From assembly GCF_000264995.1 (NCBI RefSeq), contig NW_006767437.1, positions 1,643,736 through 1,707,735 on the forward strand: a stretch of 64,000 nt of DNA, read 5' to 3'. The first letter of the stretch is position 1. Every line of letters begins with the position of its first letter. The notes under the pieces are model-generated. The model ran no database searches, was not told the DNA's origin, and was given only the letters and a program-made list of their open reading frames with translations. The position numbers and the translations under genes are program-made. Shown one piece after another: positions 1-64,000 of the stretch. This stretch comes from Punctularia strigosozonata HHB-11173 SS5 (taxonomy: Eukaryota > Basidiomycota > Agaricomycetes > Corticiales > Punctulariaceae).

Positions 1-2076
1 GAGGAGACCACATGGGGCGGTTTCAAGGGAATGACACTCCCCGATTTTGGTGAGATTGCCTTGCAGATAGTGGTTTCTATTGAGATTCGGAGGAAGGGAG
101 GTTCTAGTAACTTAATGTCCGAGGTAGAACCTCGCATGGATGTATCGCATGCATTTTTTGAGGTATGGCATACCGCCTTTGTGCGTGATCACCGGTATAC
201 GGATGCTTCGCGTTATGGCATGGGTGCCTCAGAGAATATCCGGGAAGCGCGGAGTGTGCTAGGCTTCGTTTCGACTTGCACGGGTGCGGCACTGTGCCAG
301 CGAGTACCCGCCGTTTTGTGAACGCCCACGTGGTGCGATGTCAGCGTAACCGCGGATGACGAGACCATCATCCGAATTTTCCGAGCCGACGACAATAACT
401 GCTGACATCGGCCTTTGCGTAGCAGAAAGCTCCGATGCGTTAGTCCACCGGTTCGGTGAAAGGTTGAATGTACGTCTCAATGGTAAAATTTTCTTCGACT
501 GCGTCTTGATCGCTCGTGTCCGCCGTGCATGCCGCGCAGACTTCTGTGGCGCCCCGAATTCTCTGGATGGGGTTACCTATCAAAAAAATCAGAGTCTAAC
601 AAGGTTCAAGTTGTTCCCGACTTCCAATGGACCAGAAAATAGCATATACCGATCACCTCGCACCCGAACTCGGAAGGGCGAGAAACATATGCACAAAGTC
701 GAGATTTTTCGGGCCGTTGGTTGAAGGCGACTTTCTTATCTGACGCACGTCGACACGTACTACCTTGAGCTATGGCCTACGGCATCCTAGTGTGGGACGT
801 GCTGCGTAGCGCGTTCCGGTAAAGATGTCAACGTTGTTTTGGCCCACGGAGCAGCATGCGCTGGTCTATCCTACTTATCCTGGTCGATACATCACCAAAC
901 AATGCCATAAGGCGGAGGTTGCGACGTGCCTCACGACCAGGAAGCAACCATCGGAGCATGGAAGATTCAGGACGGAGATTGTTTGATGAAGAAGGCATAT
1001 GAAAGCAGCATGTATGCGCTACTTTGCAGTAGTGATTCGTGCGGGGTTCTCGTGCACCGCGTCCGAGTCTGATATTGCGTTGACTAAATGGACCTGTTCG
1101 GCGATGCGGGTCGACGATCGGCAGTAGTCTCCATCTAATTTATGCGATCAACAGCGGGGATGCGCATACACGCGCTGACATCGTACATACCTACCTGGGA
1201 GAATGGGCATGGAACACCGGGTAGACCGATCTACTCCCCACATCCGTTGATGGTTGAGCACAATGTAGCAATTCAGTCAGAAGAAGTGTCGTGTTTGGTA
1301 GGCGTTGAGTCACGTTTGTATGTTCCAAGCTCCTGGGTTTGCGCAGCCGATTGAACAGCTTTTGACGGTCAGAGAAAAAAACGACTGCGACGTAGCGCTG
1401 ACAATTTGCGTAGGTCATTGTAGACCAATGATGTCAAAAGCGAGAGCTGCTGACTGCAGCATGGTGGAGTGAGTCGACGTCGCGAACGTCCGCGCGTAGG
1501 ACGAGAGCCGAGTACAGGGGGTATGGCAGTGTTTGACCAAACCTTGATGCGATGGCTGTGCGGGCGCTTGTCCTTATCTCGGTGGCGCCGGGGCGGAAGA
1601 TGTCGGAGAGCATGGCACGCACGGACCCGTGGACGGACTTGGGTGAGATGAACTTCCCTGGGTCTGTTCTGAACTCGTCCGGCGAACCTCTGCGACCTCG
1701 AAAGCCCTCGGGAGCGTACGCAAGGCGAGGCAGTGGCGGCTGACGGAAGAAACCGCGTCGACAACGAGGCCAGCGGCGCCGAGCTCGCTGGCCCCGCTAC
1801 ACACGCCGCCTGAGACGATCCATCCGTTCCACGCACCAGCCGGATCCGTGCGTGACGCGTTCCCCTAAGCCGAGACGTCCCCCCTAAGTTCCCGCCGCAG
1901 TGAATATTTTGCACACGAACTTGGACAGAGACTCGCGCAGGCATAGAGCGCCCGTAAGGCGATCCATTCAGCAACAAGCGAGTGATTTCTGCCGTACGTC
2001 ATCTCCCGTGCTATTCACCCTCCGGTCATGCACCGACGCGCCCCGCATCGACAGATCGTCGTCGAAATCACGTACA
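1..2076. other. No supported gene
   Basis: The open frames here are short, overlap on both strands and show no recognisable domain or consistent splice structure. The last few hundred bases are pyrimidine-rich and probably hold the promoter and leader of the gene that starts at 2077. The far left could contain the edge of a gene outside the window, but nothing supports that. Confidence 0.5.
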
Positions 2077-4684
2077 ATGTCCGGCCCAGGCTACATCCTC
2101 ATGCCCCAGACGTCCCCGATTGACTACCCACCCAACGTCCGCCAACGCCCCTCCTTTCCCCTTGCCTCCCCTCCAGCCGATCCCTCGGCCCGGATTCCAC
2201 GCACCGCGGGCACTTTCAAAGCCCCCGCCCACAAGCATGCACACCATCTCCATTCCATACCGCCCAGGGAGAAATCCACCCGGACGCTCATCATCGACCA
2301 CATGTCATGGATCCACGGCCGGACGCGCTTCGCACAGGCGCGTGCCGAACTCGGCATGACCGATCGAACCGGCGGTCCGATCTCCACCCACTACGTCCAG
2401 CGCGAGCGTCCAGAAAACTACGACGAAGACGACGACATCGACAGCGAGGGCGAGGACGTCGACGTGCTCTGCGGTGGGCACCACGTCGGCGGCTTGCAGT
2501 CGTCCGGGGATGACCGCTGGAGCAGCCGCCAGGACCTACCTTTGGCGCGCGCTCTCAGGGTACGCGCAGAAGGCCTGGAAAAAGTTATCACGTCCATGCT
2601 GGACCAGCCGCCAGAACTGAGGCCATCGCACCCCAATGAAGCGGATTATATCACGCCTCCCGCGTCCCCAAAACAGTCTAGCAGGCGAAATCCCCTCCAC
2701 GCGCACCCGCACACGCTTCCGGACGGTGTGAGGCTGCGTCTGGCCCTGGGCACGATCATCAACGACCTCTTCGCGCGCGAATCAGCGGCCGTGACTGCTT
2801 CCGGAAGCTCGACCGCCACAACCAGCTCCCCAACTGCCGCCGCCGCCACAACCGAAATCCACCCCTCTCTCCTCCCGCTGATCCCCGTCTCCAACTGCGC
2901 AGCGCCCTTCGCCCAGTACACGCCCGCGCACCAGCTCACGCCGAACGCGCCGCTTGACCCGCACTCCTCCCACCTCTACGCCGGCGGCGTCCCTGCCGCG
3001 TCTTCCATGCCCACGCTCACGCCCACCGCGCTCGCCTCGCCCCCGCGCGCGTCCCTCAGACCGCGCTGCGCCCGCCACCTCGCCTCCGGCTGCCTCGTAT
3101 GCCTCGAGCCCTCCGGACGCCCGCGTCGAGGCGGTATCGGCTCTGGCCTCTCCAAGCCCGGAGCGAGGGGCAGCGTCCTCCGCCGCTCGACCGCGCTCCC
3201 ACGCCCGCTCGCGATCGGCCGGCCCCAGGTGCTGCAACAGCAGCAACAGGCTTTCCAGGGTAGCACCCGGTTGGCGAACATGCTCCCTAGGTTCTTGCGG
3301 CTTTCCGCGCTTTGTGCCATGGAACTCGGCCGCGAGGCGCGCGACGGCACCGCGTCGTACACCGCCAGCGAACCGGGACGCTCTCCCACGCCTACCGGCG
3401 GCGAGTCTGCCACCTCGACGATGCCGATGCCTTCGCGCGGTCCGCTTTCGTCGGGGGAGGCGACGCCATACCGGCCCTCACGGGACTGGTACATGCTCTT
3501 CGTCGGGCTTGCGACGCGCGCGGCGTTGGAAGGGTACGCGAGCGGCGCTTGGCGTGGCGCGTTCGCGGCGGAGGTATTGTTTGGGATCGGCGTCGGCGGA
3601 ATGGGCGTGAGCCCCGATGCTTTGTTCGGCGGAAGACGGGAGCAGCCCGAGGATGCGGACGAGTTCGCGTGGTTCGACCCGGACGAGCTGCCCGGGCTGC
3701 AAGAGGCGGCGGGAATACTGTTCTCAAGCGGTGCACTGGACGGCGGGGTCGTCGACGACGCCGAGGCCGAGTTCAGGCGCGAGATGCGGGACAGGCTGCG
3801 CAAGGTGAGAGCGTCTTTCCTTGGTTCTCGTTCCCCGCTACGCGTGCTGCGTCGCGCTTTCCTCTTTCCGGCCATGTCCGATGCCTGGGGCTGGTCGGTT
3901 TGGGGGCGTTGGCGTAGTTGTCGGAAATGAGAGCCCGTCCCCGTCCACACACGTGCTGATTGGGTTCATTGCGTTGATTAGTTCCTGTCGATCCCGGCCT
4001 CGACCACCGACCTTCTGTCACACCTGCTGCATTTATCTGCGCTCTACCCGGCGGAGGCAGTCGAGCGCGCCGCGCTTCGGTTTTGTGAAGCGGTCGCCAA
4101 GTGGAGGGGCAAGCCTGAGCTACAATCAGTGAGATCCTTCCCCTTCACGTCATACGCCCACTTTTAGCGCCGTTGCTTTCCATGCACCTGTTCTATTCTC
4201 CCATCCCCATTTTTGTTCTCCTTCGCGCCTTTGCCCCCCGTGTCCGGAACACCCGCTGATGCCCAGAACTTTTCTACAGAAGGGAAAACACAACTCCGCC
4301 GGCGCGACGGGGTCGCCCTCGTCCCAGACCAGTGGGGTCAACGCTCTTCCCCTCGACCTCCTCGTACGGTCCAACCCGGAGAGCCCGACGCAGCCGCTCA
4401 TGCCATCCTTCGACCCGCAGACCTCGGCGTCGTACGCGACCCCGTCGTTCCCGTCCGCGGCGCAGTTCCCGCTCTCGCAGCTGCTCAACGCGAACAAGTT
4501 TGGCGAGGCGCCGATCCAGCGCTATTTTCTCGCGCCGGCCGCGCCGTTTTGGCTCGCGAACGCGAACAGCGGCGGCGGCAAACGCAAACGCGCGGGCTCG
4601 CCCGACGCCTTCGTGGGCGACGGCGGAGGAGGAGACCTGATGGACATGGTCGGCGATGGAAAACGGCCGCGCACGCAGTTTTGA
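2077..4684 (+). CDS. Conserved-looking protein of unknown function, three exons
   Basis: I do not recognise this protein. The model joins 2077-3804, 3982-4128 and 4280-4684, all phase 0 with GTGAGA donors, giving about 759 aa. The start ATG at 2077 opens MSGPGYILMP; the frame is open further upstream but only from a non-ATG codon. The first third is Pro/His-rich with an acidic patch (DEDDDIDSEGEDVD), then comes Ser/Thr/Ala-rich disorder. A hydrophobic ordered block near residues 470-510 (WYMLFVGLATRAALEGY) is followed by an acidic segment, a short helical exon (LYPAEAVERAALRFCEAVAKW) and a C-terminus with a basic KRKR stretch that could be a nuclear signal. The coding case rests on three phase-compatible exons and a consistent protein-like composition. 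The Ala/Arg-rich open frames on the opposite strand are GC-rich shadows. A nuclear or regulatory role is a guess. Confidence 0.75.
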
Positions 4685-7600
4685 GAATCTCTCTTGTCAT
4701 TCGGTATTTTCACCCCCCTCCGCTGCTCTCGTTTCCGGTATGACAGGGCCTTCGAGTTGCCTCTTGCAGAGGCGCGTTTCGCGATGAAGTCTTCTGGGTT
4801 ATGATGGTCCCATATGTAGCAATAGTATTTACTTGTGTAATTTGTACAATGAATCACCTCTCATGCAGCCTATATCGCCCTGAGTTCATACCCGGCATCG
4901 ATCGCGACGGGTTTGGAACGCTGCGGTGGTTTGAGCACGCGGGCTGCACTGACGTTCACCCGAACGGCGTCTGCGCCGGCGGTTGCATGCACGCTGGGAA
5001 TATTCACCTCGGTGTTCTAGAGGTATACCGCGCGTGGAGTCGGGATGGTTCACTGTCGGGATGTATGGAGACATGGTGTTGTCCAGCCTCGAGTTATCAG
5101 ACTCGTTACCAGCCTGAGAAGAAGCACGCCCGGGTGGTTTGGCAGCGAGACTGGGTGTTGTCGGCGAATTCGGACGGAGAGTTCAGCCAGTCGCCCGAGG
5201 GTACCGAGGACGCGCACTCGCAGGCGACGGATTGGGTTTGGCGTGGTTCAGAATCTCGAATTGGGATATCCGTGCTCCGTTTAATCAAGTACCCGGAGGA
5301 CCGTTCCAGTGCTTGTATCGGTCGATGTGAGCGGCGATGCCCCAGCTAATTTTTCCCTGTGAGAATGGAAATGGCGGATATCCATTGTCGAACAGCCTCG
5401 ACAGATGAGGTCGCAGACGGCCAATGCGAGTCATTGGGGAAGTTCCTGTGAATGGAAGGATTGGACACCACAGAGCCCCAAATAATCAATATTGTTCCTG
5501 GCCGGAAATGCGAGAGTTCATAAAGTAGCTGAGAAGCTGATCGGCGTAGCATGACAACATGATTCAACCATTGAGTGTGCAGTACACGCTCACCGTGAGT
5601 CAAGCGGGACGTATGTTGGGCATGTTGATGGTGCGCTGGCGCCAGAAAGCCCGAAGGGGCAAGGGGCACCTAAACAGCGCGCGGCTCGACGGGGAACAAA
5701 ACGCACCGCTATTGGGACCACTCTTGCTGGCACTTGATTGGTGTCCAAAAGTATTGCTCGTGAAGAGCGAGGAAGGACAACTTGTATTGATCTCCGCCGA
5801 ATAATGGGCTATCGTGGGGAATATTCCGATAGTGAGAGTCGAACCAGGGAGCCATCGGCATCTGCCCGTTTCTGCGGAGATACCGAGACGAGCGACACGG
5901 GCAGCAGATGTGCCCCCTTCAAGCTTAGTGGCCAAAACATTCCCTTCGAACGTTTCCAGTGCGTAGGAACCTCGGACCGCGTGGAGTATCGTGTAGTTCG
6001 ACAGATCCGCAAAGGATGACAATCTGGCCAGCCGAGATCCAAAAAGGAACAGGGGATTCCGTGTGTGAGAGATCTAGATTGCGAGAGCAAGACGTGTTAC
6101 ATAGGCGATCGGTGGGTAACCACGCTGGCCTCGGTGCCATAGGGTTCTCTGCTTCGCCTCTCACGATTACGGATGGCGGGTTGCGCGAATGAAAGGCTGC
6201 GCTCCATGGAACTATTCTTCCCGAAAGTTCATCAGTTCTAAGTCTAGCGGCAGCGGAGAGTCCGGACGGAAGGTCGGAGGTAGCAGGCATGCCTAGTGGA
6301 CGCCAATCGAGAGATACCGAATACCCCATGGTACGAAGGAGTGGCGTGTAATCTACAGAATGTATTCAGCCGCACGATGACAGAGAAAGGCCCACCATGT
6401 TAAGGCCGTGCAGATGAAAATTTCAAGCTATGACGAATGGGAGAAGACAGGTGGCCGCTGCGAAGCCAGTAATGGAGACCCAAGGTTCAGTGCTTATCAA
6501 TCATTGCTGTTTGATGCCCGTGGCTAGGTACGTTCACCTTCCGCGTAGGTCGAGAGAACATCGGAAGATACGCTCGAAGTCAAGTCCATACACGGGAATT
6601 TCCCACGTTATCGCTGGATTCTTTGTCGCTGCCATGTCATCGGCTTCAACGGCTCGCAGCAAGCTAAGCCTGGGGTTTCACGTTCAACTCAAAATCTGGA
6701 TAGGATTTGCCATTGTGTGCAAATGCGGATGCTTGTCAAAGCACCTTATCATATGCTGTACCAAACACTGGGCAAGTACTGGAAAACGATGACCTCTGAC
6801 CAACAGCGACCTCTGAAGAGTGGCGACCTCTGAAAAGACCACAGCCACTGCACCACTGCGTTTACGTTGCAGCTCGACAGAAAACGTTTCCCTGTCCTGG
6901 AGTGTCATTCAACTGGCGATGCACATATCTACGCGGCCATCACGGCGTCTCCGCCTGCAGCCTAGGGGCGTCCGTCAAGAAGCTAAAGAGGTACGTATGT
7001 CTCCCATACTTCTGCGAGGATGCTTTCGTTTTTCCTTGTACATGTTTACGGTATCTATAAAGAAGCCCAATCTAATCATCTTCTCCCTTGATTGGACAGG
7101 AACTACAGCATCCGTCGATTTTCTTCGCGGACCTCTCGAAGCACCCTAACGCCAATGTTCTCCGTCACATGCATTTTTGTTGGCAGTGCGCAAGCGTGCA
7201 CAACGCGACCCTGCGGCGTGATATCGCACGGACCGAAATTTAGACAAAAGATGGATCTTGCTTGGAGAGCTGCGCTAACTATGAGGCGCGGGCCCGCAAC
7301 GCGTGACAACATGGTGCCACATAGTACTCCCTCGCTATATTCTGACGCCTCGTGTAGGTTGCCCAGGCCAGAACAGCCCGCTCGGAGGCAGTTCCTTGCT
7401 TATGATCCAATGCGGTGGACATATCCTTAGTCCGATGAATTTTGTATATCGCTATGACTAGACCGAGTCTCGAGGCGTTTCACCAATGCGATGGACTCCT
7501 GACCATGCGGTCAAGAAGGTGTTGGCTGCCTTGGAAATGGCCAGATAAGTTTCATGTTATCCTCACACGCATCAATTGTTGCGCGGACACGAGGCAGAAT

Positions 7601-7855
7601 TACGTGTACATCGCCCCTTGCAGTAAGTCTTCCGTACTTCGCCTCCAAACTGGACCCATAACGGATTCCTCAGCGTCGCGAAGCGTGCATCATATTATCT
7701 TGTCAGCAGTGGGACATGAAAAGCTTTCGAATACTCCGAATACTCCGAACACCGCATGATATTATAGGTGCATACCGTACACTCCATATTCCAATGCTCA
7801 TAAACCAATGTTTTATCTAGATCAGATATTCATCCACCTTATGGGTTGCAGATTG
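4685..7855. other. Intergenic, no supported gene
   Basis: About 3.2 kb with only short, composition-like open frames on both strands and no recognisable domain. A small run of the pentamer-like unit AATACTCCG occurs near 7730-7750. It lies between the first gene and the 3' end of zinc-finger gene A. Confidence 0.5.
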
Positions 7856-8956
7856 CTACGCCCGATGAGCCCGCAGAACTGAAGCAATAGTAGTGAGTAT
7901 GTGACCGACCCGAGCATCCAGACGACTAACGGTGCTGATTCAGTTCATCCTTCCTGGAGTATGTTTTATGGCATGTATCACATTCGAAGGGCCGGTCATC
8001 GGTGTGCTTTCCCTTGATGTGCCGCGTAAGGTCGTGTTTTCTGACGAAGGCCTTCCCGCAGAACTCGTAATGGCAAATGTGAGGTTTGTTGCCCTCGTGC
8101 GAATCGCGGTGACCTATGCAATGTATCGTCATGCTATTCAATCTCCATGGCGGATGCCTTACTTCTGAGATTCGCCTGAGTAGTGAAGGTGTTGTGACAC
8201 AGATCGCACTTATACGGTGCTTCGGAAGTGCGTCTGATAAGACTCGCGCGTTGTACTGCCGGGGTTGAGACTTCGAGTCTGAACGGCGTGGGTCGCTCAG
8301 GAGTATGTACCCTGTTCGCGGAATCATATGTGGACGTGTCTGTTTTATCGCAAGAGCCGGACGGAATCGTTAGTCCTCGCGCATATCGTTGGATTCGGGC
8401 ACTTACCTGTCCTATATTCAAGATTCATATTGTCACCGGCGGACCACGAACGATGGAATTCGTTCTGAGTAGCGTTCATGGCCATATATGATTGCGCAAA
8501 TTGCTGCTGTGATTGCATCTGATTCTGTGAAAGCGGAAGCGCCGGCATTCCCGTATAATGGCTTGTTCACCGAGCTATGAGTGATATAGGTGCTGTTTGA
8601 TTATGCGCCATACCTATGGTTAACCGTGGCCGACTGCTGACCATGGTTCCAGCCATGGGTAGAGAAGGTTGAATGCCCAGGAGCACCAAAAGGCGCGACC
8701 GAACCCACATCCGCCACGCTAAATTTGGGAGGTCAATAAATCCAAAGTGATGAGGCCGAAGATGAGACGCAGCCTACAACGTTGAAGTCGGTGTCGTCCA
8801 AGAAACCGCATTGTCACTCGATGTGTATCCGTGTGTATACGAGACATGCTGCTGCTGAAAATCGCCATTGTATGGGGTAGCATGGAACTCGTTGCCCTGC
8901 GAGGGGTGTGGAGCGCCGGGTTCGGTGGAGCCAGTCTGTCGCCACGAGGGTTGCAT
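7856..8956 (-). CDS. C2H2 zinc-finger protein, paralogue A (three fingers)
   Basis: Probable nuclear DNA-binding protein and the shortest paralogue, about 273 aa. Exons on the minus strand: 8778-8956, 8614-8718, 8407-8561, 8163-8339, 7931-8113, 7856-7878, all in phase. The N-terminus is Gln/His/Thr-rich (QMQSQQQ) and lacks the Ser/Arg patch of its relatives. Before finger 1 sits the family motif (VSTPAVQRASLIRR). Finger 1 is C191-C194-H207-H211. Finger 2 is C-X4-C (C219, C224, H237, H242) with contact residues R, D, R. Finger 3 (C250, C253, H266, H271) is completed only by splicing an intron that falls right after H266; without it the frame stops one residue later. The intron in finger 1 is 49 nt. 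The weakest junctions are the GTAGGC donor of exon 1 and the AAG acceptor of exon 3. Targets are unknown. It is transcribed divergently from gene B across a 2 kb gap. Confidence 0.75.
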
Positions 8957-10944
8957 GGTTGTGAAGTGCGTTCAAGTGCGTACTCGCAGGAAAGGGGAGC
9001 ACCGGCTTAAGTCGAGCTCAGGCATTAAGTAGTAGTTTACATACGGGAAGGGGGTAAAGAAGGAAAGCTTCGGATCTGCTGACTGGGCTTGAATGACGGC
9101 AGGTCCCGGACTGTTCATAAATGATATTTGCACCCGGAAAGGGTTGCGCGAGCTTTTTGGGATCCCCCAACAGCCGTTTCGGTGGCGGCTGTCAAAACAA
9201 AGACCGATGCTGCCTGCGGAAAGCGTTACTGTACAGCTATGATACGAGGACGGGAGATGGGATCGTGATCCGCGAGATGCTTCTGATCGTATTTTCCTGG
9301 GTGTGGAAAGGACAGAAAAGCACGTTTTAAGATGCAGACATAACGGTGCGAGGCTTGCAATCGGACTTTTCCCACCGGGTGCGCATAGCTTTAACACACA
9401 CCCGCAAATGGCAAGTCAGGGCCTCAGGTCCCATCGGCACTCTTGGAGAGATCGCGACAAGTGAATGCAATCCCAGTATATAAGACGAGAATGAGGCCAA
9501 GGTATGTGAGATGATCATGAAACACGTCATGCCATGAAGTTGATGGAGAAGTGAATGGCTCGGATGTGGAAGCTGCGCTCCCTAATCTGCATGCGAAGGA
9601 TGAGGAGTTGAGAGGCTTCACTAGCCAGCGTCAGTGTTGGCCGTCCGGAAATCGTCAAGGGGTTGTCGTTAAACAGCGAATAATCGACGTGTGAACCCGA
9701 GACATGTTGTGACATGTAATCTTGGCCGAGCTCGCTCGGGTCCTGACAAGCGTAAATAATAGCATGCACAGGTAAGCACAGATTAACGCAATTCAAGAAG
9801 TCTGACCATTATCAGCGGTCGGCATCATGAGTTGTTCCGTGGCACGTCTTCGGGGACAGGCTCGTCTCATATCTCAGGAGACGCAGCCGTACCGTTGCCA
9901 ATGGCGCCTTGGAATCAGAAGGGAGACTTTTTTCGAATCTGTCGCCCGCCGTTCCCGTTTTATCCGCCTGAGTAGCGATCCGCGCTTCAGGAAGCGGGCA
10001 CCCGAGATATTGGTATCTTCGCAATTGACGAAATGACATACCAGACTTTGGAACGGCCCCCGGAATTTCACACCAATACATGAATATTTCAAAGTGTGGA
10101 GCTAACAACAAATGGAGGGTGAGAGCCTTGTCCGCCTCGTCGTCGGTGTGAAGTGCGAAGCACGACGCGGAAGAACAAGGATTGCCATAAAAAGGCGCTC
10201 GCAGAGGCTCGAGGTCGGCAAGACGAACCGAGGAACAATGAGAGCTCAACCAGGATTTCCAGCTGTTTCGAGCCGGTACGCCTTGAGTTTGATCGTTACG
10301 AAGCTGCGACTCAGAAGCTGTTCGATATGAAACGCGGGCGTGGGGCCACGGGGCCAAATCGCAGCGCGGCGAGAGAGAACGGGGCATGCGACGAGAAACG
10401 AGGAGGTTCTTGAAGCCCCCGGCGACTATTGTTCTATCGGCTTTTTGAGACGAAGATCAGGGACCATCGGCAGTGACAAACTGTGAGAGGATGCGAGTCA
10501 GACTCAGAGGCAGCGAAAAGCGCCGAACTACATAGAGAGAGCCGGTGCTAAACAGCACGTGACATTTGTGTGGGAGGGAGGAGCGTCGCTCAACTTGCCC
10601 TACTAACTCGAATATGATCCAACAGCCAGCCCCTGGGCAGCGGGCATCCATTGCTCACACCACGACGCACACCCTCACAATGCACATGATGCTATACGGC
10701 ATTGTACACCGCATCGATGGCTGCACGTGTACAGCTATTTGGCGGCTGTCTGGATTTCCCTTATAAGCTCTGCATACAAGGCCCGCCCCGATCACCTTCG
10801 CCCCCCCACGGGGAGGGCTTTTGGCTGGCACTCTTACTATTCTCGTTTACGCTTTACCACGCATTTCTTTACCCGTTCCCATCATTTAAGCCATTGTTGT
10901 TCTCAAGCATAACTTCGCCTCTATCTTCTGTGCAGCCGCCCGCT
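8957..10944. other. Divergent intergenic region between zinc-finger genes A and B
   Basis: About 2 kb separating two divergently transcribed zinc-finger genes. No open frame here resembles a protein. A TATA-like element (CTTATAAG, 10761-10768) lies on the B side, 180 bases before the B start codon. The rest shows no clear elements by eye. Confidence 0.5.
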
Positions 10945-12529
10945 ATGAACAATCCATATTCCCAAGACGAGCATGATGACGGAGCGACGAGCTCGCTCGG
11001 GATCGATTTCTGCGATTTGGATATATTACAACAGTTCGTTTCCCTGGGTTTTTCCTCGGAGTCCGAGTCGGGGCATCACCTGCAGTGGTATGTACTCATT
11101 ATGGTGCTTAACCAATGGCTGACTGGTTCGTCGCAGCACGAATACAGATACACTGTACGGAACGATAGAAGACGGCAGTGCAACATCCTGCGAGCATCCA
11201 GCTGCCTTCGTACATCAGGCGGACCTCGCCTCGTACCAATCTTCAAGTGGGCTAGTGGACTCACAACCGCCTGCTGGATCGGACCTCTCTTCATGGTAAA
11301 TGTCGCGCCATTTGATTGCATGTAAACCATGTCTCAAAATGAGTGCCAGGGACACAGCATCTGCAGATCTACCACGTTTGGCATTGTCTCCGGCGTCTTG
11401 CACGAATACTTCTTACGAACATCAACCGTCCATGACACTGCAGATACGCGACGGCGTCGGACGACCCCTATTGACGCCCCTCGTTACATACGCACCCAAC
11501 GGCTCTTCTGGGCCCGTACATGGCGAAAGCGACCAGTCCGGCGGCTCTTCCCCGAACCTTCTTTCCTCATCCCTCGCGAGCAGCCCCACACTTGACCCTC
11601 TGAGCGCCCATATGCAGGCCATGTCTCCATATGGATGTGACGGAACACAAGCTTACTTTCACTACGCTCCTGTCCAGGGCGACCTCAGCCCCGGCATGCT
11701 CAGCCCTCACTCTGGGTTCCGTTCTCGCTCTGGTTCCTTCTCTTCCGTGTCCTCCGGTCGGGGTGCATCTCGCAGTCGCTCACCATCATCTCGTGCAAGT
11801 CCATACCCCGTCAGAACACCCAGTCCCAGCCCTTCGATGTCCTCGGTCTATGAGGATAACCAGTATAACTCCGTTGCCATCTCTGACACAGAAGACGGCG
11901 GACTTGAAGGCAGCTTACCTCCTAACGCGAGGCGGCATTCGCTGGGACAAATCACCAAGCCCGTCGTCACTACAGCGAAAGTAGCCGCCGCCGCTGCCGG
12001 GCGCAGAAAGTCAGACGCATCCTTCCAATGTCCCATTTGCGGAGCGAGGCTTACCTCAAAGAAGAACTATGAAGGTTCGCGGAGCTCGACAGAGCAACGT
12101 ATCACAGAAGTGCTGATGGTCTTCAACTTCAGGGCACGTCAACGCTCACCTGGGCGAAAAGCCTTACGTTTGCGGAGCCGAGGGGTGCAGCGAGACGTTT
12201 GCTCGGGAGTGGGACTGCAAGCGACACAAAAGGACGACCCACTGTGATGCACGGTTCGAATGCGTCAAGTGTCGGCGACTATTCAAGAGGAACGACAGCC
12301 GTATGAAGCATGGTAAGCATATCTTGCTCCTCGAAGTTGCCCCCTCGTTGAGCGAGTCTTCCCAGAGCGCAAATGCTCCGCGAACGACTTCGAACGCGGT
12401 CGCCCAGGTCGTCCTGACAGTCCAGCTGTACAACAAACCGTCGGCCTACCTGACGACACGTTTGGCTATGTAATTCGCTTTACAGAAAGTTCCGGTGGCA
12501 CGACAGGGGAGATGCCACGAACGGAATAG
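10945..12529 (+). CDS. C2H2 zinc-finger protein, paralogue B (three fingers, last one C2HC)
   Basis: Probable transcription factor, about 456 aa. Exons: 10945-11087, 11137-11295, 11350-12074, 12133-12312, 12366-12529. It begins MNNPYSQDEHDDG, a start resembling those of E, F and H. The body is Ser/Pro/Gly-rich with a strong SR patch (SRSRSPSSRASPYPVRTPS) near residues 245-265. The pre-finger motif (TKPVVTTAKVAAAAAGRRKS) leads into finger 1 (C328, C331, H344, H348), whose phase-1 intron falls before H344. Finger 2 is CGAEGC-X12-H-X4-H with contacts R, W, D, R. Finger 3 is C386-C389-H402 and then, across an intron with a GTAAGC donor, C406, so it is C2HC. Reading through that last intron also stays open (to 12473) but gives H-X2-H spacing, so the spliced form is preferred. 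The tail after the fingers is Pro/Gly/Thr-rich. Confidence 0.8.
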
Positions 12530-13382
12530 CTAATTCTGGACTCCTGTGCCACCGACGTGTGGCCGATGCAATTGATCGGACTCTCGACTGCTACAGTTTC
12601 AGCTCAGCGACGCTCGCGACTTTGTTCCTTCCTTCTTTGGTTCCTTCTGCTCGCCTTACGTCCGCGGCATTGCTGCTGTTGCACGGCTCAAACGCCGCAT
12701 TGCCCGTGTGCAAGTACTCCTCGGCATGGCGCGCAGACTGGCGCCGCAGAAACTGGCGCCAAGGCCCACCAACAGCTTGTGTGCGGGTGTGCGATAGCAA
12801 TAATGTGATCGGCCCAGACGTTTGGCGCAAGAATCTAGTGGAAGGTTTCATTTTAGACCCACTTTCTCTTCTGCCGGTCGGGGCGTGCGGCGATCTTATT
12901 ATCATTGGGTCCTATCCATGTCTTATGGCTGTGGAAGGTATGAGCTGTGAATTCGAAGGTTAACCCCTTCAAGGGGACCCACGCTCCCGCCTCAGGTGAC
13001 TCGAAGATATGTATTCATCATAGTATTGCTGTATTTCATGCCGTGCATATAGCTCATATAAGCTAGGCGAGCATGCGGAGCCTAATGCCCCCCTGATACG
13101 GTGCTGTCTCATCGCTCATGCAGTTCACGTTCATAGCTACGTTCGTCCATCGCCTGCTCTTATCTTCGTGCGCTGGACATGGACGAGCGCCAAATGCCTC
13201 GTGGCCCCGAGGCTGTGAAGGGCTGTGCGAAGTCGAGGCTGTGCAACAATGCTGTATGTAAAAGCCTCCATCCAGCGATTCCAGCCTGAGTCGCCGAGCC
13301 ATCCCCCCTTGTGCCCCGCCTTCCAAGTTGCGGAGGTTGTGGAGTGGAGACTGCTTTGGATTGACCTGACACCAAACGCGCG
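12530..13382. other. Intergenic between zinc-finger genes B and C
   Basis: Roughly 850 bases. A 134-codon open frame at 12559-12963 starts with GTG and has no family features, so it is not called. A TATA-like CATATAAG lies near 13055-13062, about 320 bases before the C start. Confidence 0.5.
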
Positions 13383-15063
13383 ATGGCGACCCATCCTGAC
13401 ACCTCATGCTACCTGTGGTCCCAGCCACGCGCCACCGAGCAGGAAGAGTTGTCGCCGGCGTATACTCCCGCCAGTCCCTACCCTCAGGACATGTACTTGA
13501 CGGGTCCCGAAGCCGTTTTCGACGTAGATGGCCCCTGGACCAGCCAGCCGTCTTCGTCGTTGAGCGTGCCTGATCTGGATGAGATATTCGCAGCTATCGT
13601 GAATATTCAGGCATCGCCCATACCCTCACCCGTGCCCTCTCCCGTCGAGTCCCCAGTCCATCTGTGAGTCATCTCTGAAAGACAGTTCCTGAGGGCTCGA
13701 CCAACACCTTACACTTGTAGGTCCATTGGTGCCCCATATAATGAGCCCGTCTCCGCTCCCATCCAGCCTATGTACGGAGGGTCCTCGTCACTTGCACAGT
13801 GCGCTCTATATTGTCTTCCTGTACATATCATCGCCTCAAGCTTGAACTTGTAGTGCCCTCGACCCACCTAATAGCATGCTCGATCCACCCAGGGGCCGAC
13901 CGTCCCTGAGCCGTCTGCAGATAAACAGCAGTCCTCGACCAGTCCCAGCTGCCACAGCCCCTTCCGCTCCCCCGAGCCTTCATATCCCAACGCCGGTGAT
14001 TGTGGCGCCTCACCCCCCCACACCTCCGCCGGTCGTACACCTGGCAGTTCCGGGACCTCCTCATCACCACGTCCGTCGTCGTTCCGAGAGTTCCCTGTTC
14101 CCTAAGCCGACTGTCGAGTACCAGCTCACCGCGGTCCAGAGCGCAAGCGCAACGCCAAGCCCGGGCCTCTTGTCTCCGCCGCCGCTTGGAATCCAGCGTG
14201 CTCGGTCGTTGAGCGATGGACGTCCCGCCGGCCAACACGGCCGTTCGAAGTCCGATACCACCGGACTTCTATCGCCCGGTTGGCAGCGTTCCAGTCGTGG
14301 ACCATCACGATCGCCGAGCACGAGCTCGTCGCGGCGGTCGTCGCCGTATCCCGGCAGCCGCTCGGTCAGCCCCTGCCTCAGTCGCGACGGCGTCACCGAC
14401 GTCGACGGCGACTCGCTCCCCACGACGCCCATCTCTGTTGAGGGCGTATATCAGGATCAAGCCGATACCATCGTGGGTTCGACTTCGCAAGAGGCGTCTC
14501 CGAGGCCTATTGTGAAGGCGATAGTCACGAGCGACAAGGTCGCGGAGGCCAGCATCCGCAGGCGCAGGAATACTACGGAAGATGCTCGCTTCAAGTGCGA
14601 GCATTGTGGCAGGTAAGTATCTCGCGAGTTCCGTTCGGACTGAAGATGGCTCAACTCTGGCCCTGTGCAGGTGTTTGACGTCGAAACATAACCTGGACGG
14701 TCAGTTGGCAATATGATCATTGCGTTTGTAGATGTTGTTGACACGTGTGTTCCAGGTCACATCCGATCTCATAACGACGAAAGGCCATTCCCCTGCGAAT
14801 ACCCGCCTTGCGACAAGAGCTTCAGTCGGAAATCCGACCGCAAGCGTCACCAGGAGACCGTGCACCAGTCGCTCCAACTCAAGTGCGAGAAATGCGATGG
14901 CGGCTTCTCTCGGAAAGACGCCTTGAGCAAACACGGTTCGTGCTGCAAACCCTTACTTTACGTAACCAAGCCGTTTACGCGTCTGCTGGCAGCCAAGACA
15001 TGCGGGCAGCACCTGACCGCTAACCTGCATGCAAACGCGTTCCAGCAAGGGCTTCGCCGCTAA
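13383..15063 (+). CDS. C2H2 zinc-finger protein, paralogue C (three fingers, last one C2HC)
   Basis: Probable transcription factor, about 465 aa. Exons: 13383-13663, 13721-13798, 13854-14612, 14671-14699, 14756-14935, 14993-15063. The body contains a Pro/Ser run (SPIPSPVPSPVESPV) and an SR/SPY patch (SRRSSPYPGSRSVSP). The pre-finger segment (VKAIVTSDKVAEASIRRRR) precedes finger 1 (C368, C371, H384, H388). Finger 1 is split twice: by an intron after CEHCGR and by the family phase-1 intron before H384, leaving a 29-nt exon between them. Finger 2 (CEYPPC, contacts R, S, D, R) and finger 3 (C-X2-C-X12-H442) follow. An intron with a GTTCGT donor after H442 gives HAKTC, a C2HC finger with C446; unspliced reading also stays open and would give HGSC. 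Same strand as B and D. Confidence 0.8.
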
Positions 15064-17862
15064 CCCCAAGCAGGCACGATCCCTCACATGCACACCTGCC
15101 CGCTCTCAATATGCCATCGTCGTTCTTGGTTATACAACGAATCTTTCCTCGGTTCCCCTACTCGGAAGTCATGCCTATACATTCTCTATTCCTGTTTCGG
15201 GCTCCTGCTTTACCCGCTAGAGGGTGATGCTCCTTTGATTAATGATGACCTAACTCGGATATCACTTGCTATCATTTTTGACTCCTAGTCGTTGCTTTGT
15301 GTGTACGTGCTTTCATTCTCGATTCGCGGTCAACGCCTTGTTCGAACTTGTGTTGTGACCAGTAAAGCCCAATGTAATATGTAGTTCAATAGAGTGCGCG
15401 ATGTCAATCCGCTATATTCATGGAGTTGCTTGATGTGACTGGCTCTAGTTCTGTTTCTCTGACTGATGGGTGGCACCCTAATGCGGGGTGTCCGAACAGC
15501 AATTGCTGTACCCCGCTACCAACGGCAATTGGTGTAACCTAGGTTCGACATCGCGGAAAAGTCGTAACTTGGGATGCACTAGGCATAGGGATGCTTCCAA
15601 GATGATAAGAGTATGATAACCTCAACCTCGTGTTTTGCATGACCGCGAGGAGGGCCGCTGAAGTTCCGGGGGGGGGGGCAGAGTCAGTCAGGACCGGTGC
15701 GAACCCCACCAGAGCTCCGATCCCTCAAAGAGGCGATTTCGGCCATTTTTTGGGTTCAGGTGAAGGTCTCAAGAGGGCGATTTTCGGGGATTTGACATCA
15801 GACATGTTCTTGATTAGCACGTCCTGGATGCAGCGGACAAGATCCTTGTACGCGCCAAGCACTTAAAGCCTGCCTGATTCTGCCTGTCGGTGGAGTGAAT
15901 GGTGGTGGAAGCAATTCGGGATACGGCGAGCTCGGAAAGTATAGTGGGTAGATGAGCGCAGTGGAGACTCGAATTTGCGCAGGTAGTGTGTAGACACATG
16001 CCAAACAGGATATGATTTTCTGGATGGATACGCAGCCAGTGTGTCCCACAGCTTACTGGTTGTCACGTCTGGGGTCCAATTTCAGGGATTTTGGATCGAA
16101 CCCCGCTCATATAACCGCCTCTTTTCGGAGCAGACCTGGATGTAACATTTTGCCCTCTACCCCGATGTTTTCGGGGTTTCGGTATCGGAGCTCGCGCCCA
16201 TAAACGGTGGCTGTGTGGATCGGAGCTCTGGCGGGACAATTCTTTACATAAGGGGCGAATGTTGGCGTTGGTGCTGTTCAACTTTCAAGAGAAGCCTACC
16301 GAGCGCTACGTCTCGAACGCAGACACGGCGGTTCAATCACCACCTGAGGTGGATGATGGGTCCGACACGTCGTCCTCGAATGGGGTCGACGACGACAAGA
16401 ACAAGGTAAGCATCATGATCCCGCCTATTCTAAACCGCAACTGAGGGATCATGACAAAAACATCTGGGAACAGCTACGCGTCTCGAGCCCTTCGAGCGTC
16501 GTAGAAATCGCATTAGTCAGTCCCGGTCAGCCCGGTGGTAGCTTGGTGCCATTTCGGTTCTTACGCCTATGCTGATGCGGTCAACAAAGTTTACCTTATC
16601 ATGCATCTTCCATCGACGCGTTGTCGACGCGACATATGCCTGTACAGGTCTTCTTTTGTTGATCCTGCAGACGAGCAGGGCAATCATACTCTGCGAATGA
16701 AGTCATGCGGTACAGCTTGGCGCGAGTTTGACTCATCCTGGAGCTGTGCACTTTTGCCAGAGCCTGTCTGCCGGATTCTCATGAGGATCTGCATCAATTT
16801 GCAACCCATTCGTCCCCGAGCAGCGTTTGCGTTCGTTTTCCGAACGGCTTGCAGAACATCCTTTCCGCTTGCGTTCCAAACAAGCACTAGTTCGCCTGTT
16901 CAACCTCGCTCGTGTCTGCTGCGACCCTCCCTTCCTCGTGTACAGTTCTTTTTCAGGTTGATCCGGCGGATTGATGTTGCAACTTGGCTTGGAGATGCTC
17001 CGGGTGGACACAATCTCGTTCGTCGTCCGAGGTGGCAAACGAACACGCACCCAAACAACATACCTACTTGGTACAAATATTGCTTGGTATGCTGACCACA
17101 TCGATCGATCTACCTTACTGTTTGTCGATCGTAGCGCGAGACACATTCGCCTGATACCCGCGTTCCAGTCCTCCGAGCTTTTCAATTGGTTTCCCTTAAT
17201 GGTCCTCCGAACCCGCCCCCGATGTGTCGTGAGTGGTCCTCGTGCTGGCATCGTCATCTCGTTGATCTCCCGTCGTTTCACCTCCCATGCCTTTATAGCC
17301 ACATGAACTAAGATCATCTCGAAGTCATATTACCCACGCCATGGTTCAAATGCTCCCGCACAGCGCCAGATCCGTTATTGCAGGAGCCAAGCTGGATATG
17401 ACGACCCTGAATGCATACATCCGGGGTGTTCCTAATGGTCCCAGCTCAACCGGGTGGTCGCGGGTCATCTTCTGCTATTGGTTGGTTCGCAAGTCCTCTC
17501 TTACCTCTACTATAACCTGCTAAGCTCACCTCTCTTACGTACAGTATCTCAACGGTCACTCCAGACTTTGAGTTTGTTCACTATGGCGTGTAACACCATA
17601 AATGGCCTTTGTGGACACCCATGAGTTCCAGCTGCGCGCGAACCGCTCCAAAACGCGTGATGTGCGAGGCAGGTAAGCGCTTGTTTGGAAGACCACAGGT
17701 CCACACATAAATTGCGCCACCCCTCGTTGTGACATTCTGAACCTACGGCTCAGAATGGCCTTTCCCCACCGAGTGCTCCTTCCGATTTATGAACGTCGTC
17801 GCACACGTCAGAGCTTCGCGCCTCAGACCTTGTCACCTCAGACCTTGTCACCTCCATCTGCT
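15064..17862. other. Intergenic, no supported gene
   Basis: About 2.8 kb. A 10-G run occurs near 15670. An open stretch at 16259-16408 ends at a good GTAAGC donor and encodes an acidic, Ser-rich peptide (VDDGSDTSSSNGVDDDK), but no convincing partner exon was found, so it may be a gene remnant. Just before gene D the 15-mer CTCAGACCTTGTCAC is repeated in tandem (17822-17851). Confidence 0.45.
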
Positions 17863-19240
17863 ATGCGCATCGCCAGCGGGTCCAGCACGTACGTTGCACA
17901 GGGGGACTTTGCGTACCCAGAGTAGTGAGATAGTTTTCTTTTCTGAGGTCGAGGCGTGGCTGACCTGCTGCTGGACCAGTTGTCAGACGACGATCAATGC
18001 CGACTCCCAGGTCTATGCCGCAGTCAATGCACCGCATGCCTCCTCCTCCAGCAACATGATAGAGAGTGATTACCCACCATCGGGCCATTACCTTGCCGGG
18101 ACCTACGCGAACATGGTCGATCCTGGCTCGCTGCACTCTCCTTGTAAGTGCTCACAATTCTTCGCATCCGGAAAGTAGGAAGTATCAGTGTCGTTTAAAA
18201 CCCCCATAGACACCATCAACCCACTCTTAGGGACGTCCAATCCGTCGGAACGGGTGCCCGAGACGTTTACGGGACCCTCCGTCTCGGATGATGCACAGGG
18301 ACACTCACCTGCGGAATGGCACGGTACAACTTATCAAGGACTCACCCAGTCGCCGCCGACATGGTATGACTATCCGGGCCCTTCTCTTGCTATTGGAGAA
18401 GATGTATCGTCAATACAAACTCCAGAGATGCCGCCGTTTCCCGACGCATCGTTCACTCACCGAATGGGCCATGACTGCGGTCAGATGGCTGTCGCTCCTC
18501 CGGCGATGCAGTGGTCTCGTAGCTTCCCGAGCGATGGACACTACCGGGTACAGGCTTCCATCCCGAGTTCTTCTCTTCTTCACCAATCATCGGGGCGTCC
18601 CGGCCAACGATCGCAGGGGCCAGATTTCGAGAGCGCACCGGAACCCTCCGAGGCGGGCGCTCGCTCACAGTCCGCTGGGGGCATTATATCCCGGTCATTC
18701 TCATTGAATGGTCTTCCTCCATGTGATGGAGACCAGGAGCGCGAAGGTATGGCGTGAGATCCACCGCACCATTGTACTAGAGGAGCGTCTCACCCGTTCA
18801 TTTCGCAAAGGTGCGGCAGGCCCCTCGAGAAGCCGACGGTTCTCATGCCCGGAGCCTGGATGCCTATTGAGCTATACGACGAAGCGGAACCTCGAAGGTA
18901 GCTGGTTGACATAGCCAACCCGGTGGAACGAGTGACGAAACGGATCTTTCCAGGTCATATCGACTCTATCCATAGGCACGCCATAAAGTTTGTGTGCTCG
19001 GAGTGTAACAAGGGTTTCGCACGACCGTCCGACGGGCGAAGACATCAAACTACTCACGACAAAGCCAAACGCCCGAAATGTCATAACTGCGGCAAGCCCT
19101 ACAGTCGGCGTGATGTACTGAAGAATCACTTGATGAGATGTACTGAAGAATCACTCCAGAAGGAGCACCACGGTCGGTGTTTCCGGCGGGTTGCTCGGAT
19201 ACTTCTAACTGCCCGAATTTAACCAGGCCACCAGGCGTGA
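17863..19240 (+). CDS. C2H2 zinc-finger protein, paralogue D (three fingers, last one C2HC)
   Basis: Probable transcription factor, about 370 aa. Exons: 17863-17924, 17980-18143, 18210-18746, 18781-18897, 18954-19172, 19227-19240. The last exon is uncertain: unspliced reading ends at 19222 with a different tail. The body is Ser/Pro/Gly/Asp-rich and lacks the SPY patch. The region before finger 1 is basic but the VA-x-AS motif is degenerate (GAAGPSRSRRFSC). Finger 1 is C277-C282-H295-H300, with the family intron before H295. Finger 2 is CSEC with contacts R, S, D, R. Finger 3 is CHNC-X12-H-LMR-C, read without the intron found here in A, B, C and G. A 19-bp duplication, offset 25 bp, sits exactly at this point (19112-19155). 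The intron before finger 1 is only 34 nt, which is short for this window. Confidence 0.75.
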
Positions 19241-19980
19241 GTATCAGAGGGAGATAGCTTTGTTTTCCCAACCCCAAATCTATGCTACATGCTCTTTATT
19301 TCCAGTGGTCTCACCCTTCTTCTCGCACCCATCTTATCATCACAGCCTCGGGCACACCAGCGTGGCCTAAGACGTAACCACTACTTATCCTCGCTAAGAT
19401 CCGTCCGGGCTCGGTTTACATATCTGATTACATGCTATTCTTACTTCATCAAACGCGTCCTCGGACCGTGATTCCAGAATCTATGCGTCTTCCGTCTTTC
19501 GCTGAGGGAACGCGCACATGTGTATATAGATTCTTCGGCCAGATATGGATACAGTACATGGTAAATGAATGCGGGATACAGAGAGCACTCCTCGATCGGA
19601 GGCATTACAGCTACGGGGAGCGACCACAGATAGGCAGTGTATTAAGCATTGAATGCAAGACAAATAGTAGCGCGTGCCCGGGTCCACAGCCCGGGCGATG
19701 CGGGTATTTGGAGGAGATGGGCAGGCAGGTGACGAAGGTACGGAGGTTTCCGAAGGTAAGACGAATATGTGTGGCTACGACGAAAAAACAAACGACAATT
19801 CATGGCGATTGGACGGCAATAGTCAATGGGCGAGACAGGACGCAGAAGCAACGCACGGACACGGAAGAACATCGATCAGGGAGAAAGAGACACGTAAGAG
19901 TACATGGTGTATCTGTCGATTGGATATCAGCAGGCGGACGGGAGGGTAGCGGTCGACCGCCACGTACATCGAATGTCGTG
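19241..19980. other. Convergent intergenic region between D and E
   Basis: About 740 bases between the 3' ends of two zinc-finger genes. It has only shadow-like open frames and presumably holds both transcription end regions. Confidence 0.5.
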
Positions 19981-21866
19981 CTATCGCTCATCCTTGGTCG
20001 CCGGTTGGCTGGTACCGGACTTCGCGGGCTCGCCGAGCTCCACCTTGGTGCTCGTGGCTGCAGGCCTGATATGCATCTTCTGGACGTGTCGGTCTCGATC
20101 CGCCTTGCGTGTGAACTCGTCGCCGCAATGAGTACATTTATGTTCCTTGATGCCTTGGTGCGCCTTCTCGTGGTCTACGTTTCGCACCCCCTTCCATCAG
20201 TTTCAACAGCCTGAATCACGAAGACGAGCATCACTCACTGTCGCGGTTGATGCGCGTCGTAAGGCCGGCTTGACAGAATCTGCAGATGAACTTGGCTTCT
20301 TTCTTGCGCGCCTTGCGCGCGGCCTCCGCGATGCCCTCGGTCATGACCACCGGCTTGACGAGGTCCGGGGGAAGGAGCCCGATCGACGCGGGAGCGACCC
20401 CGCCGCCACCACCCATGCCTCGATACATATCAGGCGCCGGGACGCCCCACTCGCCGTGCATGCGCACCGGGCCCGGGTTCGAGAGCCCCCGCGGACGCAT
20501 GCCAGGGTGGACGTGCGCGCTCATGGGCAGGCCCGCGTGCATCGTGCCGTTGCTGAGGCCTGGGATCTCCGCGGAGCTCCAGTACCCGCTGGCGGGCGGC
20601 TGGGCAGGCAGCACGTGCTGATACGGCCCGTCGGGCGGGAGGCTGCTGTCGCTGCTCGGGCTGTGGCCCCGGCTCGTGGGTCGGCTGTTGTAGGGGCTCG
20701 TGCGGTGGGAGGAGCGCGAGCCGCTCGAGGCGCCACGTCCGCGTCCGGCGGGATCGCGCAGCGACTGCGATCGGCCGCGCAGGCTCTGCCCGCTGGGGGT
20801 GAGGTAGGTGTTGGGATCCATGGGGACACCGAAGGCGTCGAGAGGGTACATGACGTCCGTCTTGATACGACCGAGGTTGTCGGTGAGAGACCGACTTCGG
20901 CGGACGTTCGCTCCCCCGAAGTCGTCAGGGAGCGAGATGGGCTGGTCGAGTAGGTACGATTGCTCGGGAGGAGTGAGCGGAGAGTGGTGAGTCGGGGTGC
21001 CTGCTTGGTGAGTCGGTGTGCCTACTTGATGTGTCGGGGTGCCTACTTGATGTGTCGGGGTTCCCGCGGATGCCGGGGTCTCCTGCTGATGGTTCAGCAC
21101 GGTCCTTTCGAAGCTGGTGTCCAGAGAGAGGTCGATGGGTTCCAGGTCGGAATATATGGAATGGGGACTGCCGTGCGGATCCGAATAGACCGACTGTGAC
21201 GGCTCGGTTTCGTACGTGTAGGATTGCTGATGCGAGCCTTGCATCCATCTCATGCCTTCGCCGTACGAGTTGGCGTACTCGGCGTCGGGCGGAGTCAGCA
21301 TCGTCGTTGCCCGAGACGGCGGCTGTATCATGATCGTCGGCGAGTCTTCCGACTGATGACGTCCATGGCCGGGACGAGATGATCTGCGTTCGTGTCCGTC
21401 GTAAGTGGACGGCAGCGAAGTCCGGTTATAGAAAGAGACCTACCCCACATACCCGCCGCCCGCCGTGCTTCCCAGCGCGTTCGCCAGTTCGCTCGTTATC
21501 GCACTTTATGGGCGCAACAGGCCTCAGCTCGACGACGCTAGCGTTCACTGAGGGTACCTACGCGTCGCTCGGCATCCAGGTCGCGTCGGGCCCAAAGTCG
21601 AGGGTGGGCCCCGCGCCGGCATCGGCTCGTTGAAAGGCGGGCATACTGTAGTCTAGCAGCTCCGCGAGGAGAAATGAGGTCTGCGGGCTCGCTGGTCTGC
21701 TACCCTCCGGCGTGTGGTGGGATGATCCCGCGGGTGATCCTGGGGCAGACGAGGTGCCAGTCAAGTACTCAAAGGATGCGTTGGGCGAGTCGGGCGAAAG
21801 CCAGCTGCTGGGCTCGCGCCAGAGGTCGTTGGTGGTGTCGTGGTGGGGTGAGCCGGATGGATTCAT
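19981..21866 (-). CDS. C2H2 zinc-finger protein, paralogue E (two fingers)
   Basis: Probable transcription factor, about 547 aa, the longest paralogue. Exons on the minus strand: 21562-21866, 20239-21383, 19981-20174. The first intron is unusually long (178 nt) and may hide a small exon. It starts MNPSGSPHHDTTND. The body is Pro/Ser/Thr-rich, carries a tandem repeat of the heptad GTPTHQV, an SR/SPY patch (SRSSHRTSPYNSRPTSRG) and a Gly-rich stretch (RGMGGGGGVAP). The pre-finger motif is VKPVVMTEGIAEAARKARKK. Finger 1 is C469-C472-H485-H489; its helix reads TTRINRDN and the family phase-1 intron falls before H485. Finger 2 is CTHC with contacts R, A, D, R. There is no third finger: about 29 mostly polar residues follow and the protein ends. 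It is convergent with D. Confidence 0.8.
20985..21068 (-). repeat. 21-bp coding minisatellite in zinc-finger gene E
   Basis: About four copies of a 21-bp unit encoding GTPTHQ plus one variable residue (V, V, A, then H). The two central copies are nearly identical at the base level. It lies in the disordered body, so copy-number change in steps of seven residues would be tolerated. Confidence 0.85.
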
Positions 21867-23933
21867 GGCTTTCCGCGTTTATGAGAGCCGGAACGCGCAG
21901 CTGTGGTAGCGTCTTAAGGTGCGCCAAATAGCCATCGCCCATATCGACGCCGCGGACGGCGCATCAATAGCTTGAATAGCATGACACCTGTGCGATGCCG
22001 TTTGGCGCCCAGGGGCGGTGTCAAGGCGCGTGCTTTGAGCCCGGAACGGTAATCGCGTGCGACGCCAGGCGATGAAAGGCACACGTCGCACGGGGCGGTA
22101 CTTTATCTGGGGTTATATTGCAGACGGCATACGTAGGCAGGCAATGAGCGAGTCGCGCTAACAACGGGTAGACGCCATTACAGGTCGCCAGCACCCGCCC
22201 TCTCCGCACTGCGTCTACGGACCGTCGTCGTCCCGCCCAGTGGTTAGTGCATTCCCCTTCATGGCGTTCCGCGTTGATCCCGCGTTGCCGTTCCGAAGAC
22301 AGGGTTGCCGTGAACGCGTTGTATGCTGTCCGTGCTCGCTCGGCATTCCAATCGGCGAGTAAGGTTCCTCCCATCATGCATCAAACAGGGCGTTGGGTGA
22401 TTGGTCAATCTACTCCCACTCGTACGAACATCATGTGTAAATGTTCTCTCGGACATATTTCGCTCTCGCAGTTCGTGACACGAGTTTGGATTACTGGGGC
22501 GAGACGGTGCAGCTTCGATAATCGCGATGAATGGAAGTGTCGACGCTGTCTCCCAACGGCCTTCGAAAACATTTGCCATTTGTGCCATCGCAATGCCGGT
22601 TATCTACTACTCACAGGGGTCTGGATCGAGAACACGCTCCAAATAGCCGGCAAGATGCAGCTTTTGCAGCGGGTGCAGCAACACACCACCGCGGAGGTCG
22701 AAGTTGGATTGGGCCACGACGATGCTGGGGATAAGACGATCTGTCCGACACGCCTGTCATAGCTTCATCATCGGGAACGCTGCAGACTCCGGTAAGGATA
22801 TGCCTTGAAGCGTCCACGGACCACCAGTATCTTCCAGAACAAACGTCGCCACAATCCGTGTGGGAGTTTCGGAGGCCCCTACACCGCCCGAACGAGAACC
22901 GCCTCAACAAGATGTCCCTCTTGAGCGTGGACGCTGGAAGGCCGTGAAAGCTGGTCGGCTTCTTAACAATATTGAGATCGCACCATCCTATGCGATGCAC
23001 TCAGGGTAGGACGGGACGTACCCAGACGGATGTGCTCTGCGCGGGGATCCGTTGGTAAGACAGGCGCCCGTGGCTCCGGCGCAGATCGAACATACGATAG
23101 GGGCATGCTGGCTGGATGCGGCAGTAGGGAGGATCCACAGGTTGCTTCCGCCGTCTGCAGTGGGTCAGACCATTTCCGCCGTCTCCTATGTTTCAGTTGC
23201 TCCCGAAGATGCTTCCGCCGACAGCTCATCGAGATTTGACACCGAAGCTGGCAATATGTACTGAGGCCTCAGGGGCAAAAAAGCGCGTCAGGAACAACGC
23301 CACGGCGTTAGGACCTCGTGTCGGTATCGCGAGCATTTCGATAGCATTGGAGCTTCTATAGAAACCTATATATTCGCACCTGATACGTCAGGAAGGCTAT
23401 AGAGGTTCCGTATAGGGGGCGGTGTTGCGTCGTCGGCGGTGGTAGTTCGTTGATAGTGAGATGTTCAGCCTTCCATCGATTCATCCCGGGTCGGGCCCGG
23501 ACCTACTGCCCGTGGGCCGTATATGAATGAACCAGTGCACCCCCGAGGGTTCTGTTGGACTGTCCGATAGCTTGTTGCACGCCAACAACGTGTTCGTAAG
23601 TAAAATTTATCAGGAATAGTCTTGATCAATCTCTGCCCTCGCGGAGGCGTGAGCGTGAGGACCCGCCTTGAACGAGCATGGATGGCGGTGCCGGAAAAGG
23701 CTGCGACTCGGGCAGCCGCCTAATGTGCACGTGCCGTTTCAGCAAGGGCGCGAGCTCCTCCTTCCTTTCTAGGAAGGCGCTCCATAACTCCATCAGGTTG
23801 CTAACATAGACACGGCGCCGCCGAATTTTGAGCCGCAGTCCTCTTGTTCCCGGTCTCATCCACGCCGCACGCCGTGCACGACAGGCAATCCCTCTTTCCT
23901 TTGCCCCACGTTCGTTTTCTTGTGCTCGTCAGA
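21867..23933. other. Intergenic between E and the TOS1-like gene, with a coding-like tract
   Basis: About 2.1 kb with no recognised gene. On the plus strand, 22655-23261 contains several stretches with protein-like composition (for example PSAVGQTISAVSYVSVAPED ending at a stop near 23261) and a GTAAGG donor near 22792. I could not join them into a phase-consistent gene with a clear start. A small unrecognised gene or a remnant is possible. Confidence 0.4.
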
Positions 23934-25372
23934 ATGCTCGCGACGAACCTATCCATCTCCGCCGCGACGGCGCTCGGCCTGATCAGCGCCACCAAGGCGA
24001 CGCTCACGCCCAACAACCTTCTGGCGGCGTCGACGAGCGGGTCGCTCACTGCCGTTCGGTACACCCATGTCGGTGGCGACGGCTCGTACCAGCAGGTCAC
24101 CGACCTCGTTCCCGGTACCTTCCCAACCTGCAGCGCCAACCCGGTAAGCCTGCACGAACTCATCAGATCGGCCGAACATTTCTGACGCGTTTTTCTCTTA
24201 TTGACCATAGTCGTGCGTGAAGACGACGAAGACCGTCAGCGGTAACCTCGCGCCGTTCGACGAGGACCTCACCGTGGTCATGCGCGGGCCTATGAACGTG
24301 TACAACATCGCGGTCTACCAGCCGGACAACACGACTTCAGCCACATGGAAACGGACCAGCTCCTGGGCCTCTGGCAACGCGGCCCATAACCTGGTCTTTA
24401 TGAACAACAACGGAGGAGGCGCGAGCGGCGAGTGGTCAAGTCAGTTGCTCACACCGTCGTCCCTGGCTCGCGTGCGATAGGCATTGACCATCGTATTATT
24501 ACTAGTCTGTGGTGGTGCCAGCCAATCATACGCCTCCAGCGACTTCTCAAGCGCAGCCGCGTCCCCGAAACAGACGTACGGCAGCTACATTTCCGCGTCG
24601 GACGAAGTCGTGAGTGTCCCGACCCGCTATATGTTGTCACGTCGCTCACGGGATTCATAGAACATCATGACCGCCACGGAATGCAACGGCTCCAACTGCG
24701 AGGGCTTCTACCGCGGCACCTCCAACCTCGGCTGGGCCGGCTCCAAGATGTTCGTCTTCGAGTTCGACATGCCCAGCGACAGCGACTCGGTCACTCCAGC
24801 CATCTGGGCCTTAAATGGCCAGGTCGTCCGCAGCGCCCAATACGGCTGCAATTGCCGCGGCGAGGGTGGCGAAGGCGGCTGCGGCGAGATTGACCTGGTC
24901 GAGAACCTGGTCGATGCCGATCACAATCAGGGTATATCCGAGATCTACGTGAGTGCGATTCTCACTCCGATGTACCTGGGCGCGTTGTTTTCGGTGATGG
25001 ATATCTGACACGAGCGCTCGGGAATCATAGTCCTTCAAGGGTGCCACGGGCACAGGTACAGGCAACTACTTCGCCCGTCCGACGACTGAGAAGGCGGTCT
25101 TCGGCGTCATCTTCGATGTCAAGACTGATCAGATCACAATTCAGAAGGTGAGTCGTTATGTTTTCTCCCGGGATTTTCATGCCGTATTCTGACAATGGCA
25201 CCGGTCCTATATGCAGTGGTCATCGTGGGACTTTACCCAGAAAGCCGTCACCCGGAGCATCATCGACGGCTACCTCTCCACTACCGCCAAGGTCATCTCG
25301 TTCAGCACCAACGCTCGCAAGCGCCGTGAGCATCGCGTCCCCACCTTCCTCGCTGGACGCCGCCGGCACTGA
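23934..25372 (+). CDS. TOS1: TOS1-like secreted cell-wall protein, putative glycosyl hydrolase
   Basis: Secreted wall protein of the TOS1/YJL171C family (DUF2403 then DUF2401), for which a beta-glucan-acting hydrolase role has been proposed. Exons: 23934-24143, 24211-24439, 24506-24609, 24661-24948, 25031-25147, 25217-25372, giving 367 aa. Residues 1-22 form a signal peptide (MLATNLSISAATALGLISAT). The N-terminal half has the Gly/Asn-rich features of the family (FMNNNGGGASGEWS). The C-terminal domain has the Cys-rich GCNCRGEGGEGGCGEIDLVE; its E-I-D-L-V-E matches the ExDxxE pattern of GH16-type catalytic sites, giving two candidate catalytic glutamates. No membrane anchor is seen; the protein ends in a basic tail. 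Neighbours are zinc-finger genes E and F and there is no sign of co-regulation. Every junction is canonical and phase-consistent. Confidence 0.9.
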
Positions 25373-26945
25373 GCCACACTGCGACGCTCTGTACTCTCCG
25401 TGCTCTCCTCCAACCAACCGAGCCTGTTGTAACACTCGCTTTCATCGCACTCTTTCATCACTCTCGCTCGCTGGAATGTTACCCCCGTATTTCGTCTATT
25501 ATCGTCTTTCGGTCCGCTGCACCCCTTATACTCTCCTGGCACTAGCTGCTATCTAAGAGACCGACCTGGTCGTCGGCTTCATTCACTCCTGATATGATGA
25601 CGCGCCAGGTCGCGTCAACTCTCTCATATGTACCCACATCTTTGTGTGTGTGTGTTATATCTGTGTGATTCTTTACACCGTCCTCGAATGGATATATTGC
25701 GTTTGGTCCAATCCACCGTTTGCTTCTGCCGTACCATTGATCATCCGCCCAACGAACAAATTCACGAAACGACATTTGGGCTCCACTGATCACGGATGTT
25801 TAGCAAAACTGCCGGAGGAACGCAAAGGCGTCTTCTCTTGTTGGGTTCCGAACGGTGCCTTTGCATGAGCTCCGAACGGTGCCATCCCAAGCGCAGCCAT
25901 CCCGGCGAGATTTCGTAGTACGCGATCACATGGAGTGAGACAATATAGATGCTATCTCTCGGACAACCAGACTGACATCAGTATCACCAGCTGGAGAGGG
26001 GGTTTCCCTGGTCGTAGACGGGTGATGAGATTCTCGGGTTCGGTGCATTACTTACGTGCCCGAGGTGGACCTCCGCCTACCAGTGTGATCGAGGACGTGT
26101 TCCGAGCCTGTCAGTGTCAATGTCATGTTGGTGGCCCTAGTCGCGGGTCACGGGAATCGCGGGTAAGAAGGGCGGGATCCGTGTCGCAGGTGTCTATTTC
26201 GGGCACGGCTGCGGGGCGGACAAGCACGTGGCCACGAAACGTCCGAACGCGCAGACGGTCCACGGCCTTTCGAACTCGAATGGGTGCCGCGTCCGACGGT
26301 TGTGCAGCTCGTCGTCCGACTCGGATACATACGGAGACACCATTTGCGATTGCGAAGGGAGGTCGTCGCCCGACGATTTTGCGCAGCCCCGAAAATCACT
26401 GTGAATGGCTCGTTTATCTTGAAACATCGACCACACCGAGCACGCCGAAATCCGCCACCAGACCGGAGTTTTACGCTCTTCGCCCCTCTTCTTGGGAGCA
26501 CGATGACGCGTAATGGGCCGCACAGTCGCCTGCGCTGGGAGGGGATCATTCAAATATCCCCAGCAGCGGAAGAGGGCGCTGGGGGGTGAAGCCAGGCGTC
26601 AAAACGGGATAAAGAAACAAGCTTTTGTTGCGGCGCCTGAGAAGGCTGGGGAAAAATCAGGCCTGGCCAGTCGAATGCGATCACACAACCTTCTCGGGCA
26701 CAGCGGTTTCGTCAGGGGGAGCTGTTGTCAAATAAGGACAACAGTTCCACACTCCGGTCGGGGCGGGGCCGCGAAACCAAGATCTGGCTTTGCCGGGGGA
26801 AGGTGTCTTTGCCGGGTAACGCATCTTCACGTTGTCGGGCGGTTCGTGAGCCCTTCCTTGAAATGACCCGTCTCGGCGTGTCGCGCCAGGGCTTATAAGG
26901 CGTAGCTGCCCGGACGGTCGTCTTGCTTCCCCTTCGTTCGACATT
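25373..26945. other. Intergenic between the TOS1-like gene and F
   Basis: About 1.6 kb with no supported gene. A short (GT)n run lies near 25644-25655. The right end is the promoter of gene F. Confidence 0.5.
26893..26900 (+). promoter_or_regulatory. TATA-like element of zinc-finger gene F
   Basis: The sequence TTATAAGG lies about 50 bases before the start codon at 26946, with a pyrimidine-rich stretch between them (CTTGCTTCCCCTTCGTTCG). That arrangement is typical of a fungal core promoter with a short leader. Confidence 0.5.
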
Positions 26946-28414
26946 ATGGATCCGTCCAATCAATTCGATACTTGGTCCTCGAGCTTCAACGCGTTCCCCA
27001 CAGCCACTGGCACCTCATCCGCGTCTCACCATGACGCGTACGCTGGGTAAGCTTGGCTATCTCTGTCCAAGACGGCGCGATTGTCTAACGCGCAAAGTAA
27101 AGTAATCAAGACGAATCGGCGCCGGGCCATGTTGCCTACTATCCGAGCCGCTCGACACCGCTAGAACATGAGTACAACTGGCCCTTCCCGCGGCAACTAT
27201 CGCGGTCGATGTCTCGGGGCGATGTCATCCAAGGGTCGGTGGATACCTTTACGCCAGGTACGACCTCCGTAACCCGACCGCGTTCTTGCGATGGCTGATA
27301 TTGCTCCTATCTGGCACCCTACGAACAGACTTCTCAGATATGGCACATACGGCCGGAATACACTATCCTTCAATCCCCGCCGCACCAGGACAGTTCCCCG
27401 GATCAACAGAATCCCTCGCTTCCGCAACAGCGAGCGGCATGGTCGCCAGCTCCGATATCTCCTTGCGGCAACACTACCATCCCGGGTTCGGCGCCCCTCA
27501 ATACGAATCTTACCAAGCGCCACAAAACGCCGACTACGCCCTGGCGACGACGGCCCATCAGGTTGATGACTCTTACGATCCACTTGCCCCTTTCGGTTTC
27601 ATCCTGGACGGCGATGTCAGCAGCAGCTCCACCGCCAGCCGTCCAGACAGGACGTTTTCTTCTTCCCCGATGAATGCGGCTACCTCCGATCGCGCGACGA
27701 TGAGCACCTCCCTCGACTCCTTCGGCACCCTGACCTCGGTGATGGACAGCCGGCGACACGAGACCATGGCAGAACGACCTCGTTATCCGCGGCGATGGTC
27801 ATCTCGCAGCGCGCCGTACCCCAGCTATCCTTACTACGGCGACCAATCCAAGTCCTTCGGGATGGATCCATCGCTACACCTGGGCCCGTCCTCGGCGTTC
27901 GATATCGAGCGGCCGGCCTCCTCTCGCTCAGAGACCGCCAGCGTGGGCTCTAGCAACCGTTCCTCCGTCTCGCCTGGCCGAGCACCGTCTAGCTGCTCCA
28001 CCCACTCCGCTTCCGTCAGCGAAGCAGGCTCGGACCACGCGGCTGCCCTATCGTCCGTGGCCGAAGAGAACCTGGTCGTTCCTGGAATCGACGGCAGACC
28101 GTTCAGGGTCGCCAAGCTCAAGGTCACCAGCAACGCGACTAGGGCGGCTAGCGAGCGGAGGAGAACGAAGGACGCTATATTTGCGTGTCCGATCGAGAGC
28201 TGCGGGAAAAGGTTCACGACGAAGAATAATCTCATAGGTATGCACTCCCTCTCTCCATCGCGTACGTCGTAGTCGCTTACTCGACCCAGGCCATGTCACC
28301 GCTCATCAGGGTCTGAAGCCCCGGAAATGTCCCTTTCCTGGATGCGACCAGGCTTTCGCGAGGCAGTCCGACTGCAAACGACACGAGCGAAAACACTACG
28401 AGAAGGCGATGTGA
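26946..28414 (+). CDS. C2H2 zinc-finger protein, paralogue F (two fingers)
   Basis: Probable transcription factor, about 429 aa. Exons: 26946-27046, 27103-27257, 27329-28237, 28290-28414. It starts MDPSNQFDTWSSSF. The body is Ser/Ala/Tyr-rich, with an SPY-like patch (RRWSSRSAPYPSYPYYG) and a Ser-rich run (SNRSSVSPGRAPSS). The pre-finger motif is LKVTSNATRAASERRR. Finger 1 is C-X4-C (CPIESC) with helix TTKNNLIG; the family phase-1 intron falls before H390. Finger 2 is CPFPGC-X12-H-X3-H with contacts R, S, D, R. The protein ends seven residues after the last finger (KHYEKAM), so there is no third finger. A TATA-like box lies close upstream. Confidence 0.85.
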
Positions 28415-29153
28415 CCGCGATGCGAAGTCTGATGGCTTTGGGCACTACACGTATCTCCCGCCACGAACAGCGGAGATTCTGAACGAGGTCGCAAATCCTT
28501 TCTGCACCCATCGCGGTACAATCATCACCTGAGGGGCGCAGCCATCGTGGCACTCAGGGGTGCCACGGAATGCTTGTGGACCGACATACCAGTAATGGCT
28601 CCATGTCTCCGTTGCTCCATCTCCCGCGGCATCAGCCTCGATGAGATGGAAGAGATCGCCCACGATCATCGTCCCTGGAATGGCGGGCGCTTGATTGCTC
28701 GCCGACTATCAGCTGTCGCACAGGATGGCACCGAACGCTCAAACTCAGCTGGATTGCCGGCATGGCTTCGCGAGTGCCATCCCCGCATACATGCCTCCGC
28801 CTATGCGATCCTAATCGCCGGCTCTGGCCCGATACCGGACTGTGCGCTCTCGTCACCTGAGATCATGCGGTCTACTGTACACGTACACCTTTACCCGGGC
28901 ATCCGACCGAAACCCGTAAATAACTTACACAACACATGCATGTATGATTATGTTCAGCTCGTCCGTCGATGACATAATGAATATGAACATCCTAGCCTCT
29001 GCGAGCAGTTGCGATATCGTAAGGGTGCCTCTCGATGCTCATCCGACGCCCTCCGATATTGTTGGCATAAATGCGGCTCTTTACGAAAGACAAATACTGT
29101 ATATGTACTGATGATAAAAATTGGCAGAGAAAAAAGAGCGGAGGCGCGGAACG
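28415..29153. other. Convergent intergenic region between F and ATM1
   Basis: About 740 bases between converging 3' ends. The open frames are short and unconvincing. Confidence 0.5.
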
Positions 29154-32142
29154 TCAGGCAGTGACATCGTCCGATGTTTCTGTAGCCAGGGTCGACTGCT
29201 GGACCCACATAGTGTAGTAGAGACCTCTAGCCGCAAGCAATTCATCATGGGTCCCCTGTTCGACGACCTGCCCTTCTCTGAGTACGATAATCAGGTCTGT
29301 CATGTGTTGTCAGTGGAATGGAGTAGGAACACCGGTCTGAATAATTCGTACCTGAGTCCACGACGGTGGCGAGACGGTGGGCGATGAATACACTAGTTCG
29401 CGATTTCGTCAGCAAGGTTGACTTGATGTTCCTCATGAGGTTAGCCTCAGTCTGAGCATCTAAAGCCGAGGTCTGGAGGTGAGAAACCGCGAGGACTGTC
29501 AATGCGCTGCGTTTGGTCGGCTCAGAGACGAACGCACCGCTTCGTCGAAGAACAGGATGGGCGGGTCTTTGAGCAAGACTCGCGCCACGGCTAGTCGCTG
29601 CTTCTCTCCGCCAGAAATCATTAGGCCTCGCTCTCCCACCATGGTGTGATACCCGTCAGGAAGCGTCGCGATCGTCTCATGGACGTGGGCCGCTCTCGCG
29701 GCCTCAATCACTTCCTCGTCACTCGCGCTCAGCCTACCATATCGGATGTTGTGCATGATATCCGTGTGGAATAGGGGCGTATCTTGAGGCACAACCCCGA
29801 TATTTCTCCGGAGGCTCTCGACCTGGACGTCGGCGATGTCCTGCCCATCAATGAATATGCGGCCGGAGGAAGGCTCATAGAACCGATAGAGCAGCCGAAA
29901 GATGGTCGACTTCCCGCAGCCGGAAGGTCCGACTATGGCCACTTTCTTACCAGCGGGAACCGTGAAGGAGAGGTTGCGAAAGATCGGACGGTCGGGATGG
30001 TAACCGAAAGCGACGTTCTCGAACCGAAGAGAACCGCCAGTCAACTTCAGTGGTGGCGCGCCGGGCCTGTCCTGAGAAGCGGAGAGCGAAGGCTAAGCCA
30101 TGCAGTAAAGGCGTCGAAGGATGGAGCAACTCGCCCGCCGGGGTTGATTCTGATTCTGAAGGTTGAAAAGCACCTCCATATCCAAGAGACTCTGCCTCAT
30201 CTCACGGTAGACCGTTCCCAGGAAGTTGAGCGGCAACGACAGTTGGAAAACCAGCTGGTTTATCATGACCAAATCTCCAACGGTCAAAGAGCCTGATGAT
30301 CGCGTCAATACAAATTGAGCGGCAGGCATCTGTGCGGAGCTTCACCAGAGACAACGCCTTGAGCGGCGAGAAACATCATCATCGTCAATGCACTCGAAAA
30401 TATGATGTTTTGGCCCGAGTTGAGGAAAGCGAGCGATGTGGCGATCCGGATGGACGAAGCCTCATACTGCGCCAAGTGCTTGTCGTATCGGGCAACTTCG
30501 TACTTCTCGTTGTTGAAGTTCTAGCAACCATACAATAAACCGCAGCAATATTTCAATAACGTCGACTCTTGAAGAATCTAATAAATCAACAACCTTCACT
30601 GCCTCGTAGTTGATGAGCGAATCGACCGCGGTTGCCGCCGCCTTGTTATCTGCGGCGTTGGCCTCCCGCCGGAAGCGAGTTCTAGCGTGGTACGTCGTGA
30701 GACACGGGATCATTACAAGGATGCCCGAGGTCGCCAAGAACTGGTGCGTAACACCGACGGAAGTTGAGCACACAGCCACTCACCTCCAAGACGTAGTCCG
30801 GACAGTGAACCATGTATAGGCAGCCATCGTCGCCACGGTTATTGCGGCGAAGTCCCAGCCAAACTTGTACGACTGTGCGTTTCATGTTAGCATGAAGTCA
30901 AGATAGGGTAGGGTGCCGCGAGCCCGGGAGGGGCTTGATCATTCGCAGGTCCCCGACGGCCGGAGCGCGATCAAACGTCGGCACCAATGCGCAACATAGA
31001 TATCCAGGAACGGGATGAATACGGAGAGAAGGTCACACACCAAAATTCCGCAAACAAGTGAGATCTCGAGCGCAGTAGGAACGATGCGAAACACGATCGC
31101 CTGCAACAGAAACGTGATGCCCCTATAGTACAAGAGTCAGCCTGGTCGATACGTTCGGTGGGAAATGGAGGCGGAGGGGCGGCAGAATGCGACTACTGGA
31201 GGTGAGCTTGGATACATACTTTGTTCCACGGTCAATAGCACGGATGAGGCCTCCCGTTTGACGGGTGAGGTGAAACCTGAGGTCGAGATCAAGAAGGTGC
31301 TGAAACGTTTCTCGTGATACCTGTGTAGGACCATTAGCTACAGCTGGGGACATGAACGTCACGACACACCTTTCGTATGGCTTGCTGACCCACCCTCGCA
31401 AATACTGCGTTGAGCAGTTCTCCGAATAGCGTAGAACCGATCCTCGCAGCTCCGTCTATACGACCGTGCATCAGGTGAGAAAGTCATGTTAGCTTGAAGG
31501 AGTAATAGACTAACAGGCCACAATCAAACTCCCCGCTATCGCCCATACCGCGTTATCAGCCGTTACCGGCACGTTGAGAGCGTCGATAATCTGCTTGAAC
31601 AGCAGCGGAACCTGAACATTTAGGAGCTGTGGAATAGCATGAGACGGGCTGCCGCGAGAATCATACAAATCTGCAGAAGCTGACCTTCGCGCCGATCAAC
31701 AGGCCGAAGCCTACGATGACGCGCGAACGCGTACGCCAGTCATTGGCAGGCCATATGTGTGATGTTAGCTGCCGTATGGCAGCCCAATCGCTGTGTCGTG
31801 CTTTAGCGGCAGAGACATGAGTCCGTGGTGGTGGAGAAGAAGTGAGCGGTGTGGAGTTTGAGGGTTGTGGAGGGATTGGTGGAGTGGTCGGATCCTCTGA
31901 AGATGCAGGAGCGTCAGGCTTTGATGCTTGTTGTTTATAACTTCGCCTCTGAACGACTGATGGTGTTGATCGTATGCTCCATGTTGACGGCGAGACGCGA
32001 AATGAGGGTAAGATAGCAGAAGACGTTGAAGATGATGAGAGCGAACTAATGGGGGATAATGATGCTAGGATGCACAAGTATCAGTATCGGAATCAGACGC
32101 CATCCTCCACAGGGGGTGCTGCCACAACTCACTAAATTTCAT
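29154..32142 (-). CDS. ATM1: Mitochondrial half-ABC transporter ATM1
   Basis: Inner-membrane half transporter (ABCB7/ATM1 type) that works as a homodimer and exports a sulfur- or glutathione-linked product from mitochondria for cytosolic Fe-S protein assembly. Minus-strand exons: 32133-32142, 31685-32064, 31515-31626, 31370-31455, 31220-31320, 31041-31122, 30784-30872, 30594-30681, 30346-30520, 30135-30292, 29538-30071, 29352-29472, 29154-29296, giving 692 aa. Residues 1-50 are Ser/Arg-rich with few acids and include RRSY, like a matrix-targeting presequence. Membrane segments fill roughly residues 100-400. The nucleotide-binding domain has Walker A GPSGCGKS (475-482), signature SGGEKQ, Walker B ILFFDEA and H-loop IAHRLA. 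The intron after exon 10 appears to be GC-AG. ATG 32142 is the only nearby ATG that fits; the open frame itself begins with TTG after a stop. Alternatively the 237-codon frame upstream is joined in frame, giving 926 aa. Confidence 0.92.
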
Positions 32143-32844
32143 GTTATGGTCTCCTTTTTCTCCGGAATTAGATTCGGGGGTGTTCGTCTTCGGCATATCA
32201 TCGGGATGTGTCCCGTATTTTTCTACTAAACGTTTGTCGATTCCGTCCAATAACATCTTCAGCATTAATCCATCTTCAACGCCTATCTTCTTCCTTCTCT
32301 TCCTCTTCCTCCCCTCAGACTGTAACGAGATCCCTTCATGTTTCGCATCATGTTTCGCAGCCCCCTGCGTAAGGGTGCGGGCCAACTTGTCCCTGATGGC
32401 ATAGTGAAACAACTCCTCCTCCGGATCAGTCCTGGAGCACCACCACTCTCTGAATTTCGGCCACCACGAAAGTGCCGTCTTCCTCTCCGCATCAGGTGGA
32501 CCGAGCTCGGCTGTCTTCGTCACAGCATCCTTGAGGTCGGGAGTTTGTCTCTCCTCAGACGTACCGCCAGGCGGTTTGTTGGATTGATCGGTGTAACGAC
32601 GAGCACGAGTGCGGGCGATGCAGGTAGACGGCTGTCGGGGTCTCAGAGAGACGTGTCGGTAGGGCAAGCCTGCCTTTGCTGTGGCCAGCATAGCATAGAG
32701 CGCGTCGTCAACAACGATGCCGGCAGCCCGGAGAAGTCGGGACGAACGGAACAGGAGTGAGGGAGATGTGTGGCGATGACGCCAGCGCTGCGTCCGCTGT
32801 ACTATCTTATCTGATAGCGCGTGTTCGCGTGCATAAAGCGCCAT
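32065..32844 (-). CDS. Unrecognised open frame overlapping the ATM1 5' end (separate gene or ATM1 N-terminal extension)
   Basis: An ATG-started frame of 259 codons on the ATM1 strand. I do not recognise the product. The N-terminus is Arg-rich with few acids in its first 80 residues, like a mitochondrial presequence. A Trp-rich patch follows (SWWPKFREWWCS), then a lysine-rich basic stretch (GRKRKRRKK) and a helical segment (EDGLMLKMLLDGIDKRLVEK). Near its 3' end a strong GTGAGT donor (32132) and a TAG acceptor (32065) with a CTGAT branch-like site define a 68-nt intron. If this is retained, the protein ends in [10 protein letters not shown]. If it is spliced, codon 237 runs in frame into ATM1 exon 2. 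The overlap is therefore either a same-strand gene overlap or an alternatively spliced fusion. Confidence 0.6.
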   Translation of the reverse strand: MALYAREHALSDKIVQRTQRWRHRHTSPSLLFRSSRLLRAAGIVVDDALYAMLATAKAGLPYRHVSLRPRQPSTCIARTRARRYTDQSNKPPGGTSEERQTPDLKDAVTKTAELGPPDAERKTALSWWPKFREWWCSRTDPEEELFHYAIRDKLARTLTQGAAKHDAKHEGISLQSEGRKRKRRKKIGVEDGLMLKMLLDGIDKRLVEKYGTHPDDMPKTNTPESNSGEKGDHNMKFSELWQHPLWRMASDSDTDTCAS

Positions 32845-35800
32845 CTGTCGTAATCAATCCACGTGAGCCCGCATGGCCATCGCTTGACTCTGTTGAACGA
32901 CGTCGTCACTTCAGAATCGCTGTTTCAATCTGATCAACGAATGCATTCGCATTCGGGCTCTGGGTTGAAAGTCCTTGTACTTAATCAGTTCATGTCCAAC
33001 TTCCTTTGGCCGCCAGTGTCCCTCAACGATGCACTGATGTCGCATTCATGCGTCTATATGTTCGATATAGCAGTCGAAATAGTCAGGAGGTAGACTACAT
33101 GGTGGAGAAAACGTGTATGTATGTCGGCGAGATGGCGAGGCGCTCCCACTTCACCGCCCACATTGTATCCTTCCTGCAGCCCGCCGTCCCGCCCCCTGCG
33201 CTGGCTCGCGGGCTCTCATTTCCAGCCATCTTCGTGCTATGGTTCGAAGATGAGACCGCGTCCATCAGGCCAACTTATGGATCGAGCTTGAGTCGGGCGG
33301 AGCACATATTCCATGGTGCGGTGCATTGTGACTACGCATCACTGTGATCCTCGCTTGTGTGTACATGCACTGTGGCTGGTTTTCGAAGGATCTTTATGGG
33401 AAAGCAATGTGTATCTGTTCAAACAACAATTCTTAGGCTCGCACCCGTGTACCTCCTGCATATTGATTCTGGATTACGCACTGTGCCCCTATTCCCATAG
33501 GATTTTCAGCTTTGCACTGCGTTCCGTACTCCGTAGGCATTTTAAGGTATGCATCAATGCAGGGACTACTCGTGTAGATACCATACCTGTGGCAATAGTC
33601 CTATCCAAGTGAACACGAGCATCACGTATTAATGAATGTTTACGGGAAGTCTCATCAAGCTCGGAACCTTCGAGGTTGGTGTGAGGTATGACGGACCTGT
33701 ACCAAGGTGGTAGATCAGCTCTGATACATCACGGCTCAGCGCTATACTGTGTACGTATGTGCCTTGATCTTCATCTTTATGCCATACAATGTCGCTTTCG
33801 GGTGTCCATCGTGATTACATACCTGCATTGCGACATGTAGGGCGCGTTACTCGTCATCTTCTTGCTCATTATTCAATTTCATCCTTTTGCGAGCGCGACG
33901 CCACATACTTGTACAACAGTGACGGCGTAGCAGGACAGTATGAATAGTTGTCACATAGATCGTAGTATGCGCGGTGCAGGGAGGGTGCTACATGAGGCAC
34001 ATGCAGCATTTGACGGGTGGCGGTCCCTCAGGTGTTGCTAGGTGGGGTGCATCGTAACAGCGGAAGCTCGGACAGGCTGGGAACTGAACTTAGATGTGCC
34101 TACCACACACTTCTGCAGGATGGGCGAGGAGGATATAGTGAATGTTGGCGTATGGATGATCATTTGAAACAGACACACGGGCGACGATGTTGCAGCGGGT
34201 CCATTGGCCCCATGAAATGGCGGGGCATGCCGAATGCCACCAGCCCTTATCAGAAGTATGGTGAATATGCCAGCTGATCGCCGCCGTGTACCGTGAGCCG
34301 CCGCTCTGGAGTGCACCCTAAGTAATCTCATAGTATTGTAAGCGAAGGTGGACAGAGAGCGTGAACGGCTATGCCGACGTATGATGCAATTTGAATTGAC
34401 ACGCACATACACAATATAACGATTCTGCGCATCAGTCAGCGCCATCTACCCGAGACGTTTCCATCGGCGCAATTCAAACCTGGAAACACCCTGACATCGG
34501 AAGATTATGAGGCTATGAGCACGCTCGTCCGTTTCGCGAGGATTGTTTCAGCCGGTTGAGTCTATAGAACAACAACAGCTGCCCAGTCGATCGATGAGAA
34601 CCAATCACAAAGTATTGGGGTCACTACAAATACCGGGTCGAGCAGGTTGCTGCGTCGCGATTATGAAGCGGCCATGGGAATACTCATGTTTCTGCTGCTC
34701 TCATCAGTACGTACAACGGCTCATAGGTCGGACAATTTCGACATACTCGTGGACAACACTATCAGATAGAAGAGTAACCCGACGTGGAATTGGCGGTCGT
34801 CGACACGGGAGGAGTATGAGGCGAGTTCGTGAATTATTAGGGGAACGAGGGTATAAAGTCCCGACTCATGCGCTTCTTCCGCCGCCGGGGAGATCTCAGA
34901 AGTGGTTCGTATTAGACCTTAACCAATCCTACAGCCTCGCTACACTGTAACTTACCAGAACAAGAAAGAGTGAAGGCTGCGCCCAATGGTGTCATGGGCC
35001 GAGATTATGTAATAACAATAATGTCTCAAGTTTTTGCCTGCTCAACGACGTTCGAGCTCCAATCGATGTTCCACTACTTCTATGTCGGTCTTTCATTCCC
35101 TATCGTCAGTCGATATCTTGCGCCAAAGATTATGCACGAGGCCCTCTGCCAACACAAGTCGTTTTCAAAACTCGATGCTCTGGACTTGGGTAGAGGTAAC
35201 ATATGTCAACCATGAGCCATCACGACCCCGCTTCAGTGGGCCCCGTTTCCCCGCCCTTTGCGGATTGAACGTCGCTCGGACGGGTGAATGATAGAACCGG
35301 ACACGTTCCGGGACTTCGGTAGGAAGCTTCAGTACCTTGCCTCACGAGGCCCATTGCGTCCACCCCCGAGTCGCGACTCCGGCCAGGCCCATGCGGGAGA
35401 AGTCAATGGCGATATCTTCTCTTCCGACTTAGCCCACATATCTTACCGATATTGGAACGACAGCAGGAGCCGAGGTCCGATTCACTGGGTCTACCAATGT
35501 CGGACGACAGCGTGAGCGAGCGAGGTACTTATTTTCGTCTGGACCTCTGGTCCTTCGAGATACTGTCCCAGAGCGTTCGGTATGTCAGATCCTGGGGTAA
35601 CAAATCCTAGTCATTCCGCAGGGTGATCACCGGAGGAGGCCGAACGGCGTGTTACTTAGGATGCCCGATGACTCAGTATGCTGCGTTTTACAAGGCCTCG
35701 AAAGGCCGTGCGGGACTACAAATATCGGATCAGAACATATCCTTCTCCGACAGCGGCGCAGACCGAGGGCCCTGGCGTTGAATGTCGCGAGTGGCCCAGG

Positions 35801-36759
35801 AATCCATCATTCGACCTTGATTCCTCTGGTACGTCCGAGGTCTCCGAGTGTTGCACCCAACCAGGTCTCCATGACGTAGCGAAAAGCCGTAGTTCTCGAC
35901 GCCTGGGACTTGCCGAATTGCCGGAGCGTCCGATTTGTAGCGGCAGATGCTTCCGCTCGCTTCCGGACAACCACTAAAACTCCTCTCTCACCTCAAAACT
36001 TACGATTGGTCAGAGATTATCGTGCCAGTGCGCAGGCGCCATGTGCCATACAATTTTTGCTAAGCCCGAATCGCCAAATTCAGCGTTCGTAGAACTCGTC
36101 TTTGGAAGGGTGCCAACGATACAAACGAAATACAAATCACGCCTCCTCCCAAACTCCTCCGACATTGCCTGGCGTTCGCTAGCGTGTGGATCTGTACATG
36201 CACTGATAGCGGAAGTTTTGCTTACACCGCACTTGCTCCTTCCACCTTCCCGCTTACAGAATAGAGTGAGCGTCATCTGTCTCAACCAGAGGGATAAACG
36301 CTAATCTCCTCGAACGCCTTAGACAACGGTCCAGGGAAAGTGCTCCGACAACATGGACTCTTCTGGCCTTGCATGCACTGATACACGACGAAACCTCGTG
36401 CTTTCCAGGAGCTGTCGTTAATAATCTCCCAGGAGCCTTCGATTGTGTTGGTCACGCTTCGGGTCTCTTGCTCTCACACAACATAAGATGCGCTCGACTT
36501 CTGCTGGATTCTTTCGGAGTTGGTGCGTGATGATCCGCGTTTGATACTTGTCCTAGCGGTATCGGTTCTTCGTTGTTGTGGAAATGTGGCAATCGAACCG
36601 GGTCTCGCTCGCTAGACGGCGCCTCCCGAAAATGTCACGAGCTCGACCTTACTCAACCAGCCCATATAACAATGCAATCACCCGTTGGCGCGTGCTACGC
36701 CCTTGCCTCCACCCTCGACCTTCCTCTATAATCCTAGTCCGCGCTTGATTCGCAACGCG
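32845..36759. other. Gene-poor region, no supported gene
   Basis: About 3.9 kb, fairly AT-rich, with only short open frames on both strands and no domain. The left end presumably contains the promoter of the 32844 frame. The right end contains the promoter of zinc-finger gene G, with CATATAA at 36664-36669. Confidence 0.5.
36664..36670 (+). promoter_or_regulatory. TATA-like element of zinc-finger gene G
   Basis: ATATAAC about 95 bases before the ATG at 36760, followed by pyrimidine-rich sequence (CTTGCCTCCACCCTCGACC). The position suits a core promoter. Two ATGs nearby (36632 and 36671) open short frames that do not join the gene. Confidence 0.4.
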
Positions 36760-38134
36760 ATGTTGTTAGTATACGCAGAGGATCAACTTGCATTACCATG
36801 GACTGACTTGATCAGCAGGACCTCATTTCGTACCGACGCTGCATCCACATACGTCGGTATAGACGACTCTGACCTGTATACGCACCGTTCTGGTCAGTCG
36901 ACTACCCCTAGTTGACATGTTTTCTGATTATTGATGCTCTCTTCAGCGACATGGCCTTTGCGTCGAGCTTTGCCCCAACCACTTCCATGTCTACATCCTC
37001 ACGTATCTTACCAGTATGAACCCGCCACGACTGGGCTAGCGACGTACGACAGTCCTGCTAAGGGGGTCATGGTCTCGGTCTTTCCCCCGCAGACAGATCA
37101 CGGACGTGTATCCTCGCTGCCACCGATGTCGGCGGAGGCCTGCAGGTTGGCGGCGAGGATTCCTTCCGCGAGCGCTCCCGCGGCGCTCTGGACAGGTGCG
37201 TCGGCATAATCTTTCCGCCGTCTTTTCCCTAAATCCAACGTGTAGATCCGGGCATTGGGTTGACGCATGCATACGTAGAGCATCCAAGAAACAGTGCTTC
37301 TGGCGGGCCCGAGCATCCACCTCATGAATATCTCCCGAGAACGTTTGGGGTACGTGATTATCGTGGACCTCCGGTCATTTATTAGAGATGCAACCGCGCT
37401 TGACCATATTTAGACGCAGAGTAACACGGCGTCACTTACGCCGACGCAAGCTGAGACCTCTAGCTTAAACTCGTGCGCCGCCGCTTCTACGGACTCCGCG
37501 CAGGCTTATTCTGGGACCCTCGAAACAAGAGTCGGTGCTGCGCCATGCTCGTCTACGGACACCGAGCGACGTTGGAAGCATGTGCAGCCTGGGTTCTCCA
37601 GCAGTGCTGCATCATATCAAAATTCCGCCGAATATAAACCTGTCACTGCGCAGGTAGCTGAGTTCTCTGCCAGACCTGCACCGCGGGAGAAGAGGAGCAA
37701 GGGAAGATCTGCCCGACATTGTTGCCCCGTGAAAGATTGCGAAAAGTCCTTTACGACTAGAGTTAACCTAGAAGGTGAGTATTGCATGACAGAACTATCA
37801 TGCGTCACTTCTGCTTCTTAATCTCATGTCCCCCGCCGCAGGTCATCTGCGCTCGCACACTGGGGAAAAGCCTTTCACCTGCGCTAAAGGATGCGGCCGG
37901 CGCTTCGCACGGCGCTCAGACTGCGTTCGCCATCTAGCTACACACGGTCTCGGGCACGCGCATGTCTGCCCCGTCTGCAACAGACACTACACCAGACGCG
38001 ACGCGGCCCTTAAGCATCTTGCAGGTCGGTAGCTGCCGTGCTAAGACGTATAATTCCTTTATTGACGCCGCTCGGACTGATGCTTCTCGACGTATACAGG
38101 CACTATTTGCGGAACGTTAACAAACGACCTTTGA
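36760..38134 (+). CDS. C2H2 zinc-finger protein, paralogue G (three fingers, last one H-X5-C)
   Basis: Probable transcription factor, about 339 aa. Exons: 36760-36892, 36947-37199, 37289-37349, 37420-37774, 37842-38024, 38100-38134. The junction after exon 2 is the least certain: a GTCGGC donor at 37200 keeps the frame of the next exon ([20 protein letters not shown]), whereas the nearby GTGCGT would not. The body is Thr/Ser/Ala/Pro-rich. The pre-finger motif is weak ([17 protein letters not shown]). Finger 1 is CPVKDC with helix TTRVNLEG; the family intron falls before H269. Finger 2 is CAKGC (C-X3-C) with contacts R, S, D, R. Finger 3 is CPVC-X12-H326, then an intron, then C332. The protein ends ten residues later. 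It lies 4 kb upstream of the ATM1 gene's start and is convergent with TMA46. Confidence 0.75.
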
Positions 38135-38703
38135 CACGGTATGGCATCGGGGGATCGGCCTCCCGACGTTGCCGCGGCCCGACCTAATGTCTTGCCTTCG
38201 ACGGCTTCCTTCTTGCTCTCGGGTACGCGTGGACCGGAACGGCCCTTCATGGCGATGCTTCGTGCGAGCCTCGACCGTCCTCTCTGTAACTTCTATTCTC
38301 AGTTCGAAATCATGAGGGCATCATAGGTTCTATATGAAGTGCTCGTGTGCATGTTCGCGGAGGTCACGGCGATGCCGAGCGGTCGCCGAGCAAGTACGAG
38401 GTGAGCATTCTAGGGACTCGCCGCAGCACAAAGATGGATGAGATAGTAAAGATGCATACCCAAGCCAGATGCCCGTTGGGCATTATGAAGACGTTGCAGG
38501 GTCGTCGCGGTATCTTCACCAGCCTGTTCGATAGCGCCAAGGCCGAGCCAGACAACCCGTGAGACGAAGGTGATTCAAGTCTGTCCGGAAAACCCGCCGG
38601 ATTGAACGAGATGCGAGTGGTATGAAAGACTGGTGGTATGGTTACAGACAAGTGTTCATGGTGCAGCTGCGAGCATCGACCTCCATCAGACGAACACATC
38701 ACG
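38135..38703. other. Convergent intergenic region between G and TMA46
   Basis: About 570 bases with no supported gene. It presumably holds the two 3' ends. Confidence 0.5.
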
Positions 38704-40184
38704 CTAGCCATCTCCACCACCAAGCGCCAGCTGTCTGATCCGCTCTTCCTCCCGCGCAATATCCTCCTCCTCCTTCTCGCGCCTGAACTTCTCGAGGTCC
38801 CACTCTTCTTCGGACTCCTCGTCGTCCGATTCCGCGAACCACTCGGGATTGTATTGGAACTGCGATTGTGGCCGGCGTGAGTGATGCAAACTCGGAAACA
38901 GAACGCAGGGTGTGCATATGGAGTGACACGCACGAGATCTCGTCCACTCAGGCCCGAGCTCTTGCCCGCCGCAGCTTGCGTGTCCTTTGCCTTGCGGATC
39001 GCCTCTTCCTCCGCGGCCTTCTTGTCCATCCGTGTTTGCTTCCATTTCGCGAACGTTTCTGGCGTGACCGGAGTAAGGTTTGACCCTAGCTTGTGTCGCT
39101 GTGACGGAGCACACATAATAAGCGGCGAGTTCCCAGCGCGCATGCAGCGTAATGAAAGATGGCGTGCTCGTACCTCGACCTCGAGGAATTCTTCCAAGCT
39201 TATGGTGTTCGCCTTCGCAGCCTCGTCCATTGCCTTCTTCTGTGACTTGAGCACGAAACCAGGCGGAAGGGCGTGTCGATATTTGCAGTTTTCGCCGCCA
39301 TTTGGGCATTCCCAAAACCAGCCGAATCTTCATGGGAAAGGTTAACAAGCCGTTGCATAGCACATGCACGTGCAAGAGATAAAGCGATAGAGCAATAATA
39401 GGACGGTTGAGTAAAGATATCAAAGGCTCACTTCTGTGACTCTATGGCCTCGATGAAGAATTTGCAGACAATCTGTGGAGAGTATAATCAGGTCGAATCT
39501 CACTCAGGGCAGGGGACCGGACGTACATCTGTTGTTGTCCGAGGATTTCCGTGTTTCGAAGTAATAACACTTCGTAACTTCGTCTCGTCCCATTTATCCA
39601 TAGTGTCTTCGGCCGAGATCATTCAGCCGAGTGGTAAGCGACAGCAACGCAGTTCCTCACCGTTCGCCTTGTCGTCTCGCACGTCCGCATAGAGATTCTT
39701 CTTCTCAACCTTCCGTTCGATATCCATATTGTGACTGAACTTGCACTTGTTGCCCTTCTCGCAATTCCCCGCCTTGTAGAACACGCACAGCACCGTCTTC
39801 GGGTCGACCCCGAAAGGCACCTTCTGCGTTTGCACGGGCTTGAGCAGAGCGGCCTCCTCTTTCCTCCGTTTCTCCTCCTCGAGCTTCTGCTTGGCGCGTA
39901 GGTCCTTCTCCTTCTCCTTCTCGAGCGCCGCACGGGATTTGCCTGCTACTGCTTGCTGCGCCTGAATCTGTGCAACTTGCTTTTGTACCTTAGTAGAGCG
40001 GTTTTTCTGCCGGATTGCTGTGAGCGTTGATCCATCGTAGAGAGCTATAAAGATCTAACGTTCTTCATGCCGAAGGTCTACAAATGCCCGGTGAGCCCGT
40101 GTATGGTCAGGGTGATGTACAACACACCTTATCCTCCTTCGGCTTCGAGGAGGATCCTCCCTTATCCTGCTTCTTTGGCGGCAT
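38704..40184 (-). CDS. TMA46: TMA46/DFRP1 (ZC3H15-type) CCCH zinc-finger protein
   Basis: Cytosolic ribosome-associated partner of a DRG-family GTPase (Rbg1 in yeast); the pair supports translation. Minus-strand exons: 40128-40184, 40060-40077, 39661-40006, 39527-39606, 39432-39472, 39174-39327, 38934-39098, 38704-38859, giving 338 aa, usual for the family. It starts [10 protein letters not shown], then a basic coiled-coil ([20 protein letters not shown]). CCCH finger 1 is [19 protein letters not shown]. The diagnostic [14 protein letters not shown] segment follows, then the second CCCH unit ([15 protein letters not shown]). The C-terminal acidic DFRP region ([20 protein letters not shown]) binds the GTPase in characterised homologues. 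Exon 2 is only 18 nt and encodes TFGMKN. It is divergent from the DUF2415 gene across 313 bases. Confidence 0.95.
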
Positions 40185-40497
40185 GGATAGTTAGCTATTA
40201 CACGTATCCAAGATCAAGCAGCAGGACCCGGAAGCAAGCGAAGGACAGGGAGGGGGGAGGATAGCCTGAGGTCAATAGAATGAAGTAACGAGCCGTAACA
40301 AGTCACATAACACCCCTTGCTGAGCATTACATAGCCACTGGGCCATCCCTTGCTTACCGCCTTCCTCGACGACCATGGCACGCGAAGGACCAGCGTTGTT
40401 ATCGGCAACACCAAGACACTCTATCAAGGCCAACGTGTCCATAGCGCATATGTGAGGAACTGCCGCAGCGTCCGTAACTTGTCGCCGTGCTGAGCGG
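40185..40497. promoter_or_regulatory. Short shared promoter region of TMA46 and the DUF2415 gene
   Basis: The two genes are transcribed away from each other from start codons 313 bases apart, so their core promoters must lie here. No TATA box is obvious, as is common for housekeeping genes. Confidence 0.5.
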
Positions 40498-42523
40498 ATG
40501 CACAGTCAATTGCGGGAGTTGATAGTCTGCCCGCGAGAACCATCTATCGTGAACTACATCCAGGATAGGTCTATCATTGAGCTTGATGTGTCTGGTGTCC
40601 ATGTAGGTAGCCATGTTATGAGCCATATCTCAGCCGTGACTCATTATGCGCAGAGGAAGTTGCGCCTTGCGGATTGTAACTTCTCGCCTTGCAATCTCAC
40701 TGCTCTACCTCTACCCGACACCGATACCATTCTCTATGCCGCGGGCGGACAAGAGGCTGAGATACATCTATCGTTGCACTCGCGCTCCAAGCAGATTTGG
40801 CGCCACGAGCGCATTCTTCCTGGCTCGATCAACAACTCCGTACTCCTATCCATCGGGCACGAAGGCAATCCTGATCCCCGGATAGTAGTGTCGAATAATG
40901 ACCACTGCGTGCGCTTCTACGATATTGCGGCGCGCCGTAGAGGGCAGGAGGTAGAGCGTCTCTTCGAGTGCGGCACACTCAAGCTAGACGTGCCGCTCAA
41001 TCACTGTGTGTACCCCCTCGGCCGCCCTTGCGATCGTACTCTGATGGCTTTGTAGCTTCTGTGTCCCCTGACGGGCGCGCGTTGCTCACCGTTGGCGATT
41101 CCAACGAAGTCCACCTGCACCACGTTACTGGTTCCTCTCGCCTGTCCTTTCAACGCACTGCCAAGCTAATCCTACCCCTCCTCGCCTCTCCCCATCCTAA
41201 CTCTTATCAGTTTGCATCCCAATGTGCACCTGCGTCGTTTTCAACGGCCTTCTCTCGCAATGGCAGCAAGTTCGCGGTTGCCTGTCAGGACGGCATGGTG
41301 GTCGTATGGGACGTGCGGAGCACTAAACCGCTCAAGGTCTTCGAGACGAATAAGACACGAGGGCGGGCCGAGTCGTGCAGTGGTATTGAGCAAGAAGAGG
41401 AAGCGAGTGGTTGGCTTTTCGAGGATCCGTGGAGTTGGGCACGGGGCGGAGCGGGAGCGTCGGCGCGGGCGCCTGGTTGGGGAGTACGAAGTGTTAAATT
41501 CGGCGGGCCACCTGACGGCAAGGAGATAATGTTATTCACAGAAGTTCGTGCCTCATATTGTTATACCTTGATTCTCATTGACACGCGTTGCAGCATGTGA
41601 ACCTGATGCACGCGGTGGACGCGCAGACTTTCGAGACAGAAGAAACTATCCGTGTACCCACGCCTGGCCGGGCGCGGCCCCAGGCTCAGTCTCGTTCTCC
41701 ATCTCCCGCGCGTTCGCACTTGCGCACGTCGCGGCGATATAGCGCCGAAGACATCATGACGATGGGCCACGACCACGACGCGTACTACGAAACCGAGCAT
41801 GACACGGAAAACGACGACGAGCGGTTCGAAGGCGTTGTCGTCATCCCACCACTCGGCAGCCGCTCAGACGAGGCCTCCGTGCGACGTACGATCCGACGTC
41901 ACGGCTTCCGTACCCGCCCCGTGGTACGCAGCGCGTACAGCTCATATCTGATGCGCGCGCACGAAGAACGCGAGGAGGGAAGGGACGGGTGGTCGGACCC
42001 TGCTGACCATGCAGAGATGGAAGTCGATGAATTGGAATCTGATTGCGTCTCCTCGCGTGGATCGTCCCCTGTTCCCTTCTCGTCGGCGCCAGCCACGACG
42101 ACACCCGGATTGGGACTCTCGGGACTTTCCAGTACACGGCCCGGCGTTCAAAGGCAGGGTTCCTTCGGGCCCAGCCGCACCTCCTGGCGGCATTCTCTCT
42201 CTCACTCTCATACCCTCACTTCAATCCCGGGCTCGAGCACCTCCATCTTATCTCCTCGATCTCCCTCGCGCATGTATCGCGAATACTCGAGGCATGGACA
42301 TCTCAACAGCCTCTATGGTTACGAGAGTCGACGTGATTATCGTGGGTTGGCGTCATCTGCGGCAGAACCCGAGGCGGACGCTTGCGAGCCACGGTTGGAC
42401 TTGGCAGGCATATGTTTCGATCCCAGTGGGAAGTATGTGTACGCGGCATCGACGCAAGGGATTTCGGAGTGGGTGATACGAGGCGCAGAGAAGAGGTGGT
42501 GGAATGATGCAGCGTGGAGGTAG
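40498..42523 (+). CDS. DUF2415 WD-repeat protein
   Basis: Fungal WD40-type protein with the C-terminal DUF2415 domain; function not known to me. Exons: 40498-40602, 40654-41005, 41056-41543, 41594-42523, giving 624 aa. The first intron is 51 nt and free of stops, so retention would simply add 17 residues. Beta-propeller-like blades are visible (TILYAAGGQEAEIHL, ISNNDHCVRF-like VVSNNDHCVRFYD, SSVSPDGRALLTVGDSNEV, GSKFAVACQDGMVVVWDVRS). A disordered middle rich in Ser, Arg and acids follows, including YYETEHDTENDDERF and many SPSR motifs that look like phosphorylation targets. The propeller closes with LDLAGICFDPSGKYVYAAST and EWVIRGAEKRWW, the DUF2415 signature as I recall it. It is convergent with CWC2. 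Confidence 0.85.
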
Positions 42524-42853
42524 ATATCGTTATCGCTGGCTTGCCGCCCGGTATGCGCCATCCTTCATATTTTCCCTTTCTGCCATTGCTTTCTTGGACT
42601 ATGCTTTAGGTGGCCCTACGACTTTGGTTTTGCGTTTACTTTACAATTCTGTTTCTCGTTACGCTCTCTGGTTCATCTTGTATCCATACGCTACATTCCC
42701 AATGGCCTGAAATATCACTGCTAGACATGCGCGCGAGAAGGCTCTTCCGCACGGCCAGGTCCTAACAGGACACATATATACAAAGGCATGCATACTAATC
42801 CTCTTCGTCACTGCCAGGTCCTAACAGGACACACATATACAAAGGAATGCATA
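42524..42853. other. Convergent 3' region of the DUF2415 gene and CWC2
   Basis: About 330 bases between two stop codons. It contains most of a 59-bp tandem duplication, described separately, that copies the end of CWC2. Confidence 0.6.
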
Positions 42854-42871
42854 CTAATCCTCTTCGTCACT
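42754..42871. repeat. 59-bp tandem duplication spanning the CWC2 stop codon
   Basis: Two adjacent 59-bp copies (42754-42812 and 42813-42871) that differ at very few positions (CATATATA versus CACATATA, GGCATG versus GGAATG). The CWC2-proximal copy contains its last codons and stop. The distal copy is an untranslated duplicate of the same sequence. Confidence 0.9.
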
Positions 42872-44127
42872 GCCATAATCAGCCACTCCCAAGCCTCCCG
42901 TGAGCGGTTTGGCAGGTATACGTGTAGCAGCCTTGGCGGGTGGTGCCCCACGTTGCTCGCGTATTTGAGCGAAGTATTTCAGACCCTCTAGCGTATCAAT
43001 GCTGAGCAGACCACTCGGCTGCGGTGGAGGTGGGGGCGTCTCCTCTGTATCGTCATCGTCCTCCGAGGTCTGTTCCGGTGCATCTTCTATTTCGAGTCTC
43101 CGCCTCTTCGTCGCCCTCTCGTCACCGTCATCCGCACCATCCTCTATCTGCAAAGGTCCACTCGAGGGCGCGCCCTCCTCCAGTGCCCGTATGCTCTGCA
43201 TTGCCTCGACGATCCGCGGATCCATACGCTCCCGGATGGCCTTCTGGCCTTCCTCTTCGAGCCGCTTTCGCTCATCGATCTTAGACTGGGGGTTGGGATC
43301 CTCCGTTGCCCAGCGCACGTTCAATATCTCGTCGTTGTCGAGTGATTGGCAGGCCATTGCCTCCTTAGCGAACTGCGCATTGAACTCTGAGGCGTAGGTG
43401 ACGAATGCGACGCTGCGATATTGAAGGACACGAACTGCAATGCTCAATGTTCCAGTCCCCTATTCCATGATATGGAGACAAGGACGTACTGTGCGTAATT
43501 TCGCCCCATTCCTTAAAATGCCTGCGAACCATAGCCTCCGTCTCCGTTCCGGTGCCCACCTCCTTGATACGACCGATGTACAAAGTACGATTTAGCCGCT
43601 GAAAACTTCCGACACCGCCCATATCATCGCGGTAGTCAGCGAACTTGTCTCGCGCAAAGCAGTCCTTAGAGTTGTCGGGTAGAGCGGTGATAGAGGGATC
43701 AGGGAGCATGTGGAGGTATTCGCATTCCCAGCCATACGGGCAACAGCCGCGGGCAAAGAAGAGGCAGTAGTACTTCATGCCCGTCATATTTGCGCGGGTG
43801 AGGCCTGAGTCTCTTTTGATGTTACAGCGCGTTTGCGACTTCGTTTTGCTGCGCGGATTGATGAGTGGCGATTTGGCTTCGTCTAGCTAACGAGACGTAC
43901 TTGGAATAACTGTCTTCGCGATCTCCACCAGCCCATTTGTTATACCATATGTCTAATCAAGCTCATGAGCCACTACGTTGGTATATGGTACCGATGTTCG
44001 ACGCACTATACTCTTTCCCCGTTTGAGGTGCCTCCTTCTTCTCAACCTCTCCAGGTTTGACCTGCTTGCGAGCAGGCTTCAACTTTTTGGCGGACTTGCT
44101 AGTCGTAGCAACAGCAGTTTCCGACAT
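42854..44127 (-). CDS. CWC2: Pre-mRNA splicing factor CWC2 (RBM22-like)
   Basis: Spliceosomal RNA-binding protein of the Prp19/NTC-associated set. In yeast Cwc2 contacts U6 snRNA and the pre-mRNA near the catalytic centre. Minus-strand exons: 44007-44127, 43901-43952, 43490-43848, 42854-43434, giving 370 aa. After a lysine-rich N-terminus comes the diagnostic EYNIWYNKWAGGDREDSY. The CCCH/Torus region follows (TRCNIKRDSG, CLFFARGCCPYGWECEYLH), then an RRM with RNP2-like LYIGRI and RNP1-like RSVAFVTYAS. The C-terminus is acidic and Pro-rich and ends DYGSDEED. All junctions are canonical. The gene lies 216 bases from the stop of the LRRC40-like gene on the same strand. Confidence 0.96.
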
Positions 44128-44343
44128 GATTGAGCAAGTGCCAGGTGAGTCAGGGAGCAATAATGAGACCAACTGCTGGGGATGGCGCGGCAGTGGCTAC
44201 GGGCGCTTATTCATGCTGGGCGCTTGGGCGGCCGCCATACTCTCAGTGGTTTATGCATCAACATCGTCTGTTTGGTTTCGAGCATCCATCCGTAGATAAC
44301 AAGACCCTGAAGGGGGGGGGTCCTACGCTACGCCGTGGCATTG

Positions 44344-47175
44344 CTACTCAATCCTGCCGCGTAGCCAGCTCAGAAGACCCTTGGTTCCTTCTCTCTCCCA
44401 AACCCGACTCGGTGGAACTCGGAATCTAAGGAAGCACGGTGCGTTAGCTCTCGTTGTCTAGCATGGATACACATGAAAACTGACGTGTTGCCAGAAACCA
44501 GGAAGACGTCCAGTGAGAGCAGGCCCAGTTCAGGAGGCAGCTTGTCAACGGCGTTGTCCCTGACATCAAGTTCCTCCATCTTCCACTCGGGTACCAAACG
44601 GTTGCCCCGGAAGAGCTCCGAGAGACTCGCGAAGCCATCCAGGTTATCCAGGCGATTTTCACGTAAGTGCAGGCGTCGAAGACCCTTGCGGGAATCCGTC
44701 GCTAGAATGAGCGTCTTGAGTGCATCCGGAGTCAAGGCCGCTGACGTGATTGCGTTGCATGAGAGATCGAGGGTTTGGAGATTTGGGAAGAGGGTCGCGA
44801 GGAGCGGGAGAAGCGGTTCGGGCGCACGGGTCGCGCAACCGTCCTGGGTAACAGATACGGCATCGCTGAGCCTGCAACCTTCGAGGATGAGTTCCTCCAA
44901 CGCGAGCAAGGCCGGCTCGCCGGAGCTGAGCAGCGGGAGGTCGAACGTCTGGTCCATGCGCCTGTGGGCTAGCTCCAGGGTTCGCAACGTCTTGGAGAAC
45001 TCCTGTTTGTATATGAGAGCCAATGGGAGCGTGGCGGTCGGCAGTGCGAGTTCGGTAGGATTGACGGTCTGTCCCCGGGATGGTGCAAGGGAGAAGTTGC
45101 GGGCGTGACCGAGTCCATTGCGAGTGGGTGGCTGACACGGGGGGAGCTTTAGGGATTGTGTTCTCGGCTGATAGTATTGAGAGCTCGCGATAATAGTGTC
45201 CGGTGAGGACGGCCCAGTAGGGCTGGACCTTTCCGGTGAGGTTCCCGCACTCGCTGGTTTGTTGTTCTCTGCAGCCAGAGCTCGTACTCGTCGACGGGTA
45301 CCTGCTGCCAACAAACCCTGCTCGGCCTCGATCTCCCAAGGCTCCTTCATCACCTCCGTCTTCTTGACTGGAGGTTTCGTCAGATTACTGGACGCCTGAG
45401 CACTGCCGCTGGCAGCGACGGCAGCTGCTCTCATCCTTCGCTGGGCACCGGCCGTGTTCAATCCTTGTTCCGCCTCGATTTCCCATTGCTCCTTCTGGGG
45501 TTGTGCTCTGGGCACCGCAGATTCGTCTGCGCCAATCTCGGACGGCTGTGGTGGAGATGCACCACGTTCCTTCTTCGCCTTAGCTCGCAGTTCCGCTTCG
45601 ATCTCCCAAGGCTCCTTGACGACTTTCTTTCCGACGCTTACTTGCAGCATTCCTGCTGGTACCTCGCCCGTGGTAAGCTGGAAGGTGATCTTGAGTGGTA
45701 CTTTCCCATCCAGAGCTGACCGTACAGCTCCCTCGGTAACCTTGGTTTCGCCAAGATCCAACCTGCGCAAGCTGGGGAAGGAAGGCTGGGCATTGGCAGA
45801 TGTGAACAAATCAGGAGGGAATGCATCATCGCTGATCTCTGCACGCTCCAAAAGTAGCTCCCGAAGGTCCCGTAGGGCGCCGAGGGCTCGTATGAGGGAG
45901 GCACCTTGCCAGCTTCCTCCTCCTAGCGGGTTGCCCGAAAGGTCGAACTTTGCAAGTGATCGCGGCACAGCGCCGCTCTCGTGATCAATCGAGTCTGTGG
46001 TGATCTGGTTGTGGGATGCATCAAGTGTCAGGAGTCGCGGGAGTGGTTGCTTTGCCCGCTCAACGACCGGTGCGAAGAGGCTCCCGCCGTCCCTGCTAGA
46101 ACGCAACTGCCCTGGAACTATATCCGATTTCGCAGAAAACGGTGCCGAAAAAGGAAGCGACGTGAGCGAGTTATGCGAGACGTTGAGAGTGACTAGATTC
46201 GGGAGCGCGAATAGATTTGCCGGTAGCGATGCTAGCTGGTTGTGTGACAGGTCGAGCGTCGTGAGCGCCATGAGGTCTGCAAAGCTATTCGGCAGCTTCG
46301 CCAGCTTGTTGAGGTGCAGCTGTATACACAGAAATGATGCTGATAGTTACGGATCACTCTGAGTCGTGATCGAAACGGACGGGAAAGAGCTTACGTCTAT
46401 GCTTTTCAGGGAGCCGAACATCACGATTTCGGGCTGGATCTCGAGGATCTCGTTGTTACCCGCCTTGATGACCTCCAGATCATGCGAGTCGTACCAAGAA
46501 GGCAAAGTTTCTCCTCCTCGTCTAGACCTAGAGCTATCTTCAGAAGGCGATGGAAGAGAAGGCTCGTTCGGAACCAGCTTCAGGGGCTCCGGGGTAACAC
46601 CAAGATGTATTTCGTAGAGGGCGGAAGGAATGCAGGGCAAGGAACGCGAAGAAATATTCAGTAAGCCTATCCGGAATCAGCATGTAGGTTTCGGTAGTAA
46701 GCAGGCTCAGACACTAACCAGAGCTCCTTGCTCGTTCGATGGTTTCTCGCACGGACCACCGACCAAGAGCATCCTCTTCCCCGGCCGGTCCCTTCGCGGG
46801 TGAATCGGGAACGGCGAAAAAGTCATCCCCTGAACCGCCTTTGCTGCTGGTCATCGCCTTCTTTGCTTCCGCACGTTTCAAGGCGATTTGCTCGCGAATG
46901 CTCAGCGCAGGCTTCGGCAGGGTTTCTGGGGTTTCTCGGGAAGCATCCATACTAGGTTTAGAGGGCGACTTCTTTAGGGAGGAGATGGATGGTTTTGACT
47001 TAATCGGCGTCGCAGGCAGCCTTTTCGGTGTAGCTGGAGATTTAGCGACGCCAGATGGTTTCAACGGTGAAGGTGCACGAAGATTAGAACGCGACTTGGA
47101 AGGCGTGAGCGTCCCCGACGTGCCAATCGGTTTGTTGGGAGTCCGTGAAGATGAAGGTTGGGGAATGCGAGACAT
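44344..47175 (-). CDS. Leucine-rich repeat protein, LRRC40-like
   Basis: Intracellular LRR protein resembling LRRC40; molecular role unknown. Minus-strand exons: 46719-47175, 46395-46666, 44485-46319, 44344-44425, giving 881 aa. The N-terminal 130 residues are basic and Ser/Pro/Lys-rich (SPLKPSGVAKSPATPKRLPA). The LRR region opens with ETIERARSSG and IPSALYEIHLGV, then has clear repeats (LTTLDLSHNQLASLPANLF, LVTLNVSHNSLTSLPF). A disordered insert in the middle holds three copies of a KEPWEIEAE motif. LRRs resume (LQTLDLSCNAIT, LRRLHLRENRLDNL) and the protein ends with the typical cap GLLSWLRGRIE. No signal peptide or membrane segment is seen. Confidence 0.9.
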
Positions 47176-47333
47176 TTCTAGGGGATTTCTTCTGCCGAGT
47201 AGAACAGACTGTTGCTAGCGATGATATCGATGACCAGCCTAAGTATGCCCGATGCGCAGGGAAACACGGTGAACCACTGCCTGAACAACGAGCGCGGGGG
47301 TTGCCTTTAAGTCACGTGACTACTGCTCGAACA

Positions 47334-47353
47334 GGTAGGTAGGTAGGTAGGTA
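47334..47353. repeat. (GGTA)n microsatellite
   Basis: Five near-perfect copies of the tetranucleotide AGGT, upstream of the LRRC40-like gene. Confidence 0.85.
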
Positions 47354-47802
47354 TATTTCCGGCGCGGTCCCAATAGCGGAACAACCGGTTGCCGCACCGC
47401 ACGTCAATACGCACGGCTTGGCGCACACAGTGCATCCACGGCCCCCGTGAGCTGCTATACAGCCGACACGCCGCTTCAGCACTGGTGCAGGTAAACTAGG
47501 TACATGTATGTGCTACTATGTGCAATACATTACCTAGCGGCGGCCCACTTCAGCCGTCGTCGCGTGTCAATACAGGGGCTTCCGATAGTGCAATAAAAAC
47601 CCACCCACCCCTCAGCAAAAAACCCTTGTAGGGAAAAACAAAATGGGGGTGGGGGGAAAAGCATCACACGAAACGGCCCCGCACGACGTACAGCGAACGG
47701 CACACCCGGGCATAACAACACGTAACGTTCGGGAACAGTCGTGGGGATAGGACGAATGACGCAAGCAGGAGCAAGGGGGAGCGAACCGCGCCAGAAACTA
47801 GC

Positions 47803-47959
47803 GATAGCAACACCGAAGGAGCGTCATCCGGACCGAGTCCGAGGCATCCATCCATAGCACAGGTGTTAGAACACCAAAAACGTAACATAAAACGTCGCCC
47901 GACGGTCACGTTAGGAACATCGTTGTCGGTGAGATCAGCCATAACGCTCTCGTCAGGCC
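47803..47959. repeat. Dispersed repeat, copy 1 (about 157 bp)
   Basis: Begins GATAGCAACACCGAAGGAGC and runs to CTCTCGTCAGGC. It is closely similar along its whole length to 48916-49070, in the same orientation, with small indels. A shorter third copy lies at 49104-49153. The copies flank a 1 kb core, which could mean a degenerate non-autonomous element or a locally amplified satellite. Confidence 0.8.
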
Positions 47960-48514
47960 TGGAGGGGAAGAGGCGGATCCCGCGAAGGAGCTGGGATCAT
48001 GTCAAAAAGGCGGCCAGGAGGGGTAGACGTTTCTTCCAGGCGAGTTTGTGTAGGCTGTGCTTGGCGAAGACATCACCATGGGAGGACGAAATGGGGGCGC
48101 GTGATATCGGGCGAGCGGCGATCCGACGTTGGTAAGAAGTCGAAGGGTGCGTGGTTTCGATGCGGACCGTTATCATATATCCGGAACGAGAGCGATCCGC
48201 CCCGTGTACGGAGGTCGTCTGGGCTTGCGGCTGCAGGTGGGCTAGGGCGAGGTGGGTGTGGCGAAATCCTCGGGGTGGTCGTGGAGGGCGGCGGACCGTG
48301 TAACGGTCGAGGAATAGGACCCTGCAGGATAGTTTGGGTGGTGGTACGGGGACGGGAGCTACGGACGGGTTTGCACGTCCAGAGGACCATGGCGTGTCGA
48401 CTGACGATGGAGTGTAATCGTTCAAATGAAGCTGACACGCAGGGGAGGGGGAGGGGCGGACATCGCATGCAACTTGCGGAGAGGGCATCGCAGAAACGTC
48501 ACCTGGAACGAGTC

Positions 48515-48772
48515 CGAAACACACATCCGTCACATAGGTGTCAAAAACACCGCGGAGTAGCACAATCGTCGCCCAGTCATCGCCCAATCGTCGCCAAAAT
48601 CGTCGCCAAATCGTCACCCAATCGTCACCCAAAACGTCGCCAGCGAAACACACATCCGTCACATAGGTGTCAAAAACACCGCGGAGTAGCACAATCGTCG
48701 CCCAGTCGTCGCCCAATCGTCGCCAAAATCGTCGCCAAATCGTCACCCAATCGTCACCCAAAACGTCGCCAG
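48515..48772. repeat. 129-bp direct tandem duplication built on ATCGTCGCC-like subunits
   Basis: Two adjacent copies of 129 bp (starts 48515 and 48644), almost identical. Each holds a unique part (ACACATCCGTCACATAGGTG onward) and a minisatellite of GTCGCCAAATC/GTCACCCAATC units. The array of subunits continues to about 48850. 129 is a multiple of three and both strands are open across it, so the minus strand shows a 43-residue protein-level repeat (GDVLGDDWVTIWRRFWRRLG). No start, splice or domain evidence makes that a gene. Confidence 0.85.
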
Positions 48773-48915
48773 TCGTCGCCAGGATCGTCATCCAGACCGA
48801 CTTCGATGCATCCATCCGAATCGTCACCCAATCGTCGCCAATCGTCACCATTTACCTTTTCGTGATGTCGAGCGTAGGAGGATGAGTGAGGGAGCACAGG
48901 CGGATGAACACACTG

Positions 48916-49070
48916 AGATAGCAACACCGAAGGAGCGTCATCCGGACCGAGTCCGAGGCATCCATCCGCAGAACAGGTGTCAGAACATCACAAACGTATC
49001 ATAACGTCGCCCAACGGTCTCGTTAGGAACCTTGTTGTCGGTGAGATCTGCCATGACGCTCTCGTCAGGC
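48916..49070. repeat. Dispersed repeat, copy 2
   Basis: Same orientation as the copy at 47803-47959. Shared landmarks include GAGCGTCATCCGGACCGAGT, GGCATCCATCC, TTAGGAAC and GTTGTCGGTGAGATC. Differences are scattered substitutions and short indels, indicating an old duplication rather than a recent one. Confidence 0.8.
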
Positions 49071-49103
49071 GGGAAAGGGTCGGATAAGAGAGGGTCGCCG
49101 AAT

Positions 49104-49153
49104 GAGCAACACCGAAGGAGTGTCATCCGGACCGAGTCTGAGGCATCCATCCA
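49104..49153. repeat. Dispersed repeat, truncated copy 3
   Basis: Only the first 50 or so bases of the dispersed repeat are present (GAGCAACACCGAAGGAGTGT to GGCATCCATCC), in the same orientation, 35 bases after copy 2. Confidence 0.75.
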
Positions 49154-52100
49154 ACGGAGAGCGTACGCTTGTGTCAGATCTTACAGATGTAGCTTGCTAT
49201 CATCGTGAGGTTCGCCCAACGATTATTGAGAACGGGTTGTGAACACACGCGGTTGTGCGCCGAAGGAAAACGTTCACTGATCTCAAACTAGCCCCCTTCC
49301 ACTTCGCGACGGCGCTGGACTGAGACTCTGAGCGTTATTGGTTAAAGACGGCGCAAAGGACGGGATATAGACGAGAAGCTCCGTTGAATACTACGACCCC
49401 ACGAGGTGCACTCCGGCTATAGGATACGGTGCCGATGGCCTGCCGGCACCCGGTATCTACAGTTGAGTCCAATCTGTATCGACTGCGTGCAATACTGAAA
49501 TGGACAGGAACACGCCTCAAAGGTCAAGTTTCTATTAAAGACACGAACCGGAGTTGTACTCCAGATACGCGCGCGCGGGAGCTTCACGAAGCCCGAGTGC
49601 GACCGAGGAGGGCACAGTAGCATTATTACGACAGTCGAGCCTCAACACTCAATGCGTCCGGGAGCTCCCCTCCCCTCTCCATACGATTGACTAATAGGCG
49701 ACCAAGGCTATGCGTGGACATGCATACAACTGGTATGCGTTGAATCAACGGCGAAGATGCTGTCTCAGTCGGTTAGCATCATTGCCCGACAGCGTCGACT
49801 TCCCATGGTGCATGTATAGGGCAAGATCATGATCCTTCCCTATCCATAGCCTGCCTCGCCGAAATACGCCCGGTGAATAAGACAAGCATCGCCTGCGGCC
49901 TTCTAAGGCTTTGATCACCGGTCAGACCTCTCTCCAGCCTGGTCGGCGCTAAAAAGGCTATGTACTACCCCGCCACGAGCTCGGAATCTCCGCTGCCAAT
50001 TGGAATTAAGGGACCCATAAGCATATCTTGTCAATCGCTCTACACGAGGAGACGGCCTGGCATCGATCGTCATCTGTGGCAACTTTTTGTCTTCTTCGCA
50101 AGCTCCGAACTTTCACATGCGGCGACGGATTATTATTGTAGGAAATCTCTGCTTGGGGAGGGACGCTTCCCGAGCACTAGCGGCCCTTACCGGCCGTGCT
50201 GAATGAACAACAAGGCAAGTCTGAGCCCCAAATTCCGGCATACATGAAAGTCAATCTGTGTCGTCAAGAGGACACTCCCGCCGCGATGACTCATTTTTGC
50301 GGCACGGCAGATAATCTTTCCAGATACTTTCTTCCATGCGTATCCTGTTCAAAGGCGGTTAGCGGTGGAACGTGGCCTCCCGGGAGCGGGATAAGCACCA
50401 CAAGACCGTATCTTTCTTATCGGCCATGCTCCGCAGCCCCGTCGACTGGTATGATCCCGGTGGCCATAAGTCACTGGTGTGGGCGCCGCGATATTTCCGT
50501 GTGTTTGTGTTCTTGGAGTATGCTGCAGATGAGCTGCTCCGTCCGCTCCCACTTGACTCACCGGCAATAGGGTCGAAGACAGGATGGTAGCTGGGAAAGC
50601 CGACGGCCCATGGGTGGCTCCAGTATTTGCCGTTGATCACGATAAACATATTTTTGTGGCTAGGTAGCGACATAGGATTTAGAGGACGGCCGTGTTACTC
50701 TAAAACACAACGTTAGCGATACAACCTTCAAGGCCATGTGAGCGAAGCGATGAAGTTGGGGAATTGTGCAACGGTGAAAGGAGAGTCAGACTAACCGTCA
50801 GGCTGTGAGAGACAAAGTACGGACATACCGCAAGTATGGTTAATTCGACTCGAATGTACAGGTTCGCCGCTAGGCAGTAGGACGAGAGGCGCGAATTATT
50901 GTCACGCTGCGAAGGATCATGTCAACAATACGCGATGATCGCAGAGGGGGGCGGAGTTCACCACGAATCAGCGTTGTTAGTAGTACGCCATTGAACGCCA
51001 TAGTGGTAGATCGTATGATTCGGGGCGTTGTGCAAATGAGGCTGGCGAAAGGAACTGCTAGGCTGTAAGAGCAAAGGGATGGACGGATGTTGCGCAGGGG
51101 AAGTGACAGAAGCGACTCAGACGTGTACAATCAACATTTGGCTGTAGTACAAAACACACGAGAGATTATCGCACATCGGAGAACAATGTCGACAACCCCC
51201 TGATGGTCGCGGTGAAGCGCCGTGATACGACCGAGCGTCCAGCGCCGTGGGGAGCGTCCAATCATGCCTGAGTGTGTCCGAGCATGGAGTGAGACGTAGG
51301 TTCCTTCAAGCTTCCCAAAAAGTGGCGACCGTATCCTTCCTTCACGCGGTCCTGCGTTCCTCATGACAACGAGATCGGGATCGCTCCACTGGTGTATCAT
51401 CTCCATTCTTTGGTATAGGCGAACAGGAAGGATTAAGACTCGGTCGTATATATGTTTCCAGGGCGATGCAGGGCTCGAGACAAGAAGATTTGGCATGGCG
51501 CAAGCGTTCGGGTATCAAGGCAAACAACAGTCGGCGCTATACAGTTTGTAACTGAAAGATTTTGCACCAAAGTTGAGAGCTGAAGGAACTGCCAGTCAAC
51601 AGAAACCTTCAACGGCAGCTAGCATCACGAGCGGCGAGCGGACGACCCTGCGATTGAATGGCGATGAGTAGGCCGCAAGAGGATAGCAAGTAAGATCGTG
51701 AGGAGATCGGCACAATTCTCCAGAAAAAGGACTTCCGAGTACAGCTGCAACAGATTATGACTGAGTCACCGTGTGGGCGTGCATGTCGAGCGAGTGAAGC
51801 TTCGCCTCCATGTTTTCGACGGGGGAAACGGCGAGCTGCGCAGCCGAAGCCGGGCTGACCAACAGTATCCCGCGCGCGATCCGCGTGATTATTGAGTTGT
51901 GTTGCACGACCCTTAGCTTTATCGGCCTCGCTTAAAGCTAGCCTGAAGGATGATGACGATGGATCGAGCTCTCGCCGGGTATGGGTCCACATCGTCCACA
52001 TGTCAAGGTCGATTATCCACCGGCGATCTAAAGAACAATTGCTTGTTCGCTCAATGTGCCTGCTGGAGGAGAGCGTGTTCCGCCGACAACGTCCGACGTG

Positions 52101-53807
52101 TGCGGACCTGCCCTTTATATACCTGTGGGTACTTCGGGAGCTTCGGCTGGGCTTCGCAGCGTGCTACCATCTCCTATTTCCCTCGTTCGGCGCCTGATGG
52201 GTGAGATATATGATTCATATGAAGATAGTCGGTCAGCTCATTGCCTCCATCCGGCCGGACGAGAGAATGTGCCACGAGTCGGAATTTGTGCCCCCGCAGC
52301 ACGTACCAGTGCTTAAACACCATCTCCGTTAACATCACGGTAACGGCGTGTTTCGAGGGGGCCAAGTTCTCGTCATGTCGCAAAACCGAAAGCGAGATCG
52401 ATTGGCAGCATCATGGGTCTTTTGTTGATGGAATCGATTGTGTGTTCGCCATCGCGACATGAATCCTAGGTCACTCCTGACCGGAGGTCGGCTACACTCT
52501 CCCGTTTGGGTCGGAAGAAGTGGTCGCGGTGTTGGCTAGCGTATGTCAAAGATTGTAGGCTCAGGATGGGACGCGTTACGTCGAAAGGACGTACACGAGA
52601 TTACGGTCCGGATATTTCAGGAACAAGAGAATGTCCGTGGCGACCGGCCGAGAAGTTCATGAGGCTGCGCATAGGACGCCACGACGGTATCGCGGGGACG
52701 CGAATCGTGCGTTCGCTCATTCCGGATGCGAGTGGTAGTTCGAGATGTGGTCGCTTGAGGTAATCTCACGTACTGTAGCGGAGGCGAGGAGATTGCTGCC
52801 GTTTCCAGTCGATACAGCCTCCGTAGTCCGTACTATTGTGGCTGGTATAGGATTGCGTCATGTAATCAACGGGCTGACGTCGCTTGTGATGGGGAATCAC
52901 AATCGCCTTCGTGACATATGTGCATGGTATACGTACCTAGGCGCACGATGGGCCATCCAGCCAGAAGCAAGCGCCTACAGGTTAAGTATTGCTGCTCGCC
53001 GTTCGACGGCATTGCACGGGAAGTCGATCGACCGGTTAGCCTTGCTAACAGGTACTTGGATTGACTTTGATTCCTGGGTGCAAGACAAAGCTCGCTGTAT
53101 AGGCAGTTTCTCATGGTCAGCGGGCGTTTCTTCGGCGAGGCGGTGAGGGGGCGACACCAAGTCCTCAACAGATTCCAGAAGATGGCGAAAATGGCGAAAA
53201 TGGAATTACGAGCGGCGTCCATTCCGCACCCGAGGGTCACGTGCAACATTGCCTTTTCGCGCAGCCTCAGCTTCCTGTGCTGCCAGAAGACACATCTCTC
53301 ACCTTCGTCCAGTGCCCATTCTGAGCTTCATGGGGATGCCCAGACTGATAAGGCCACTAAATCCACCCGGGCCAGGCATGAACTCTCCCGGCGATCAAGG
53401 ATAGATCGGAATCCGATAACTCCTGCCGGAAGCCGTGGTTTGCACTTGAGTGTCCGCTGAAAGAATACACTGGTCCGCCACACGCTGCGAGAGCTCTCAG
53501 AACATCCTCTTGGTCCTCGTACTGTATCTCCGTCGCGAGCTCAGGTCGGTTGTGGCGCGTGCCTTCTGAAGAATAAAGCGCCCCAGAAATGGGCAAGTGG
53601 CGTCCGGACCGTCCCCAGCGGCTGATCTGTCGTCAAAGCGGCAAGGCGTTTGGACCCACAACGGACCCACAACTTTTCGTTTGCGAGCCGATGCTTTCGC
53701 TCGCGTTGCCTCGAGGCCTCCCCGATGGGAACCCACCCCCCCTGACCTCTTGTACTCACAAAAGCGACCACCTCCAGCCACCCGGAACCGTAGCCATTGT
53801 TGGGAGC

Positions 53808-53813
53808 TATATA
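53808..53813 (+). promoter_or_regulatory. TATA-like element upstream of zinc-finger gene H
   Basis: TATATA in the context GAGCTATATACCG. It lies 122 bases before the in-frame ATG at 53930 and about 300 bases before the preferred ATG at 54107, so it slightly favours the longer start. Confidence 0.35.
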
Positions 53814-54106
53814 CCGACCCTTCGAAAGCGCATGTCCGAAAGTGCGCCTACACTCCCCAACCTCCATTGCCTTGACGGACCGCGAACCGCGTACTCGCCA
53901 CACTCCCTACATAGCGCCTTTCGCCTCTGATGTTGGCAGACCTCCGCCCTTCTTTGTGCCCTCCCCGCCGACCCAGTTCTTGCACCATCTCGGTGAACAC
54001 GGATCCCCATCAGCGCCGTGGTTCTAGCAGTCGTTCACTATCAGCACCGCCGGTATCCTTGCCTGCTTACGGGTTCCTCGTCACAAGCTTCCCCCCGGAT
54101 CCAAGA

Positions 54107-55587
54107 ATGAACTCGCCCACCTCCCTGTTTGTCGCAGAGGGCGCTTCTCGCACCCAATCACCCGATTCTCCCACCTTGCCCTGCAATCCGCCCTTCCTGC
54201 CCGAAAACACCTTGCCAGAATCTCTGCCTTCCGATCTCCAAACCACGGACCACAGCTCCTTCGACTCGAACCCATGGAATGAATTCTCAATGTCGGTATA
54301 TTTATAACAAGCGCGCCGTCAATTGTTTGACCGTCCCTTCAGAGATACCCCTCTCGAGCCCGTCCTGCCGTCTTCGGCCCGCGCCACACAGGAATTCTTC
54401 AAGGATATGTCACTCTCCCCCATACCGCAATTGTATAACACCCCGGGAGGCCCTCCTTCTGTCTGCTCAAGAATGTCCCCGGGACACAGCGACCCTCCGA
54501 CTCCGTTCTTCGACTTCACTCCACCGTTGCCTAACATAGGGCCCCTCGACGACGGGCATCTGTTGTTGTCACTATCACCCCCCAAACCATCTGCCATTGA
54601 CTTCGACGTCAACGCGTTCATTCTCGAAGACATAGACATGTGGTCATGCAGCCAGAGTGAATTCATCGTTTGCACATCGATATCTTAGCATCATACTAAC
54701 GTGCGTCACGTCCAGACTCTTCCTCGCACGACCCTTCCATGTACGCGTACAACTCCCTCGGGCTCCAGTCACAGACTGGCTCACCCGAATCAACAACATC
54801 CACGGGGACGTCGACCGTCGGGCTCTCTCCGTTCGCGCACAAACCGTCCTTGATGGAACCGCAGCCTATGAGGCCGTACCTGGCTGAGAATAGTAGCAAC
54901 TCGGCACCTCACCACCAACAAGTTTCATCACGTCCAGCCTCCACACGGCCCTTCGACGGGATCTCGGCCAGCTTCGCCTTCTCCAGCGTGCGATCCACTG
55001 CGACGACGCCACAGGGCGGGAGCTACTATCTCGACGTGCCAGGATCATCGATGGCGCTGCCGCCACACCGGCGAGGTGTCTCCCTTGACGGCGTTGGCCC
55101 TGGCGGGCGCGTCCCAGCGGTCGCCGAGTCGCGATCGGCTTCCGCTGCCAGCCGACGAACCCCGCCGTACATATCCCGTCAACGGGCACCGTCCCAGGTC
55201 ATGCCCCGCATCTCGAAGGCCCACCGTGACGTCCCCCATCATCGGGAAGTCGTGGCCACCCCCGCTGTCGCGCTCGCCAGCCAATCGCGACGGAAGCGGC
55301 AAGCGATTTTCAAGTGCAGCATCTGTCCCTCGGAATTCACGAAGAAGATCAACCTCGAAGGTATGTCGCTTGCGGGTGTTCAGTTCTCCCCGCTGTGACA
55401 TGACATCTAATCCCCGTCTTCCTCTTCGTTCATAGGTCATGAGAGGTCGCACCGTGGTGACAAGCCATTCAAATGTGTCTATCATCCATGTGAGAAGGGC
55501 TTCGCTCGCGAATCAGACCTCAAGCGCCACATGAAGATACACGAAAGGAACGCCGCAGAAGCCGGGGGCCTGACATACGTGGCATGA
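54107..55587 (+). CDS. C2H2 zinc-finger protein, paralogue H (two fingers)
   Basis: Probable transcription factor, about 431 aa. Exons: 54107-54291, 54343-54656, 54716-55360, 55436-55587. The start MNSPTSLF matches the MN/MD-x-S/P starts of B, E and F; an in-frame ATG at 53930 would give 490 aa. The donor of exon 1 (GTCGGT) is inferred from phase. The body is Pro/Ser/Thr-rich, with acidic-hydrophobic segments (IDFDVNAFILEDIDMW) that could be activation motifs, and an SR/SPY-like patch (SRSASAASRRTPPYISR). The pre-finger motif is VVATPAVALASQSRRKR. Finger 1 is CSIC with helix TKKINLEG and the family intron before H383. Finger 2 is CVYHPC with contacts R, S, D, R. It ends 15 residues after the last finger. 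It lies apart from the other paralogues, beyond the housekeeping block. Confidence 0.83.
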
Positions 55588-57388
55588 TGGCGATCTCTGC
55601 CCCATGGTGTTCCCCCTGGAGGAGTGTAACATAACGGATCCATGCTATTTTTTCGATGTTCATAACTAATCTTATTGTTCCCCGATCTGGTTGTCCATAG
55701 TGTATGTCTTCTGTTCGTTTGCACGTCATCTAATATGATCCCACTTTATCCGGATGTAGCGCACGTTAACCTGTATTATCAGCATCATCCCCCCTTTACC
55801 GCTGCCGATAGATTTCTGTGCTCATGGGACTGTACTAGACTCTGCCTGACACGCCCTACAATCTAATCCCTCAGGGCATGAGAACGTTTCAGGGTCTCAC
55901 GGGCACACGCCGTGGAAAAGGCAGACGGATCAAACAGTTTGCACGGGTCGGGAGTCGAGGCCCCTGATATAATTCACGGCTTCCTGTACGATCGCGGCGG
56001 CGGCACCGCCGATCATCAGCGATTACGATGAATACAGGATGGATACCTTGTTCTTTCGAGTTTCCCGGTCTCCTTCAACGCTCGGCCGTCGTCCCGACCA
56101 TCAGCGGCGTCCCACGGACTGTCAAGCACACCACCGAATCCCTCTCCTTTCGTTCAGCCGCGGAGCCCTGGATCGGACTTTCGCTGGGTCTCTTGACACC
56201 GGAGCTTGGAAGTGCGCGGACACAGCCTGCCCTGGTCTACTTATCCTCACCTCATCCGCGTGTTTGAGCACACTCCGCCCCAAGTGGCGTGGAAGCGTTG
56301 AGGGTATATTGAATCCGGGCCGCCATGTCCCGATCGGTACAAGGCAAGCCCAGGCTCCACGTTGCGTACGACTTACGCTGGGTCGCCGTCGCAGAGCACT
56401 GCGTAGATTCATCTACTCACCTCCAAGAAACGGATCATTGATCAAGCGCTGTCTGTTATGCATTCAAATTATCTGGATATCACAACAAAAAAGCCTCCTC
56501 ATCTGGGCGCTCATCTGGTGATTAGAACTCCGAAGCCTCGGCGGAGAACAAAGGTCCAGGGCGCACCCGATCCGCAGTTTCAAGCAGAGCTTGTCCTTGG
56601 GCCCCTGCCTTGCCTAGTAGAACGGTTCAGGGACAAAACGCGGCTCCGCATGGTACCCAGGTTTCTCCAATCGTTTCATACGTAAGACAAGCCGTAATAA
56701 TGGCTACCTTTCGGAGAGGAGGCACGTCGACGTCAGGGAAGGAGGTCGCGTCTGTACCTGTCCGTTTGTATCCGAGGTACCCCTTCGACGCAAAAGAATC
56801 AAGGATCCTAAGAGGCCTTCACTAACATCAGCGAGTAGTGGTCCGTCTGCGTCGGGTTTCGTTAAGAAATCATGTACCCAAGATCATTGATGGAGGACTG
56901 CCTGAAAGCGAGACGGTAACCGTCAGTCCAGCAGTCGCCCGAGAAGCATGGCCCTCAGGCCTCGAAACAACTCGCATCGCCAGGGTCCCTTCTTGAGCGG
57001 AGCCGTATGATTGAACTACTTAGGTGTATTCTGAGTTTCAGGGTCTGATGGGCGCTCTCCGTGATCCGCACACTCCACCTTCTGCGATATGTTCCAGTTC
57101 TCTGCGAGAAGAATCAGTAGGCGCGCTCCTGAGTCGAGTGAAGCGGTGTAAACGCTGTGAATAAACTTAGGAATTCAGAGGAGTCGGGTCAACCATTTCA
57201 CCTCGACTTCAAGTTATCTTGATTCTGCATTGACTCGTTGCAAAGAAATCATAGTATATACCGAAGACTTTGCACCAAATCGGCTCATAGCGGATGGTGA
57301 TAAGCGAGAAGCACATCTGACGCTCATCACCATGTGCGCGATTTGTGCAGAATACAGAAGATGCCCAAACTAGCGCATTTATTTAAAA
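55588..57388. other. Convergent intergenic region between H and the carboxypeptidase pair
   Basis: About 1.8 kb. An ATG-started frame of 79 codons at 56028-56267 and a 75-codon frame at 56458-56685 have no recognisable features and no clear splice partners. Nothing is called. Confidence 0.45.
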
Positions 57389-59580
57389 TCAAACAAGAGG
57401 CAGATTTTTCAACCACTTGATCAAGAGCTCCTGTGTCACCTTCGGCTGGCTCAAAAACGGCGCTGCAAGCTCCATTAGTTCCTGGTTTCAACAGAATGAC
57501 AGTATGCGCAGCTTACCATGACCAGAATCGTATACTGAGATGAATGTGTAGTTGCCGGCAGAGGTTCCGTTGGAGGCGCCTGCCGTTTTGTACCAACCGA
57601 TCCCAGGCAATTCTATGCCTGGAGCTTCACGGAATTCGGCCTGGTATCTTGTCTCTAGAAGGTTCATCTGTGGAGTACATGAACTGCCGTGTAGAACAAT
57701 TTCAGCGAGCGCATCGCGAAGCGTACATACCCAGGCGAGAGTCGACCTGCGAGGGCATGTGCCATCATTATCGCCATTGTAGACTGATAGTGCAGTGATC
57801 AGTGTTTCGGCCACAGTGTGCTCCGGAGCGTACCTAGAACGCGAAGTCCGACCTCAATTGCCGGCCCCAAAAGTTTGTAGGCTGCTTGGACACTTGAAAA
57901 GATCAGATGTTGCCCAATACGTTCAACGTGTTTCACCTACAGGTCACCCCCCGTAAAGAAAGGTATTCCTACTCGTTGGTAACCACCGTCAATGCTATAG
58001 TCGTAGCCTGGCTTCACGCCGAGCTGTACACGGAGACTCGCTTTAGCGAACAGCACAGCTATCAGTAGAATGAATGTTTTCGTGCCGCTCCCTTCACGTC
58101 CGTGGCGTTCAGAATTTCGCTGAGCCGTAACATCGTTTCATGGAGGCAGTTCTCGCGTAGGCATCGATTGTCAAACAGGTCCCGACCAGACAAAAGACTG
58201 GGGTGTCTGGCATTAGTACAAGTCACAAAACTGGCCCACTTGTTCTCTATGGTCGGCTGTTCATATGCCAACTGTATGGAGTCCAGGCAAGCGGGAACGT
58301 CACGCGCAACGGCTTCACAGCCGGTGCGGATGTAATAACCAAGGTCATCGCACATAGATCGAACGTAATGGCTAAGGAGGAGGATGTTATGCTCAAAAAA
58401 CGCACAAACCAGGTTGGCTTCACACATACCGAAAGAATGTTGCAGAATCGGACATGACATTGCTCATCATGAACTACATAGTCATGCAGGTTAACTGCAC
58501 AATACGGCTACGTTCTTGAGTCCTTACCTGCTCTGGCATCTTTACCAGTCGCGGGCTGCTCTCCTCGGATATCGCAGCGAGATTACGCTCGTAGATCACG
58601 TTAACGAGATGGGGATACTGAGGAAACTGAGCACAGGATGCGAAGCCACCGCATGACCGGAACACGTACTAGGTGCCGCCATACGATCCCGAGTGCACCA
58701 TGAATTGCTTCTTTGCAAGCGACGGATACTCTCTGCACAAGCATCAATGTGAGGCCACGAAGGGAAACCGGAACGCCTACGCCCAGAGGGCCTGGAGAAA
58801 ATCGTCAATGTCCCACGCAGCCTCTGCACTGGTCCTTCTCAGAGAATCTGTCGCACCATAGCTGAATCTGACGCCAACGGGCTATTGCAAAACCTGGTAT
58901 ATGAACAGACACCCACATCGCCCAGCAATACTGAACGTACGTGATCGTTTGCAATCAGGTTCACGTACTCCGTCCACGAGTACTGAAACACCTTGCTCAG
59001 ACACCAGTAAGCTTGAGAGAAATCGGAAGCTTACGGGAGCCGGCACAAGGTTCGGCTTCGGATTGTTGCCATTTGCACCTTCAATCAGACAGGGACTACA
59101 ACACCAACAACGTCGAGGTAGTAGCATGATTCAACGCACGCACGTACCCTTGGCCCAGGAACGGACTGATCATACCGGTTGTTCCCGGACCTCCTCCAAA
59201 GACTAGAACTACGGGCGCGTTTGCGGGATCATGGTGCGCCTCGAACAGCCTAAACAAAGTTCAGTTATGATACGATGGCATGGCCTGGTGTATGCACCAC
59301 CAGAACATGTGTTTGTCTTCCTCCCCCATCGACACTGGTGAAGTGAGCGTACCCAGACTTGTATTTGTCGCCCTTTTTGCCACAGAACAAGCTCGCGTTT
59401 CGTGGAGAAGTCACCTCAAGGCGCGTGGCTATATTCGGATACCGGCCCGCGCTGGACATCGCTTGCGACGGTATCCGCAGTCAAGCTTGACAGAGAGAAG
59501 TAGACTTGCTCTGGAACGAAAGCTGACACAAAAACGGGGGTGAGCGCAACAGCCGCCGCAACGGTCAGGAGAAACCTCAT
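57389..59580 (-). pseudogene. S10 serine carboxypeptidase, frameshifted tandem copy
   Basis: Second member of a tandem pair, homologous exon by exon to the gene at 59898-62151. It keeps a signal peptide (MRFLLTVAAAVALTPVFVSA), the GGGPGTTGM oxyanion-type motif, GSYGG around the catalytic Ser, YNGDND with the catalytic Asp and SGHAP with the catalytic His. The damage is concentrated in exon 1. The frame shifts once between about 59455 and 59475, where it also seems shortened relative to its sister, and again in a G-run near 59325-59332, where the copy has one extra base. The donor after the exon ending at 58086 is GC (GCACGA) where the sister has GT. PVGVGF is PVGVRF here. It is therefore probably a pseudogene. 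Two sequencing errors plus a tolerated GC donor would be the alternative. Confidence 0.7.
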
Positions 59581-59897
59581 GTTCCTGCGCAGAATGGCGC
59601 GAACGCAGAGCGAGACGCGATCGCAGGTCAAAGCAGAGCAGAGCTTGACATGAGAAGTATATGTACGGTTCGGGCGCTGATGAGCGCGGTCAAAAATAGC
59701 GCGCAGCAGGTTGCTTTCGATGAAGTTTGAATTGATCAGACGTAGCCTGGGGGTTCTACCTTAAAGGAGTGCTTGAAGGCATGGTTCTCACCTCGCCTCA
59801 GTGTGCCATTGACTGCGCTTTGTATCGAATCAGCAATGTGGGCAACATGAAAGTTAGGATCACCCCAACCCCGATCATGAATACAACTTCGCGATAG

Positions 59898-62151
59898 CTA
59901 CTTTGAGAGGAAAGGCTCGTTCTTCAACCACTTGATCAGTATATCTCGCGTGGCCTTAGGTTGGCTGAGGAAGGGTGCTATAGCAAAGCTGTCATTCAGT
60001 ATCTCGAGTTCCCTCCCATGTACACGAGGAAGACCCACCATGCCCCGAGTTGTACACGCTGACGAATGTATAGTTGCCGGCCGACGTTCCGTTGCCGGCG
60101 GCGGCTTGCTTGAACCAGCCGACACCAGGCCATCCCACTTCGGGAGCCGCACGGAACTCGTCTTGATATTTCGTTTGCAATAGGTTCATCTGTGGCGCAC
60201 ATGAGGCGTCAGTCGCAGGCGCATTAACACAGAACAGAGAAGCGACTGCGTACCCAGGCAAGATTGCCCCTTCGGGGGCATATACCATCGTTATTGCCAT
60301 TGTAGACTGAACCTCTTGTCAGCGATATTAACGACTGCAAGGGCCATAATTGAAGCCTACCGAGAACACGCAAGCCATCCTCTATCGCGGGTCCCAGCAG
60401 CTTGTACGCGGGTTGCTGACTGCATACAAGTTTTTAACTACCGACCAACGTTCGCAGCAACCACTTACAGGTCTCCGGCAAGGATGAATGGAAGACCAAT
60501 ACGATCGAAACCGGCGGTGATGTTATAGTTATAATCTTGAGGCACTCCGAGCTGTCCATAAATGATGTTAGGTCATTTCGACTCGTGCTTCGGGCAGGCA
60601 GAGAACATCATACCGCCGCCTTTACGTCAGTTCCGTTCAAAATATCAGTTAGCCGCAACAAGCTGTTCATAAAACAGTTTTCGTGATCGCAACGGTTGTC
60701 CGACGGGTCCTTGCCGGCCAGGAACTCTTGATGGACGGCTGCGCTGCATATCGACCAGCTTTCGTACTTGTTCTTGATGGTAGGCTGTTCATTCGCTAGC
60801 TGGATAGAGTCCAGGCACGCGGGGATGTCGCGTATGACGGCTTCGCAGCCGGTGCGGTTGTAGAATCCGAGATCGTAGCATGCAGATGAGACCCAGTGCC
60901 TATACTGAACCTGAGTAGCTGATGAGAGTCGGCGGCATTATGCGTGTACACACCGGTAGTGTGTGGCAGGATCGGACCAGACATTGCTCATCATAATCTG
61001 TGAGCAACAAAGCATCAATGGGTGTCGCTATTCCCTGTGGTATCTGTCATCTTCGCACCTGTTCCGGTATTTTTATCAGCCTTAAGCTCTCAGCATCGGA
61101 CTTGGCTGCCAAATTGCGGTTTCGCATGACGTTGACAAGGTTCGGAATACTGAGGAGCAAAGCGTGAGCTTCGGCAATACCCTGGAGCAGGCCAAGACCC
61201 GTACTAAGTACCGCCATACGAGCCGGAATGGACCATGAACTGATTCTTCGCAAGTTCAGGATATTCACTGGCTATCCGTCAGCATACCGCAGAGCGATAC
61301 ACGCCGTCCTACTTACGCCCAGAACGCCTGGAGGAAATCGTCTATGTCCCACGCAGCCTCTTCACTCGTTCTCCGCAACGAATCCTTCGCTCCATGGCTG
61401 AAACCAACTCCGACGGGCTAAGTCGGTCCCGTCAGCTGCTGGACGCGCAAAATGGTGAACGGTCGGACATACATGATCAATAGCAATCAAATTTACGTAG
61501 TCCGTCCACGAGTACTGGAGCATCAGGATTTCAGAGGGTGATGATCAAGGATGACCCTTGACACTCACCGGAGCCGCGACGAGGTGGGGTTTCTCGAGGC
61601 TGTTGTCTTCTCCGCCTGTAACAAGGCAAGGCCTGTACATTCGGCGTTTAGCAAGAGTCCCCATCCAACAGATAGCACGCACCCTTCACCCAATAACGGG
61701 CTCATCATACCCGTCGTGCCTGGACCGCCTCCAAAGACGAGAACTACTGGCGCATTCGCGGGGTCATTACGCGCCTCGTAAAGCCTATACAAACGGATCG
61801 TATCACGGCGATGGTTCCGAGTTGTATGTTACAGGGTACGCACCACCAAAACAAGTGTTTGTCCTCTTTCCCATCCACGTTGGTAAAGTGTGCGTACCCA
61901 GACTTGTACTTGTCTCCTTCCTTGCCACAAAACAAGCTGTCGTTCCGGGACGTCACCTCGAAACGGGTATTGAGATTCGGAAAACGACCCGCGCTCGTCG
62001 ACCCAGAGTACGCCTCTGCAAGCGCAAGAGCTGGATCGGAAGCGAAGCTCGGCGGAGCAAAGAATGCTTGCTGTGGGGTGAAGGCCGACACTGGGGACGC
62101 CAGCAACGCCGCGGCGAGGATGGCCGCACTCGAGGCCCCGATGAAGCCCAT
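59898..62151 (-). CDS. Secreted serine carboxypeptidase, family S10
   Basis: Secreted or vacuolar exopeptidase that removes C-terminal residues from peptides. Minus-strand exons: 61844-62151, 61683-61784, 61569-61632, 61473-61514, 61317-61417, 61205-61267, 61059-61149, 60954-60997, 60614-60899, 60469-60551, 60361-60419, 60254-60306, 60039-60189, 59898-59977. Fourteen exons give 508 aa, close to the usual S10 length. The signal peptide covers residues 1-23 (ends ASPVSA). GGGPGTTGM replaces the more usual GGPGCSS motif. The catalytic triad is Ser222 in SGSYGG, Asp421 in YNGNNDGIC and His482 in NSGHAP. Several cysteines (CDHENC, CPR) suggest disulfides. The final intron is placed so that GHAPFLSQP reads in both tandem copies. 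Extracellular protein use is likely but not shown. Confidence 0.9.
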
Positions 62152-63174
62152 GTGTGTTCACTGTTCAAGTTGAAGGTGAATACCGAGAACGAGGTTGATA
62201 TCCTTATTGGCAGTGAAGCCAACTCGGCATGGGCCTGAGCATATGGGCGCTACTGCGAGCACATGTCATGCCCCGCGGCGCAGCAGGGCTTGTGAGTCTA
62301 TCCGATCAGACGTGATCGGTTCCGTCCCCGTCGCGGTCACGGGCTCTATGGAGAGGCCTCGCGTCGGGGGAAAGGTACTTTGTCCGTGCAGCGTCACCGT
62401 GCGTCCGTGCAGGTCCGTGCTGCCTTAGGGCAGGCGAGATGAAGGTTTCGGATGGCGATGATTGGACTCCTGAGTTTGCCAAAAGTTACACATCATCGTA
62501 TACATACTACTGGCTGCATTACAAGGGAGGTTGTGTGAGTATGTCGTCGCCGTCGTCGCGAACGACACAGAACAACAACGTTCGGACTGTACCGCCACAA
62601 TGAGATTGTCCGTGCAAATTGCACGGACATTTCCACAGCCGCAATGAGATTGTCCGTGCAGTTGCACGGACATGCACAGCCTCAACGATAATGTCCGTGC
62701 ATGACAATGCGACCGCGACCGCGCCAAAGCACAACTCGGCAACTCTCCCTCCTCTGAATCAATCAGCGGACTTGCACTACGGAGCAAACTGGCTGCTCGC
62801 GACCGACCAAATTGGGTCATTGGGCCGCGAGGATCAACGGACATTGTCTCCAGTGTCTCGTCATCTTTGCATTGGGGCTGTCGGCTTCACCAGTTGAGTT
62901 TCCAGGTTTATACATTCCATGCGTGATAGCTCTGAACTCCTTCTAGATACGCAGATTGCTGTCCATATGCGTATATGTGAACGTTGGGCCGCGAGATCAT
63001 GGAAAAAAGTAACATTGCATGTAGTACTGGTTCGTCCTCTTTATTTGTTGCTATGTGCCGCTTTTTTGGCTAACAACTGGATCAGTTATGCTCTCTGTAT
63101 TGTAGCCAAAAGGAATATATGTCAAGTCTTCCCTGATTTAGCACTTCTGCCTGGCTCTTGAAAGTATGATCGAC
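62152..63174. other. Upstream region of the carboxypeptidase gene, with palindromic repeats
   Basis: About 1 kb without a supported gene. The carboxypeptidase promoter should lie near 62152-62350. The motif TGTCCGTGCA recurs through 62381-62701, described separately. Confidence 0.5.
62596..62701. repeat. Tandem 44-bp units each containing a perfect palindrome
   Basis: Two units of about 44 bp, starting near 62596 and 62640. Unit 1 contains TGTCCGTGCAA, one A, then TTGCACGGACA (62607-62629), a perfect 11-bp inverted repeat. Unit 2 contains TGTCCGTGCA, GT, TGCACGGACA (62651-62672), perfect over 10 bp. A half site follows at 62692-62701, and further half sites lie at 62381-62390, 62403-62411 and 62413-62420. 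Confidence 0.9.
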
Positions 63175-63227
63175 GAGCCGGCTGTGATCGACGAGCCGGC
63201 TGCGATTGACGAGCCGGCTGCGATCGA
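63168..63227. repeat. 18-bp minisatellite (GATCGACGAGCCGGCTGY)
   Basis: Three full copies and a partial fourth. In one plus frame it encodes repeats of IDEPAA/IDEPAV after an ATG at 63166, but that frame has no recognised domain. Confidence 0.85.
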
Positions 63228-63334
63228 CAATGCCGATGAAAAGCAAGTACTTGGGCCTGCTTTATCGTTCGTCGTATTACTTCGACTGTGGTGCTCAGTG
63301 AATCATGCCAGACACGGGAGGACCAGTAAGTCCA

Positions 63335-63783
63335 TGTCAGGGCACGGCTCCCACACTCGCCTCATGTCTCATTGTTCTCCTTTTCTGCTTCCGCTTCTGT
63401 CCCATTTCGTTCATTTCCCCTAATACTTCCGTCTCCCTATTCGGTCGCGCTCTCCCGCGCCCTCCTAGGCTTCCCGCGCCCTCCTTTTGGCATCTCCCCT
63501 ATTTCGTTCCGTCGCTCGGCGCTCCTAGGGCCTCCGCACTCGCCCGGCCTTCCTAGGCCGGTCCACCGGTCACGTGTCGGGCGCCCGAGGACCCTCCCCT
63601 TCTCTCATTGGACCATCTTTCGTTGCGTTGATGGATTACTCATCTACTATATAGTCGCCTGTCGCACCAGGGAGCAACCCAGACTTGTTCTCTCAGTTGC
63701 TTCCCTGCCTTGTGCGACAGGTATGTGTATTTCCCCTCGTATCTTCGTATATATACTCAGTTGCTTCCCTGCCTTGTGCGACA
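63335..63783. mobile_element. Possible solo or terminal LTR
   Basis: The segment could be bounded by TGTCAGGG at the left and TGCGACA at the right, giving TG...CA ends with complementary TGTC/GACA. It contains a TATA-like CTATATAG (63643-63650) and GC-rich pyrimidine tracts typical of fungal LTR leaders. No primer-binding site or element coding sequence is visible, and the second LTR, if any, would lie outside the window. The boundaries are guesses. Confidence 0.3.
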
Positions 63784-63784
63784 G
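63665..63784. repeat. 29-bp direct repeat plus inverted copy near the right edge
   Basis: CTCAGTTGCTTCCCTGCC followed by TTGTGCGACAG occurs at 63692-63720 and again at 63756-63784. Just before, 63665-63687 (CTGTCGCACCAGGGAGCAAC) is an imperfect reverse complement of the same sequence, so the RNA or single strand could fold into a hairpin with a very short loop. Confidence 0.8.
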
Positions 63785-64000
63785 CGTCTCCACCGCCGTC
63801 CCGGGGGATCCGCGCTGCTCCTAGGAGCTCCAGCGCGTACTCTGACAGAAGAACAAGTCTCCACACTTCCCCTAGCGATTCCGCTCGCTGCCGGAAGGCC
63901 CTCGCTCGAAGTTCGCTCACGCCTCGCCGTTCCGCCGGCCGCCAGAAGCAACCTCTAGCAAACCTATACCATCACACCGCCTTCGTCCCGGTTCCCCCGA

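What the first reader, a model, noticed from the sequence alone, without database searches (positions are those of the whole stretch)
7856..55587. Eight paralogous C2H2 zinc-finger genes in 48 kb
Genes A-H share a C-terminal finger block, a disordered Ser/Pro-rich body and common splice positions, yet their bodies barely align. Seven lie between 7.9 and 38.1 kb in mixed orientation with TOS1 and ATM1 interspersed, and one lies beyond the housekeeping block. Such a dense local family of C2H2 factors is unusual for a fungus and points to a lineage-specific birth-and-death array, comparable in logic to clustered zinc-finger families in animals. Mixed orientations suggest repeated small duplications and inversions rather than one tandem event.
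Basis: partly seen in the sequence, partly recalled or inferred. Interest (0 to 1): 0.85.

Follow-up and report, generated by a model that had tools for sequence, protein, structure and literature searches.

The report
Old cluster of eight zinc-finger genes
Eight related DNA-binding regulator genes sit close together in a fungal chromosome, and they differ almost everywhere except in the few amino acids predicted to touch DNA, which suggests a family that kept its DNA target while its regulatory parts drifted apart.

Summary
The eight C2H2 genes are real. All eight carry the same phase-1 intron, which splits finger 1 just before its first zinc-binding His. Their Ser/Pro-rich bodies do not align (best BLASTP E 0.059). 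The density is beyond chance: none of 20,000 random placements of 73 C2H2-like loci put more than 5 in 47.7 kb, against 8 observed.

The 'birth-and-death, as in animals' reading is only partly supported. No two genes share blastn-detectable DNA, so the duplications look old. Six or seven further loci with the same intron lie outside the window. The trees are star-like and do not unite the window genes (AU p 0.145 and 0.037). A slow-evolving relative lies about 34 kb left of the window.

Unlike the diversifying fingers of KRAB arrays (recalled), the DNA contacts are frozen: finger 2 has Arg(-1), Asp(3), Arg(6) in 8 of 8, while the other columns, zinc ligands and core Phe apart, are at most 36% identical pairwise. 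I read this as an old array of CRZ1-like regulators with a shared predicted GTGGCG-type core and divergent bodies. No related fungal genome was available, so species limitation is untested.

The parts
7856..8548 (-). Gene A: three fingers; finger-1 intron 8114-8162; small last exon 7856-7878 completes finger 3 (proposed). 5' exon uncertain.
10945..12473 (+). Gene B: exons 10945-11087, 11137-11295, 11350-12074, 12133-12473; three fingers
13383..15063 (+). Gene C: exons 13383-13663, 13721-13798, 13893-14612, 14671-14699, 14756-15063; three fingers; an extra intron inside finger 1
17755..19222 (+). Gene D: last exons 18820-18897 and 18954-19222; three fingers (third is C2HC); 5' exons uncertain
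19981..21866 (-). Gene E: exons 21562-21866, 21453-21503, 20239-21383, 19981-20174; two fingers, no third found
   Evidence: below PF00096 cut-off
26946..28414 (+). Gene F: exons 26946-27046, 27103-27257, 27329-28237, 28290-28414; two fingers
36951..38032 (+). Gene G: finger exons 37414-37774 and 37842-38032; third finger may need a further exon; 5' exons uncertain
53589..55587 (+). Gene H: last exons 54716-55360 and 55436-55587; two fingers; first exons uncertain
23832..24984 (+). TOS1-like cell-wall gene between E and F (matched stretches only; ends not modelled)
   Evidence: PF10287 E 9.3e-24; PF10290 below cut-off
29502..32080 (-).
   Evidence: PF00005 E 2.8e-34; frames

Best explanation
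An old local array of paralogous C2H2 transcription factors, part of a genome-wide family of about 14-15 genes whose slow-evolving members are at C5:1,609,710 (about 34 kb left of the window) and C3:2,197,305. Each gene encodes a Ser/Pro-rich body, taken to be disordered, then a basic stretch (not in D) and two or three C-terminal fingers. The contact residues of finger 2 (R-D-R) and, where present, of finger 3 (R-D) are held fixed, so members are predicted to read the same short core (by the standard C2H2 code, recalled: finger 2 GCG, finger 3 of the slow members G-N-G, together GTGGCG-like, the motif published for PuCRZ1). The bodies have diverged freely, so the likely consequence is several regulators with different inputs that share or compete for the same sites; two-finger members (E, F, H) would bind only part of the site. 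Shown: genes, intron, contacts, density, divergence. Inferred: DNA site, competition, origin by old duplication with dispersal.
For: Same phase-1 intron in 8 of 8 window genes and 7 further loci among 43 places examined (two of the seven are probably one gene). Contacts: finger 2 -1/3/6 = R/D/R in 8 of 8; finger 1 position 3 = N in 8 of 8; finger 3 -1/2 = R/D in 5 of 5 that have it. Other finger-2 columns, zinc ligands and core Phe apart, 0-36% identical pairwise. Exon-1 queries, which leave out fingers 2 and 3: (slow member) gives 6 rows, itself twice, C3:2197026 (E 3.2e-12), F (6.8e-8), B (0.046), H (0.13); (F) gives 8 rows, itself, the slow member twice, C3:2197017, B (0.002), C7:687495 (0.0145), G (0.023), H (0.18). 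Density. Published motif GTGGCG for PuCRZ1 (PMC10115967).
Against: The window genes do not group in the trees. The window plus its neighbouring slow member, the simplest local-burst picture, is rejected as one clade (AU p 0.006; with C3:2197305 too, 0.001). D pairs with a C7 gene (82/93, unstarred). In one search a C7 locus outranks G and H, and A, C, D and E are not reached by either exon-1 query. GTGGCG is not clearly enriched in the window (56 against 47.1 +- 6.8; 10 of 100 shuffles as high). PxIxIT docking motifs are at chance (3 against 2.6; 491 of 1000 shuffles as high). PuCRZ1 end-primer peptides have no exact match in this genome. R-x-x-D-x-x-R-H also occurs in other C2H2 loci fetched, so it is not private to the family. 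No expression data.
Confidence: 0.55

Rival explanations
1. A recent, species-limited birth-and-death array, as in KRAB zinc-finger clusters: repeated local duplication followed by rapid change of DNA specificity.
For: Dense cluster, mixed orientation, unequal finger number; exon-1 matches mostly on contig C5.
Against: No blastn similarity between the genes; the highest finger-block identity within the window is 57%; contacts frozen; no single clade.
Confidence: 0.12
2. Incidental clustering: each gene is an old, separate basidiomycete lineage and their proximity has no common cause.
For: Star-like trees; nearest relatives often elsewhere; AU p 0.037 against one window clade.
Against: Chance placement does not give 8 in 47.7 kb (0 of 20,000); shared intron, and exon-1 matches centred on contig C5.
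Confidence: 0.18
3. A partly decayed array: some members, A and G above all, are failing genes or relics.
For: Codon signal near zero for the models of A, B, D and G with an independent table; E below PF00096 cut-off; E, F, H without a recognisable finger 3.
Against: All eight finger 1-2 blocks are open, with splice signals, zinc ligands and contacts intact; the model frame outscores both other frames in 8 of 8.
Confidence: 0.15

Closest known systems
Basidiomycete CRZ1 (PuCRZ1 of Polyporus umbellatus, PMC10115967)
   Same: C2H2 factor of a basidiomycete; its published core GTGGCG fits the contacts seen here by the recalled code
   Different: Its sequence was not at hand; its end-primer peptides have no exact match in this genome; PxIxIT docking motifs are at chance
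Tandem and proximal C2H2 duplicates of Agaricomycotina (PMC12295980)
   Same: Local duplicates of C2H2 genes reported in several species (e.g. Ganoderma sinense, 8 proximal; Schizophyllum commune, 10 tandem)
   Different: The passages read give counts, with dispersed duplicates predominating, and describe no array with frozen contacts and unalignable bodies
KRAB zinc-finger clusters of mammals (recalled; also in the search listing)
   Same: Dense clusters of C2H2 regulators
   Different: Here 2-3 fingers, contacts kept rather than diversified, no KRAB match in the stretches scanned, no recent copies

Membership tests
C2H2 zinc-finger transcription factors | Fingers scored by Pfam | tested here: met
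   7 of 8 blocks over PF00096 cut-off; E only near, and under, the zf-C2H2_4 cut-off
One gene family (the array) | Same intron position and phase inside finger 1 | tested here: met
   8 of 8 window genes; 15 of the 43 places examined
One local clade | Window genes monophyletic within the genome | tested here: inconclusive
   Not one clade; AU p 0.145 and 0.037; no starred branch
CRZ1 | Three fingers with the contact residues of CRZ1 (recalled) | tested here: inconclusive
   Finger 2 and 3 contacts compatible, finger 3 absent in E, F, H; no CRZ1 sequence at hand to compare
CRZ1 | Calcineurin docking motif PxIxIT | tested here: not met
   3 matches in 8 bodies, 491 of 1000 shuffles as high
CRZ1 | Calcineurin docking motif LxVP | tested here: inconclusive
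   Matches in C (2), F and H, without a shuffle control
CRZ1 | Calcineurin-dependent nuclear entry | not testable with these tools
   Needs an experiment
KRAB-type birth-and-death array | Diversifying DNA-contact residues (recalled) | tested here: not met
   Finger 2 -1/3/6 identical in 8 of 8
KRAB-type birth-and-death array | Recent paralogues with detectable DNA similarity | tested here: not met
   None by blastn at E 1e-3
KRAB-type birth-and-death array | Species-limited clades | not testable with these tools

The most novel reading that the evidence does not exclude
A fungal transcription-factor array that keeps the fingers and changes the body: selection holds one DNA target while clustered copies diversify their regulatory parts, building many inputs onto one set of sites. 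The second C2H2 group on contig C21 may be a parallel case.
Probability: 0.2. Interest if true: 0.65.

Novelty: new variant of a known kind. Interest (0 to 1): 0.42.

Why it matters
If true, it would be the reverse of the best-known zinc-finger clusters: clustering used to diversify the regulation of one target set rather than to generate new targets. With conserved contacts and a defined predicted core, it can be tested directly by binding assays on eight small finger blocks.

Tried and rejected
GTGGCG enrichment in the window: not clear. PxIxIT motifs: at chance. Finding the PuCRZ1 orthologue from its published primer ends: no exact match; these patterns would miss a changed residue or an intron. 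Relatives of the C5:1609710 finger block in prokaryote genomes and viral contigs: none confirmed by tblastn. PDB search with the same block, not with a window gene: 137 sequences, led by ZNF568, the designed protein Aart and WT1, so only generic fingers. dN/dS was not attempted. C5:1573387, C5:1532629, C6:819473 and C16:208136 were set aside as another family: the last two have a phase-2 split, the first two resemble them by reading. C5:1610906 is counted with C5:1609710, because the two share a 100% identical repeat of period 1196 bp and each fetched locus holds 301 N; the N may be a gap or a withheld stretch, so 'assembly artefact' is my guess. C4:2148729 was left out of the trees, because its finger 1 could not be resolved. 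Places found only were not examined for the intron, apart from the two stretches. The 73 loci were typed, which used window genes among the queries and E up to 1, so that list leans towards this family, may hold weak matches, and still counts C5:1610906 as a locus of its own.

Papers. PMC12295980: passages only. PMC10115967: passages and section 3.1. All other papers: search listing and abstract starts only. None of the titles or abstract starts listed there described a clustered CRZ1-like array in a fungus; that is a statement about these six capped lists only.
Full report
What was checked. The window is C5:1,643,736-1,707,735 of a 33.57 Mb genome in 32 contigs. The DNA around them shows the same intron in every gene: the exon ends inside finger 1 at or near N-L-x-G, phase 1, and the next exon begins with the first zinc-binding His. 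A script confirmed this junction for seven of the eight; C is interrupted by an extra intron and was read by eye. Of 43 places examined (the distinct places), 15 carry it: the eight window genes, C2:2525802, C5:1609710, C5:1610906, C3:1328152, C3:2197305, C6:1278669 (weak donor) and C7:293756.

Gene models. A simple codon-and-splice model with the finger intron fixed gives proteins of 168-564 residues: E, F and H score 85.7, 63.4 and 64.0, B, C and D 26.1, 33.9 and 17.7, A and G 1.1 and 3.3. That codon table was trained partly on B, E, F and H. Rescored with a table from three non-finger stretches, E, H, F and C keep sums of 82.6, 52.6, 42.1 and 23.7, while B, G, A and D fall to 3.4, -1.1, -2.0 and -5.4; the model frame is above both other frames in all eight. 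So the finger exons are secure, and the 5' exons of A, B, D and G are not. Bodies are 19-32% Ser+Pro, do not align with each other (best E 0.059) and hold no Pfam domain in the ten pieces scanned. By eye, seven of eight have a basic stretch before finger 1 and five have an S/A/P-P-Y-P/N/I motif; the body at C5:1609710 has both. A, B, C, D and G have a third finger; none was recognised in E, F and H.

Is the density more than chance? Merging the hits gives 73 C2H2-like loci. In 20,000 random placements the fullest 47.7 kb held at most 5 (8 times); the window holds 8. The list leans towards this family, because window genes were among the queries, so the test says that these genes cluster, not how many C2H2 genes the genome has. 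To the left lie C5:1609710 and its identical neighbour 1610906 (period 1196 bp, 100% identity; 301 N in each fetched locus), probably one gene. Contig C21 holds another C2H2 group, 5 loci in 20 kb.

How old is it? blastn of the window against itself finds no similarity between any two of the eight genes at E 1e-3. Finger blocks are on average 41.1% identical within the window (max 57.1) and 40.3% to members elsewhere (max 53.4). The two slow members are 74% identical to each other and have the shortest branches. Trees on 83 and 105 columns have no starred branch, and the window needs four label changes in both. Holding the window together is not rejected with the finger block alone (p 0.145) and weakly rejected with the pre-finger stretch added (p 0.037). 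Holding together the window plus C5:1609710, or that plus C3:2197305, is rejected more clearly (p 0.006 and 0.001), which speaks against the simplest picture of one local burst from the neighbouring gene. These tests rest on few columns and long branches. Exon-1 queries point partly the other way: the slow member's exon 1 matches only itself, its repeat, C3:2197026 and, on the array, F strongly (6.8e-8) and B and H weakly (0.046, 0.13); F's exon 1 matches the slow members, then B (0.002), a C7 locus (0.0145), G (0.023) and H (0.18). A, C, D and E are not reached. I conclude: one family, old, concentrated here, with members also dispersed; a single local origin is undecided and somewhat disfavoured.

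What is conserved. In finger 2 of the eight genes, positions -1, 3 and 6 are Arg, Asp, Arg without exception; apart from the zinc ligands and the core Phe, every other column is at most 36% identical pairwise. Over 15 loci, counting C3:267590 (taken as outgroup, CRZ1-like by recall), -1 is R in 15 of 15, position 3 is D in 14 of 15, position 6 is R in 14 of 14 readable; finger 3 has R-D at -1/2 in 12 of 12 that have it; finger 1 has N at position 3 in 13 of 15. The pattern also occurs in other C2H2 loci fetched, so it marks a wider class. By the usual recognition code (recalled), finger 2 reads GCG and finger 3 of the slow members G-N-G, giving GTGGCG-like sites; the published motif of PuCRZ1 is GTGGCG (PMC10115967, passages and section 3.1). 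This is concordance, not proof: the PuCRZ1 sequence was not at hand, its primer-end peptides have no exact match here, PxIxIT motifs are at chance, and GTGGCG is not clearly enriched in the window.

Reading. The best-supported picture is an old array of CRZ1-like factors that kept a DNA target while the bodies diverged. The link to CRZ1 is a working likeness, not membership. The comparison with animal finger clusters holds for density only. Passages of a 2025 survey report tandem and proximal C2H2 duplicates in Agaricomycotina, with dispersed ones predominating (PMC12295980), so local C2H2 duplication in this group is known; an array with frozen contacts and unalignable bodies was not seen in the listings of six paper searches.

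Noticed in passing
window 57491-62150 (-): Tandem duplicate gene pair, 67-77% identical at DNA level in the matched pieces, with weak serine carboxypeptidase S10 matches below the Pfam cut-off.
   Followed up: partly
window 48515-48772: Two 99% identical copies of a 129-bp unit built of short CAATCGTCGCC-like repeats.
   Followed up: no
window 2032-3885 (+): Strongly coding 618-aa open stretch without a Pfam match at E 0.01.
   Followed up: no
G000 C21:51568-71141: Another group of five C2H2-like loci in 20 kb; the three whose sequence was read show two-finger blocks of a different make-up.
   Followed up: no
G000 C5:1609710 and C5:1610906 (L012, L013): A repeat of period 1196 bp, 100% identical, holding the slow-evolving family member twice, with 301 N in each fetched locus; perhaps an assembly artefact.
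   Followed up: partly
G000 C5:1532629, C5:1573387, C6:819473, C16:208136: A separate C2H2 family with another split of finger 1 (phase 2 in the two examined by script); two of its four members are also on C5, about 70 and 111 kb left of the window.
   Followed up: partly
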